Origin: Nereocystis luetkeana
Lineage: Eukaryota > Sar > Phaeophyceae > Laminariales > Laminariaceae
Assembly (NCBI GenBank): GCA_031213475.1
Contig: JARUPZ010000013.1
Span: forward strand, 4,382,739-4,446,738
Length of the DNA stretch: 64,000 nucleotides
Reading direction: 5' to 3'
Part shown: piece by piece, positions 1 through 64,000 of the stretch
Numbering within the stretch: the stretch's first letter is position 1
Layout: each line of letters opens with the position of its first letter
Notes under the pieces: model-generated
What the model saw: only the letters and a program-made list of their open reading frames with translations
Told to the model about the DNA's origin: nothing
Databases searched by the model: none
Position numbers and translations under genes: made by a program

Positions 1-72
1 GGAGGCAATCCCGGGTCGCAGCCCTCGCTCCAAGCCGGACCGCCGGATCCGATCTCTCTGATCCACTTCTTC
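1..72 (-). CDS. PAO-like gene exon 13, cut by window edge
   Basis: Completes Leu409 and reads KKWIREIGSGGPAW to residue 432. RKW-L and a GGGP-W segment follow the VLT block in PAO homologues. The acceptor is GTGCAG (75-73). The exon continues past base 1. Confidence 0.82.
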
Positions 73-3000
73 CTGCACGGCGTCAGTCACGATGTCGGCG
101 TGGAGAGGAGTGGAGTGAGTAGTGAGTGGGTGTGTCAACCACGGGGGCGAGAGCAACTTTCGAGAGCGGTCGCTTCATTCAAAAGCCCGGAAAAGGGGGG
201 GGGGGGAAACAACTCCGTTGTCACCACGAGAGCGTCCTCTTGGTGGCCGCTCGGCGCTTTGTTTTTTTGGCCCTCTGCTGCGTACATCTTCGCAAGCCTT
301 CTATGCTTTGGCCTGATATGTTTCCTTCCGGCACTTTGTGAGCCGGAATAGGTAATGGGGGTTCGACCGCGTTTGACTGCCTTCGGGTGCCCGGTTCGTT
401 CCGGGTGGGGTGACGCGGGCGCCCGTGATCGCGCGCGGTGACACAAGGCTTCATCGTGGTTAACTACCAGAGCGAGCACGAGCGGACCGACGGGGGAGGG
501 GGGGTAGGCGGGGGGGGGATAGGCGGAGGGGGGGGGGGTTGACTGCCATTACGGTGGCAAGAGGGCAGTTGGCCCGAACGAAAATATACAACCCTCGATT
601 TCCGGTGGAAACACCGCAAGGAACAGCACTCGCACTGTCGACGACTGGTGACTGTCGCTTCAGCAGCAGCAGCATCAGCAGCAACAGCAGCAGCTGCATC
701 GATGACGGGTGAATGCCACTGCAGCAGCAGCAGCAGCAGCAGCCGCAAAAGTATGTGGCAGCCGTGAGGTCGAGGATTTCGTCGACACTCACCTTCGTGA
801 GGTGTGTGGTGTGATACTTCGATCGGGCCTACTATTAATATGGGGTTTATATGGATAAAGGCAGGGAGTACAGTCCGTATATATAAGAGGGCGAGACAAA
901 CTCTGAAGCTTCATATATTGCACGAGCTCATACACGACCCGCACGTGCATGGTGCGCGAGCGTCGATGGACGTGGCGTCGCATACAGCTTGCAAAGGTGA
1001 GCGTCGACGACATTTTGTCCGTATCACACAGCTGAGATTGTGTGTGTGTGCTTTTTATGTGTATTTTTTTTTATTTTTCATAAACAACACGGGTCGTTTG
1101 AATTAAAACCTGCTGGGCCATGGGATTGTTTGTCGGCCTTGGGCGCACTGTTTTTATGATCAAAAGGTCAGCGACAGCTTTTGGGGTGACAGACTATAAA
1201 AATAAACATTGGGTGGGTGCACCCTTAAATACTACAAACACAATATCGGGGGTGTTCATGAGTCAGCTCAAACATCCCGGGCGGGTCGGGTCGGGTCGGG
1301 TCCCGGCGACCTGACCCGACCCAACCCGACCCAATCCGACCCGTGAGATTGTAAAACCCTCTTGATCCGACCTGACCCGACCCGACCCGACCCGACCCGA
1401 CCCAACCCGACCCGACCCGACCCGACCCGACCCGACCCGTGAGATTTTGAAGACCTCCTGACCAGACCCGCTGGTTTTATTGTAAGTCGTGAAGAGCCCC
1501 CGAAAACACCAAACGTTTCTCCGTTTCAATGATAACTCACAGGGTCAGCACTCCGATGTCTGCCGCGGCGGGAACGAAGACACCGTTCGCGTAATTGGAG
1601 ATGTCGTAGCCAGCAGAAGTGAGAATCCTTTCCTGTAGTGTAGTGTCGAGTCGAAAACAAGTCGAGCAAGGGAGGGAGGGAGGGAGCGTCGGCTCAACCC
1701 CGATGCAGCAGCTCCCACCCATTCAGCCGCTAGGCGGGGCGGGGTGCCCATACGTACGTATTTAGTCGTTTGGTTGTGATAGTCGTGTCGAGAGATCGGT
1801 GTGAATGGTGCGACGCTGAGCCCTACGACTAGCACCATTTTTCCTGGTCTCGTGGTTTCGAGTTTTTCATTTCGATAGCAAACGAAATCGTTCGAAACTA
1901 TACAACAGCTGAACGATATTGGCGTTGGGGGGGGGGGGTGAGGGGGGGGGGGGCAAAAAACATCGAGATGCGGAAACGTTTCCTATCGAGAAAGGTCTCA
2001 TCAAGTCGAAGTCGGAGGCAGCGACACTTGGTGATATTTCGAGCGCATGGGAATAGGAAAATATTGCATGTAAAAGCGCACACGGCAATGGATGCACGAA
2101 CGTGTGGCGGGGCGGGGGGGGGGGGGGGAGTAAGGGGTGGCGGATGGGGGCAGGCACCGCTGGGCAACGCTCCCCGGATCGGGGACTCGCCTGACTGTGA
2201 AGAAAGACCATGTCCTGATGCATGAACAGGTGGCCTAACACGTGCTGGAGCCAGTCTGGCAGCTTGTGCGGCTGCAGGCTGACATGGTCACCCAACGAGA
2301 ACAACACCAGCGGGAAAGGACGAAGCGCGCGTGTCACGGTACGGCACGGTGCTGTATACTCCCCCCCTCCCTACCCCCTCAAAACAGACGCCGAAAATAA
2401 AGTTGGTTCGAAACGCGTTTTGTTTAGTTTTTTTTTCTCCCTTTATTTCGCGCTCGCGCAACCTCTGTGCTATACCTCAAGTTAAATGAACTCTTCGAAG
2501 CCGGCATCCTTATGCAAGTCCGCCTCACAGGCGGTTCTTGGTAGGATGTAGCGCACCCTTCATGCGACTCGCCGGACACCTCACGGCGCTTCGCGCTTGG
2601 TGCAAGCAATGTCTGCCTGGTCGGTGAAAACCCGACATGCGAGGGTCCCGGCATTGTAGGGATGCCAGGGTCTATGGTCATACGACTACGGCCATGCATG
2701 AGATCGAGCACGTTTCTCCTATGGAGTACCCCCCCCCCCCCGCGCCCCTAATTTACCAATGTGTCTCGAATTGAAAGGACCGTGCACGTATCAGTATTCA
2801 GTCAAAACAATAGTTCTACTGCGGGACAGAGAGGATAGGAGTTCAAGTCGTATCGAATCGAATCGTATCCGTTAAAAAAAAAACACGCAGGATAACACAC
2901 CCCTCCCCTTAAAAAATATATATATATATATATCAGAACCGAATATCTCCAAAAACATCGGTGTGCGCGCGCATGCAGTCAACAAATACAAGCGTGGTGG

Positions 3001-4631
3001 TGGTGGTGGCTGCGGCAGCGGCGGCGGCGGCTCCGGCAGAAAGCAGTTATCTCGTCTTCGAGATTCTGTCCAAGTAGACACGTCGTCCGTCGCTCGAACG
3101 GCTGCACTCTCCCTGTTCGTCGTCGGAGGCGAAGCAGCTCTTGACTTTCGTAGTACCATGCATCTTCGGGTGCGTTCCCGGGACCACTGTGGCCGATAAT
3201 ATATCATCCACATCCGTACTCATGTTCACAGTGCAAAATCTTTTTTCTATGTCACCGGTCACAGCGTCACGTGTCCGCATACACACATATGATTCATATG
3301 CCGTGTATTCTCTACTACGCGCGCGCCCCCCGCGTCCGTATCCCCGCTCTTCTCTCTATAACGCCCACAAAGCCGGAGTTTTTTCCGGGGGGGGGGGGGG
3401 GGGGGGGAGGGGTCCTTACATGCCAGCTGTCGGAATCGCCTGCTTCGCTTTCCCGCCATTCGATTCTGGGGGGGCGATGGACATCTGAGAATGCCGATAA
3501 ACGCGAAAACCAAAGGTGGTGGTGTTGGTGGTGAGGGGCATATGCTGCGGTCGAGTGGGCGTGGACAGCCCCCGCCCGGTGGTTTGTCCACCCCGGTAAG
3601 ACGACAAGAGGTTAACAAATACAGCGGTATGATTCGTTTCGACCAGCAGGATGTATGTATACAAGACACCATGACGATTTCTTTTATTTTCAAAAACTCC
3701 AAGAATTGATGAACAACTCAATATAAAAACCTACACGCCCCGTAAAACCGCGCAAATAGAAACAGTCACGATTACGGGTGACCACAGAAAAATAGGACCT
3801 ACGGTACTCCCGAAAAACTAAAATACTTTCCCCCATTTTTACGAACAATATCTGATCCTATTCGCTATGGTCCCCCCCGTAACAGGTGTCACACCGAGCT
3901 TGCGAAGGCGCGGTTTGAGTTGGGTTTTTTTTTCGATCTCACAGCTTCGCTTCCTTTATTTCTTTTTTTGGTGTACATGTATTTAAGGAACGAATGGCTC
4001 GCGCAAAGCACCGGCACGCCGTTCCTTTCGCGAACGGCAACAACACTGCTGCGCTCTTGGGCTCGAGCGCGGCACGAGGCAGCCAAACCGACCCGCGGCG
4101 AAGCGGAGACGCGTTCTACGATAGAGGTAGCACATTTCCGCCAAACCATTTTCTGAATGACGGGGGCTCCTTAAACCCCAAATCGTCGGAATGACAATCT
4201 TGTTTCGAAGAATGATATTTGTGTATACTTGGGTCATGGAATTTGTCATCGGGGTGCAATTTGATGTTCGTTGAAGTCCTTTATCGGGTGAGGTGTGGAG
4301 CCCCTTAGGTGAACTTCTATCGTAGAACGCCTCCAGAAGCACACCCGTCGCCCGAGCGGTTGGCGAAAAGGGGGCAGCAGACGCCCGTCTCAGGGACGGC
4401 GGACGGGGAAGAACCGCCGCCACCAAACGTCTGCTGTCCACAGCAAGCAGCACAGCGCCACTCCCGAAAAACGAAAATAAAATAGAAAAAAAAAAAGCCA
4501 CGCGTCAAACCTCACGCCAACCTCCAATCGAGCAACAGCCCCTTGCCGAGCGAAGACGCGCTCTATAAAACCAGAGGCGCCCAACACTCTTTCAAGCGCG
4601 ATATCGCAACTGCGTACGAACATATATATTC

Positions 4632-4662
<31 letters not shown>

Positions 4663-7600
4663 ACAGAATGTCGGAGCCACCTCCACGAGGCCTTTTCGCG
4701 CCTGGGGAAGACACAGTAGTATCTAAAGACTTCGAATGTCCTGGGGGGAAGGGGGGGGGGGGGGAGGTCGGCGGCTCTACTACCCGCGATTTTTTGGGAA
4801 ATGCCAACTTGAACCTCCCCCCCCCTCCCCGAGATAGGGGCGACAATAACAATGGTTGGTAGCTTTATGTGTTGTCAATCATCTACGAGCAGAGCATGTG
4901 CGCCCCGCTATTACGGGGGACTATAGTTAACAGGACCTATGGTATACATAAAACCTACCGGTATATATTTAACTATTTTTACTAACAATATTTGGTCTTA
5001 ATGACATTGTTCCCCCGGGGTATACCGCCCCCGTGCCCTGGGGCTCCGTGCATCGACCATTGTGCCTCGGGACACACGAGCTATAGCTCGTATCATCCCC
5101 CTCTCTTACGGCGCAGTGGCCTCCGTGGTTGCTGTAAATCGGTATTATTTTCGTTTAACATTGTCAAGTTTTCCACGGTGGGGTCTCCAAAAAGCGTTAA
5201 CCCCTTTAGAACCGCAGTCCCGTTTTGGGGACAAACTATTTGAAATTTGACTGGTTTGTCCCCAAAACGGGACTGCGGTTCTAAAAGGGTTAAGGAAGGG
5301 ACATCTGAGGCAGAGCCGTGGTTGCCTCCTCTTTTTTTCGCACAATGAATGTTCAAAAAAACATCCACCCACGCCGGTTTTTTCTTCGTCTTGTATTTTG
5401 TTTTTCTCGGGTCAGACCTTGTTGGCTGGCATCCTGCAAGCACGCTTCCTCGTTCTGCCTTGTATGGCCCGCTGCAGAGACGTGTTTACACGTAACGACT
5501 GTTTTTTCTTCTTTTCCGCTGGCATCGAACGCTGTATACACCGCAGCCGCAAGGACCACACCGCATGACATATTTAATGATAATAACACAGCCCCCCTTT
5601 ATACCGTATCCCACTATCACACGGGTGATAACATAACACCCCCCCTCGTTAGATCGTACCACAGTATCATAGAGGTTGATCAGATGGCACTACCCCCCTC
5701 TTTATACCGTATCACACTATCACACGGGTGATAGGATAACACACCTCCTTTTTATACCGTGTCACACTATCACACGGGTGATACTATAACACACACCCTC
5801 TTTATTCAGGATCACACTATCACGTGTGATAGGATATTACACCCATCCCATTTTACCGTATCACACTATCACACGGGTGATATTATAACACCCCCCCCCT
5901 CTTTATACCGGATCACACCATCACACGGGTGATAACATAACACACACCCCTCTTTATACCGTACCACACCATCACACGGGTGATAACATAACACACCCCC
6001 CCTCTTTATACCGTACCACACGGGCGATCAAACTAACACCCCCCCTCTTTACACCGTACCAGGTATCACACTATCACACGGGTGATCACGATGACACACC
6101 CCCTGGGACGAGTCTCCAGAGCCAACGTCTCTCGATAGGGGGGAAAGTACCACAACGCCGATGGCGGGACGCGTTCACGTAAAAATATACCCACGAGATA
6201 TTTTTCCCAAAGCCGCCGGTTTTGTTGCGTGCGCCCCCCCCCCTTAAGACAGGTTGTGGACAGGAGTGGTTCTTATGTTAAGCCCGGGGGGGGGGGGGGG
6301 GGGGGTTATATTATCACCCCGTGTTTTGTGAGGCAGGCCCATCCATGGAATCATAAAGAGACCTAACAAGAGCGTATCATGGCTAACCTTTTTTTCGGGC
6401 GGGCACCAAAGAAATCTGGATTGAGAATATCGTGCTGACGCGGGCGAGGAGCGCCGCGTATGTGCTCCAAATCCTACGGGTAAAACACAACGATCCTAGG
6501 CTCAAGGATGCCCATGGGGGGGGGGGGGGGGCATGATAAGCTTCTTAAGATCTTCAAGAAGACTTGGTCCGACAAGGGCGTTTCTTTGTTGACGGTAAAG
6601 TATTTGAAAATATATGCACTCAAGCATACCAGGTATGAGTATATACCGCAGAGCTATATTTTGATGTACGAAAACAGATGCCAGAGGGAACAAGAGGGAA
6701 GCCTGCCTCTCCACATATAGAAGAGACGGAAAAAACTGCTACTATTATACTGATGCTACTACTTCTTCCCCCCCAGAAAAAAATTGGGGGGGAAGAAAAA
6801 CACTCGCCTGGCTAGATACCATGCGGCACCACCCCGGCCGGGTCGGCACGCAGTAGAGGACGATCTTCGACGCGCTGCCATCCTGGTTCGGGGTGTCAAT
6901 CGTCACCTACGATAGATAGCACGGGAAGGGGGGGGGGGGGAGGCAACGCAGGGAAGAGGAGACGTGGGTGGGAGAGCCGGGCGGGTCGGGGGGGGGGGGG
7001 AGGGGGTCGTTAGCGATGTTGTTTTATATTGTAGGGACTATTAATAGTGTAGATTGATAACTCTGAAGCTTGTAGACTAAGCGTTGGGTCGAGTTGCGAG
7101 ATGAACTACAATCTAAAACCGTGCACTCCTGCCACGATACGAGCGGGTGTGCGTGGACACATGGCTTTTTTTTGCGCTCCTCGCCAGAGGAAGCTTCGAG
7201 GTCAAACCTGATTTTTTAAGAAAAAAATCAAAACAAAAATGCCTTCCACATATGTGTGAAAACCCACTGGGGCTACATTCAAAGGTACGCAATGATAATC
7301 ATGGGACCAATTGACACACGCCACGAAATCTGAACGTGGAAGTGCGGCGAGCTTAAGACATATTTTTAGCAATGCACCGGAGGATAATACTAAAAAAAAA
7401 AGACAGGTGTTATTTCGAGACCTCGGAACAGATCATCTACAGATCATGGATTCCCACTCGATGATCTGAGTCTTTCCGAGGGCAGATATATCCCTGTTCT
7501 GTCCGTACGATCTACTACGATAGCTCATGCTGCTTTAAGGTGGGAGTTGTATAGTATATATATGCTGTGCTTCTTAGATACACAGCAGTACTAATATAGC

Positions 7601-10600
7601 ACACGTTTCCTGGATTGAATCTGCGCTATCAGTTATACGAATATCCTGAGCAAACGCTCGCAAAGGCAGGCGGGGAACAGAACGATCTACAGATAGATAG
7701 ATATATGATATATACAGATATATAGATAGATAGATAGATAGATCATGATCTGTGTGACCCGTCTGAGGTGTGTAGCACGGTAAACACAACTTCAAATGTG
7801 GTGAAATTATTACTTAGTGGGTGTTAAACGGGTGACCACACTGTGGTAACCGGGACCCACCATGAAAAAAGAAAGAAAGAAAAAACTATGCATGTATTCC
7901 AGCATTTCTACTAAAACGGGGGGACCGTAGTAAAAAGGACCTACAGTACACTCAAAAACCTATATATGTATATATTTTCACTAGTTTTATTCGGTCCTAT
8001 TCACTATGCTCCCTACCGTGGGGCGCATCTACACAGCCGCCCCTGGTGCGCCACACTGCCGCCCTGATTCGGCGTCTTTTCCACGGCCACAGGTGAGAGA
8101 AATTTACATTTTTTCTTTTTTTTTCTTTCTAACAGTGTAAGGCGTCGTGTTACATGATGATATATAGTAGCGAGCGTAAAAAAAATAAAAAAATAGCTGA
8201 ATCAACAGCCACCAACGGAAACCTGCACGCACCGACCTAACGACGGCTTCGTTTTCTGCCACCAGAGATGCCCAAAACGCCGCTGTATCACTAGATTGGC
8301 GGTACAGCCTGAACTATTCGGAAACGCGTTTTGTGATATAGAGGTAGCACATTTCCGCTCAAATGTTTTCTGAGTGACCGGGCTCCTTAACCCAAAATCG
8401 TCGGAAGGCCAATCTTGTTTCGAAACATGACGTTTTTGTATACTCGGGCCATGCAATTATTCATCGGGAAGCAATTCGAAATTTGCTGAAGTCAGTTCTC
8501 GGGTGAGGTATGGAGCTCATTAACCCTTTTAGAACTCCAGTCCCGTTTTGGGGACAAGCTACTCAAATTCCAAGTAATTTGTCTCCAATTGTCCCCAAAA
8601 CGAGACTGCAGTCCTAAAAAGGTCAAGTGAGGAGCCTCAGAAAAGTTGGTGTGAACCTCTATCGTGGAATGCCTCGGGATCTATGACGAACGTAAGAAAA
8701 AAAGTTAATTTTCTCTTCTGCACCCCCCCCTATTTTATATAGGTTGGGTTGGCGTCGTTTGGCAACGACACTGAAATACATGCCGCTCACTATGTGAGCT
8801 AGACAACCAGGGTACCGTTTTGTTTGTTTTTTCGCGGTCACCCACAGCCGGTTGTCGAGTTGGATCATTTGTGCGAGGTAAACAACCTTTACTTCGCACA
8901 ATTGGGAATGATCGCATCACGTAGTGTTCTAGGTAAGGCACCCAAGAGGCAGTTACATAGTACTCCCACTGCTGTCTCTGGAAATGCCTACACCGGAAAT
9001 TAAATCAACTCATTGAAGCTGTCGTCCATATGCAAGTCCGCCTCACAAGCGGTTCGTAGTAGGATCCAGCTCACCTTTCATGCGACTCGCCAGACACCTC
9101 ACGGCGCTTCGCGCTTGGTGCAAGCAATGTCTGCCTGGTCGTTGAAAACCCGACATGCTCCGTCCCGGCATTGTAGGGATGCGAGGGTCTATGGTCATAC
9201 GACTACGGCCATGCATGAGATCGAGTACATATATCCTATCGAGTACAACCCCCCCCCCCCCCTCCCCCTCACCCCCGAGATGCAGCTCACCCTTCATGCG
9301 ACTCGCCCAACACCTTGCGGGGCATCGCACTTGGTGCAAGCAATGCCTTCCCGATCGGTGACCACTCGACGTGCTCCGTCCCGGCGTTGTAGGGATGCGA
9401 GGGTCTATGATAGTACGACTACGGCCATACATGATAATGAGTACCCCCCCCCTCCCCACCCCCCCCCCCCAAACCAGCTGACGACACATGGGCTCTGACC
9501 TGCTGCCGGTACTGCCGCATAAGGCGAAAGGGTGCCGTACTTGTACCAAGCAAGGACTGCTGTAGATGTGACGACATTTGCACGTGCTCGCATGCTCGCT
9601 CGCCTCATGTGGAGCACTAGACAAGGGCACTGAAAACAAAAACAAAAAAGACACAAAGTGTGCGAGGTCCCCCATTACAGTCTGGGAGAAATTATCTTTA
9701 GGTTGGTAGGCTGTTCAGGTGTTTTGGTTCCTGTTGGGATCAAGGTACGGGCGAAGACCTAACCCAACCCCTGACTCTAACCCTAACCCTAACCCTAACC
9801 CTGACCCCAAACCGCAGCCAAAACGGGCCAACATTCGCCATAAACGCGGCTGCGCCGCGTTTGCATCAAACCAGGAAATTTCTCAATGGCGGACGACGAT
9901 TCCGCAGTGCAGACTACGCTACGCATTTTTCAAGTCAAAAACACCCCTAAATATCCCTTCTCCCAGATTGCTAAACCTACTAAAGAATGTGCGCTGTTGA
10001 GGCCCCAACTACCCACTCACCAGAGACGCCTGCCCTAGCGGGTGAAGCGGTGACGTTTATCCCCGGTGGTGATTTGAAGCGTCTCACGTAGGGGGGGGGG
10101 GGGTCTGTGCCTGCCTTATACAAAAACCTACTACAGGTCTTAAGCACCGATCGGGTGAAACCTCGCGGGTCAGGTCGGGTCGGTTCGGGTCGGGTGAAAG
10201 CGGCCCGACCCGATCCGTGAGATTTTAAACGCCTTCTGACCCGACCCGAACCGTGAGATTTCGAAAACTACCAACCCGACCGTCGGATTAGGGTCACATG
10301 ACCCGTGAAGACCACCGAAAAAACTGACCGTAAAAAAACATATATAAAGCACAAGCCTAAAAACAGCGATATGTCAGGGGTATTATAGACTGCTGACATG
10401 TACACCAACAAGCAACTTTGTGATAAACCCCGAATGTGTGTGCGTTTGTTTTTTCCCGGCGATGAGGTGTGCCTCATGTGATTATCGTCTGTGTAGCTCC
10501 TCTGACCAGGAGCTCCGCCACACGAGAGATATTTTGGCAATACGAAAATGTCGTTCGCGATGCGTCCTACGATAGAGGTAGCGCATTTCCGCTATTACGG

Positions 10601-13600
10601 AGGACCATACTTAATAGGACCTGTGGTATACATAAAAACCCATCTATTTAACCATCTCCACCAACTCTATTTGGTCCTATTAACTATGGTCCCCCGTAAT
10701 AGAATGGTTTCCCAACGCGAGGCTTCTTAACCCAAATCAGTCGGATTGATGCCAATCTTGTTTCCAAAAACGACTTGGTACGTTTAGGCCATGAGGGAGT
10801 CGTATCCATCGGGATGGAATTCGATTTTTTGGCGAGGGCGATTTTCGGGTAGAGGTATCGAGCGGTTCCTCCTCAAAGCGAGGAGCCTCAGAAAGGTTAG
10901 GGTGAGCCTCTATCGCAGAAGGCCTCTCTCGGGCCGTCATTATCACTCTACCAGGTATTACGTACCAGGCACAAACATACATATCCCCCGTGTCTCGAGT
11001 ATCCGCGTCGAGCCTCTACTCGTACTCACCAAGGTAGGCGCATGGAACTGGACGAAGGAGTCGACACCGCCTTCATCATTGGGCTTGTTTAGGAGGGTGA
11101 AGCCGCCCTGCGTTCGTCGAGGAAGGTTTGCGGGAGCGGGAACAAAAAAACAGCGGTATAGGTAAAATAAAATAAAATAATTTGGACCAGAGAGCGTAGG
11201 CAGGCGGCGTTGTAGTGGGTGTTTTCGCGCCTAGGTTGCGGTGTGGACGAACCGCGCGGTTTCTCGACACGCCTCGGAGAAGATCATCTACAGATCATCG
11301 ACAGATCCTTTACAGATCATTTACAGACATATCGCGATGTAGATATTTCGAAGGGCAGATACATAGTACTGGTCTGCGTGATCTATTACGGGGGACCTTA
11401 GTAAATAGGAACAAATTTTGTGAGTAAACACAGAGAAGTATATACCCTGGTAGGTTTTTTGTGTCTACCGTAGGTCCTACTTACTATGGTCATTAACTAT
11501 AGTCCCACGTAATAGCTCATTTTGCCGGGTGGGACTCGTGTAGTCTGCATGATCTATCTATACACGCAGCACATGTTTCCTGGGTTGGATGGTCTGTAAT
11601 ATACAGAGCCTGCGCAACCCCTCACATCAGGCGAGGAACTAGAAAATCTATCATAGATCCTGATCTACCTGATCTATCTGTAGGTCATCTACCTGTCGGG
11701 AGGTGCGAAAATGCGACCAACTTCCTGCTGCTGAAGACCTGAATTCGATGCGGAACGTTTCCTCGAAAGGGGTCGTGTGTCCTCTGAACCCACGATTGTG
11801 TCGGCGGATACGCCGACAACGTTGTAGGGGGGGGGGGGGGGGGGGGACCACGATTGTAGCTCAAGACCTTTCAACCCAAGCGGCAGAAAAAGCTTCGCGA
11901 AAATACTCCACTTCATTTTTTTCCCGCGTCGACTGGCGTCTAAATTGGTTGAACTTATTGTTGCAGCCCCCACGATAATTGTCGCGAACGTTTTATTTGC
12001 CGGGTTTTGTTCACGCAGAAGCAAGCGATGAGGTTGTTTTGCTTGGCAAATTCCTACCGAGCCAAACAGCCGCATTATGTCGTAAAACATATAGAGTAAT
12101 CTTGCATTGCCCAGCGCGATTCTTCGAGCTGCGCGACTACTTTTTGACCGCAAAGATGAACTTCAACGAACTTCTCGATAGTACAGCAGACGTTTTCTTC
12201 AAGTTTTGTTAGATATATGTGTATTATTGAAACAAGCTCCCACCTTGCCGAGAGTAGAATCCACAAGCTCCAGCTTCACAGGAGCCGCCATGTCGCGGTT
12301 TCCCATTATGCCTGTGACGACATATGCACGTGAAGACCATAGATCGCACGGGTTGGGTGGGGTGTACTTATTGGTATGCATGGGCGTTGTCGTACGATCA
12401 TAGAGGGGGACGGTGGGGGGGGGGGGGGGGGGGGGGGGGGTTCGTACTCGTTTGTCGGTTGTCTTAGTCGTCTGACCATTGAACACGCATCCCTTTCGAC
12501 AAGGGGCACCGCTCCCACTCCTAACAGAGAAGCATCCAACATTTGGGCACTCCTAGAGACACAAGGGATGCGTGTGTGGGGGGGGGTGTACTCGATAGGA
12601 GAAATGTACTCGATCTCATGCATGGCCGGAAAAATCGTATGACGATAGACCCTCGCATCCCTACAATGCCGGGACGGAGCATTCGGGTTTACACCGACCA
12701 GGCAGACACCGCTGGCACCAAGCGCGAAGAGAAACGTGAGGTGTCTGGCGAGTCGCATGAAGGGTGAGCTGCATCGTACTAAGAACGAACCGCTTGGTGT
12801 GTGTGTGTGGGGGGGGGGGGGGGGGGGGGGGCGTACTCATTTGTTGCCTGCCTTAGTCCTTTGACCATTGACGATGTGTGTACTCGATAGGAGAGATGTA
12901 CTCGATTTCATGCATGGCCGTAGTCGAATGTATAGACCCTCGCACCCCTACAATGGGGGGGGGGTAAATTCGCAATATGAGCACTACATGGACTACTTCT
13001 CACATCTCGTACAGACAGATCATGTACAGATCACCCATTACTCCCATATGATGATCTAGATTTTCGCAAGGCAGATAGATCCTATATCGATATTGTATGA
13101 TCTGTGTGATTTAGCTCATGTTGCCGGATGGGATCCGTGTGGACTGCATGATCTAGCGCGTATGTCCTGGGTTGGGTGATCTGTGCTACGCACAGATTCC
13201 TGCGCGACCTCCCACAACGGGCAGCTGAGGAACTAGATGAGCTACAGCTTTGATCACGGTCTGTCTGAGCTACCCCGTGGAGGTCGGAGCAAGGAAGCTA
13301 CCTCCCACACCACCGCGAGCATTTTCTTCTCATTTTCTTCGGATGATGAATTTCTAGGCGGCAACAGCCACCCTCGTGTACGCACGGATATTGGGCTGTG
13401 GAAGTAGCACTTTTTGGGCCAAAAACATTTCTAACCCACCGGGCTTCTTAGATATCGACCCAACATCGCTGGAATTCCAACACCTACTACGAGCGCGGAT
13501 AAAGGACAACCTGAACGCAGTATTTTCACGCACCATGGTGGGAGACGACCACGTGCGCCGGATCCTGCAGGCGTTGGTAATAGCGCGATGCCATGCGCAT

Positions 13601-16600
13601 GCGGTGCAACCAACGCAGTCCCGACGCGACGCGATTCAGTGCAATGCGGATGGTTTTGCGAAGAGCAGAGGCGTTTTGATGTCCCGTTTTTTTTTTTTTG
13701 CGGTTTTACACAAAGCGAGGGGGGGGGGGGGAGGACAGGGGAAAGAATGAAGAACGGCAGAAAAAAAACGTGCAAAACCAAACGCGGTGACGGCGAAGAG
13801 CAATCAAACGGGAGAGAGAGAGGGGACAGCGTGAAGACGAGAACACGCCGTGTGGTCTGCAGAGCGGTCAAACGGCAGCCGCAGTTCAGCAGTCGCCAGA
13901 CGGGATGCGTCAGCATAACAATAGGCCCACGAACAACGAAAGAGCGTGGAGGGATAAGAACCTTAAATGTTTTGCCTTCCGAGGCGGAAGGGGGGGGGGG
14001 GTGCCTCGAGCGCAATCTATATACGAGGGACCGCCGTTAATAGGACCCATGGTACACACAAACACCTATATATTTCCCTATGTTTACTGACAATTACACT
14101 AAATCTATCTATTACGGGTGGCCATAGTAAATACGACCAAATATCGTGAGTAAAAAAGTAGCATATATAGGATTTTGTGTGTACCGTAGTTCCTGCCCAC
14201 TATGGTCCCCCATAGTAGGAATCTGCTCCGGAGGGAACATAACCAGGACCCAATATTGTCACCAAAAATACTGGAATGTATCGGTTTTCGTCTGTACGAT
14301 TGGTCCTGAGTACTATGGACACAGCAACCAGGACCAAACATGCTTTATTGCTGGTGAAAACACTGGAGTATGTACCTGGTATGTAGGTTTTTTGCGTGCA
14401 TGATTCGTCCTGATCACTGCTGTCAACGTGACCTCCCGTGATGATAGGCTGTTTATGACTGAAGGCGTTTTAAAGGGCGGTGTCGCCATAAGGTCTTAAG
14501 GCTTGCTCAAACTAGTGTTGTGCGTATCGTAGGTGTATCTTTGCTGCCGGCGATGGAAGTGGCATCGTTTTCCTTCTTCTGTAGAGTCAGCAGGCTTTTC
14601 TTCCACCCTGGGGACGGCCTCATACCGTCCCCGGTCTTTTTCTTCTACATTGGTCAGAATACCTTGGTGTTTCTTTGTTGCCGGCGATGGAAGTGACACC
14701 GTATTCCATTTTCGATAGATCCAGCAGGCTTTTCTCCCACCCTGGGGACGACCTTGTACCGTCCCCGGTCTTTTTCTTCTAAATTGTTCAGATTACGTTG
14801 TGTCTCTTTGTTGCCGGCGATGGAAGTGACACCGCATTCCTTTTCTGTAGAGCCAACAGGCTTTTCTCCCACCCTGGGGACGGCCTTATACCGTCCCCGG
14901 TCTTTTCTTCTATATTATTCAGATTGCGTTGGTGTCTCTTTGTTGCCGGCGATGGAAGTGGCCTTGTCTGGATGTTTCTGTAGAGCCAGCAGGCTTTTCT
15001 CCTATTCTGGGGACGGCCTTATACCGTCCCCGGTCTTTTTCTTCTACATTATTCAGATTGCGTTGGTGTTTCTTTGTTGCCGGTGATGGAAGTGGCATTG
15101 TCTTGCTTATTCTGTACATCCAGTAGGCTTTCCTCCTACCCCGGGGACGGCCTTCTCCACTCCCCGGTCGTTTCTCCCGGATTACTATTACGGGGGACCA
15201 TAGTTAATAGTACCAAATATTGCTAGTAAAAATAGTTGCATATATAGTTTTTTATGTACACCATGGGTTCTATCACCTATGGTCCCCCGAAATAAGATAA
15301 CGTGGGTGTTTTTTGTTGGCGGACCCGGAACCACTGTTGCAGCCGAGCGTCGAAACACAACGCGCCAGAAGGGACAGAACGCCGGGCCGCAAAATATGGT
15401 TGCGCCGCGCGCACTCCAGCTGATCTCGTGCGCGTTGACCGACGATGCCCGTGCAACAACCAAACAAACGGCTGGCAGATGGAGCACTTTCTCGGACACA
15501 CAACATATCCATTACTTCTTTGTTGTGTGTTTGCCGGATGGGACCCGTAAAACCCTGCAAGATCCAACGGAGCATACTTTGTTATTAATATTACGGGGGA
15601 CCATATTGAATACCTGGTACCTGGTAGGACCTACGGTACTTACAAAAAAACTACTTGGTACTATATACCAGGGATATATCTTGCTATTTTTGCTATCAAT
15701 ACTTGGTCCTATCAACTATATGACCCCCCGTAATATAACGGGGGACCATATTAACGCTTTTAGGACCGCAGTCCCGTTTCGGGGCAAACTACTTGAAATT
15801 TGAGTGGTTTGTCCCCAAAACGGGACTGCGGTTCTAAAAGGGTTAAATAGGACCCACGGTACATACAAAAACCTATATGTATTGCTGTTTTTACTGACGA
15901 TATTTGGTCCTATTTACTACGGTCCCCCGTAGTAGTTGGGTCTGTACTGTACAGACCCTGCACAGCACATCGTAAGGGCGGGTTAGGTTCTGAATGATCT
16001 ATCTGTAGACAGATAGATCATGACCTGAACGAGTTGTGGAAGATCCGTACTATGTTGCTCTGTCGGTCTAGAGACGCCGCGACCTGTGACACGTATCTGT
16101 GCTGCCGCAAAAGATATGGGCCCTAAGCGAAAAGCGTCACCCCCGGCGGGGGAGGTGTACTAGATAGGAGAGATATTCTCGATCTCACCCATGGCAGTAG
16201 TCGTATGACCATAGACCCTCGCATCCCTACAATGCCGGGACGGAGCATGTCGGGTTTTCACCGACCAGGCAGACATTGCTTGTACCAAGCGCGAAGCGCC
16301 GTGAGGTGTCCGGCGAGTCGCATGAAGGGTGAGCTGCATCCTACTAAGAATCGCTTTAGAGGCGGACTTGCATATGGATGACACGGGGGGGGGGGGGGGG
16401 GGGGTAGTAGGGGAGACCATGTTAAATAAGACCAAATATTGTTAGTAAAAATAGGTAAATATATAGGTTTTTGTGTGTACTGTAGGTCCTATTTACTATG
16501 GTCCCCCGTGATAGTAGGGATGGTAGTGGTCGTATTCGCGGGGCCTGCGTGTACTTTTTAATATTTTTTTGTTAACCCTCCGGCGACGGAACGGGAAAAA

Positions 16601-16684
16601 AAGGCCTATGTAGGCTCAGCATACTTCCACATAAGAGCTTGAAATACGGATCGACGGTCATTTTTTTTTTCTCGTCGCTTCCGC

Positions 16685-16715
<31 letters not shown>

Positions 16716-17436
16716 GCTGTTGTTGTCGTTGTTGTTGCTGCTGCTATACCTCGAGGAGCGTGAGTAATGTTGACTCCATCTGATCCCGAGAGGTTCGGAG
16801 GTGCGGTGGAGACCGGGAGGAGATGACTCCGCCGGGTGGCTATCTCCACACAGCACCCGCCACTCTCGGAGATCAGGTCGGGTCAACATGCGCAAGCACC
16901 CGTGGTGTGGCAGTGGTAGCCGGTTCCGCTGCTGCAGCTGGAGCGACGGGTTAACTTGTCACACGACGAGATTTTTTGAACGTGGAAATGTGGCGAGCTT
17001 GAGCTTTTTTTTACCAATCCAGCGGAGGGGGAAAACAAAAAGGAGAAGTTGGAGACCCCGCGTGGCCGTTTTCGACAGCGAGGCGCATACATCGCGGTCA
17101 TTGACCCCATCTAATGATGGTTGGCACGCCCTACTCCCACGTCACGGTCGCGGTCTGTGTCCTTTACGGGACAGCGAATAAGAGTGGGTGTCGTAGACTG
17201 GTGGGGTGCATGGAGTGCACAACATTTGTCTATAAAGATAGCCAGACAAGCGCGGTGGACGCCAGGATGCACGAGAGGTGCACAAAGCGAAGAACGGTAT
17301 TACACGCCACAAACTCTAACCTTATTCGGTATGTATAAATGTATATATGCAGGCGCATGTCCTGCATAAGAATCGCCACACGTCAGTGGAAAGCAAACGA
17401 TGTGATGCATACGTACATACATCAGCCGGATCCTTG

Positions 17437-17469
<33 letters not shown>

Positions 17470-17493
17470 TTACTATTACTACTACTACTGCTG

Positions 17494-17534
<41 letters not shown>

Positions 17535-20500
17535 GCTACTGCTGTATACCTGGTGTACCCTAACGCGCGGCATGCCCATCGAATCAGTCGATTATGCGCC
17601 GCATGAACATGCATCGTTATGCTATCCCAAGCGCGCGTAAAACGCTCGCTCACCTCAGCGCTCCATGCGCACCGGAACGGTGCAATCGGAAACCGGAAGC
17701 ACTGACAACGGTGCATATATACGAACATCGATCTCACACGAACTCATCCAGATGTTTTCAAAAAGCCAAGAAGGAAAAAGGAGACACTCTCGACCATCAT
17801 GTCGGGAAAAAAACAAACAAAAAAACCTACTGTTTGTATACATGCACGTACATCGAGGGTTAGGATTTTTTTTTTCGTTTTTTTTTATTATGAACCATGT
17901 CTGTTTTCAAAGATTTTCTCCGCTTGATCCTACTGACGGTATTATGCCGTCTCCCCCCTATCCAGCAGAGACCCAAGAAAAAAAAGGCCATCGATTTTTT
18001 TGTTGTCCTCGTGTATGCCCTTGACTCACCACAACGTTTTCCATGAATATTTCCCACCCGTAAGGCAAATCTCTCTGGTAGAAACTACTCGCGGCCACCC
18101 TGCCGGACTCGACCGTCTCTGCATCATTGAGCTCCGGGATCAGTGGTGCTGGGGAAACCGCGCTCTCAAGCCCGGCGTCCGGGCCGTTGTCACCCCAGAC
18201 CCAGATTAAGCCTTGCGCCACCTGCGAGCCGTACCCACGACCAGTTTCCGGGGGGGGTGGGACCGTTCTGACTTCGCTTTTCGCGTTTTAGGCCCTGGAC
18301 AAAATTAAAGAATCACGCGTTCTACGGTAAAAGGTATTAATAGCACAATTCCGGATTTTGTTTTTTCTGAATGACGGGGTTCCTCGACTGAAAATTGTCG
18401 GAATGCCAAGCTTGTTTAGATAGATGACACCTGTTGAGTGCTTGGGCCGTGGTCATATCTATCGGGGGAAGCGATTTTTTTTTTTGCCAAAAGTGAGTTT
18501 TCGGGTGAGGTATGGAACCTCCTAACGTGAGGAGCTTCAGAAAAAATAGGGTGAACCTCTATCGTAGAACGCCTCGAACACGGTACCATACCGTGTGATA
18601 TATCTGTACGCACATTTGAACAGGATCGAACAATACGACTGAAAATCTGTATCATTATACACGGGCTACACCAAGATAAAAAAAATAAGAAAATGTGCCC
18701 ACCCCGTCGGGACTGAAACCAGACCGCGATACCGGGTTGAGGTCTTCGTCGTCAGCAATCAACGAAAGCTTGTGCTGCCGCAGTTTTTACTCCGCTCAAC
18801 TTTAACACTCTCCCCTCCCCCCTGACGACACCAGAAGATACAAATCCTTCCATTGACGCCGCCATCCATATGCACGAAAACCCGCCTCGAAGGTGGGTTT
18901 TTTTATAGTAGGATGCAGTTCATCCTTCACGCGGCTCACCTCACGCCACACGGCGCTTCGCGCTTGGTACAATGTCTGGCGGGTAGGTGAAAACCCCAAC
19001 GTGCTCCGTCCCGGCATTGCAGGGATGCGAAGGTCTACGTTCATAAGACTCCGACCATGCACGACAACGAGTATCCCCCCCCCCCCCTTCCACTTTACTC
19101 TATACCTGGTATATACGTTGGTTGGGTTGGCGTCGGTTGGCAACGACGCTGTAAAACACGCCTCTCATTGCGTGCGCTAGACACCCCAGGGTACCGTTTT
19201 TTTTTTTTTTTTTTTTTTGTCGGTTATCACGGCTGGCAGTCGGGTTCACTCCTTTTAGTGCGGGGAGGACCTTTACCCCACGTAAGGGGAACGAGCGTAT
19301 CACGTGGGTAGTGTGTATGGTGAGGCGCCCACGAGGCAGTTACATAGTAAACCCATTGCTATCTCTGGAAGTGGCCACACCAGAAATTAAATCAATTCAT
19401 TGGTGCTGTCATCTTTTTGCAAGAATTTTCCATCCTTGAAGCGGTTCTTAGCAGGATGCAGCAGGATGCAGCTCACCCTTCACGCGACTCGCCCAACACC
19501 TCACGACGCTTCGCGCTTGGTGCAAGCAATGGCTGCCTGGTCGGTGAACAGCCGACATGCTTCGTCCCGGCATTGTAGGGATGCGAGGGTCTATGGCCAT
19601 ACGATTACGGCCATGCACGAAAAGGAGTATCCCCCCCTCCCGCCCACAACCCCCCACCCACCCTGTCTGGACTATAATCACATTGGTGAGGTGTCGATTT
19701 TCTTTCGTGTACCCTTAATTATACCGGCAATATTTTATTATTCGTACATTCCTTGGATTGTATGGCATGAGGTTGGTGTCTGGGGGCATTCGTATGTGTG
19801 TGTAAGCTCGATCCGTCGGGTACAGCGGAGCACCGCGGATCGGACCATGTCACCTGGGTGGGGTAGACCTTGGCGCACGCGGCGGCCTGAGCCTCGTCCT
19901 TGCCGCCGCGCTCGCTCTGGGGTATCTTCAAGCACTTCCCGTCGCTGTCGAAGCGCCACGCGTGGTACGCGCACCTGCAGTGCGTGGCGCCATGGTAGGA
20001 AGAACAATAAAAGTTTGCACGGAAGGGAGACAGACTTGGTGCATGGGTTTCCTTTTGTTTCCGAGGTTTTCTTCTTTCGGGAAAGTTATGAGTGATCCAT
20101 GTTGGAAGATCATGCTGCACATTGTCGGATGGCAAGAGAAATAATAATAACCAATACGGCAACAAAAAATATCAATAGAAAGCGACAGTTTGGTACTGGG
20201 ATTTTTGTTTTCCGCTTGTGGTGCTCTCGTACGATAGGCTCTTTTTAGTACAGCTGTTAATAGTGTGTATGGCCGATTGTAAAACAAGAACAACGGCAGT
20301 AGTAAGGACTGCCACGACGACATCAGCAGCAACAGCAACAACGACAGCAACCTCTGCGACATCAGCTGCAACTGCAGCGGCAGCAGCAGCCACAACAACA
20401 ACAACATCAAGAGACAAGAAGCGCCGTTTTGGAGGGCACCGCAACAACGAATCGAACAGGACTTGGATTTGGTTGAGGATCTGGTGGTGGTTTGCATCAA

Positions 20501-22806
20501 ACTACGACGACTGGTGCGTACTAATGTACGCACATTTACGCTTCGCAATACGTCCACGTACATACAAACAACGGACATCGACGCCTGGAGACGGCAAACT
20601 TGGGGCACCGTCAGTCACGCCTTCCTACATAGGAACTCCCACAACAAAAGTTGGACGAGTTTGATGATATATATATAAAAAAATATATATATAATATATA
20701 TAATCAGCATTTTTGAGTGGCCGCTTCAATCTTGCCAATAACACCCCCCCCTACTTGCCGAACACCGCACGGCGCTTCGTACTTGGTGCAAGCAATGTCT
20801 GCCTGGTCGGTGAAACCCCAACGTGCTCCGTCCCGGCGTTGTAAGGATGCGAGGGTCCACGGTCCTACGACTGCGGCCATGTATGATATCGAGCACACCC
20901 TTCCCCCCCCGCCCCCCCCTATCCCAAAAACATGTGGAAAAAAAAACGTACTGAGTGCTGAAATGTCGGAGGTGTCTCTATTCGGAGCAGAAACGGTGCT
21001 CCGTCTCGAAAGGGATGCTGTGCGGGAAATCGTCAAATTACTGTGGCAGGCAACAAATGAGTATGCCCCCTCCCCCCTCCCCCCCTCCGCCCCCTCCGCC
21101 CCCTCCACCCCCGACACAACGAACGGCTCAAAACGAAGCCATCGCAAAAAACAACAACTCCAGTCAAGCTCACAAGAGGCTGCCATCTTTCTCCACCCTT
21201 CCCTCCGTCAGCGGGGCGGCCCTGTGAGGGCAGCGGTCGTCGAATGTTGTCCAGGTTCCTTCGGCGTCCCTCCAGACCACCAGGTCCTTTCCGAGCAGCT
21301 GATTTCAATAAGAAACAGCAGCCAAAATGTTGCGGTGGCAAGCGCTCGTGTCAGGGAGGGAAAGACGAGGCGATCACCTACGGACCCGCTTTTGCTAAAT
21401 ACACCTTTTGCTGCTGCCGTTGCGAAGTGCAAGACACGTTTTACAAGTTTGGGAGGCTGAGAAGTTTAGGCTGACACAGTTTTTGTTGTGTATTCAAGAA
21501 CTCACAGCCACGTGTACCGAGAGCCTTCGTGCCCAGCGAAGAACGCTACTCTGACTCCTACCCTGGTATATAATAGCCGTTAAGAGCCCATGCTCGACGT
21601 TGACATCACTATAAGCCGCGAGCCTTCCTAACCAAATTTTGAAGTTCTCAAACTACTGTTGTCGCGTAATGTACATAAGCGTATGTGTGACCTTAATTCC
21701 AAGTAGTTTGTCTACCAAATGGGAGTGAAGTCCTAAACGGGTAAAGGACAACGTTGTATCCCACAAACTAACGATGCCGCCGTTGCTTCTGATCGATCGC
21801 AGGCTTGAAAGAGGGAGACAGAGAAATAGCGGTAAGCGATGGAGAGGGGTAGACAGAGATACTCGTTCACAAAGCTTAAACCATGGAGCCACACACTCGG
21901 CGCTGGCTTGCTTTTACTGGGTATCTGAGTGGTGTATCCTTTACGACCTAATGAAATACGAAAGAGAGCCACAGAAAACAGAGAGGCAATGGTCGTAGAT
22001 GCTAACAGAAATGCCAGGTAGTACACTGCAGTAGTTTTTTCCGAAACTCCCAACGAAACAGCTATGTGCTACAGTATCATGTGACGCGTTCTGCGATAGA
22101 GGTAGCACATTTCCGCTAAAACGCTTTCTGAGTGACGGGGTTTCTTAAATCCACACTGTCGGAATGCCAATCTTGCTTCGAAAAATGACGTCTTAGTATA
22201 CTTGAGGCATGAGATTATTCATCGGGATGCAACTTGATTTTTGCTGAAGCACGTTTTCGGGTGAGGTACGGAGCTCCTTAAGTGAGGAGCCTCAGAAAAA
22301 TTTAGGGGTGAACCTCTATCGTAAAACGCCTCATATGTACCCCGCGGTTACCTTTGATGCACGACTTTGTCATGTTCCCGGACGAGCGGAGCCTTAGAAC
22401 GCACCTCGTCCGTATGGTCGACTTTGCACAGAGAACGTGGCAACGTCGCTACTCACTGAAAAGTGGCATACCCTGCGACCTCTCGCACAGTACACGCCGG
22501 GTACGACTCTCGCCATGCATGAACGCATGTCGTCACGAAGACCCACCTCGACAGCGTGCGCCCGTCCCGGGTCCGTGCCCTTCAAGGCAAGCACCGGATA
22601 CCACTGCCGACACGAGACGCCACGCCAGTCCATGCATTTTTACCGGTGGGTAGGTAGACGGCCCAACCATAAAACCGAACCGCCCGCGGTACACACGTGA
22701 CGGGTCCCATCGAAACGCGTTTGCCAAGACAGTTTTGGAGAAGGCCGGAGACGGTGGGGACACGCCGCGATCGGAGTCAAGTGACGAGACACGGTGAGCG
22801 ATCACG

Positions 22807-22839
<33 letters not shown>

Positions 22840-25800
22840 AGAACAACAACAACAGCAAACAACAGCGCAGCGCAGACAATGTAGAGTCAATATTCGAACC
22901 AATTGTTATATGACCTCTTGAAAAACAGTGAACCGAACAACGAACAAGCGAACAGCACTCAACGAGAGCATGGTGAGGCCAATCGTGCACCGTACCGCCA
23001 CGGACAGCTATATACAGTATGTACATACAGCAGTTGCGCCTAGCAGTATTATAGCAAGGCGAAAAAACCGAACTTGCCCCCGCGCGGTGAGGGGCCGGGG
23101 GAGGGGGGGGGGGAGGTCCTAGAGAAGGGTCGTACCGTAGCTCAATGCCAAATAGATAACGGTATACGGCAAGGGGGGTACGGTGCAACAACAGTAGCGA
23201 TGCCCAGCCTATGCGCTGTGACTTGACCATGTTTTTAGGCTAAGGAGGGGAAAGTTGATGATATATTACATGAAGATTTCAGCAACGGGTACTGCTGCGT
23301 GATTAAGAGATTGTGGCACAAATCGATCTCCCAGCTGTCTGGTATGAATAAAATATAAATGCATATATAAGAGATAAATATATATATACATATACATATA
23401 CGATTGCAAGGAGTCGTACGCCACGGGCGCAGCATGATCCTGCCTGTCCGTGCTGCTGCTGGGCACTCACGCTGCTCGTAGACGGTTCAATGGTTGGTAA
23501 CACAAAAATTTCCTACCATTGTTTTGGCCGCTATCAACCATTGGCCCACAAGAAATTATTTGCCTTGTTTGTTACATAACCTTTTTACTGGTAGGACTGC
23601 AGTCCCGTTTTGGGGGCAAGGTACTTGGAATTTGAATGGTTTGTCCCAAAACAAAACGGGGCTGCCGCACTAAAAGAGTTAAAAGTCTCTTTTCGTACCT
23701 TGAACGTCATATTTGGGTCGAGGCTGATGCCTTACGCACAAGCACGCCTTACTGTGGAACTTCCTTTTTAAAAAGCCGTGCATGTGATGCCTATACGAAC
23801 AAAAACTTCTTCGTACAAAACCGCAGTCTAGAGAGCAAGCATTGCGTGCCCCATATGGGTCGGCGGTAGGTAAAGCAGGACAGTATACCGGACGGGATCG
23901 TACTGCAGTGTCGGGCGCCGCAGGCCCGGGCGGGTCGATTTCACGTGCCGCCCGTGCCGGATCGCCTCTCCTTTGCCCTCTCTTCGCACGAGCGCTCGGA
24001 CGTGTTTTCGTGGTTGTCGCATATAGGATGACCACGAGTCAGTGTGCACGCAACAGACAACCGCGAGGGCCAGGTTCCCGTTTTTGGGTGCGAGGGCTAG
24101 GCTCCCTAAGCTAGGTTCCCCGTCCCGCGAACGCCGGCCGTACCGACATCGCCCGAGGCTCGCCCAGTTCAAGTGTGTGTGATTTCGTTTGAGAGGGCTG
24201 CGTTCCCTCCCTTCCCTTTCAGACGGGACACACAGCTGACAGTCTGCAGTTGCGCGAGTTCTGCCTTTCGGTGAGTATCGCCAGGCCCCGAACCACGGAG
24301 GGCTCATTTTAAACGCTGCTGGTGCTCGGGATTAGGTTTCCCCAGGGGGTTGGTTCTCCCCTCCTTCGACAGGAGAGACTCCACACCCTGTCGCTGCTTG
24401 AGTGCGAAGGCTAGATCCCCCTCCAGGGCGAGGTTACCCCTCCTGCGAGGGCCGGCAGTACCGACAACACGAGAAGCTCGCTACTGTTTTTGCTATTTTT
24501 GCTCGCGAGGGCCGGTTTTCCCTTTTTTTCCCCCGTTAGACAAGGTCACCTTTCGCAGCCCACAGTTGGGTGAGTGCGAGGGCTGGGTCCCCCCAGGGCT
24601 TGGTCCCCCTTTCCGCTCCTGTCGGCCGTACCGAACCGCGGGAAGGCTCATTCGACCGTCGCCAGCGTACAAGGGCTAGGTTTCCTCCGGGCTAGGTTCC
24701 CGCATCATGTGAGCGGACACTTTTTCACAGCCTGCAGCCGCTTGAGTGCGACCGTTACGTTTCCCAGGGCTAGATTCCCCCTCCCGCCAGCGCCGGCTAT
24801 CCGACAGGCTCATCCACCTTGGGTGTCATGTTTTTGTTCCCGAGAGCTGGGTCCCCTCTTATCCTTTCAGACGGGATACTACTTCATAGCCCGCAGACGC
24901 TTGAGTGCGAGGGCTAGGTTTTCTCTCGCGAGCGTCGATTGGGCCAACATCGCGAGAGGCTCATTCAGCTTGGGAGTTTTTTTTGTCCCTGAAGGCTGGG
25001 TTCCCGCTTTCCCCTTCAGACGAGGTGACAGTTGGCCTGTAGCTGCTTGAGTACAAGGGCTAGGTCCCCCTGGGGTAGGTTCTCCGTCCAGCGAGCGTCG
25101 ACCGTGTCGAGATCGAGCGAGGTGCGTCCAGCTTTGGGGTGATTGTCCCGAGGGCTGGGTTCCTCCTTTCCCCTTCGGGCGGGTCAACTTGTCATAGCCG
25201 GCAGCTGCTTGAGTGCAAGGGCTAGGTTCCCCAGGGCTAGATTCCCCCCCCCGCGCAAGCGTCGGCTGTACCGACATCGCGGCAGGCTCATTCAGCTTGG
25301 GTGTTTTGTGTCTGTTCTCCGAGGGCTGGGTTCCCGCACTCCCCTTCAGACGGGACATCCAGGTCGCAGTCGGCAGTTGTGCGCGTGCCAGGGCTCAGCC
25401 CCCCCAGGGCTCGGTCTCCCCCTTGCACGCGATTTGTCAGTCTCAAACCGCGGAGCGCTCATTAAATCGCCGTCGCCTGTACGACGGCTTGATTCCCCAG
25501 GGCTAGCCCCCCCCCCTCCGTGTAGAAGATCAACGTTCGCACGCCTGCAGCTGCTTGAGCGCAAGGACTCGATTCCCCGGGGTTAGGGTCCCCAGGTCTA
25601 CGTTCATCGTTACTTCAGACAGGAGAAGGTCCACAGCGAGCTGTTGATCGAGTGCACGTCCGTGACGACCTCGCGCGAGACTCATTCAGAGCAAACCCCC
25701 GAGATTGTGGAGCCGGTCACCCCTCACCGTGCCGCGAGCGTAACCAGAACAAACACACAACAGAAGGCACTAAAGAGAGCGAGAAAACAGAGGGACAAAT

Positions 25801-28800
25801 ATCCGTGGGCCAGCAGCGGCTTACTACGGTACTGCAGCCGGAGCAATAGGGTCGTAATCCATTTTTCGTTTTGCGCGGGTCTACTGCACGGACCCGGCGT
25901 AAGGATCGCTTCGAAGGACCGTGCACCGGCGATAGTTCGCGCCGTGCTCCCCCCATATAAAACGAGGGATGCCCACAAAGCGCGGGCGTGCTCGATCGAC
26001 CACATGCGCATTACACGATCGAAACAGTGGCCGTCGGAGCCGCGACGAGGCGGAGAATGCGCCGGCAACGAGTAGCCAATCACACGGTTCGATCGGGTTG
26101 AGTCGCGGACAGGTAGCGGATCAGCACGCTCGCGGCTCTTCCTGCAGGGGAGTTGCTCAGTGCTCAGTCGACCGCTGACCGAACTCATGGTACGGACCTG
26201 GCATACAGAAAAAAGCCAACCTTGGTAAGGAACATCTCGATTCACACGGCAAACAGGAACTGCTGTACAAGCTTGCCGACTTTTGCACGGACCTGACGAG
26301 ACACTACCGCGGCATCGTGGGCGACGTCGCCCGGCGACGTCGCCAGAGCCCTGGGCGGGTCTCTGATAGCCCCATCGGTAGGTGGGACCCAAATACATCG
26401 GTATTTTTGTGACGTCAAAGATTTTGGTGCAATTGATAAACTGGTCACGATAGGTACCACATGAGTCCCGGTGAAGGCAGTGCCCCACCAGGTGGTGTCT
26501 GGAGCGCGCCCTACAGTATGGTAAACCGCAGCAGCGCCTCCGGGCACTTACCGGTCATTTGGGATATTGTTTTTGTGAAGACGCAAGACGTCGGAAATGT
26601 CTCGTGATGAAAAAAGCGGCCGCGCACAAAATCCCGAATCAAAGGGTGTGGCCGCTGGGAGCGATCGTCGCTCAGCAAGGCTCGGATAATTAACGACTTC
26701 TCCTTCGAGATGCACAAGAGCAATGGAGAAGGAGGATTGAACGCAGACACCAACTCGCGGACAGCTTGCCTCCGTGCCTGTGCGACAAGGCGCTTCCCAA
26801 ATCCCTCGCGGTATTAGCCAGCCTGAGAAAGAAATGCCCGACGAAGCGCACCTTGACGAGAAAGGCTGGCGGGTTTGACGCCTTTCGTTCAACGTTAGAT
26901 TAGACCCCGACGGAGCTCACAATTTCTGCTACGCGGTAGGGGAATTCGGTGGTCATCGATTTCCGTCTGACGTTCGGGTGGTCAGGATCGCCGGGTTTCT
27001 GGGGCGTGGGGTCGGCAGCCGCTGAACACGCTCACTATAACACCACGGCAGTGTCGGTCCGGATATTGATAGAGGGAACAGCCATGATGGCTGGTAGACA
27101 GGTGGGAAGGAGACCCAACGACAGTACCCGCCGACGCAAATGCTTCGAGAGACTCTTAGGGGGGATCCCTCCTTCGCTACCGCATACGTAGGACGATTAC
27201 TCGCTAGCTAAGGTGCAGCATTCGGGCGTAGACTCGTCCGCGATACTCGCCTCTACGTCACTAGCCTCCGATCACGTACGTTTCTGCGGGCCGGGCGAGG
27301 CAGGCGCCACGCCGATCCTGGCGCCAAAAAAGAGTGCAGATGTGGGACTCCCCGATTGATGCGCTGGGATTCACCATAAACTCGCACACTATGAGAAAAA
27401 CAAACTTGACTAGTGAAAAAAACGAAGCGTTCAGAGCCTGTTGTTCGACCGTTGGCCTACACGCAGACCACATGCCAAGGCAAGGGACCTCCGGAGTATG
27501 GCGGGGACGCTCTGGAACCTGACACACGTGGTACGCGCCGGCAGGTATTTCGTGTGGAGACTGTTGAGGCTCACGGTGCTGCGTGATGAGCGAACCCCTA
27601 TGAACCAGCACAGCGTGAGACTAGGCAGGGGGTTCCACACCGACCTCCTCTGGTGGAAGCGGGCGATAAACCGCAAGCTTGTACAAGGTAAGGAAGGCAA
27701 TGAATGCGTCCTGTTACATCGCGCTAAACCGACCGGCCAATCGGCACTGACCTATCCGATGCCAGTTTCGAAGCGGTCGGTGGGTACTGCGTCGAGAAAA
27801 AGGCTTACTTTGAGATACGGCCTATCGCCCGCACAAACGGCAGACACGAAACGGAAGGCCGAACGACGCGAAACTTGTACCATCGCGACCAACTTGCTAG
27901 AACTGCTGGGGATGGTAGTGACAGCGTGGGTACTCCTTGATTTGACAGGGGACAGCACCTGTGTCGGTAGGAGATCCGATCGCGATACTTGGCGATCACG
28001 TGACCGCCGTCGCGTGGGTTCATAGGTGCTCATGTGGACCTATGAGAATGGTCGATCGCCTCGAAGTTAAGGACGCGTGAAGCCACGTTGCCGAGCACAC
28101 ACCCGGCGTGCAAAACACCTTAGAGGATGGCATATCGCGCTGGCCCCGAGCCGAGCTGACAGAAAAAGTTCAACGAGATGGCCGTTGTAGTAACGACTGG
28201 GCGGGGAAAGATAGCAGGCGCCAGGAGTTGAAGATTTTTGACGTCGTGATCGGAACCAAGAACGATTCTGACGGGAGTAACGATCGGCTGTGGGGCGTTT
28301 TGGTCAACGGACGGAACTCGGTTTGAGTTTGCGTCCGTGGCGCCCAACGGGCACCACACTGCACCCCCCCCTCGTCCCCCCCGTTCACCCATTTCGAACC
28401 GGTGGCATCCACAGGAACAGTGCAAAGAACGATGGACGACAAGACGCAGGTGGCGCGTCTGGGGAAGACGCTGGCGCTGGGGTCGGTTGGGGAAAGAAGG
28501 AAAGCGCAGTGCAAGGGGCCCTGGCTGCAACATATTCCCGACAAACCTAACCTTCGTAGTGCTTTCGGAATTGATGGCGTTCATGGCGAGTCCTTGCAAC
28601 GTGCGCAACAACCAGCAGTCCCCCGAGAGGGGGTATCTTGCCGCTACCAAGGTCTTCCACAAGATGCGTGCAGGGTGGGAACCGCCCGCCTCGCACTGCA
28701 TGGTGGTTGCCGGAAGAAAGGGGATTGACCGCGTGCACGGTGCGTCGCAGAAATTCGCGCAGGTTAAGTTGCCACTGATCTGAGCAATTTTAGCCCGCAT

Positions 28801-31800
28801 TAGGCAAGTAATCACAAGCATGATAGACGGAGGGAACGTCATGTGGTTGGGTCTTGCGTTGTCGCACTTTCTTCTCTGTCGCGCGTCGGAGTTGTGGGCT
28901 GACGCGAACGGAAACGCGCACCCCGAGTTTTGTCTGACGCAAAAACCGTCGCACCACCTTCCAAAGGGGAGTACAGGTCGCTATCGAGAACGGATCGATC
29001 GCGGACTCTGTACAGGTGCGGTTCGTGGCGTCGCAGACCGGTCAGAAGAGGGCGGGGTGCACCGTCACGTTTACTTGGGTGGCAAAAGCGGGCGACTCCG
29101 GGAGGGAGGGGTCCGGTGGGGGCTTTCGAGGTGCTGCTGGACCTCCTCGCCGTCCACCAGCTGCTTCCGGGAGGATCACGCTTGGCGGTTGGCTGTACGC
29201 CACACGGGTGGAAACCGTTCACGCGGAGGGAGACCGTAGCAGCGTTGAGACTCATGTTCGAGAGTAGCGGTAGCGACCCGGTACCGTACGCATTGCACTC
29301 GGGGAGGAGCGGGCGTGCAACCCAGCTGGCTGCGCAAGGGGTGGCCAGAGCTGCTATTTCAGCGCGCAGGCAGATGGAAGTCGCGAGGATTCATGACGGA
29401 CGTGCGGGTGGCCGGGGAAGGGGGCAGAATCCGTCTCCGTTGCACTCGCGCTATCGGGGTATAATCGATGACGGGCTAACGTACGAGTAACGATGGCCGT
29501 ACGACTAATGCTCAGGCTGGCCTTATGGTGTGATATGTTACTTAGCCCCGCAGGGGAAGGCGCGGGGCATAATCTGCGGGTTAGTCTGTCTCATTATTCT
29601 TCGCGGGTTTTCGTAGTGGAAACAAAAATAACGGGGACCCCACGACGGGCCCAGGTATGTAATGGCGGGTTGCCACATCACTCGTAGGCGTATTTAGCAT
29701 GTCGGCGAACGTGCCTTGCCTCCAGCGAAAAACCCATGCGATAATTCTGGAGCTCTTAACAAACTGTAGGTTTCCGTAGGAAACTGGCGTTTGTGGGGCG
29801 GGTTGAATTGGAGTAGCGGAATAGTTTGAAACATGCCGAAGTACGCGTTCGACGCACGCGTCCGGTCGTCAGTCGGCGTACGACAGCGGAGGCAGCGGGA
29901 GCTACGAGCACGTCGGAGCGGAGGCAGCGGGAGCTACGAGCACGTCGGAGCGGACGCGGGAGGGAGCTGGCTCTTTAGTCGCCGCTGGTCCGGGTATCAC
30001 GGCATCGCAACCTTCGCGCGGTAGAAGACGGCGAGACTACTTTGATCGATTGACTTTCCCCCCCGCCCGCCCCATCGCTCAAGGGAGGGAAAGGGTCAGA
30101 TTGCAACAAGTTGGTGTAATTGTTGAGATGTATGTACAGTAGTTGAAGGAGGTCATAATAAATTAGAGTGTTGTGAGATGTTACTTAGCCCCTCAGGGGA
30201 AGGCGCGTGGCATAAGCTCCGGATTAGCCAGTCTCATGAATCTCTGGGTTTTCGTAGAGGGTGAAAATTAACGGGGACCCCACGACGGGTCTAGGTGTTT
30301 GGTGGGGGGCTGCCACATCACTGGCAGGCCTGTTTAGCACGTCGGCGAACGTGCCTTGCCTGCAGTAGAAATGCTAATCCGAGAATTTGTCAGCTATAAT
30401 ACATCGTGACATGTGTCGTGTCTCGAAACAAGCCTGATCAAGGCACCACGCAACCCACGCTCACCAACGGTATGCGAAAACCGGTAAAGAGCCATGGCAG
30501 AATCTGCCTCGTACGCCGCTTGTTGATAACGGGCGGCTACCCAAAGACACCGCTGGGCGCGGGCTCACGAGCACGTGTTGGCCTCGCATTTTCCAACAAC
30601 AAAAAATCTGAGAATGTCACAAGGGCAGACGGCCTGCGAGATGGAATCTCGCCGACCGGGCTGGGTCAGGCTTCGGCCCGTGATCCGAGCATATCACGGG
30701 TCGGGCCAGGCGCGGTCGGCCCGGCTCAGCCTGGCCTCGCCCCCCTCACGAGAGTTGGATCCACCCTAAAATAAACGATGGATTTGAAATGTCGGATTTT
30801 TTACAATGTCAAAATGTCACGAAAAGTGACTTTTTTCAGCCTTTTTCGTTGGAATTGAAATTTCACGGATCGTGACAAACAAGTCATGCCAAAAAGTCAC
30901 GAGTCGTGTTTTTTTCTGGTTCGTTAAGAACGGCCCTCAATGTGAGTAACGCACACAGCTTCCATCCCCAGCTAAGGCCGACTCAGAACACAACATTTTG
31001 TATATCAAATTCTGACTCTGTGGTCACTTTGCGCTTAAGAAACAAGCACAAAAAACACGAGAGTTAGAACTGAAATGTCACGGATCGTGACAAAAAAAGT
31101 CATGCGAAAAAGTCGCGAATTGTGTTTTTTTTCTGGTTCGTTAAGAACGCCCCAGAATGTGAAAAGCGTAGTCAACGAGTAGTCGCGATGGTCGTTTCCA
31201 CTCTCATCGTGGTTGCCGCAGGACTGCATGCGTACTTCGAAGAGTACGTCGCCGAAACCGAACGACTCCTGAGAGCGAATACCGACCAGAGGGAAGTTTA
31301 CAAGCACCTGATAGGCGTTTTACGATAGAGGTTCCCCCTAATGTTTCTGAGGCTCCTCACTTAAGGAGCTCCACACCTCACCCGAAAACGTGCTTCAGCA
31401 AAAATCAAGCTGCATCCCGATGAATAATCTCATACCTCAAGTATACTAAGACGTCATTTTTCGAAGCAAGATTGGCATTCCGACAGTGTGGGGTTAAGGA
31501 ACCCCGCCATTCAGCAAGCGTTTTAGCGTAAATGTGCCATTACGGAAGACCATAGGGAAAAGAACCTGTGGTATACATGAAAACCTATATATTTAACAAT
31601 TTCTACTAACAATATTTGGTCTTATTAACCATGGTCCTCCGTAATACCTCTATCGCGGAACGCGTCCTGGAGAGTACGGTGGGATTGGGAAGGACCAAAG
31701 CGAGGAGTGGGAAGTTCATTAGGGACGAGGATGGCACGCTGGTGCGGGATACGGTGCGAATTCGTCGACGATGGTCGGGGTACTACCACGAACTCTTGAA

Positions 31801-34800
31801 CACGAACTCGCTGAACTCGATCCCAAGATCTTCAGTCTCTTCCCACCGCGACCGCTTAAACTGTCGCTCTGAGATGGACCATCCATGGACGAGATGGCGA
31901 AATCCCTTAAGGGCATGTCGAACTGGAAAACTGCTGGGCTAGATGGTCGCCCGGCCGAACTCCTCTCAAGAGGAGGGGGGGGTACCTCTTTAGGGAGGGG
32001 TACCTCTTTTTCGACCGTATCATTGAGGGCCCGACGTCTTAACGAGAAGCCGTTTTTTGTGATGATCGAATAGGAAAAAAATAATTCGATTTGATTTGAA
32101 TGGAATTTCGTTAACAAAATGCCTGTGGGTCCTGTCGAGGAACAACGTGTTAAAACAAAATCAAATAACGCACAAGGTTCAAGGAACTCCGGAGGGCAAC
32201 CAACGGGGCGAACGACGGCCCGCGTCCTCCCCTGGGCGCCGCCCCTAATCCCCACGAAGGAAGCAACGACGGGGATACAGCGATCGAATTTCTGAGCGAA
32301 GTATGACCTGGTCGGCTCGTGTGTTTCGCGAGGCAAGGAGGGATGAGAAACTGGGTCTGCGACGGCCTTGTAATTTGTTGAGGCGCCGAGGATGGTCTAC
32401 TCTGTGCTAGGCGCCGTCGGACCTCTCGCTCCGGCTGCTCCGGTGGCCCTGCCTCTCGGGAATGGTGGATCATACGTGTGAAGTAGTCGACGACGCGGCT
32501 CAAGCTTGCGTGGCTTGCTTCGGTTTCACAAACATGCCACCTCGAGTTGAACAACTCCCGTCCCAAAAGACTTAATGTCGAATTCGTTTGTTTTCGTTTT
32601 ATTCGAATCAAGTGTCAAAATTCCTGCGTGGTGATTCGCTTTTCGACCAATCAAATGCAAATCAAATCAAACGAAAAAAATAGGGTTTGAGCCAAATTCA
32701 GGTATACCTGGCCACGTTTCGGTCAAAACCAAATCGATGCTATACAGAAACAATTACAAAACACACCCCAGGAGCACTGCTCCCGGCCATACGGACATCG
32801 TAACTGAGTCTGACTCGAAAGGGCCAAAGATATACCTGACTTTTCCTACTCTGTCTAGCTTTCAACTGATTGAGGCCAACTTTAAACCATTGAGAGAAGC
32901 CATAGGTGCACTCTATTTTTTCTCCGTATGATCTACCCTCCCTCGGTTGAAATTCTTCTGTATTGACCTATAAACTGCCTGGTATGTAGTCGTACATCGT
33001 ACGTAAACGTACTTAAATGCATACGGTGGTTTCCCTTGTTCTTTTTCAGGGTGTGCGATGTGCTTCAGTTAGTTGTTGTTATGTGTACTCTGTTGTTTTC
33101 TATGGTCACTGCAGTCTCTACAGTACCATGCACACACGGCAGTTCGTCTGCACCACCCCGCGTTGAGGTGGTCTCAGGTTTGGTTCGGCAAGGTAACTTC
33201 GTGCCGAGCAGGCGATTCCGCGAGGACGGTCCAGAAGCTTTAGAGCTGCCAACGGGGGGGGGGGGGCGTCAGAGTAAATACTCTTGGTGCTCCCGCCTTG
33301 GCGAAACAAATGAAGCCTAATAATATGAATAATGATTCTTTGCAGGTCCTCGCGTGGCCTGTAGTACCTGCACCCTAAAGAAAAGAAAACGTTTCAGATA
33401 TTGTAGGCCACGTGGCTTTAGAGGCGTTCTTTTTTACCGGATTTTCATGGACACAAACACCGCTCGTGGCGCGCGTTTTTTACTTAGTTTCAGCACGTAC
33501 CTGATTTTGGCATTTACCCCAAACAATGTTGGCGGGGTCTCATAAAAAAAACTTTCTCGTTAAGATGGGCCCTGATAGTCGGAGCTGGATAAGTTGGTTG
33601 AAGGTCGAACTGACCCTCGCGACATTCGTTGACGAGACGTTTCATCGGATATAAAAAGCTCCAACTCTCGGTATTTATTAAATAGGAGTTATTTAGGTAT
33701 TTGTCTCTTCAGCGCAAAGTTACCACTGATTCGGACTTTGATATACAACATGTGTGTGTGTTCTCCACGGTAAACCGTTCTTCTTACCCTTCAACATCCA
33801 GCGCAACCAGTGTCCGTGCCGATTCTTCAATCCTATTATTAATAATAGAAGATATACAAGCTCTGTGGGCACAAAGCTACACCACAGATATCCGTTCCCA
33901 CGTACCCGGTATGCAGTAAGCACAGCAGTGGGTAATGCATTGCCATGTCATGATGCTGGATACGACAGGCCCGGCATACACATGTTGTCTGAGTCAGTGA
34001 CCTACAGCCTAGTTTTGTGGACACTGGTTGTGCTGTTACAGTGTCAACAAAAAAGAACGGTTTAACCCTTTGAGGGCTGCAGTCCCGTTTTGGGGACAAA
34101 TTAGTTACCAGGTATAAATTGACTGGTTTAGCCCCAAAACGGGACTGCAGCCCTAAAAGGGTTGACCCATTCATTGTGATTGTGTAATATTAATATTACG
34201 GGTGACCATTATATCGTAAATAGAAGCAAATATTGTTGGTCAAAATAGGTACATACCTGGCACCTGGCATATGTTTTTTGTGTGTAACATAGGTCCTATT
34301 AACTATGCCCCCTCGTAATAGTCTCTCTTTGTCCACTACCTGGTCAAAGGGTTAATCCATGTAAATAAAACACACATCTTTAACATTGTTGATGTTCAAT
34401 GACGCCTCAGATTAACTACGTATGGGGGGGTTATTTATTTTCTGAAATCGGGGGGAATACCAGGTATACGTACTTATGTGAGCAAAAAGAGACGAGAGAA
34501 AGGACAGGAGAGGTTCAGGTGTTTTGGGGTCACACATCAAAGCAACTGACGCCAAGTCAAATCCCAAGGAGAATAACCTACCGTATGCATATTGTACTTA
34601 CGCGCGCAGTGTTGTAAATCGCGTGTTGCGATCATGATTTGATCGCGATTTCTGGTTCTCATGATCGCAGTTTATTTTTGAATTGACCCGCGATCACAAA
34701 TAATTACAGTGGAGGTCCCTCAATAAGGCGGAGTAAGGCGGTATCCCGATGCAAGACGGTCAAAAACGCTGGGCACGACTCGAACTACCGACTTACTGCG

Positions 34801-37800
34801 AGGATGGTTCCTCAATAGGGCAGTCTATCGCCTTGCTGAGGGCGGTCTAGACCTCCACATCTGCACAGACACCCTCCACCAGCTCTCGCACAGCAAGGCG
34901 TACCGCCCCAGCAGGACACACCAGTACATGCCACCCCACCAGGACACAACCCTACCGATCGAGCAGTAGAGGCGCACGATGCCCCTGCAGCAGGTGACCT
35001 GTGCACTACACCCAAGCCTCACACCAGAGGTCATGCTTGTAACAGTGGAGGAAGTGGTGGCCGGCTTCACGGCTTTTGTGTCGAGGTGGAGGAACCGGAC
35101 GGTGACAACGCAATGCGCTGCATCTGTCACGCGTGCGCTACTGCCAAGCCCTCCGCGAAAGATGGCGCGAAAGCCCCCGCGGGCAAGCGCTAAGGTACAG
35201 ACAATGAGGCCCGTGGGGCGGGACCGTGGAAGAGTGCAACATTTGGTTCAGGAAATTATGCTAAAAGCACGTCTCGCGCGCGGCTTACTCTGGACCAAAA
35301 GGTTGAAGTCTGCAACTGCTTGACCAGGCAGATACTTTCAACCCGATAGCAGGCCGTTCCAAGTGTGGCTTGCGCACGGTTTCCCGTGTCCAGGAGGAGA
35401 GGCGACCCTCTACCACCCAGGTGCTGGGTCGAAGCCAAGACGCTGCCGCTGGAGATGGAGGCTGCCCTCACGGCAGCCCACGGGAGAGGCGTACCAGACA
35501 GTCCCGCGGACCCCGCGGTGGAGGGGCTGGAAAAAAACGCTCAACAACGTGCGCTCACGTGTGCGCCGGGCAGATGAACAGGGGTCGCCCTTCACTGACA
35601 CAGATACGTGGTCAATTTGTTGGCCAAACTTGAACATCATCCCGGGAGAATGCGCCGACGAGGCCGTCATCGGCACGGCTCAGGTTTGGGCGACAGCGGA
35701 GGACTAGGAGGACGTCCTCGAAGCTATGCGGTTGGATGCGGTGGACGAGATGATGGAGCAGTTGGAAGGCGCTGGCGTGGGGGGCGTGGACTCCACTGAT
35801 GATGACGAGGAGGGGGACGGCGACAATGAAATGACGGGGTGCGGGGGCACCGTGCCACCGCCTTGAGCTAACTTTTTTCTCGAGCTTCGGCCGCCTAGAG
35901 AGGGCAGCGGAGAAGGGCGGCAATGACAACGCCGCCTTCCACCTACGGAAGGCCAGGATGGCGCTCATCGAAGCGCGTGCGTCCAAGCCAGTGCGACCGG
36001 CGGACATGAGGATTTTTGTTTCCAGGTCAAAGGAGGGGACGGGGGTTAGCGCAGCAGATTTGTGCTGCATTGTTCCGGTGTGGCGTTCCTGTAGCAACGT
36101 GTAGGCAGTAGGCGGTGCTAAGAGTGGTCTCAGTACGGCACAAGAGTCAGTTGTTTTCAATCACATTGAAACCTATATTCTGTCATAACTCTGCCGTGAT
36201 AAAAATAAAATGTTTCCAGCAGGTCTTCAACCTTATCATGTACCATGTGTGTATGCATCGGCGCTCTCGCTACTCATGGTGGAGCCCATTTCCGTCCCTG
36301 TTCGTTGTCACCCGCAGCACTCCTTCGGCGTGCAGCACCCTGTACCTGGTAGGACACAACACACCAAAACAAGGCATTTCCCTCATTAAGGTGGTAGTCG
36401 CCTTGCTGAGGTAATCCCACACCCTCAGTAACGCTGTAACCGTCCGCACTAAGGCGACCATAGTGCTCTGGCATACCACCGCCTTATTGAGGGACCGCCA
36501 CTGTATCGTGATCCTACATCGCGATCTACGATTACGATAGTTCAATCAAGCCTCGCTCTCCAGAACAGAGACCCAGCAAGAGTGCTTGCCCTTAGCTGCT
36601 AGCCCACACGGTCCGCCGTCTGCAGCAGGCTTCACGGCCTGCAAGCCTCATCGTCGGTGGGAGATGGGGAGGTAGAGGGACGGGATGCTGTCTAGTTCCT
36701 CTGGGTGGGCGAAACGACGCAGCCTGTTCTTGCAAATACCGGCAGTGGAGACTGTCTCAGTGCCTCAGTCCCCGCATGCACCACGCCATCGATACGTAGT
36801 GTGTTCATCTTCGTGCATTGGTGCACGAATTTTGTGTCTGGTGGTTGTGTCGTTGTGACGAGTGAAGGGGTGTGGTGGTGGTCGTAGGCGGTGAGATAAT
36901 ACCGAGTACAGGGTCACGTATACAACAACCAACCCAAGAGGCCAACATCGCTTATGGAGCATGACTCACGGATGCCTACAGTATTTGTAGCTGTTGTTGC
37001 TGTTGTTTGCTGCTGTCGTTGTTGTTGTTGTTGTTGTTGTTGTTGTTGCTTTATATTGCGGGGGACGATAGTTAATAGGACCAAATATTGTGAGTAAACA
37101 TGATTAAATAAATAGGTGTTTTATGCATACCATAGGTCCTACCAGGTATTAACTATGGTCCCCCGTAATAGTTGCTGTTGTGTTGTTGTTATCGTTATGT
37201 TATTGTTCTCACAAAGATACAACACGAGTGAGTCTGTTTGCGGGATGGTCGTGGCTGGACGTGGATCTCAGACGCCCAAATATCCGTCGGTTTCGTTACT
37301 TCCGGGTACAGCAGTAGTATTAATAGTGCATTCCTGTGCGTGCACCTGTGTATTCAGCATAAACGTTTGACGAACCAATGGTTAGTGCGCCCCCTGCGCC
37401 GGGTGCTCCGCACGCCTTTGACTGCTGCGCTATAAAAGCTGGGTTCCTCCTGAAATGCACCGCTTTGTGCCTGGATACAGTTGAGTACCCCCACTTAAGA
37501 GAGGTGTGGTACAGGCCAAAAACAGCCCTCTCTTTGCTGGATTTCTCTCATATCCGAGGCGTTCTACGACAGGGGTTCACCCTAAATTTTCTGAGGCTCC
37601 TCGCTGAAGGAGGTCCATGCCACACCCGAAAACTGACTTCTGCAAAAATCAAACTGCATCGCGGCGAATAATTCCATGGCCCAAGTCTACCAAACGTTTT
37701 GTTTCAAAATCAAGATTGACGTTCCGACGATTTGGGATCATGGAACCCCGTCTTCAAGAAACAAAATAGCGGAAATGTGCTGCCTTTATCGTAGAACGGG

Positions 37801-40800
37801 TCATCCCGACTTCAGAGAGTTATCCTTCAAGTCGGATGCTCAGCGGAAACCACGACAGTTCATCACTACATGAGAGGCGGCCGGGTCGAGAGTGCGTTAG
37901 GGTGGAATTCGACTCCACTTAGAGTCATGAACGCATGGTGAAACAACTTGTCGATGCAACTCACACCCTGGAAAATAGACGATGGGCCCTGCAATAGCAA
38001 TATATTATATCGCTATGGGCGTGTCTACTGCCGTCGGTAGTGTCTATCAATTTACTATACCTGGTACAGTATACTTTCCCAGTGTAATGTCTGTCGCCGG
38101 TAGTGTCTATCGATTGGCCTACATCCCAATACATTGTCGTCGGTAGTATCGATTGAATATATGAATATATTCACATAGTCAATTGTCAACGGTAGTGGCT
38201 ACGAATATGGACTGGGTGTTCCACAATCTATTGTGGCAGGCGGTGTTTATCGATGGATCCCATCCCCAATCTTTTGTCACCGACAATACCAAGCGATGGA
38301 TACTCCCCACAATCTATTGTGGCAGGCAATGGCTACATATCGATTGTTTCCCTCTTCAAATCTGTCGTCTCCGACAACGCCCATCGGTGGGCACTGCTCA
38401 CCCTCTACCGTAGTCGGCAATGTATATCAGTCGACACACGTACAACGTACTCTGCTCAGCACAGCAAGATATCTATGGTGTGACAACAGCAATACTTGAC
38501 ATATGGCGACGACATCAGTAAAAGAAATGAATCCATGGTTATTTTGACGCCATGTGACACACGACAATGAATGGTATATCGTGACCACGTGTTCTCAGTT
38601 ACAGTAGGCCAACCAATAAAACAAGAAGCAAGGGCGTTTCGAAAGATAAGAAAATCGCACCCTGGACAATGGACAATTATAATAGTCCAAGTGTCTATTA
38701 ATAGCTTCCTGTTGCAATCGACTGTCTATTGTGGTCCCTAATTCCAGTTAATTGAAACGCATCGAGCTCTATTATCCAGACAAATTATATTAAATGACCC
38801 CTACCTGGCCCTATTCTCCAGACATGTCCACTTCATAATAGGCAGTCTCCGTAATCGATGGTCTGGACAATTCCAATTAGGAGACCTTCTCCTACTATTA
38901 ACGAATTGCCCGGCCAATTTGAATTAATAGACCATCTCCTACTAAATTGTCTCGGCAATTCCAATTGACAACCGTCTTCTGAATCAATTTGTCACGACAA
39001 CACCAATTTTTACACGCCCCCCCGAATCAATTGTTCGGACAATTCCAACTAATAGACAGTCTCCCAGATCAATTGGCCCGACAACTTCAATTTATACAGT
39101 ATCCACAATCAATTCTCCGGGCAACTTCAATTAGCAGACCGCCTTCTAAATCAATAGTTCGGGCAATTCCTATTAACAGGCGGTATTCAAAATCAAATAT
39201 CCGGACAATTTCAACCAATAATAATACTAAATCAGTTCTTCAGAGACTGCCAGTGGTAGGCAGTCTCCTGAATCAATTACCCGTATATTTCAAGATATCG
39301 GTGCACACGGATTCTTTTGTTTCGTGAAACGTTTTTTAGTGAAATACATCTGAACACACATGGCCTAGGCGGTATCAAAACGTCCCATCAGGTACGTACG
39401 GACATGAAATACAAAGCTAAAAGGTTGAGGTGTCCCGCCCTTGTCTGCTAATGCCTTGGGCAATAGACCTATCAATAGACTGTAGCCCCTACAGCAGAGT
39501 CACGAAGTTGTCTATTAATTGGAATTGTCCGGGCAAAGAGGTGTGGGGGGATCTATAGCCTCATTTCTTTTGTTTCGAATAGCCGCATCTTCGACCACCT
39601 TTTCCTGGTCTTTTGGGATGAACTTTGTCATCATCCTTCGACCATATTGTGGTCTGCATATACGACTACTCAGGGTGGGCTAATGTGATATGAGTCGAGT
39701 GCTCATGGACTGTAGTCAAAAACTGTCTAGCAATTGAAGTTGTTTAGACAATTGATCTCGGATACAGTCAAATAATTGGAATCATTCGTATAATTGATAT
39801 CGGGTACTGTCCAACAATTGGAATAGTCCTGACAAAAAAATATTGGAGACTCTCAATCGATCGAAATTGCCCCGACATTTGATTTCAGAGACTGCCCATT
39901 GATTGGAATTGTCTGAACAATTCATGTTTGGGGTTTTTCAATAGTTGGAATTGTCCAAACAAATGAGCGCGGAGACTGCCTGTTGATTGAAATTGTGCTA
40001 GCAAATGATTTCATGGGCAGTCTAAAGATTGGAATTGCTTGAACAATTGATTTACATTAATTGAGCTTGTCGGAGCAACTGCTTTGAGAGACCGCCCTTT
40101 AATTGGAATTGTCCGGACAATTTGGAATCGATCTACTAGAATTGTCATCACTACGAGTATCGAGTTTAAGAGGGCTTTGTTATTTGAAAGCCGGCAGCTA
40201 CTTGTAGAACTCCCGTTGATTTGGTCAGTACATAACTATACCATACTAATATTGTGAACTTCCCTGTAGACGCAATCATTTGCAAGGTTCTTTGCTGTGC
40301 CGTATTACGAGTAGCATCAATTCAATGGGGAGTCTCTATCCTCATACATACAATAAATAGGTACACGACCATGACATTTATCGAGCAATTGATTTTTTGC
40401 GCGGCATCTGCAGTTAATTGTGCGGACAGTTCCAACTACTTTCCGATCGCCGACGTTCGTTTGGGCAATTCCATTTAATTCCCCGCACCCGGAAGCAATT
40501 GTTTGGGCAATTCCATTTAACCCTTTTAGAACCGCACTCCCATATGTATGTGGGGACAAAACACTCTAAATATAAGTATTTGCCCCCAAAACAGGACTGG
40601 GGTCCTAAGAGGGTTACTTTGCAGCATCCGAAATCAATTGTTCAGACAAATCCAATCAAAAGGCAGTTCCCGAAATCGATTGTCAGGACAATTTCAGTTA
40701 TATAGGGCCAGCACCCGAAATCAATTTGCTGGATAATTCCAATTTATTAGCACTCTCCGCAATCAATTGTCTAGGCAATTCCAATTTATAGACAACTCTC

Positions 40801-43800
40801 GAAACCTATTGTTAACACAATTCCTATTCATATATGGTCTTCGAAATCTATTGCGTGGACAATTATAATTCATTGACAATCGCCCAAAACAATTGTCTGG
40901 TGAAATCCAATCAATCGGTAATCGCTGAAAGCCATTGTATGGACAGTGTCGATTAATTAATAGAGAGAGTGGCCGAAACCAATTGTCGAGACAGATCCAA
41001 CTAACACACAGACAGCATCCTGAATTAATTGTAGACATAATGGACTATTGAAATAAGAATTGTCCAGGGTGGGCTTGCATAATATATAATATATATATAT
41101 ATAGGAGCGGCACGAGCACGAGCGGCACGAGCAGGAGCAACGCCAGCAGGAGGCCAACTGGCTAAGCGGTATACGAAGAAGCAGCACCAGCGTGACGCGC
41201 GTCGTATGCTGTCTACATGTGTCCACGCACGCAAATAATCCAATGACCCGCGTCGTAGTCCTGTTGAAACTATTCCGGAACAAAATTAATCGAAAAAAAA
41301 ACGGTCTACTATCGTATGTATGCCGTCTTCTGGCCGGTCTCCTCGGGCCAAAGCAGCTGAGATCAACGGCAGTCCTGTTGAATCTGTTCCCGAAGAGTCC
41401 CTCCACTCGCGAATAGTACAAAGCTCTCGCGAATCAGGGTTAACAATCTTGCGAAAGGCCACCGAAACGCCCCCACGGCGACCGACCAGAGCAAACGAAT
41501 CTATAGTTTTGTTTGACCTGGTGCGTCGTACGGTCCCTCGGTTGAAATTCTTGTCTATAAACTCTGTGCTCGTACGTATGTACGTATTTATGTACACATA
41601 CTGCAGCTTGCTGTACATGCGTACGTACGCTGATTTCACCTTTCTTCCACGATCTGCTTGAGTTAGTTTAGTTTTTGTGATGTGTGGGTTGTGTTAACAT
41701 TAGATCGTCCTTTCTACCCAGCTTCATCACGTTCGTCCCTATTCCTGATGGAGAGATAATAATCGTCACAGACTGTTGCGAGACAGAGGAAGACAAATAA
41801 CAAAAAAATAATCGCAAATACTCTATTGTTTCTGAATGGACACAGGAGGAGTCACATCCGTTCCCCTCGCTGCCTCGGCAAGGAATGCTGCGAGGCATGC
41901 CCTATCAGGTTAATAGCGAGTGGGGTAGGTCTTTCTGGCGGGTGTAAGGCTGGACTCACCCTCAAAGGAGTGATACCTTCTTGCTGCTGCCTGTGACCGC
42001 GAGGCTCAGGCGGCAGTAGAGTTGGGTCGTACGTGGTGCGTCAGGCACGGAGACCTACGATTCGCGCGTCTTTTTTAGGCAGCTGCGGCAGAGCAGCAAT
42101 GCTCAATCGGGGTGTCCGTGCGCGGAGGCAGGCGCCACCACAGGCCACACTACGGCACAGTCTATTGCGCCGGTGGGAGGCTGGATTCGACGACGAGGGA
42201 GGAGGGAGACTGGGCGTCGACGTGCGGGGAAGAGACGGATTGACCTCCCCCTGCGCGAGAATTTTTATTTTTCAGATCAGAACCGCAAGTGCGAGGAGCA
42301 TTTGTTTTTTCAGGATGACGGAGAAAGGGAAACGACTGGAAGGGAATGGCAACGGGTGCACGCGCAAAGGAGCGGGTGGATTGGGCCAAGGCGATGAGGC
42401 GGCCATGAAGAGCGGCTGGAAGACGGTGCACGGAGACCCATGATCTGCGCGCACACTATCATCACGAGAGAAGCAGTCATAGTTTGTTTTTTCCTGGTAT
42501 TGTTTTTCACGAGGCAGAATAGTATCTACCTGGTACTCGTCACTGGTCTTTGTAGTTTAACGAGTTGTATACCCTTCATGGGGAATAACCTACGCAATTA
42601 TCAGGGACGTGGTACCAGGTATCATATATGTGCTGCACCTTCTTGTGTCAGACATTCCGGGGAGAGATGGCGATCGTTGATATTCGTGTGGTAGTAAGGT
42701 TCGATTGCTCCTTTTTTCACTTCTTATCCGCGAGTCTTCACTCTGACAGCACTCCAGATAGCAGGCAGGTGTGTTCCTCTTTCGTTGTCACGACTACCGT
42801 GCGTTTCGTACGGTGCAGGCAGCACTTCAGACAGCATTCGCTGTAGTCAGCAGCCACGAGTTGGTTAGTGGTGGGAACGGGGGTACTCTATGTCATAGTT
42901 GAGAGGATATACCCGCGGCCATGTTAGTTCAGTGTGCACATTGGTTTTAGCTCGTGTGCGCTTTCTTCGTCACGTGCATTTTGAGGCAACCGAATTTTCG
43001 ATTTTCTTGTTTTTCGGATCTTCCTAGGGCTCCAGCACCTTTGTGTGACCACGGACTCACGGACTCCGTCAGAGAGTTAATGTGAGAACAACAACAACAA
43101 CAATACGTGTAACAGCACCATGGGCACACGGCCTTTCGTATGCACCACCTGTCTCGGGTTTGGTACGGCAAGACAATTTCGTGCGGAACATCATGCGGTT
43201 CCGCGAGGGAGGATGTTCGAGAAGCTTTAAAAAAACCGTCAACAGCGGGGCGGGGGGGCGCGCCAGAAAAACACTCTCGACGCTCCCCGCTTGCCGAAGC
43301 AAACGAAGCCTGGTGACTCTCGGCAGCTCCAAGTGAGTAAGTGGAGCCCTTATCTACCTACACCTTCTCAAGAAAACAGAACAATTCAAAAAAAAAAATT
43401 CAAATGGAGTTTGATGCATAAAACACCGCTCGTGGCACGCGTTTCTTGCTTGGTTCTATTACGGGGGGCCATAGTTAACAGGACCAACCATTGTTGGTAA
43501 AAATGGTTAAACATATAGGTTTTTATGTGTACCATAGGTCCTGTTAACTATAGTCCCCCGTAATAGTGTTTTCCTGGTTTCGACTCGAGGGGATCAGGTA
43601 CGTATACGCCTGATCTTGGCCACAGTATACCAGGTACCGCGTGTGTGTTCTTCACATAAAACCGTTTTTTCTACCCGTGGACATCCGGCACAACCAGTGT
43701 CCGTGCCGATTCTCCAATCCCATTAATAGAAGAGGTCCAAGTTCTGTAGGCACAAATCTACGCAACAGAGACACTACGTTGCCACGTACCAGGTACCAGG

Positions 43801-45936
43801 TATGCAGTAAGCACTGCAGTGGGCAATGCAATGCCATGTTCATCATACTAGGTACGACCGGCACGATATACACAATCTATGGAATAGAGAAACGAAAGGA
43901 AACAATCAATAATAAGGAATCAAAAACAAAGACAATTTGAAAGAGAAAAATAAAAATAAAATGAAAGAAAAAACTAGAAGAAAAAATCTGTCGTGCCCCC
44001 CCCACGCGGGCGAGGTTGCCAACACTTGAAAAAGAACGAGCTGGAAAGAAAAGAAAAAAAAATAACCAAAACACCGCTGCTTGTAAACAGAGTAAGCGTA
44101 GAACAAAGAACAGAGGAAAAAATAACTGAGGGAAAATAACTGGCAGACCAAAGCCCAAAGCACCCTCCAGGTGTGGCGGCAGCGGTTTGTGGTACGAGTA
44201 ATTACGGGGGACCATATTTAATGGGACCTATGGTGTAGATTTAAAAACCTATACATCCAACCATTTTTACTAACAATATTTGGTCCTGTTTACTATGGTC
44301 CCCCGTAAAAGTATACCTGGTAGCCAGGTTCTCCCTACTAACGCGTACGTATACCTGGTAGTTAGGGTACACCACATTACACCAGAAGATGGCCAGAATA
44401 GGCTATCTGGCAACCCCGCAATGAGGACGCCATTCCGAAGGAGTGTGGAGGAAGGTGGGAGCAGCACCTCCGCCCCTTTCGCCATGGGTGCATTGCCCGA
44501 GGCTGCCGCGCACTCGTGGCGCAAAATGTGCGGCTCTCTGGAATATGCCCCTCTACAGAGCGGTGTGAAATAGTAGTGCTTTCGGGGATACGATCTGGAT
44601 GCAACGTTTTTTTCCTCGATTTTCAGCATGGCGGTGAGGAGTGTGATGAGATTGATGGGGCACCATTCGGCGACGAAAAATTGTTTCTTCCGGATCTTGT
44701 GCGAGCTATTTTTGTTTTGTTTCACTTTTTTAAGTAGTATTTTTGTTTTGTTTGTTGTTGTTGTTCTCACATTAACTCCCTGACGAAGGAGTCCGTGGTC
44801 ACACAAAAGGTGCTGCAGCCCTAGGAAGATCCGAAAAACGAGAAAAAAAACGAAAATTCGGCTGCCTCAAAATCCACGAGACGAAGAAAGCGCACACGGG
44901 CTAAAACCAATGTGCAAACTGAACTAACATGGCCACGGGTATATCCTCTCAACTATAACATAGAGTACCCCCAGTATTATCCTATGCCAGGTACCTGGTA
45001 CCTGGTATTCTTTTACACGTACACCTGGTATGTTTGTTTCATTCCATTTCATTATTGTTCTCTCTTTCAATATATATGTGTGTTTCAGGTTTCAGGTGAT
45101 TGCTGGCGTGCTACGTCATGTGTGTGTGTGTGTGTGTGTTCTTCACATTAAACCGTTCTTTCTACCCGTCGACATCCAGCACAACCAGTGTCCGTGCCGA
45201 TTCTTCCATCCTAGAAGAGATACAAGTTCTGTGGTCACAAAGCTACGCCACAGAGATACTACGTTGCCACGTGTGCAGTGTGAACTGCAGTGGGCAATGC
45301 AAAGCCATGTCATCATACTAGATACGACAGGCACGACATACGCAATCTATGAAATAGTGAAACGAAAAGAAACAATCAAAGAGAAAACAAAAACAAGGTA
45401 GACAAGTCGAAAAAGAAAAAGAAGAAAAATGAAAGCAAAATCTAAGAGAAACAATCTGTCGTGCCCCCCCCCCCGCAGGCGAGGTGGCCTACACTTGAAA
45501 AAGAACGAGCTGGAAAAAAGAAGAAATAACAAAAGACACCACTGCTTGTGAACAGAGTAAGACAAAGAACCAAGGAGAAAGTAACAAGGAAAAATAACAA
45601 AGGGGAAATAACAGGCAGACCAAAGCCCAAAGCACCTTCTAGGTGGCGGCAGCAGCTTGTGGTACGAGTAGTATAGCCAGGTTCTCCCTGCTAATCCGCC
45701 TGGTACCTTGCTACCCAGACTGCCGTCTCCGCCCTGCGTTCGTCAACTATGCCCAGCCCCTTGGCGTCAGACAATACGAGCCGAGCAGAGCAGGTTCGTC
45801 TTCCAACCACGCCACACGGCTCCTTGAGTACGGCTTATCAATCAGAAAAGGAAGAGGAAGAGAAAAAATGAAATGAAAATCACGGAGAGTCAGCGCAAGA
45901 AAGAAAAAAAAAAAGAAAAAAAAAAAAAAAAAAAAA

Positions 45937-45967
<31 letters not shown>

Positions 45968-48642
45968 CTAAAAGAGAAGACAAGGGAAGACCACGTTCGA
46001 GCCAGCTGCACCAGTTGGTAGCACTAGTAGTATGGTCATATTCTACTTCCTAGTCGACTTGGTGCCTTGCTACCCTGTCTGCCATCTCCTTCCTACTTTC
46101 GTCTACCGCCGTTTCCCTTCTACCCCTCCTGTTCCCCCCCCTCTCCGCATTCACTCGGTCGGGCTTTATGCCACTTCTCCTGTTGCCCCCTCCCCCCCCG
46201 TTCCTTTGGGCACCATCCACGGCGGATGCGCGGCGCTGTCTACTCATCTCAGCCTCAGCCTCGTGCCACCTCACCATGAACCGTTCGGCTGCTTCAAGGA
46301 TCCCCCGGTACCACTTCCCCACCTTTTTGGCTGCAGTGGACCACAACGCGGTCTCAACTCCAAACACCAAGGGGGCAACTTCCGTTGACCCTTCGGTGGC
46401 TCGGAACTCCCTAAGGTCTTCGACTATGCATCTATGCCAAGTCTTACACTGTCCGCCTGGTCTCGGGTTCTCCCCACCAGCTATCGTCCCGAGCATTACC
46501 CGATTGGGTAATCGCTCCTTGCTTTGCCGTGCCACGCCCCCCGCAAAGAAGAGCCGCCGTTTGCGAATGGTCGTTTCGATGCTCTCGCAGCGTGTCATCT
46601 TGAGGGCCTTCGCGTACGAGAGGGTGGCATGGTCAGTACGAAGTCGGCGCTGGAAGCCAATGACTCGCAACAGGACTTGGTGGTGAGCCGTTCGAAGCTT
46701 GGCAAAGTGTTCCGCTCTGAGGGTCCACGTCACACACCCGTACAGCAGGGTCTCAATCACCTCGGCCTTCAGCATTCGGACTTTAAGGCTAAGGGGGGCG
46801 GTCGTCATGTACGGCGTTGTGGGAGCATCCCCAGGGCGATCGCGTGGCATATTGCCCTTTCTCTCGACGGTACTATTAATATTAATACCAGGTACCAGGT
46901 AGCTGTTATTAACAATAATAGTACCTATCGCTGTCTCATTGTGTAGTATGTGAACACAGAGCCTTTTTTTGTCTCTCTTTTTTTTCTTTTTTTTTCTTGC
47001 TCATACCATTTATTATCTTCGCCCATCTTCTTCTCTCTCTTTTTCCGACTCGTAACTCAGATCCGGGGTCACATAGCAGGCTCTTCTACCCCCTTCCCGC
47101 TACGGTACGTGCCTTCTTTTTTTATCGCGAGAAGATTTCAGCATTTTCTTCCCTCGTCGACTCGCATCGAGTTGTGCCTACCCACGCTGCAAGGCGCTCT
47201 CAACAATTGAATCCTTTTTTATTTTTTATTTTTGCAAATAAAGTCAAATGTCCGACCCACCTGAGGCTCGAACCCAGGCCTCAAACACAAGTAGAATTCG
47301 AGGTTAACCACTTGAATCACCGGGGCGACCGGCTCTATAGGTTGATAAAACGAAAAAACTGCTTGGACGCCGTTAGCAGCTGCTGCAGCTGCTTCTATTA
47401 TACTATTAAATACTATCAATATTATATACTACTACTGCTGTAGTAACTGCTGTAGTGTGCTGGATGCCGACCAAGAGTTCAAGAACCGTTGCACGTATAC
47501 ATACAGCAGGCAGTTGCAGTAGTGCATGTGTATTGTGTACCAGGGTAGGGCTTTTTATAATCCTTGGCGTGTGAAGTCAGTATTATTGTTGTGTGCTGTG
47601 TCAGGGTATAACCATACCGGGCATTATTTATTGTGTCCGGTACCAGTTTTGCTACGTACAACAGCAGACTGTCAGTGTGATAATGACACTCAAGAAGAAA
47701 AAATACGATTTTACTATTAATATATATACAGCAACTTGAAAAAAAAACGAATGCTTTTTACGTCCCAGGTGGCGAGTCCAGTGGCTTGGTAGGTGGTCCG
47801 CGTGCCCATCAAGATCAATTTCGTGGGTTCCTGTCTCACCGAGTGCATGCTCGTAGGGTACGCCCTACTGGGACTTCTTCTTGCATAATAAAAATGATTA
47901 GCGGTAAGCGCGAGAGCGTGAGCTACATTCGATGAAAATCGGTGAGCAGTGGGAATGCTGAACCCTATGCGCGACAAAAAATAAAGGCACGCACCGGGGG
48001 GGAGAAGGGTAGAAACCTGTGACAACGGCTTGTCCAGAAGAAGAAGCTCGTTGAGGGTAAAGTAAGTGACGATTAAAAAAAAACTGTTTATCATGTACCT
48101 GGTACACCTGGTACTGGTATTATTCGATATTAATATCAACAGTAGTTATTTATTTACTGGTATTTCTGAACTCGGGGAGACGAAAGGGAGGCGAAAAGAA
48201 GGTGGAGCAAAAGAGCTGCCGGTACATAAGCAGGACAGAGAAAGAACAGTACATCGCACACCCTGCCTGCTGTTTGCACACCCTGCGTAATATATAACCT
48301 GCTCCGCTCTCTCGCTGTCTTGGCATGATGGTAAAACCGCCCACTCAAGTATCTCGCTGTGTTCGCATGATGGCAAGACCGCCCACTCACATTTTTGTTC
48401 CAGTCGAAGCCTGCTTCGTCGTCTCTTGGGACTTCTTTCCCCGGGCCCACCGCAGGAGCCTCGGTGGCGCTGCTATAGCTCGATAATAATACTGGCTTGC
48501 TGGTGACGGCGGCGCGTGCTCCGGGAGCACGCGGCACCATGGTGGGCTGCAGCACCGCAGGAACGCGCAGCTGAAATCCATTGGAAACAGTGAGCATGAT
48601 ACCGCTGACGCCTAGCCACAAGAGAAAGCCTGACCAGACCAT
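1..48642 (-). CDS. Plastid-type Rieske oxygenase, PAO/CAO family; 13 exons, 3' end outside window
   Basis: A Rieske [2Fe-2S] plus mononuclear non-haem iron oxygenase of the pheophorbide a oxygenase / chlorophyllide a oxygenase / PTC52 / TIC55 group. Family members oxidise tetrapyrroles or related substrates at plastid membranes; the substrate here is unknown. Exons run 48642-48391, 22603-22547, 21298-21174, 19974-19854, 18221-18030, 13564-13534, 12311-12244, 11107-11030, 6906-6820, 4701-4660, 2271-2191, 1632-1541 and 72 to beyond 1. All phases agree, so 1298 coding bases give 432 residues with no stop. Rieske ligands are C126-x-H128 and C146-x2-H149; the iron site is N247-x2-D250-x2-H253-x4-H258. 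The N-terminus looks like a signal plus transit peptide. Plant family members are about 500 residues, so the C-terminal part lies outside. The gene looks intact; transcription is not shown. Exon assignment is from protein-family recognition and splice sites, without cDNA. Confidence 0.86.
660..752 (+). repeat. CAG-type triplet repeat
   Basis: Interrupted (CAG)n with a pure run of seven units at 720-741. Lies in intron 12, so polyglutamine or polyleucine readings are not meaningful. Confidence 0.85.
1275..1512. repeat. GGGTC/GACCC pentanucleotide satellite repeat, copy 1
   Basis: Runs of CGGGT and CGACC units separated by the spacer CCGTGAGATTTTGAA. The same arrangement recurs at 10160-10340, including the downstream GTGAAGA...CCGAAAA segment, so this is a dispersed element rather than simple expansion in place. 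Confidence 0.8.
1541..1632 (-). CDS. PAO-like gene exon 12
   Basis: Codes ERILTSAGYD to Thr408 plus two bases of Leu409. HSQ|ERIL joins as in homologues, and VFVPAAADIGVLT matches the family's VPTxxD segment. The acceptor is CTACAG and the donor GTGAGT at 1540. Confidence 0.85.
2191..2271 (-). CDS. PAO-like gene exon 11
   Basis: Codes residues 352-378. LPDWLQHVLGHLFMHQDMVF then LHSQ is the conserved block near the C-terminus of PAO proteins. The acceptor is TGCAG; an alternative cut 7 bases upstream would break phase. The donor is GC, not GT (CAG then GCGAGT at 2190), which the next exon's phase and sequence support. Confidence 0.85.
2503..2745 (+). mobile_element. F4 dispersed repeat ending in poly-C, full copy
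   Basis: About 230 bp. It opens near GCAAGTCCGCCTCACA, passes TTGGTGCAAGCAATG and CCCGGCATTGTAGGGATG, and ends GAGTACC(C)n. Ten or so copies occur between 2.5 and 21 kb and none elsewhere in the window. SINE-like in size, but no tRNA box was found. The consistent poly-C end is unusual. Confidence 0.75.
2921..2932. repeat. TA microsatellite
   Basis: Short (TA)n in intron 10; nothing else recognised from 2750 to 3380 apart from GGT/GGC-rich triplets near 2995-3035. Confidence 0.7.
3387..3407 (+). repeat. 21-bp G homopolymer
   Basis: One of 18 plus-strand G runs of at least 10 bases in the first 17 kb. The rest of 3410-3770 shows no gene. Confidence 0.9.
3771..3884. mobile_element. F1 MITE
   Basis: About 110 bp with inverted ends TTACGGGGGACCATAG ... 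and its complement, and an AT-rich middle. It is flanked by TA and inserts into TA (see nested copies), so a Tc1/mariner-like mobiliser is likely. Diverged copy. Confidence 0.75.
4108..4341 (+). mobile_element. F3 MITE
   Basis: About 235 bp with inverted ends GCGTTCTACGATAGAGGT. The body has AGCACATTTCCGC, a GTCGGAATG block and TCGGGTGAGGT. Seven copies in the window; nested insertions in three show this is the oldest of the three MITE families. Confidence 0.8.
4624..4659. repeat. AT microsatellite forming a 5' splice site
   Basis: (AT)n whose last units on the minus strand supply the GTATAT donor of intron 10. Confidence 0.75.
4660..4701 (-). CDS. PAO-like gene exon 10, 42-bp exon
   Basis: Codes 14 residues, ARKGLVEVAPTFCY, between CRM of exon 9 and PHKLPDWL of exon 11. 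The acceptor has a good pyrimidine tract (TGTGTCTTCCCCAG). The donor, GTATAT at 4659, is formed by the start of an AT microsatellite. Chosen over another open segment at 6379-6465 because frame, splice sites and the residues expected before LPxWL all fit. This is the weakest of the internal exons. Confidence 0.68.
4909..5022. mobile_element. F1 MITE
   Basis: Left end CTATTACGGGGGACTATAG is clear; the right end is degraded. Inside intron 9. Confidence 0.68.
5197..5294. mobile_element. F2 MITE, TTAA-flanked
   Basis: About 95 bp, nearly one perfect hairpin: TTAA, then CCCTTTAGAACCGCAGTC and GTTTTGGGGACAAA, with the complement on the other side. Nested copies prove a TTAA target. TTAA plus CCC ends suggests a piggyBac-type mobiliser (inference). 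Confidence 0.82.
5592..6108 (+). repeat. Minisatellite, about 50-58-bp units
   Basis: About ten units of CTTTATACCGTATCACACTA followed by TCACACGGGTGATAACATAA and a C-rich spacer. Each unit has the inverted pair ATCAC/GTGAT. Inside intron 9. Spacer positions are conserved too, so it is not a CRISPR array. Confidence 0.85.
6286..6305 (+). repeat. 20-bp G homopolymer
   Basis: Long G run in intron 9; another of 16 bases at 6516-6531. The 6110-6820 stretch otherwise holds no supported gene. Confidence 0.9.
6820..6906 (-). CDS. PAO-like gene exon 9
   Basis: Codes residues 309-337: VTIDTPNQDG, then KIVLYCVPTRPGWCRM, a recognisable PAO-family block. The acceptor is CGTAG and the donor GTATCT at 6819. 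Phase 0, 29 codons. Confidence 0.88.
7020..7415. other. No recognisable feature
   Basis: AT-rich intron 8 sequence without open frame, repeat match or splice-supported exon. Confidence 0.5.
7418..7778. repeat. F6 repeat rich in AGATC
   Basis: About 350 bp with CAGATCATCTACAGATCATG near the left, a GTTTCCTGG...TTGAAT middle and TAGATAGATCATGATC near the right. Four copies (here, 11267, 12985, 15500). Confidence 0.7.
7914..8021. mobile_element. F1 MITE
   Basis: Diverged copy, ends ACGGGGGGACCGTAG and CTATGCTCCCTACCGT. Inside intron 8. Confidence 0.66.
8320..8672 (+). mobile_element. F3 MITE interrupted by F2
   Basis: F3 with the F2 copy at 8519-8627; both ends recognisable (GATATAGAGGT, CTCTATCGTGGAATGCCTC). 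Confidence 0.78.
8519..8627. mobile_element. F2 MITE nested in an F3 MITE
   Basis: F3 reads CTCCTTAAGTGAGG elsewhere; here F2 sits at that TTAA. The right TTAA has decayed to TCAA. Confidence 0.8.
9022..9262 (+). mobile_element. F4 repeat copy
   Basis: Full-length copy of the poly-C-ended family, followed at once by a second copy in the same orientation. Confidence 0.78.
9280..9475 (+). mobile_element. F4 repeat copy, 5' truncated
   Basis: Starts inside the element at ATGCAGCTCACCCTTC and ends in a C-rich tract. Confidence 0.75.
9719..10000 (+). repeat. Interstitial telomere-like CCCTAA array and flank
   Basis: CTAACC units at 9760-9805, some changed to CTGACC, followed by a G/C-rich flank. 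A second degraded array lies at 49735-49785. Intronic, so not a chromosome end. Confidence 0.7.
10160..10340. repeat. GGGTC satellite repeat, copy 2
   Basis: Same GGGTCGGGT runs, CCGTGAGATTT spacers and 3' segment as the copy at 1275-1512. Confidence 0.78.
10558..10929 (+). mobile_element. F3 MITE interrupted by F1
   Basis: GATGCGTCCTACGATAGAGG to CTCTATCGCAGAAGGCCTC with F1 at 10593-10701. Lies just outside exon 8 of the PAO-like gene. Confidence 0.78.
10593..10701. mobile_element. F1 MITE nested in an F3 MITE
   Basis: F3 copies read CCGCTAAAACG here; this copy reads CCGCTA, then F1, then TAGAATGG. That shows a TA target duplication and that F1 moved after this F3 copy. Confidence 0.82.
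11030..11107 (-). CDS. PAO-like gene exon 8
   Basis: Codes residues 283-308 (GGFTLLNKPN then FVQFHAPTL). The GF and APTL pattern matches the beta-rich catalytic domain of PAO/CAO proteins. The acceptor is ACGCAG and the donor is a strong GTGAGT at 11029. Phase 0, 26 codons. Confidence 0.86.
11267..11702. repeat. F6 repeat interrupted by F1
   Basis: ATCATCTACAGATCATCGAC, then the F1 MITE at 11384-11514, then GCTCATTTTGCCGGGTGGGA and the rest of F6. Confidence 0.7.
11384..11514. mobile_element. F1 MITE nested in an F6 repeat
   Basis: Inserted in the middle of the GATC-rich F6 repeat; flanked by CTA/TAG. The middle contains an extra CCCTGGTA after TATA compared with other copies. Confidence 0.75.
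11827..11846 (+). repeat. 20-bp G homopolymer
   Basis: In intron 7; 11703-12240 otherwise has no supported exon. Confidence 0.9.
12244..12311 (-). CDS. PAO-like gene exon 7
   Basis: Completes Gly260 and codes IMGNRDMAAPVKLELVDS to Lys282. HHG followed by IMGNR at this point is standard for the family. The acceptor is GTCACAG and the donor GTGGGA at 12243. 68 bases restore phase 0. Confidence 0.88.
12340..12560 (-). mobile_element. F4 fragment plus companion module, with 26-bp G run
   Basis: Reverse F4 3' end, then a G run at 12415-12440, then a module reading GTACTCGTTTGTCGGTTGTC to ACACAAGGG. The same module occurs reversed at 20935-21075 and as a stub at 12833-12880. It may be a second part of the family. 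Confidence 0.6.
12590..12802 (-). mobile_element. F4 repeat copy, reverse
   Basis: Near full length in minus orientation; followed by a 23-bp G run at 12809-12831. Confidence 0.75.
12833..12963 (-). mobile_element. F4 repeat copy, reverse, truncated
   Basis: Carries the companion-module stub and the GATCTCATGCATGGCC end of the family. Confidence 0.65.
12985..13297. repeat. F6 repeat
   Basis: Uninterrupted copy: TACAGATCACC, GCTCATGTTGCCGGATGGGA, TCCTGGGTTGGGTGATCTG. Confidence 0.7.
13298..13533. other. Intron 6 left part, nothing recognised
   Basis: Unique-looking sequence directly downstream of microexon 6; no repeat match within the window. Confidence 0.4.
13534..13564 (-). CDS. PAO-like gene exon 6, 31-bp microexon with iron ligands
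   Basis: Only 31 bases: DPAHVVVSHH plus one base of Gly260. It holds three predicted ligands of the catalytic iron (D250, H253, H258); N247 is in exon 5. The acceptor is CTGCAG and the donor GTGCGT at 13533. Without this exon the protein would lack its active site, and both neighbours need it for phase. Confidence 0.88.
13565..14020. other. Intron 5, right-hand part
   Basis: Open on the minus strand for some length but lacking family motifs. Two 12-bp G runs (13720, 13990). No gene supported. Confidence 0.4.
14023..14448. mobile_element. Cluster of three or four diverged F1 MITE copies
   Basis: A partial copy (14023-14105), a whole copy (14110-14217) and one or two degraded head-to-tail copies to 14448, recognised by repeated AGGACC...AATATTG...TACTATGG blocks. 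Inside intron 5. Confidence 0.6.
14500..15182 (+). repeat. Minisatellite, five units of about 133 bp
   Basis: Units read CAGCAGGCTTTTCTCCCACC, GGGGACGG...CCGTCCCCGG (an inverted pair) and TTGCCGGCGATGGAAGTG. Inside intron 5. Readable frames in it are a by-product of low divergence. Confidence 0.85.
15186..15295. mobile_element. F1 MITE
   Basis: Ends CTATTACGGGGGACCATAG and CTATGGTCCCCCGAAAT. It directly follows the 133-bp tandem array. Confidence 0.78.
15589..15735. mobile_element. F1 MITE carrying TACCTGGTA insertions
   Basis: Longer than other copies because TACCTGGTACCTGGTA (15611-15626) sits where other copies have a single TA, and there is more extra sequence near 15655. Confidence 0.78.
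15735..15936. mobile_element. F1 MITE interrupted by an F2 MITE
   Basis: Abuts the preceding F1 copy. The F2 element at 15753-15846 splits it at TTAA. Confidence 0.8.
15753..15846. mobile_element. F2 MITE nested in an F1 MITE
   Basis: Inserted at the TTAA of the F1 segment GTTAATAGGACC; both TTAA copies are present. Confidence 0.82.
16150..16404 (-). mobile_element. F4 repeat copy, reverse
   Basis: Full-length copy; a 20-bp G run (16385-16404) sits at its upstream edge and an F1 MITE follows directly. Confidence 0.76.
16405..16515. mobile_element. F1 MITE
   Basis: Typical copy with ends TAGGGGAGACCATG and ACTATGGTCCCCCGTGATAG, next to a 20-bp G run. Confidence 0.76.
16680..16746. repeat. 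GTT triplet repeat
   Basis: (TTG)n with a few interruptions, intron 5. Confidence 0.85.
16747..17435. other. Intron 5 middle, no supported exon
   Basis: Short open frames on both strands without recognisable domains or splice support. Confidence 0.4.
17437..17536. repeat. CTA triplet repeat
   Basis: About 30 units of CTA/TAC with CTG variants, intron 5. Confidence 0.9.
18030..18221 (-). CDS. PAO-like gene exon 5
   Basis: Codes residues 186-249. It opens VAQGLIWVWGD, a hallmark after the Rieske domain in this family, and ends DLPYGWEIFMENVV, which leads into the mononuclear iron motif with N247 present. The acceptor is TCGCAG and the donor is a strong GTGAGT at 18029. Phase 0 at both ends, 64 codons. 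Confidence 0.92.
18314..18574 (+). mobile_element. F3 MITE
   Basis: CACGCGTTCTACGGTAAAAG to CTCTATCGTAGAACGCCTC; diverged body. Confidence 0.74.
18862..19088 (+). mobile_element. F4 repeat copy
   Basis: Full-length copy ending in 13 C. Inside intron 4 of the PAO-like gene. Confidence 0.76.
19425..19662 (+). mobile_element. F4 repeat copy
   Basis: Copy with a short duplication of GCAGGATGCA near its 5' end. Inside intron 4. Confidence 0.75.
19854..19974 (-). CDS. PAO-like gene exon 4: second half of Rieske site
   Basis: Codes the end of Leu145 to Gln185. CAYHAWRFDSDGKC carries the second Rieske pair (C146, H149), 17 residues after H128, which is normal spacing. KIPQ and YPTQ are typical of the PAO group. 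The acceptor is CTGCAG and the donor GTGACA at 19853. Confidence 0.92.
20280..20420. repeat. CAG/CAA-rich triplet tract
   Basis: Mixed CAGCAA and ACAACA triplets in intron 3. Confidence 0.7.
20738..21078 (+). mobile_element. F4 repeat copy plus companion module
   Basis: F4 3' two-thirds (20738-20930), then the module seen at 12440-12560 in inverted form. Inside intron 3. Confidence 0.68.
21174..21298 (-). CDS. PAO-like gene exon 3: first half of Rieske site
   Basis: Codes residues 104-144 plus two bases of codon 145. It contains KDLVVWRDAEGTW and the Rieske motif RCPHR (C126, H128), then LTEGRVEKDG. The acceptor follows GAAATCAG and the donor is GTGAGC at 21173. The split Leu145 codon is completed by exon 4. 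Confidence 0.9.
21655..21750. mobile_element. Degraded F2-like copy
   Basis: AATTCCAAGTAGTTTGTCTACC then AGTCCTAAACGGGTAAAG keep the family's middle and right end. Left end unclear. Confidence 0.4.
22083..22334 (+). mobile_element. F3 MITE
   Basis: Uninterrupted reference-like copy with intact ends; inside intron 2. Confidence 0.8.
22547..22603 (-). CDS. PAO-like gene exon 2
   Basis: Codes residues 85-103, beginning WYPVLALKGTDP, the conserved start of the oxygenase core. The acceptor is CGGCAG just upstream (22606-22604, in minus-strand sense) and the donor is GTGGGT at 22546. Phase 0 at both ends; 57 bases is exactly 19 codons. Confidence 0.82.
22804..22862. repeat. CAG triplet repeat
   Basis: Twelve CAG units, then CAA variants, close to exon 2. 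Confidence 0.85.
23578..23683. mobile_element. F2 MITE, diverged
   Basis: GGACTGCAGTCCCGTTTTGG ... ACTAAAAGAGTTAA. Inside intron 1, close to exon 2. Confidence 0.72.
23690..24050. other. No recognisable feature
   Basis: Short frames only; no domain or repeat match. Confidence 0.4.
24060..25640. repeat. Diverged tandem array, about 165-bp units
   Basis: Nine or ten units marked by GCTTGAGTGCGAGGGCTAGG, TACCGACATCGCG, GGCTCATTCAGCTTGGG and CCCTTCAGACGGG. Landmark spacing is 147-173 bp. It ends shortly before the DIRS fossil and may be its upstream non-coding part (inference). Confidence 0.82.
29530..29745 (+). repeat. Direct repeat of the DIRS-type fossil, copy 1
   Basis: TTACTTAGCCCC...AACGGGGACCCCACGACGGG...GTCGGCGAACGTGCCTTGCC, repeated at 30175. 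Confidence 0.85.
30175..30392 (+). repeat. Direct repeat of the DIRS-type fossil, copy 2
   Basis: Same landmarks as 29530-29745, about 85% alike by eye. The 430 bp between the two includes a short tandem GGAGGCAGCGGGAGCTACGA. Confidence 0.85.
30780..31150. repeat. Duplicated segment with TCACGGATCGTGA palindrome
   Basis: GAAATGTCACGGATCGTGAC ... TTCTGGTTCGTTAAGAACG occurs at 30850-30935 and again at 31070-31145. The 30395-30780 stretch before it holds nothing recognisable. Confidence 0.7.
31312..31670 (-). mobile_element. F3 MITE, reverse, interrupted by F1
   Basis: Starts GGCGTTTTACGATAGAGGT; F1 at 31539-31648. Abuts a LINE fragment on its right. Confidence 0.78.
31539..31648. mobile_element. 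F1 MITE nested in an F3 MITE
   Basis: Splits the reverse F3 copy at its TGCTACCTCT segment, leaving TACCTCTATCG on the right. Confidence 0.8.
31667..31975 (+). pseudogene. LINE fragment: linker before reverse transcriptase
   Basis: Reads KFIRDEDGTLVRDTVRIRRR with WSGYYHELLNT, then in another frame MDEMAKSLKGMSNWKTAGLD GRPAELL. These are the endonuclease-RT linker and the first RT motif of non-LTR retrotransposons. It is frameshifted at about 31880 and the rest is missing; a dead fragment. Confidence 0.75.
31976..32924. other. No recognisable feature
   Basis: AT-rich, short frames only (for example plus 32737-32931). No domain, splice-backed exon or repeat match. Confidence 0.4.
32925..33560 (+). 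repeat. F9 dispersed segment, copy 1
   Basis: CCCTCGGTTGAAATTCTTCT and, further on, GGTTTGGTTCGGCAAGGTAA / CGATTCCGCGAGGACGGT. The second block is repeated at 43115-43330 and the first at 41540, so this is part of a larger mosaic repeat. Confidence 0.6.
33745..33990 (+). repeat. F7 dispersed repeat
   Basis: TGTGTGTTCTCCACGGTAAACCG, CAACCAGTGTCCGTGCCGAT, ending CATGTCATGATG. Five copies in the window. Confidence 0.78.
34062..34166. mobile_element. F2 MITE carrying TACCAGGTA
   Basis: TTTAACCCTTTGAGGGCTGC to CCTAAAAGGGTTGA. TACCAGGTA at 34106-34114 interrupts the usual loop. Confidence 0.78.
34192..34320. mobile_element. F1 MITE with a CCTGGCA doublet
   Basis: Other copies read AAATATATAGG; this one reads ACATACCTGGCACCTGGCATATG, about 14 extra bases that are close to two CCTGGTA units. 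Confidence 0.75.
34707..36503. mobile_element. TA-flanked Tc1/mariner-pogo-like DNA transposon, degenerate
   Basis: 1797 bp with 25-bp inverted ends (CAGTGGAGGTCCCTCAATAA..., 24 of 25 match) flanked by TA on both sides. A second inner inverted pair contains CGCCTTGCTGAGG. Internal frames (for example plus 34979-35323) contain no transposase motif I can recognise, so the copy is non-autonomous or decayed. Confidence 0.85.
36990..37052. repeat. GTT microsatellite
   Basis: (GTT)n that continues beyond the F1 MITE at 37172-37200. Confidence 0.85.
37053..37171. mobile_element. F1 MITE inside a GTT microsatellite
   Basis: It sits between GTT repeats on both sides. It contains GGTCCTACCAGGTATTAAC where other copies read GGTCCTATTAAC, a clean 7-bp insertion. 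Confidence 0.8.
37200..37555. other. No recognisable feature
   Basis: Short frames only. Confidence 0.4.
37556..37803 (-). mobile_element. F3 MITE, reverse
   Basis: GAGGCGTTCTACGACAGGGG to CTTTATCGTAGAACGGGTC. Confidence 0.76.
37980..38500 (+). repeat. Tandem repeat of about 60-bp units, diverged
   Basis: Units with CAATCTATTGTGGCAGGC, GGTAGTGTCTATCGATTG and CCCCACAAT. Probably an older relative of the satellite that follows. Confidence 0.6.
38690..41055. repeat. 58-bp satellite with two orientation switches
   Basis: The core is AATCAATTGTCCGGACAATT followed by CCAATTAATAGACAGTCTCC. Plus orientation 38690-39330, minus orientation about 39480-40130, plus again 40420-41055. The central CAATTG...GGACAATTG part is itself palindromic. 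An F2 MITE interrupts it at 40517-40615. Confidence 0.82.
40517..40615. mobile_element. F2 MITE inserted in the 58-bp satellite
   Basis: Interrupts a satellite unit after GGGCAATTCCATT, so it post-dates the array. Confidence 0.78.
41060..42878. other. Intron 1 sequence without a supported gene
   Basis: A CGAGCAC/GCACGAGC short repeat at 41105-41150, an F9-like piece near 41535-41600, and open frames at 42033-42443 without domains. Two TACCWGGTA motifs (42527, 42613). Confidence 0.4.
43457..43566. mobile_element. F1 MITE
   Basis: Well-preserved copy inside the 2.1-kb long-inverted-repeat element. Confidence 0.8.
43640..43885 (+). repeat. F7 dispersed repeat
   Basis: Contains the double motif TACCAGGTACCAGGTA (43787-43802), where the 33745 copy reads GTACCCGGTATGCAG. 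Confidence 0.78.
44199..44310. mobile_element. F1 MITE with an empty-site counterpart
   Basis: The duplicated block at 45120-45690 lacks it (GGTACGAGTAGTATAGCC at 45660), so this insertion came after the duplication. Confidence 0.82.
45120..45690 (+). repeat. Duplicate of 43640-44340
   Basis: F7 copy, then the A-rich segment AAACGAAAAGAAACAATC...GGTGGCGGCAGCAGCTTGTG. It matches 43640-44340 except for the F1 insertion and small changes. Confidence 0.8.
45660..45745 (-). mobile_element. LINE 3' end fragment
   Basis: The reverse strand matches the last codons and the 3' flank of the LINE at 46020-46850 (GCAAGGTACCAGGCGGATTAG against GCAAGGCACCAAGTCGACTAG). Confidence 0.55.
45909..45966 (+). 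repeat. A-rich homopolymer tract
   Basis: Long interrupted poly-A with AAAAC units. Confidence 0.85.
46050..46850 (-). CDS. LINE reverse transcriptase C-terminal part, open 266 codons
   Basis: Reads LKAEVIETLLYGCVTWTL, then AHHQVLLRVIGFQRRLRTDH, ALKMTRCESIETTIRKRRLF FAG and a basic tail. This is the region after the RT domain of non-LTR retrotransposons (the YGCETWTL and RRIGFxRRxRTD blocks). The frame is still open to its stop. The upstream RT and endonuclease are missing, so this is a 5'-truncated copy. It sits on the same strand as the PAO-like gene, in its first intron. Confidence 0.82.
   Translation of the reverse strand: MPRDRPGDAPTTPYMTTAPLSLKVRMLKAEVIETLLYGCVTWTLRAEHFAKLRTAHHQVLLRVIGFQRRLRTDHATLSYAKALKMTRCESIETTIRKRRLFFAGGVARQSKERLPNRVMLGTIAGGENPRPGGQCKTWHRCIVEDLREFRATEGSTEVAPLVFGVETALWSTAAKKVGKWYRGILEAAERFMVRWHEAEAEMSRQRRASAVDGAQRNGGGGGNRRSGIKPDRVNAERGGNRRGRRETAVDESRKEMADRVARHQVD
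46960..47335 (-). mobile_element. tRNA-derived SINE, copy 1
   Basis: On the minus strand the head (47333-47255) has an A-box-like TGATTCAAGTGG and a perfect B box, GGTTCGAGCC. An AAATAAAAAATAAAA linker and a body with GAAATCTTCTCGCGATAAAA and GTAGAAGAGCCTGC follow. The body is shared with copy 2. Confidence 0.72.
47755..48078 (+). mobile_element. tRNA-derived SINE, copy 2, opposite orientation
   Basis: The head at 47763-47840 has CAGTGGCTTGGTAGGTGG and GTGGGTTCCTGTCTCACC. The body GAATGCTGAACCCTATGCGC ... GGGTAGAAACCTGTGAC matches copy 1. The tail is A-rich. Confidence 0.65.
48391..48642 (-). CDS. PAO-like gene exon 1: plastid presequence and start
   Basis: Codes residues 1-84. Met at 48642 opens a hydrophobic stretch (residues 5-19) followed by VSNGFQLR. 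Phe23 is a plausible +1 residue of the transit peptide, as in the ASAFAP-type cleavage motif of heterokont plastid proteins. A Ser/Ala/Arg/Pro-rich region follows. The exon ends in GFDWNKN, which joins in phase 0 to WYPV of exon 2, the usual start of the conserved PAO/CAO core. The donor is GTGAGT at 48390. An in-frame Met lies 49 codons upstream (48789), but the signal peptide fits the 48642 start better. Assigned despite a 25.8-kb intron because motif, phase and targeting signal all agree. Confidence 0.78.
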
Positions 48643-48703
48643 GATGGAGGGACTGACAAACTGGAAACTCAGCCGTCGCGGTATTCGTGTAGCGCGTAGC
48701 TGG

Positions 48704-48711
48704 TATAAATA
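48704..48711. promoter_or_regulatory. Possible TATA box upstream of the PAO-like gene
   Basis: TATAAATA (plus strand), 62 bases upstream of the chosen start codon. The best TATA orientation is on the plus strand, so it could equally serve a divergent transcript. Position only; no other support. Confidence 0.2.
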
Positions 48712-48789
48712 CAAGTTCGTATTGTAAGTCGTAGATAGTTGACAAAAAACAAAAGCAACGAAATGGATCACAATAAATCGCCAATCCAC

Positions 48790-49290
48790 TACTACCCGGT
48801 ACTATTTACTATCCTGCCGCTGGAGAGAAACGCCTTGATCCTTGACAGCTTATTGACAGCTTCGCGCCAGGATTATTTTAGTCGGGCCTCTCGCTTTGTC
48901 AGAGGCAGATACCGCCAAGATTCGCTTCCGCGGGGGGGGTGGGAAGCTTCGGGGCAGGTTCGTGCGTGGGTGCGCTGTGTTCGTCTGCGTACGCTACCAT
49001 CGAAAAAAGACCCAGTAGCTTAACAATACTTTCGATATACGGCCCTGGGGGATAGGACACATGTCAGGCCAATCAGAAAAAGCTACGGGAATCCTGATCA
49101 GAAAAAAAAAAAAAAAAACTGTGAAGGCTTTTCATCACGGGCAGTGGTCGGTATATTATCGCGCCGTACATAGTGACTGATGTCAATGCGACATTTTAGA
49201 CTGTTGCCTGCTGCCCCTGTGTGCTGCGTGGTGAGTGTGGTGAGCTGTGAGCTGTGAGCAGCGTTATCAATCGCGTTTTGCAATGACCAT
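48790..49290. other. Upstream region of the PAO-like gene
   Basis: Plus frame 48739-49023 is open but unrecognised, and diverges from the PAO-like gene. A poly-A run lies at 49104-49119. No supported second gene. Confidence 0.35.
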
Positions 49291-49294
49291 ATCA

Positions 49295-49352
49295 CCGTAC
49301 ATCTCGACGGGTAGAAAGAACGGTTTAATGTGAAGAACACACACACACACAT
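49295..49352 (-). repeat. F7 fragment
   Basis: CTCGACGGGTAGAAAGAACG GTTTAATGTGAAGAACACAC, the 5' end of F7. Confidence 0.7.
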
Positions 49353-49617
49353 CTATAATCGCGACAAAATCGCGATATGTATGTACAATACAGCAGTTAC
49401 TGTATAATCAATAATTATATCGTAAATATTTAATGTAATCGAGATCGTAAAAAACAATAATAATACCTTCGATCACGAGATATTTTACGAGTAAAATTGG
49501 CAAATATCGTACGTCGTCAGAAGTTTCAATTGCAACAACGCATTTGAAACCCGCTGGAAAACACTTATTATTGATACATTTCAATATATAGTACTCGTAC
49601 ATACAGGGCGCGGGCTA

Positions 49618-49960
49618 CGTGCAGCTAGCTGCTAGCTGCATCCTGCACGAAACATTGTGCAGGAAGTGTGCCGTCAATTTCAACCTTAAACGTGGACCCA
49701 GACCAAGCCAACCCTAGGCCTGGCCCTACAAACCTATAACGGTTACCCTAACGCGAACCCTAACCCGGACCCCAACCCTTGGGAGGGCTCGACGTCGGGG
49801 CTCGAGGTCGGCAGGGGCAGCTACGCGGCCCCGCCACGTGTTTGGGGGGGCGTTTTTCTAAGCACAGCCGGGCGGCCGAAAGACCCGCTTTGACCAATAA
49901 CACCCGCATCCTGCATTTTTTTTTTTTTTGTGCAGGATGCAGCCACACATAGCTCGAGCC
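49618..49960. repeat. Inverted GCATCCTGCAC segment with degraded telomere-like repeat
   Basis: CTAGCTGCATCCTGCACG at 49632 is inverted as GTGCAGGATGCAGCC at 49930. Between them lie CCCTAACGCGAACCCTAACC and a 12-T run. Confidence 0.6.
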
Positions 49961-50742
49961 TACAAACAAACAGGAGCGCACCAAGGTCACCAACATTGTG
50001 TTTCGTCTTCCCGCTGGCGGCATGGAGTCATGCATCTTCAGTCAAATATTTAATGTTGTTCACCAAATTCATACTCGCATCTCCTGTAAGTAGTCCTTAC
50101 TTCGGACCCTGGTTTTCACTGTTTTCAGGGGGAGGGGTTCGTGGCCATTGTCTCCGTAGAGGACTACTTTCTGCTTGTTGTATGTATCGCGATTACCATA
50201 ATATATACCAGGTATGCGATTATATTTTTCGTCTGCGATCAATCGCGATAAAAGAACCAAACGATTGAGTGTATTATTGCATGTAGTTTTAATCGTGTCG
50301 TACCTTTCTTGACGTGATTTCCAAACTGTTGACTGTGAGTGCCAGACCCTCAACCCCCTACCCCAACTCAACAATCAACCAATATATATATGTGGCCGTC
50401 TTCGTCCCGTCAACAGCAGCCGGCGTGCGTCAACCGTACAACAGTAGTAGTACCAGGTAAGCGTCTATATAGTGTTACGCTGGACTATTTGTAATACCTG
50501 GTACGAGTATATAGATAGTAGTGTCCTATAAAGGTGTGGTACGTAGGGGCAGTAAAAGCTCCTCAACTGGGCGAACCACCACATAAATGTTATACCAGGT
50601 GTATATCTATTATGTTTAGGGCCTATTTTTCAGTTTGATGTTCAGTATTTTCCCGAAATTTCGGTATTATTGGGAAAATACGGACAAATAAATACTGAAA
50701 TTTCGGGAAAAAACTGAAAAAAAAACTAGAAAACAGCACTCG
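49961..50742. other. Intergenic, no gene supported
   Basis: Three TACCWGGTA motifs (50207, 50451, 50495) and a TTTCGGTATTATTGGGAAAA-type short inverted repeat at 50645-50715. Confidence 0.4.
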
Positions 50743-50840
50743 TTAACCCCTTTAGAACCCCAGTCCCGTTTTGGGGACAAACTACTCGAAATTTGAGTGA
50801 ATTGTCCCCAAAACGGGACTGCGGTTCTAAAAGGGTTAAG
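50743..50840. mobile_element. F2 MITE
   Basis: Well-preserved hairpin, TTAA on both sides. Confidence 0.84.
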
Positions 50841-50924
50841 ATCGAACCTTACCTCGGCGAGTAATTTGTCCCGGTCACACTTGATTAGAAAGTCTTGCTG
50901 CGCTCTCAGAGCTCCCTTTTACGG

Positions 50925-51410
50925 CGAGTAGCAATCGTTCCCTCATCATACCTGGCAGGCGTTATCGCCTCTGCCTTTCGGATGAGCGCCTCGCCCCTTC
51001 GTTCAGAAGACATCTAACGAGGCAATCAGCAACTAAGGTTCATTCTTATCGGAGAGCGTTTTTTCCAAAAATTCCAAAGTTTGGAAATAATTGGAGATAT
51101 GTATCAATATACGGAGGCGTTCTGTCACTATTCGTGAAATTCTCCAGAAGCAAAAATATCAAGTTCGTTAACATTCAAATATTTGGAAAAAAAAACAGAA
51201 GAATATGGAAGATTGAAAAATTGCGCGAAAAAAATGTCGAAAATTTAGAAACAAAGCTCTCCGATAAGAATGACCCTAATAATACAAGAACTTCAAAAAT
51301 TATTCAATTCTAACATCGTCAAGCACCTTGTGTGAGTGATCAGAGCAGAGCCAAAGGCACCAATCTGCTAGCAGTAGTCGGTCCCTAGGTCCATAATGCC
51401 TTACACTGAA
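50925..51410 (+). repeat. F8 repeat interrupted by a MITE
   Basis: AGCAATCGTTCCCTCATCAT to GTAGTCGGTCCCTAGGT. The second copy at 52945-53140 lacks the 239-bp insertion. Confidence 0.8.
51037..51275. mobile_element. PIF/Harbinger-like MITE with proven empty site
   Basis: 239 bp with ends GGTTCATTCTTATCGGAG and GGGTCATTCTTATCGGAG (20 of 21 bases match) and TAA on both sides. The F8 copy at 52945 reads CAACTAATACAAG uninterrupted. TAA target and GGGTC-like ends suggest PIF/Harbinger (inference). Confidence 0.82.
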
Positions 51411-51547
51411 CCCTGGCGTCGTCGACTATATATAGTCGCTTTTGGCACACCTTTGGGCTGAGGTTGGTATCGTATCACTCTGTGTGTTTTTTTTATTTCG
51501 TTGTGCTGTAATAGGTGCGCTGTTCGTTTAACTTTCCACGACTTCGT

Positions 51548-51644
51548 TTAACCCCTTTAGAACCGCAGTCCCGTTTTGGGGACAAACTACTTGAAATTTG
51601 AGTGGTTTGTCCCCAAAACGGGACTGCGGTTCTAAGAGGGTCAA
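51548..51644. mobile_element. F2 MITE
   Basis: Very close to the copies at 5197 and 50743; right flank TTAA changed to GTCAA. Confidence 0.82.
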
Positions 51645-52084
51645 CTTTCCACGACCTTTCCGGTCGTTCCCCTGCTTTCCCGGCAACCGGCTGGAGAGTT
51701 CTTGCGCCGATTGGGCTTACGTTTGGATTAACTTCGGCCTCCTTGCCATTCGCTCATTCATGCGTCTCTTACGTTCCGTATCTATCTGCGACTGTCTGCT
51801 CCCCCTTCTCGAGAGCGGCGGAATCGTTCGTTAGCTTTGTGTTTCCTTCTCGCGATGTCTCTCGATTCTTCAGAAAGAACCAGCGTGACCAGTCGCGCCA
51901 GTTTAGTTTGTTGTTTTTCTTGTATCCCTTGGCCTCTCTCTGGTTTTTTTCCCGAGGCCATGTTCATGGACATTTTGAACGCATCTTACAGGTTGCTCCA
52001 GGTTGAGGTCTGACCACATTTATTTGCCGTTCATGCGTTGCCCCTCCGCCTTCTGAATATCCCCAAACAGGCCGAGGGGACAAA
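51645..52084. other. No gene recognised
   Basis: Open plus frames up to 134 codons but without domains. Confidence 0.35.
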
Positions 52085-52225
52085 ACCTCGACCAGGTATG
52101 GCGTAGCTTTGTGACCACATAATTTGTATCTCTTCTGTAGGATTGAAGACTCGGCACGGACACTGGTTGTGTTGGATGTCGACGGGTAGAAAGAGCGGTT
52201 TAATGTGAAGAACACACACAAATTA
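52085..52225 (-). repeat. F7 repeat, reverse, partial
   Basis: TTTGTGACCACATAATTTGTATCTCTTC to GGTTTAATGTGAAGAACACAC. Confidence 0.72.
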
Positions 52226-52944
52226 CGTTCGTCAGCGGCGGTTTGCATTCCGCCCCCTCCCGCGCGATATTACATATATATACCGCAGCGATGTCGGCTC
52301 ATGGTATGGTTTGTGTTTTCTAGCGCGCTCAGTGTCTGCGATATGTCGCACGCCTCCCTTACGCCCTCTTGATATAGGATCGGGTCTTGACTGTCTTGGA
52401 TTATATTCCGACACCGTTCTCACAATTCGAGTGAGCTTAATCGCGCCAGCATATGTTCTGTTGCGTTACCCCCCCCCCCCCCCCCGTTTGTTTTCATTTC
52501 TTCGAAGCACCCCGTGCCTTCGCAGGGGTTAGGTTTAAGGGTATTTTTTTTCTCTGTTTGTGTTTTGCTCTCAGGTACTTTCGAAGGGAACATTGCTAGA
52601 CTAGCATTAGTTTATGTCGCTCCTGGTTGCACGAGCCTCACCTCTTCCTCGAGCTTCGTTCCTCGATTTAGCGTCCGGGTAATTATAGCTTGTTTTGTCT
52701 GCTTTCGCGTTTTCGTACTTTCGGACTTGTTCTTGTCTGATTCGCAGTGTCCATGTGTAATCGGCTACAGCCTTGCAAGTTAGAGGTGTGGAAGTGGGTT
52801 GTGAAAAACCGCAGCTTCTATCCATTCTCCGAATTCTCGGGATTGGTTTGGTTCGTGCCTGAGTTTTCTATGAATTAACATACGGCTGTTCAGGGTGGGC
52901 TGGTGTTATGGTATCCCCTCTCCCCTGTTGCGGCATCGTGGTTT
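52226..52944. other. No gene recognised
   Basis: A 17-18-bp C run at 52469-52486; a weak open plus frame at 52514-52783. Confidence 0.35.
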
Positions 52945-53140
52945 GTAGCAATCGTCCCCTCATCATAACTGGCAGGCGTTATCGCCGGCATTATTTCTGA
53001 TGAGCGCCCCGCCCCTTCGTTCAGACGACATCTATCTGGCGAGGCAGGCAGCAACTAATACAAGAGCTTACAACTTCTAACATTAAGCACCTTCTGTGAG
53101 TAACCAGAGCAGCTGTAGTCGGTCCCTAGGTATTGCACTC
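52945..53140 (+). repeat. F8 repeat, uninterrupted copy
   Basis: Supplies the empty site for the MITE at 51037-51275. Confidence 0.8.
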
Positions 53141-54236
53141 AACATCCCACCCTGAACACGTCTGCCTAACTCGACCGCTCGGAAAACCTTTCCGGCGATT
53201 ATTACTTGCGAAACATTTTTTCGTTTTTTCGAAAATCACACCCAGCTCAGCTTACACTAAATCCGAGACAAAATAATCCCGAACTAATTTCGAGTTTTTT
53301 TCGAAAAAAACATCAAGGGATGGATCTTCTGAAGTCGAGTCAGAATCGAAAAGCATTCAAAACTGAGCGATATAGCCCCTCCGACACTGAATTCGAGATA
53401 AAAAGTTGCGTTTTTTTTTTTTTCGTTTGATTGTGTTTTTTTTTAACTCACACCCAGCCCTGTAGCTCACCTGAGACCACATCCAAGACAAATAACCCCA
53501 CAATAGTCTATGGTACGCCTCGGATGGTCAAGCTCAGCTCGAGGCCACCATAAAGCTGTACCACTCGAGCGAGTCAGCCACCCTAGTCGACGCGAAGTAA
53601 GAGATACATAAGTTTACAATTATAAGAAAGAAAGACAAAAGAAAAGAAAAGAGAAGAGTGACTGCTGTGGGCAAAGTTTCCCAGCAACAAGGACGCAACA
53701 TCCGTTATACCCCAATATCCCTATCTCTACAGAAAACCCGGGGATGTCCCCCGCATGTCCCCTGACGACCACAGCCTCCCCCCAGAGCGAACCTATAGGC
53801 CCAAAGGGACTTGGGGGAAACGATAAAAATGAAGACAGGGACAGCCGGGGAGACAAAAACAACACAACTCGAAGAAGAATAACAGAAACCACCAGTCAAC
53901 ATCGTCCGTTTCGACGAAACCCTTACCATATATATGGCGTTCTACCACAATACAGTGGTATCCAACACAACCACTGGATTGGATATCAACTCAGACGAGA
54001 AACACTGGAAATTTGAAGAAACTGTATCCAATTTCACGTGAAAACCTACACAGCAATATTTCTTGACGTCACCCCATATCTCCTCATTCCCCGTCGTACC
54101 AGTTATTAATTTTCTGACAGACAGGTCAGGAACATACCAGTTATCACACGCGCATACACACATCCATACCCATACAAGAAACAGTACACAGAAAGGAGGT
54201 AATCTACCACCTTCTTCCTGTTGCGGCCTAAAGCCA

Positions 54237-55040
54237 TCAGCCAGGAGCAGCTAGTAGAGGGCCCAGGTTCAGAGATAATTGCTTCGACTGCGGGCAAGCA
54301 AACACGACCGGACACTCTGCAGCTGATTCTCCCATAATAACCTTTATCCCAGTACAAGAACCGATTAGATCGTCGAGAAACACTTCTTCGCTTACAGTAT
54401 GCGCTTTGCCCTCGAGTTCTTTGCGCTCAAACCCTCCTTTGTTATTAGTACATTTCTCTGGCCCAACACGAATTTGAACAACATGGTCCACGAGCTCGAC
54501 CGGACGATACCACAACAAATTGCGGTTCAATACCCATCATCATCAGCAAAATAATGGGTTTAGAGGACGCAGTTTCCTGTTCAGGAGCGCCTCTTAACGA
54601 GCCAGAGTCTTCAACAACAGGTATATCAATCACCGACATTTCACAGACACCCACATCCCTTTGTGAGAGCTCCTTGGAAGCAGACACCGGTTCAACAGAA
54701 GGAACGACGACGGGTTCATTCACATCAATCTCGGAGTCCTCACAAACACTCACGTCCCCCGTTGGTATATCAATCTCCGACACAGACACCCACATCCTTT
54801 GACAGCTCCTTAGAAGCAGACACCGGTTCAGCAGAAGGAACGACGACAGGTTCATTCACATCAATCTCGGAGTCCTCACAAACACCCACGTCCCCCGTTG
54901 GTGTATCAATCTCCGACATTCCACAGAAACCCACATCCTTTTGTGAGAGCTCCATAAAAGAAGACACTGGTTCCGTAGAAGGAACGAAAACAGGTTAATT
55001 CACACCATTCTCGGAGTCCTCACAAACACCCACGCCCCCT
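54237..55040 (-). pseudogene. Unrecognised minus-strand protein with 50-residue repeats
   Basis: Three tandem 150-bp units (about 54590-55040) encode the minus-strand repeat GVCEDSEIDVNEPVVVPSxE PVSASKELSQ, acidic and serine-rich. Beyond it another frame reads GPEKCTNNKGGFERKELEGK (54530-54237). The plus strand is also open here, but the repeat is more protein-like on minus. The frames do not join without a shift, so it is broken or spliced. No family recognised. Confidence 0.4.
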
Positions 55041-55255
55041 ATTTAGGTCTCCTCATAAACAGGCATCAGTGCAGCGGCAGGAATAACATCAGATGGATTC
55101 GTAATGCAGCGCACGGCATTAATTGAACCGTGGGTAGAACCATCGCCACAAGATCGATGCTGATGGCTCCGAAGTCCAGACAAAGACGCTCCCCCACCAC
55201 CAGTAGTAGATATATCGGGAATGGCAGCACTACAAGTCGTCGCTGTTGAAGCCCC

Positions 55256-55920
55256 TCACCCGTTCACTACTATTATTGTAGAATTAAGTGTCGTAGAAGG
55301 TGATACGTTGATATTTGAAGGAACAGCCGAACACAGCCCCGTATCTCTGCTGAGAGGATGCAACACAGCAGCAACACTTGGAGTGTCACCTGAACTATGA
55401 GAATATTCAGATCTAGCAAAACTGTTGCTAGTAGCACACAAATGACTAGGATTTCGGTGTTTTGTTGGCGGAAACCCTGAGGTTTGAAATGTCCCACCGG
55501 AGGATCCACCGATCCGGAACAATCATCTTGTGCGGAAGCAGGGAAGGCATAACGCCTGGGAAAAAAACGCTCGCCTCCAACTCCCTGCTCTCCTTGGCTG
55601 GCCTGACGCTCAATAAGTCGGCCTGTATATCCAGCACGGTCCTGCTTGACTCCGCCCCCACTCGATGGAAATAAATGAGACCTATTACTCAGAGAAGACC
55701 TTTGCTGGTAGCCTCGACTCCCAGAATAATGACAACCATGGTTATCCGTAGACATAGACGCATGTACCAGCAACCGATGTGTTCTCAACCAGCCCCGCGC
55801 AGAGTTTGTGATTCGCCACTTTACTCAGCGCGGAGGGAAATACCGGACGGGACCTCCTGCCCGGCGCAAGAGGCCTCATCCAATCCAATACTTACATTAA
55901 ATGATCCACGGTAGAGAGAC
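55256..55920 (-). other. Open minus segments inside the 3.85-kb element, function unknown
   Basis: Frames at 55788-55273 and 55522-55256, preceded by the segment SLYRGSFNVSIGLDEASCA at 55915-55860, which recurs at 58881-58935 on the plus strand. No domain recognised. Confidence 0.35.
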
Positions 55921-55937
55921 TCAATACTCCGAACAAA

Positions 55938-56057
55938 TGGAATACCACCACCAGGGCTGGCCACGTGGTCCCGTATCGAGATGGTAGTGGGTGGCCATGT
56001 CCATGTATATATGTGATCGTTCGCTGGGCATGAGCAAAAATATATTACTACTACTAT

Positions 56058-56099
<42 letters not shown>

Positions 56100-56236
56100 C
56101 AAATTTTGTTTTCGTTAATGCCGAGCGAACGATCTCATACATACATACATACATACATACATGGACATGGCCACCCACCAACATCTCGATACGGGACCAC
56201 GTGGCCAGCCCTGGTGGTGCTATTCCTGTTTTGCTC
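55938..56236. repeat. Large palindrome around a CTA microsatellite
   Basis: Arms of about 100 bp share ACCACCAGGGCTGGCCACGT and GGTCCCGTATCGAGATG (38 of 39 bases in the best part). The spacer at 56044-56101 is (CTA)n; CATA repeats (56138-56162) lie in the right arm. Confidence 0.85.
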
Positions 56237-56239
56237 AAC

Positions 56240-57100
56240 CCAGCGATCACATGGCCACCCAGGGCACCACTACCTCCACATACCAGTTGGGCCTCCTACA
56301 AACAACCACACTCCTCCCCATTCGTGCCTGCGCGCAGTATGTAGACACTCACACCTATCCTTGGCCCGGTGACCCCAAACTCACAATGGAAACATCCCCA
56401 GGTTTCGTACTCTACCCCTGTAGATCTGGGAAGTTGGATCAGGATTGTTAGTCATGGGTAAATGCCGTTGGGGTGCTTGGTGCTGGAATCACACCCCACA
56501 TTTATTTGTAGATATCGAACGACCACCGTGCACTCTGGAATGTGGATCTTACATGATATGGTGTTCCTGCTTCCAGCTGAAATCGTTATACCCATGCCTG
56601 CAGCACACTGACGGCTGCTACTAGCGGCGTGCGTGTGCACGTACCACACAGGTACGTGCACCAGTGATCTCCCACAGCTCTACCCGGGCTGCTCGAACAT
56701 TTGTGGTGTGTCTTTGGTACGAAGCACTCCGCTTCGGGGGTTGCTATTCGCCGCCTGCTACGCTCGCTCAAGGGGGCAAAACAGAGTAGAAAATGTATGT
56801 GTGAAGGACTTAGGATGCTCATGCCGGGGCGAAATGGGCGACTTGCAGATTGCCAAGAGTTTATATGCGCCGAAAAAAACACGCCTGGTTTGTGATACCG
56901 TGGTTAAATGGGCGACTTGCAAACGCCAGGAGGTAATTTGCGCCGGACAAGGCATGGCGGGCTCCACACGTTTATATATTGACTTCATTTTGGGAGGGGC
57001 TATCTCGCTCAGTTTTGACTGCTTTTCGATTCTGACTCGAGTTCTCAAGTTCTCTTTCCTGAATGTTTTTTCGCCTCATTAAAAATATATGCGTTGGGGC
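56240..57100. other. Interior of the 3.85-kb element, no gene recognised
   Basis: A plus frame of 149 codons (56633-57082) with an internal duplication (GGGCGACTTGCA at 56834 and 56910) but no known domain. Confidence 0.35.
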
Positions 57101-57369
57101 TTGTAGGCGTCAGGGGGCATCCGGGCGACATCCCCGGGTTTCGTGTAGAGATAGGGATATTGGGGTATAACGGATGTTGCGTCCTTGTTGCTGGGAAACT
57201 TTGCCCACAGCAGTCACTCTTCTCTTTTCTTTTCTTTTGTCTTTCTTTCTTCTAGTTCTAAACTTATGTATATCTTACTTCGCGTCGACTAGGGCGGCTG
57301 ACTCGCTCGAGTGATACAGCTATATGCTGGCCTCGAGCTGAGCTTGGCCATCCGAGGCGTACCAAAATA

Positions 57370-58345
57370 CTGCAGTATTCGAGGGTAGGCCGGTTGTCAC
57401 ACGAGAAATTTCAAGTTTGAAGGTCGGGTGTGGGTATCTTTCGGTCAGGTATCGATCGTGTGGGCATATTGACGTCTTGGGTATTTGATCTTCGGGTATA
57501 TTCTTCGGGTCTTCTTCGGGTTTTGGGTCTATCACCGGGTTGGGGATCTTGTACTTCGGAAAGGTGGTGTTCAAGGTTTTGGGTGGAATTCGGGTGGGGA
57601 TCTCTACGCTTGAGGCGGAGCTAGCTTTTGCTTGCTGCTACAAATTACAAAATATACGTACATCTACAATAATGGTCGGTTAAGCCAATATCGCCTTCTT
57701 CGGGATCTTGGCTACATTCATTCGGGTGCGAGGTGTCTGTCATCGGGTCGAGTGGTGGACGATCAGGGCGATCGACTGTTCGAGTGGAGCAGCAGCCGAT
57801 TGGAGCAACAGCTTGGCTGGAGCTTTTTTTAGATACGAGTCGAGTACACCAATCACCAAATTTTGTCTACGAGTACGAGGTACGAGTGCAACAATATTTG
57901 TCAACAAAATATATCTTGAACAAGATACCAGCGTGTGGAAAATGATCGACAGGATCTTTTAGGTGACAGGAACAATATTTTCGGCGTGGGTTGGTGCCCG
58001 AAACGGTGAGGCTCTTTTTCCGTATCTTTCGCATTCAGACTCCTAGCTTGGCGGACTAGGATAAGGAACGCTGGCAAGGTTCGGTCGGTCGGTCGTTTGG
58101 TCCAGACCAAGGTCGGGGGGCTGGTGGTGCGTCACGAGGTACTCATATGTACGAGTTCGAGTCTGGAGCTTCATCGATTCCTCGTACAGATTCGGAGGGT
58201 CGTCGTGTTTTCGGCATGAATAATGCCGTTTCGAAATGTAACCGCGAAACAAATGATTTCGACTACAAATACGACGCGATTAGGACAGCCGTGGTACGTG
58301 GCCTTTCTTCCTGAAGCAGAAAAATACACAAACTCATTGGTGGTC
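57370..58345. other. CGGGT-rich and AT-rich stretch, no gene recognised
   Basis: 57420-57600 is rich in CGGGT/TTCGGG units. The remainder has short frames only. Confidence 0.4.
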
Positions 58346-58348
58346 AGG

Positions 58349-58671
58349 TGGATGATATCCGTTTGTTTCTTGATTCCCTTGTGAAGCTGGATGACTTGAG
58401 AGATTGTTACATTCGATATATGATTCCAATATTTCTGCTGCAACGGCTATGCATGGCGGCAGGCTATACAGGTGATACTTCTCCCATTTCCAATGACGAC
58501 GTCGTGCTGGACTGCCTGCATGCTAAGGCATATAATAAGCGCAAGCTAGATGCTATCTCTGCGGAAGAATCGCTTTGCTCAATTGCTCGATCGGTTAATC
58601 GTGCAACGAACGCTGCTGATGATATGGCACGATTTGTTGAGGCGCTATTTGTAGATATGTGCAAGTTCGTT
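58349..58671 (+). CDS. Exon-like open segment, unknown protein
   Basis: After a GGTGGTCAG acceptor the frame reads VDDIRLFLDSLVKLDD to CKFVAE with normal amino-acid mix and no low complexity, ending near a GAG|GTTTGA donor-like site. Helical, acidic-basic mix. No family recognised; it could be host or element-borne. Confidence 0.45.
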
Positions 58672-58711
58672 GCCGAGGTTTGAAGTTCGTGATTTTTTCA
58701 TGGTTGGGGGA

Positions 58712-58900
58712 GATTTTCGAGGCGCCTGGAAATCAGCACCAGCACAACTTTTCACGAGGATACTCTTGGATGCGATATCACCTGAAGTCTTCAGGCAAGC
58801 ATGCACTTCACAGTTGCTTGCTAACGACGTGCCAAATTTGAATCCATGGATTGGATCGCCATTTTTCTGTAGTATTCTGTCTCTCTACCGTGGATCGTTT
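58712..58900 (+). CDS. Second exon-like open segment of the unknown protein
   Basis: Reads FRGAWKSAPAQLFTRILLDA to SLYRGSFN, then a consensus GTAAGT donor at 58901. The last 50 bases plus the donor region are almost identical to 55868-55920 (reverse), so part of this gene was copied in inverted orientation. Boundaries at the left are uncertain. Confidence 0.42.
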
Positions 58901-59033
58901 AACGTAAGTATTGGATTGGATGAGGCCTCCTGCGCCCGCCTGTGGTCCCGCCCATACTTCGTTACGCCTCCTTTCAGATTTCCTTTGTAGTTGACCGCTG
59001 GTCCGGGGCAGAATGATCTCACTCAAACTTCTA

Positions 59034-61150
59034 TCACCTGAACTCAGTCCTTACCCGCACCCGCCGCAAAGTCGATTCTGAACTCCGGCGACAACTGTAG
59101 CTCGCTAGAGTCGCGTAGCTGTGGCCACGTTTCTTCTTGCTACCCCTTACTTGTCCACTCGAGGTAGCCCCGATGTAGTACCTTGCAACTGACTTTGTTT
59201 TCCAGCCACCAATTTTCATGATCTCGTCCACAGCCGTCCCGGCCAGGGATTTGCTGAGCGAGCCTCCCACTCGAAAGGAGTGCATCGTCAAGTGGTTCGG
59301 CAGGTCTGCCATTCGCAGATAGCTTTGCAGGTTCGCCGTCATACGGGCGACGGAGAGAGAGAGATGGCCCCGGCCACCTTCTGCCGTAGCAACGGGGAAG
59401 AGGTGCCCAGTGCTTAAGTCCCTTCCAATTCGCTGTGGTGCCGAGATGTACGCCGTGTGACCGCCCGAAAGGCGCAAAGAGCCGGGCAGTCCCGGCCCCC
59501 TAACACCACCACAGAGGACCGCAGCGTCTTGCCAAAATCTGATAGTTGAAGATCAAACCCTTCGACTCTGGGAGCCTCAAGATGTGCGAACCCATGGTAA
59601 ACGAAAGATTGCAACTCCTATGCATCGAATAGAAAGCCAAGGAATACCAGGCGATATCTCGGGTCAGCAAAATACGCTCTGCCAGAAAGCTGGCCACCTG
59701 AGCGCGCAACCGCACGTCACATAGCAGATGTATGAGTGTGTGTTCCAGCATCGGCACCGCCTGATTGACCTGAATCCCGACCTGCTTCTGTTCCTCAGGT
59801 ACGAAGGTATGGTACGAATCTACCAACGGGCTCGAGCACGGACTTCCTACCCGGCGGACGGGGTCCCATTCCTCTCCTTGCCCGCTTTCTTTCATCGCCA
59901 TGTTCAGCTTCGACCCAAACCCTTAGACTCGGCCGCATACCGTTTAGCACACGAAGACCCCGTCAGGCACGTATCGTCGCCCGCGTGGCCCACACCGGCG
60001 CAAGACGCTTCATGCACCATCTTGGTGCCTTTCCCTTGCGTGTCGAGGAAGCAGAGGAAATTCAAGACATCGTATGGGGTAGCTGTTTGCCAACCACGAG
60101 ACACCGCCGAAACAACGAGCACAAACGCGTCAAACCCATCGGCCACCCTGCTTTTTTGGACTTACTCGGGGCGCCCCTCCATCGCCGCCAGTACTTGGCG
60201 TCGACGTGGTTGCATCTTTTCAACATCCACAACTACGGGCACCCGCGCCGGATACCGCGGGGCCGGCAATGATCGAACCGGCTGAGCGCCGCACTTCCTA
60301 ATAGAAGTTAGAGTGTGCAACGTTTTCTTCCTGACACGTAGAGCAAAACGCAAACCGAACCAAGTCCCTGGTCGTAGCCTCCCCTCTGAGAGGTGACCCA
60401 CCCTGGAGAGGCTCCCGCCAGTACCGTTCTGTTTGGAATAGAACGCCAAATAAAAGGGGGACCGTATGCCTCGAAGAGCGTTTGAAGACGCCCGAAACAG
60501 CGAAATATATGCGCGCCACTATGTGATGGCTGCCCGTCCCTGCGCGATAGTAGCCGTACCTGGGCACCCGTTACCCTTTGGTACGGAAGTCTAAAGCCGA
60601 GGGCTCGTACCTCAAACCTGGTGAATCTTGACGGGATCCGGTTGTCGAACACCGCTCCGGGAAATCGGGCGACGTCATACGGGCCGGCGCTCGACGGACC
60701 CCGGTATTCCCTTAGGAGAAGATCGTGAAGATCCTCTCCATCGCGTAAGTACAACACCAACGTGTGTCCAAGCGGGTGTTCTTTTAAGGATGATGTCGTG
60801 CCAGAAGCCTACATGCCGGCGCACGAACCCCGGTACGAATTGGTTCCCCTCCCCCCCCGCATCCCATAACGGAGCATCCCACGGAAATACGCCGTAGGAG
60901 ACCCTACAAGGAGTCACTCGTGGCATACGCCAGGGACGGCCACCCTCCCGAGGCGGGCCGGGCTCCCGTGCGCGCCCACTCGCGTTCGTCGATATCCAAG
61001 GGGGGCGTGGGGAGAAGAACGGGCCGCACGTGTGCGTGGCGTCGATCAAGGCGTCGGAGCCAACCGTCGGCGACCATCTACAGCGCGCCGTGGGGGAAAA
61101 GAGGTGAAGATACTCATATATATATATACGGAGTATCATATAGCGCAAAA
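59034..61150 (-). mobile_element. Fossil DIRS-type retrotransposon, second family
   Basis: Minus strand. A tyrosine recombinase at about 60.15-59.05 kb has the core box TMHSFRVGGSLSKSLAGTAV and GGWKTKSVARYYIG. Pieces of the region before the reverse transcriptase lie at about 61.0-60.6 kb (VFPWDAPLWDAGGEGNQF). Much of the reverse transcriptase / RNase H part is not seen. Broken, with several breaks; the recombinase part is the best preserved. Different from the Ngaro-type copy at 26-30 kb. Confidence 0.8.
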
Positions 61151-61179
61151 GGAAACCTCGTGAAACGCGCGTGTATCCT

Positions 61180-61425
61180 TAATTGAGGTAATCGGATCAA
61201 CCAGGGGCATAGCTCTGCCACCCTGGTATGGAGTATGTAAATCTTTGCCAGCAAGCGTCGTATACGGAATGCTGTATCCCACCAAAAGCAGCCCCCCGAA
61301 GACACGCGTGGCAACCTTGGTGAGGTAATCGATTCAAACGAGGGACATAATTCTGGCCCCCTTGTTACAAAGTAAGTAAATCTCTGTAAGAAAGCGTTGA
61401 AGCGAAGCTGTGTATCCAGGCGGGT
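61180..61425. repeat. Diverged direct duplication of about 130 bp
   Basis: TTGAGGTAATCGGATCAACC...GTATGTAAATCTTTGCCAGC and TGAGGTAATCGATTCAAACG...GTAAGTAAATCTCTGTAAG. It flanks the DIRS-type fossil on its upstream side and may belong to it. Confidence 0.65.
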
Positions 61426-61429
61426 CGTC

Positions 61430-62160
61430 GAGAAAACATGACGATTGCACAGACACCGGCAACGCAACTCCGTGCGTACCTACATGCCATATGGGTGTTA
61501 ATACGGTAACAGAAAGTGAGGGTAACGAGTTGCGTTGGTGTCTGCATACAATCGAACAAAATAAATGAATAAATAAAGAAAATAAAGAAAATACATATAT
61601 ATATATATATAAAACAATATACATATATATACGCAAACAAAACCTGTGGCGTCGGAGTATCGAAAGAGCATGTGAGACCCCCAAAGGGGCGCCGTCATAC
61701 GTGAGCGCAAATATCATCATTTTAGCTTGAGTCAAGCGGGTCCCCCGCCAGCCCACGGAGTGTCTATGACTAAGGTAACGGTCGCCGCTTCCTAAGGTAC
61801 GAGCGCCGCCCTCGATCCCTTAGAATCCTGAGTCGAATGGAACAAACGCCAGACATAAACGATTGTCGGCGAGACCAAGCAGTCGCCCTCGCCTACGTCC
61901 CCGGCTGAGCCAAGCAAACTAATCATCCTACCATGGAGCCTCTGCAGCCAATCGCTGTCGCAACCGACTGACTGGTACGCGCTGGCAGCCACCAAAGACT
62001 ATTATCATGGGTCGAAGGGAACTGAACGCCAGAAACTGCATTATATACGCGCGGAGACGGACGTCCCAGCCCCTAACTACATCGGCCGTTTCGCCACCGG
62101 ACCAATTACAAGACCGAACCAAGATCGCCAGTCAATAGTAGTATGATACACGCGGCTCAG
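61430..62160. other. No gene recognised
   Basis: A TA microsatellite at 61593-61632; otherwise unique-looking. Confidence 0.4.
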
Positions 62161-62204
62161 ACACAAAATGAGGGGTTATACCGTAGTATCGATACGTGTA
62201 CGAG

Positions 62205-63680
62205 GACCCAAAGGAGAATACAGCAGTATCGAGAGGGAGGGAGGGGGCACAACAGTCGCAAACCCCGGAGGACCATACCCTCCCCTCCCCCGTCAAAACG
62301 AGAGAATACAGCAGTATCAAGAGGAAGGGAGGTGGCACAACGGTACCAGACCCCCTAGGACCATACCCTCGTCTCCACCGTCCAAACGAGGCAAAGCAGC
62401 AGTATCCAGAGGAAGGAAAGGGGCGCCACAGTACTAGACCCCGCAGGACCATACCCTCCAGCCCGCCGTCAGCACGAGAGAATACAGCAGTATCAAGAGG
62501 GAGGGGAGGGGGCACCACATTACCAGACACATAGGACCACCCTCCACTCCACCGTCAAAACTTTAGAATACAGCAGTATCAAGCGGGAATGAGGGGGCAC
62601 CATGGTCCCTCCCCTCCACCATCCAAACGAGCGAACACGGCAGTATCGAGGGGAGGGTGGGGGCACAGCCATACCCTCCGCTCCACCTTCAAACGAGAGA
62701 ATACGGTAGTATCGAGGGGAGTGAGGGGGCACCACGGTGCCCAACCGTGTAGGACCATGCCCTCCCCTCCCCCGTCAAGACGAGAGAATACAGCAGTATC
62801 AAGGGAGAGGGAGTGGGCACAACAGTACCAGGCCCCGTAGGACCATATCCTTTACTCCCTCGTCAAACGAGAGAACACGGTAGCATCGAGGGAAGTGAGG
62901 GGGCACAACAGTACCAGACCCCGCAGGACCATGCCCTCCCCTCCACCGTCAAACGAGAAAATACAGCAGTATCGAGAGGGAGGGAGGGGGCACAACAGTA
63001 CCAGACCCCGTAGGGTCATACCCTCCCCTCAACTGTCAAAACGAAAGAATGAAGCAGTATCAAGAGGGAGGGAGGGGGCACAAGAGTACCAGATCCCGTA
63101 GGACCCTACCCTCCCCTCCACCGTCAGAACGAGAGAGTACAGCAGTATCAAGAGGGAGGAAGGGAGGGGCACAACAGTAACAGACCCCGTAGGACCATAC
63201 GCTCCCCTTCAGCGTCAAAACGTGAAATAAGCCCGTAGCACGAGGAAGGGAGGGGGCACAACAGTACCAGACTCCGTAGGACCATACCCTCCCCTCCCTC
63301 GTCAAGGCGGGAGAAACAGCAGTATCAAGAGGGAGGGAGGGGGCCCAACAACACCAGACCCCGTAGGATCATACCCTCTACTCCCTCGTCAAAGCGGGAG
63401 AAAACAGCAGCATCAAGTGGGTGGGAGGGGGCCCAACAGCACGAGACCCCGTAGGACCATACCCCCTCGCCACCGTCAAACGAGAGAATACAGCAGCACA
63501 ACGAGCATACAGCAGTATCGAGGGGGCGTCAAAACCAAATCGTAGCTTCGTACTGTACTCAGGACAAGCGGGAAAATGCAGAAGTATCCTGCACTCAGTA
63601 CGAGCGGGAGAGTGCAGCAGTATCGATACTGACCCTTCGCTCCACCGTCCAACGAGAGAATACAACAGTACAACGAGAGA
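62205..63680 (+). repeat. Minisatellite, about 85-bp units, 17-18 copies
   Basis: Unit landmarks: GAGAATACAGCAGTATCGAG, GGAGGGGGCACAACAGTACC, AGACCCCGTAGGACCATACC, CTCCCCTCCACCGTCAAAC. Copies are 80-90% alike. Open frames on both strands follow from unit length and are not genes. Confidence 0.9.
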
Positions 63681-63689
63681 AAACAGCCG

Positions 63690-64000
63690 TAACGAGGGGG
63701 AACAAGGGGCAATAGCACATACCACCATCTCAGGCAACTCCAGTACCCTCCGCATACGCACGTCAGGTAACAGTGAGAGGGCATAGCGGGATCGTAGCAA
63801 AATACGCTCTACCCCCCACAATCTTCGATACCAACCTTTGTCCCCACGTACTCAATCTCCGATACCAATTTGCCTTTGTCGCCCTGCACCCGTTTATTGT
63901 TGTTGATCTGCTGCCAGCGGGGGCAGCGGCGCCAGACCAACACAACCTCGTATACTCGAGAAAGCGGCAAGCACACTCGTACCTCTGGAAGGTGCGTGGT
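63690..64000. other. Window end, open minus frame of unknown meaning
   Basis: The minus frame below 63945 includes VQGDKGKLVSEIEYVGTKVG in one reading; too short to place. Confidence 0.3.

Follow-up and report, generated by a model that had tools for sequence, protein, structure and literature searches.

TACCWGGTA, which occurs at 27 exact places in the window analysed here (the whole 64,000-nucleotide stretch of Nereocystis luetkeana DNA), is probably the excision footprint of a cut-and-paste, TA-targeting and TA-duplicating DNA transposon with 5-nt self-annealing 3′ overhangs. Dinucleotide shuffling predicts 0.54 such places in the 64 kb; the maximum in any shuffle was 4, and none of 100 shuffles reached 27. 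The first-pass annotation of this DNA had listed 22 places against about 0.5 expected. All 22 are present, one of them a base away from where it was put (50206, not 50207), but the site at 6057 had been missed and four tandem doubles (15611, 43787, 44992 and 46886) had each been counted once. The range it gave, 34106–50503, was too narrow, as sites start at 6057. The excess extends to the genome, with 182,395 places in 465,085,209 bases, whereas the reversed pattern, used as a control, has 1,744. At 422 per Mb, against 392 per Mb genome-wide, the window has an unremarkable density. In a 264 kb sample we counted 106 places against 2.0 expected, which makes the motif the most enriched TA-N5-TA class among those with at least 5 copies. 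The genome has a G+C content near 50%, a TTAGGG telomere and an element mix as in Ectocarpus, going by the available text of PMC12477816.

Single scars reading TACCAGGTA lie at 6057..6065, 6627..6635, 10949..10957, 34106..34114, 34458..34466, 37140..37148, 42613..42621, 43628..43636, 50206..50214 and 50451..50459, and those reading TACCTGGTA at 14373..14381, 19103..19111, 36343..36351, 38058..38066, 42527..42535, 44314..44322, 44352..44360, 48096..48104 and 50495..50503. The doubles span 15611..15626, 43787..43802, 44992..45007 (with an apparent decayed third unit, TGCCAGG, before it) and 46886..46901. Strand is given as '.' throughout. Sites 6057, 15611, 34106, 37140, 43787 and 44314 were compared with other copies; the rest come from the exact motif count.

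The motif is gained at TA. In the F1 MITE, which has the end TTACGGGGGACC and a TA duplication, the copy at 37131 reads GGTCC-TACCAGG-TATTAAC where other F1 copies read GGTCCTATTAAC, as first reported. Among 32 copies aligned to this scar (37140), 25 were empty, 7 other and none scarred; the double at 15611, also at the F1 TA (GGTCC/TA on the minus strand), had 36 aligned copies, 31 empty, 1 scarred and 4 other. Counting the sample and the individual loci together, three scars in F1 copies had 31, 26 and 25 aligned copies empty against 1, 0 and 0 scarred. Genome-wide, the same exact F1 context is scarred in 387 copies and empty in 21,624, which bears out the proposed direction, TA to TA-CCWGG-TA, as gain and not loss. 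Three scars at this one TA in the DNA examined might have marked a strong hot spot, but genome-wide the scar is present in only 387 of the 22,011 exact-context copies (1.8%), about 2.4 times the rate for an average TA in the sample (0.72%). The second pair described at the outset, the block at 44311, likewise holds: the block reads AGTATACCTGGTAGCCAGG and the other window copy AGTATAGCCAGG, with TATAGCC at the position of the scar at 44314. Three further copies of the block all lack this insert; one reads TATAGCC (L023, 6571), one a changed TACAGCC (L022, 906), and one carries a different, 4-bp insert, TATAGATAGCC (L023, 2501). At both the F1 TA and 44314, scarred and empty copies thus differ by a target duplication plus a few bases, as they do for an excision footprint.

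Other alignments were less uniform. The scar at 34106 lies in a MITE starting TTAACCC, which we take to be piggyBac-like; 28 of 38 aligned copies were empty (1/28 reads TA), 10 were other and none scarred. Seven copies aligned at 6057, 6 of them empty (3/6 read TA) and 1 other, and at 43787 we found 3 empty (1 TA, 2 TG), 2 scarred and 3 other. Empty copies are thus not always TA at the site, and at one locus (L020, 8093) 0/3 were. A variant, TACCCGGTA, lies at 33903..33911; the same site carries a double scar at 43787 and an unscarred TG at 45272. Taken as a plain centre variant of the CCWGG scar, it is only partly that, as the flanks of its 13 copies do not have the same logo. Altogether 114 scar sites were examined, 87 of them with no alignable second copy in that DNA; only 17 of the 27 alignable sites had any copy scored empty, and in 2 of those 17, which belong to a 1.1-kb repeat, 'empty' merely means fewer units.

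Many of the gains at the F1 TA are independent events. Among the first 100 of the 387 scarred copies, 60 have CCAGG and 40 CCTGG, a borderline split (P 0.057), and both centres are present on every flanking haplotype seen at least 4 times. One target has therefore been hit recurrently, with either centre arising on the same sub-haplotypes. It is correspondingly very improbable that a few old scars in high-copy repeats were simply multiplied. Copying does occur: the 1.1-kb repeat (L029–L034, six copies chosen because they carry scars) bears inherited scars and accounts, on visual inspection, for 9 of the first 100 contexts beside scars, so the total count overstates the number of events. Against copying as the whole explanation stand both centres on each common F1 haplotype, the presence of the 6-nt form of the insert in both orientations at the F1 TA, and the 87/114 sites for which the DNA examined offered no second copy to align.

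The scars also have the properties of inherited DNA. Point mutations erode them, with 109 one-mismatch neighbours against 49 expected, and in F1 contexts TA has become CA, AA or GA in 14/100 listed. This bears on whether elements kept in the germline are removed from the sequenced tissue, leaving scars, in the manner of ciliate internal eliminated sequences (IESs) at TA. Such elimination would account for numerous scars in the absence of elements, and the text available of PMC9942856 describes Blepharisma IESs that stem from a transposon of the pogo family and from its MITE; in Paramecium and Blepharisma, too, TA-bounded elements are removed in large numbers. Excision there, however, is described as confined to the somatic nucleus and as precise in Paramecium, inferred so in Blepharisma, though imprecise in Tetrahymena (PMC9942856, same text). 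The scars here are inherited and mutating, and 8/9 contexts of one repeat share the same two centres. We regard programmed elimination as very unlikely.

The flanks of the scars form a symmetric target logo, with contacts at plus/minus 6–7. Another TA lies at a distance of exactly 5 bp on 49/170 sides against a background of 6.6% (odds ratio 5.70, unfiltered), and on 37/136 against 6.6% (odds ratio 5.31) once simple repeats were removed from scars and background. Each scar recreates TA-N5-TA and so offers two new sites of the preferred kind, a possible origin of the tandem doubles. The earlier proposal that doubles are second hits on the new TA draws support from this preference and from the mixing of A and T centres (all four combinations occur), but same-centre doubles outnumber mixed ones by 62 to 38 among 100, so some may have arisen by slippage or copying. 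Other genomes do contain highly iterated palindromes, such as HIP1 in cyanobacteria, and doubles might equally be expected of a 7-bp microsatellite, (TACCWGG)n. An origin as such a repeat, or as a selected binding or methylation site, is nevertheless disfavoured, and we give it hardly any credence: nearly every exact-context F1 copy is empty and has TA there, the flanks show a target preference, the doubles mix centres, and intact units in the 264 kb sample form 9 doubles but 0 triples, which rules out a microsatellite array.

The main insert is 5 nt long, with minor forms of 4, 6 and 7 nt (CCGG, CCAGGG and CCAGGGG); the CCGG and CCAGGG forms have the same flank logo as the main form, in small numbers of copies. 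The 6-nt form is one-sided, with CCAGGG-TA 56 times and CCTGGG-TA 0 times among 100 contexts listed, and TACCAGGGTA 11 times and TACCTGGGTA 0 times in the sample. The 7-nt forms of the sample have no polarity (TACCAGGGGTA 2, TACCTGGGGTA 2). As the 6-nt form is CCAGGG and never CCTGGG, the donor end should read 5′-CCAGGG. We infer that a transposase would cut one strand 5 nt inside an end reading 5′-CCAGG(G), so that excision would leave the same 5-nt 3′ overhang, TA-CCAGG, on each flank. The two overhangs could then anneal (C:G, C:G, A.A, G:C, G:C) and be ligated, and resolution of the central A.A mismatch either way would yield TA-CCAGG-TA or TA-CCTGG-TA and leave the site 7 bp longer on balance. 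Given the TA-N5-TA preference, each product would offer two preferred new targets and so may give rise to tandem doubles.

Sleeping Beauty leaves TA-CWG-TA, with an A or T centre. It resembles the proposed scheme in its TA duplication, in short 3′ overhangs on both flanks and in a footprint equal to the overhang, the nick lying 3 nt inside the end and repair being by NHEJ (PMC7827188, in the text available). It differs in having 3 nt where there are 5 nt here, and in that about 180,000 scars lie in this one genome with the parent not found in the contexts examined. A Tc1/mariner footprint is 2–4 bp in the available text of PMC7913693, shorter than the 5-nt main form. Pogo-like elements of this genome (L042, L043, L035/L037) also have TA on both sides, terminal inverted repeats and a DDE_1 domain (L042, L043, L037, L035). 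Their ends, unlike the CCAGG expected here, start CAG (L043, L035) or CCG (L042). These ends predict 3-nt scars, and TA-CAG-TA and TA-CCG-TA are the two most enriched of 32 TA-N3-TA classes. The F1 MITE appears to leave a scar of its own, TA-TTAA-TA; this occurs 124 times against 10.1 expected (both strands), and F1 ends adjoin such scars. Unlike the CCWGG scar, it would be even (2+2 nt), with no mismatch at its centre, and it has another preference beside TA.

As in the first-pass annotation, no parent with matching ends was found, here in partial lists. No CCAGG-ended element was recognised among 135 non-scar TACCWGG contexts of the loci examined, among 100 of 2,141 contexts beside scars, or among 100 of 1,850 TACCAGGGGV contexts, in which four recurrent ones were checked; several other recurrent contexts are present in that list. 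No element was seen at the F1 TA among 100 of 157 contexts, 42/42, and, from the other side, 27 of 60. The F1 TA contexts include one CCTGGGGTTNNGTCAATCCC-like pair, and two of them share TGTTGAGGAATA out of register. In 264 kb, none of 98 inverted-repeat pairs flanked by TA starts CCWGG, and the best 25 of 993 TACCNGG...CCNGGTA pairs at most 9 kb apart with similar inner sequence were AT-rich DNA, scars and weak matches. Four recurrent candidates were set aside. TACCAGGTACCAGGGTA..GGTACGAG is the 1.1-kb repeat with its inherited scars; contexts beside GGTCCTACCWGG (CAACACGAGCT..., 6/100) are not an element end, as the three copies compared stay similar upstream of TA; sample copies of TACCAGGGGGGARAAGGG... 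share their upstream flank; and three other recurrent TACCAGGGG contexts (L047–L055) are internal to repeats. Among transposase domains, DDE_3 gave no match in 30 candidates scored in this genome. Mariner Transposase_1 and Transposase_21 gave no match in the genome either, in searches that matched no control genome and so do not show absence. DDE_1 gave 28 matches, none with CCAGG ends where ends are visible; nine loci (L035–L043) hold 10/28, and ends were seen only for L042, L043 and L035, with L035 recognised by its inverted end of 8 bp. We take a TA-targeting DDE transposase to be the most likely enzyme, with these pogo-like DDE_1 elements as a candidate family only.

More than 180,000 scars with no donor in the contexts examined could also suggest that no transposon was ever there, and that a TA-cutting enzyme adds or templates CCAGG on both 3′ ends, which then anneal. 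Identical 3′ extensions on the two sides would suffice for the product, and the lengths 4, 5, 6 and 7 (CCGG, CCWGG, CCAGGG, CCAGGGG) could reflect variable addition. We nonetheless consider this unlikely. We know of no enzyme that adds the same 5 nt to both ends at a cut TA, a symmetric target with contacts at plus/minus 6–7 is what would be expected of a transposase pair, and other families here with known ends match 3-nt scars of the same design. The excision footprint, the parallel drawn in the first-pass annotation, is thus the best-supported mechanism, with the reservation that no CCAGG-ended parent was found and no element at the F1 TA contexts listed. A more speculative version, which we think doubtful, is that a vanishingly rare transposon or a donor-free enzyme repeatedly opens TA and leaves TA-CCWGG-TA, so that scars breed scars. 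If so, the genome would gain roughly 2 Mb (a rough estimate) in 7-bp steps, without the element being kept.

Excision footprints in the available parts of the literature are read in small numbers in reporter assays, and in the open-licence literature searched we found no report of such a scar burden. With about 180,000 scars of one type, target choice, overhang length, mismatch resolution and decay can be read from one assembly. Each 7-bp gain adds a palindromic site and, in coding sequence, shifts the frame. Should the parent prove lost or almost lost, the question becomes how so active a transposon could leave hardly any copies, or whether any donor is required.

TACCWGGTA, which we call a scar and read as a TA that has become TA-CCWGG-TA with a gain of 7 bp, occurs 27 times in the window; over 100 dinucleotide shuffles its mean count was 0.54 and its highest 4. 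The first-pass annotation had proposed a footprint-like insertion duplicating TA, and the genome-wide excess that this called for is present: across the assembly (465,085,209 bases, 1,987 contigs) the 9-mer is found at 182,395 places vs. 1,744 for the reversed pattern. With 422 per Mb vs. 392 per Mb in the genome, the window is thus ordinary. A 264-kb sample, made up of twenty 10-kb stretches plus the window, held 106 copies vs. 2.0 expected from a third-order model. Beside these exact copies there were 109 one-mismatch neighbours vs. 49 expected, which suggests an age at which scars have diverged by several per cent per site, and closer to 300,000 scars in all, both being rough estimates. Contig 1 starts with TTAGGG-type telomere repeats (641 matches in stretch L009).

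TACCWGGTA is a gain rather than a loss, and wherever the polarity could be judged it is the derived state, not the ancestral one. The MITE family F1 contains a TA (the F1 TA) whose exact context, GGTCC-TA-TTNACTATGG, is empty in 21,624 copies and carries TACCWGG in 387 (1.8% of 22,011), whereas the average TA in the sample is scarred in 0.72% of cases. These roughly 22,000 sites, on contig C1 and elsewhere, often form opposed pairs 78 bp apart. When the flanks of 114 scar sites were joined at TA and sought in the sample and fetched loci, other copies were found at 27 sites, with at least one copy called empty at 17 and none at 10; a 1.1-kb repeat accounts for two of the 17, and 'empty' there stands only for fewer units. 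Three scars lie within F1 copies, each at the F1 TA, and their other copies comprised 31 empty, 1 scarred and 4 other for the first, 26 empty and 1 other for the second, and 25 empty and 7 other for the third. For the scar at window 34106, in a TTAACCC-ended MITE copy, 28 copies were empty and 10 other. Since TA was read in just one of those 28 empties, and in none of the three empty copies of the scar at L020 8093, an ancestral TA is evidenced at some scar sites, not at every one. Paralogues of window 43787 show three states: without a scar, single (with a CCCGG centre, at 33903) and double, a double being two tandem scars sharing the middle TA. By self-comparison, 24 of 134 seven-base gaps were rotations of TACCWGG, clustered in a few places (six sites were listed for 7- and 14-base gaps).

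Many scar events are independent. Of the 387 scarred F1 copies, the first 100 comprised 60 with CCAGG and 40 with CCTGG (binomial P = 0.057), each centre being present on every common flanking haplotype. A 6-nt form occurs at the F1 TA in either orientation, one of the two accounting for 14 of the 27 rows listed. Not all copies are independent: the 1.1-kb repeat (L029-L034, 74-88% identical) has a double in all six copies fetched, which were picked for carrying it, and in nine rows assigned to this repeat by eye, both centres are A in eight, while the ninth combines A and T. Scars are therefore heritable and can be copied.

The flanks of non-tandem scars give a symmetric logo, with a purine 5' of TA and a pyrimidine 3', and T/A then A at -7/-6, mirrored on the other side. 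A second TA lies at exactly 5 bp on 49 of 170 scar sides vs. 1,919 of 28,950 in the background (OR 5.70, P = 1e-18), and on 37 of 136 vs. 1,682 of 25,582 after simple repeats were removed from both (OR 5.31, P = 1e-13). Spacings of 0, 2, 6 and 8 were also raised, more weakly, with and without this filter, and spacing 3 without it. CCWGG is matched at four of five positions by 7 of the 49 five-base spacers (background 4.9%); most of them are therefore no old scars. The F1 TA suits the target preference on both sides in copies reading TA-GGTCC-TA-TTAAC-TA, and the scar itself is TA-N5-TA. Nine doubles were observed in the sample, where random strikes at scar TAs would give ~1.5 and the odds ratio ~8-9, an upper estimate as a scar is exposed for just part of the time. 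All four combinations of centres occur in doubles, and because 38 of 100 are mixed, slippage cannot account for all of them. Several scars are grouped in a (TA)n-rich stretch at L018 1659-1870.

The 6-nt form carries a polarity. Among 100 rows listed after GGTCCTACCWGG without TA, the 6-nt form read CCAGGG 56 times and CCTGGG never, and the 7-nt form CCAGGGG 3 times and CCTGGGG never. The sample shows the same polarity for the 6-nt form (TACCAGGGTA 11, TACCTGGGTA 0); for the 7-nt form it is absent (2 vs. 2), both TACCTGGGGTA sitting in copies of one repeat. Because the 6-nt form is CCAGGG and never CCTGGG, the donor end, judged from these sequences, should be 5'-CCAGGG. Two identical CCAGG overhangs would anneal, and the A.A mismatch, resolved either way, would leave A or T at the centre of the 5-nt form. 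Ends that were trimmed and filled (3+2, 2+3, 4+2, 2+2) would account for the length forms too, though this likewise requires an end beginning CCAG. TACCGGTA and TACCAGGGTA show the flank logo of the scars (small n). At the F1 TA, 9 of 27 listed rows are CCAGGACC, as if TA had been lost through GG microhomology.

A CCAGG-ended element was recognised neither among the 135 contexts other than scars in the loci examined nor among 100 of 2,141 contexts adjoining a scar or 100 of 1,850 TACCAGGGGV contexts. At the F1 TA none was recognised on one side in 100 of 157 rows, nor in 42 of 42 rows, and none on the opposite side in 27 of 60 rows, 26 of which run on as F1 while one is ambiguous. About a fifth of those 100 of 157 rows do not run on as F1; they are singletons, bar one repeat and one pair. 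Four recurrent TACCAGGGGV families, considered as parent ends, proved internal to repeats. The parent may be rare, lost, equipped with ends unlike those predicted, or non-existent.

Pogo-like sequences with DDE_1 domains, which had 28 matches in the genome (four loci by Pfam), serve as an internal control. The copy at 1004-4506 of L042 (C34:4443200-4450500) has ends CCGTAATCATGCGGAGG and CCGGAATCATGCGGAGG, TA on either side and an open reading frame with DDE_1. It sits within another copy of itself in opposite orientation, with 98.5-99.5% identity between them over 1,008 and 1,888 bp, so this family has moved recently. Another element (L043 1609-3586) has ends CAGTACCGGCCCGCTAGTAAGAAA, and a third (L035 38-2061), whose left end also occurs in L037, has an 8-bp inverted end, CAGTGGGG. 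Sleeping Beauty-type 3-nt scars from such elements would give an excess of TA-CSG-TA and TA-CWG-TA. These are the two most enriched of 32 TA-N3-TA classes (69 vs. 28.5 and 85 vs. 35.4), a modest excess of 2.4 times, and the TA-CWG-TA flanks held no logo comparable to that of the CCWGG scars. Five DDE_1 matches with equal scores and stops (C2:7920664, C809, C872, C1099, C1378) are either recent copies or unplaced assembly duplicates. Part of a locus that bears DDE_1 (L040 2328-2659) is 69% similar to window 35412-35747, which may be a pogo-like remnant; no Pfam match was obtained for the reading frame at window 35612-36160. Two pogo-like elements directly adjoin CCAGG-TA, at the TA of CCAGGTA (L043 1602-1610, L037 1217-1223), so that other elements, too, may use scars as insertion hot spots.

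Other motifs recur at TA. TATTAATA has 124 matches on both strands of the sample, a 12-fold enrichment (e.g. L026 9955, window 15583, window 34188), and F1 ends TTACGGGGG directly adjoin it, as if TA-TTAA-TA, which has a target logo of its own, were F1's own footprint (2+2 nt). TACAGCAGTA/TACTGCTGTA, perhaps a 6-nt footprint, occurs 29 times in the sample vs. 1.2 expected (L028 5032, L043 204 and 6452, window 17546 and others), also in tandem and adjoining CCAGG scars; eight of the 29 are TACAGCAGTA copies in similar context in repetitive window 62219-63517. Short palindromic repeats starting TTAACCC lie at window 34049-34166, 50743-50839 and 51548-51644, and resemble piggyBac ends.

TACCWGGTA is probably an excision footprint. 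A gain of CCWGG at TA with no parent, consistent with the searches for CCAGG-ended elements, is unlikely, and the remaining rivals are rated lower. Sleeping Beauty nicks 3 nt inside the element and its footprint is the 3' overhang (PMC7827188); Tc1/mariner footprints are described as 2-4 bp long (PMC7913693). Because the 5 nt of CCWGG exceed that range, we would not call the scar a Tc1/mariner footprint proper; it would be a footprint working like one. The literature searched yielded no footprints at comparable scale; as a footprint, the scar would be longer than usual and self-seeding.
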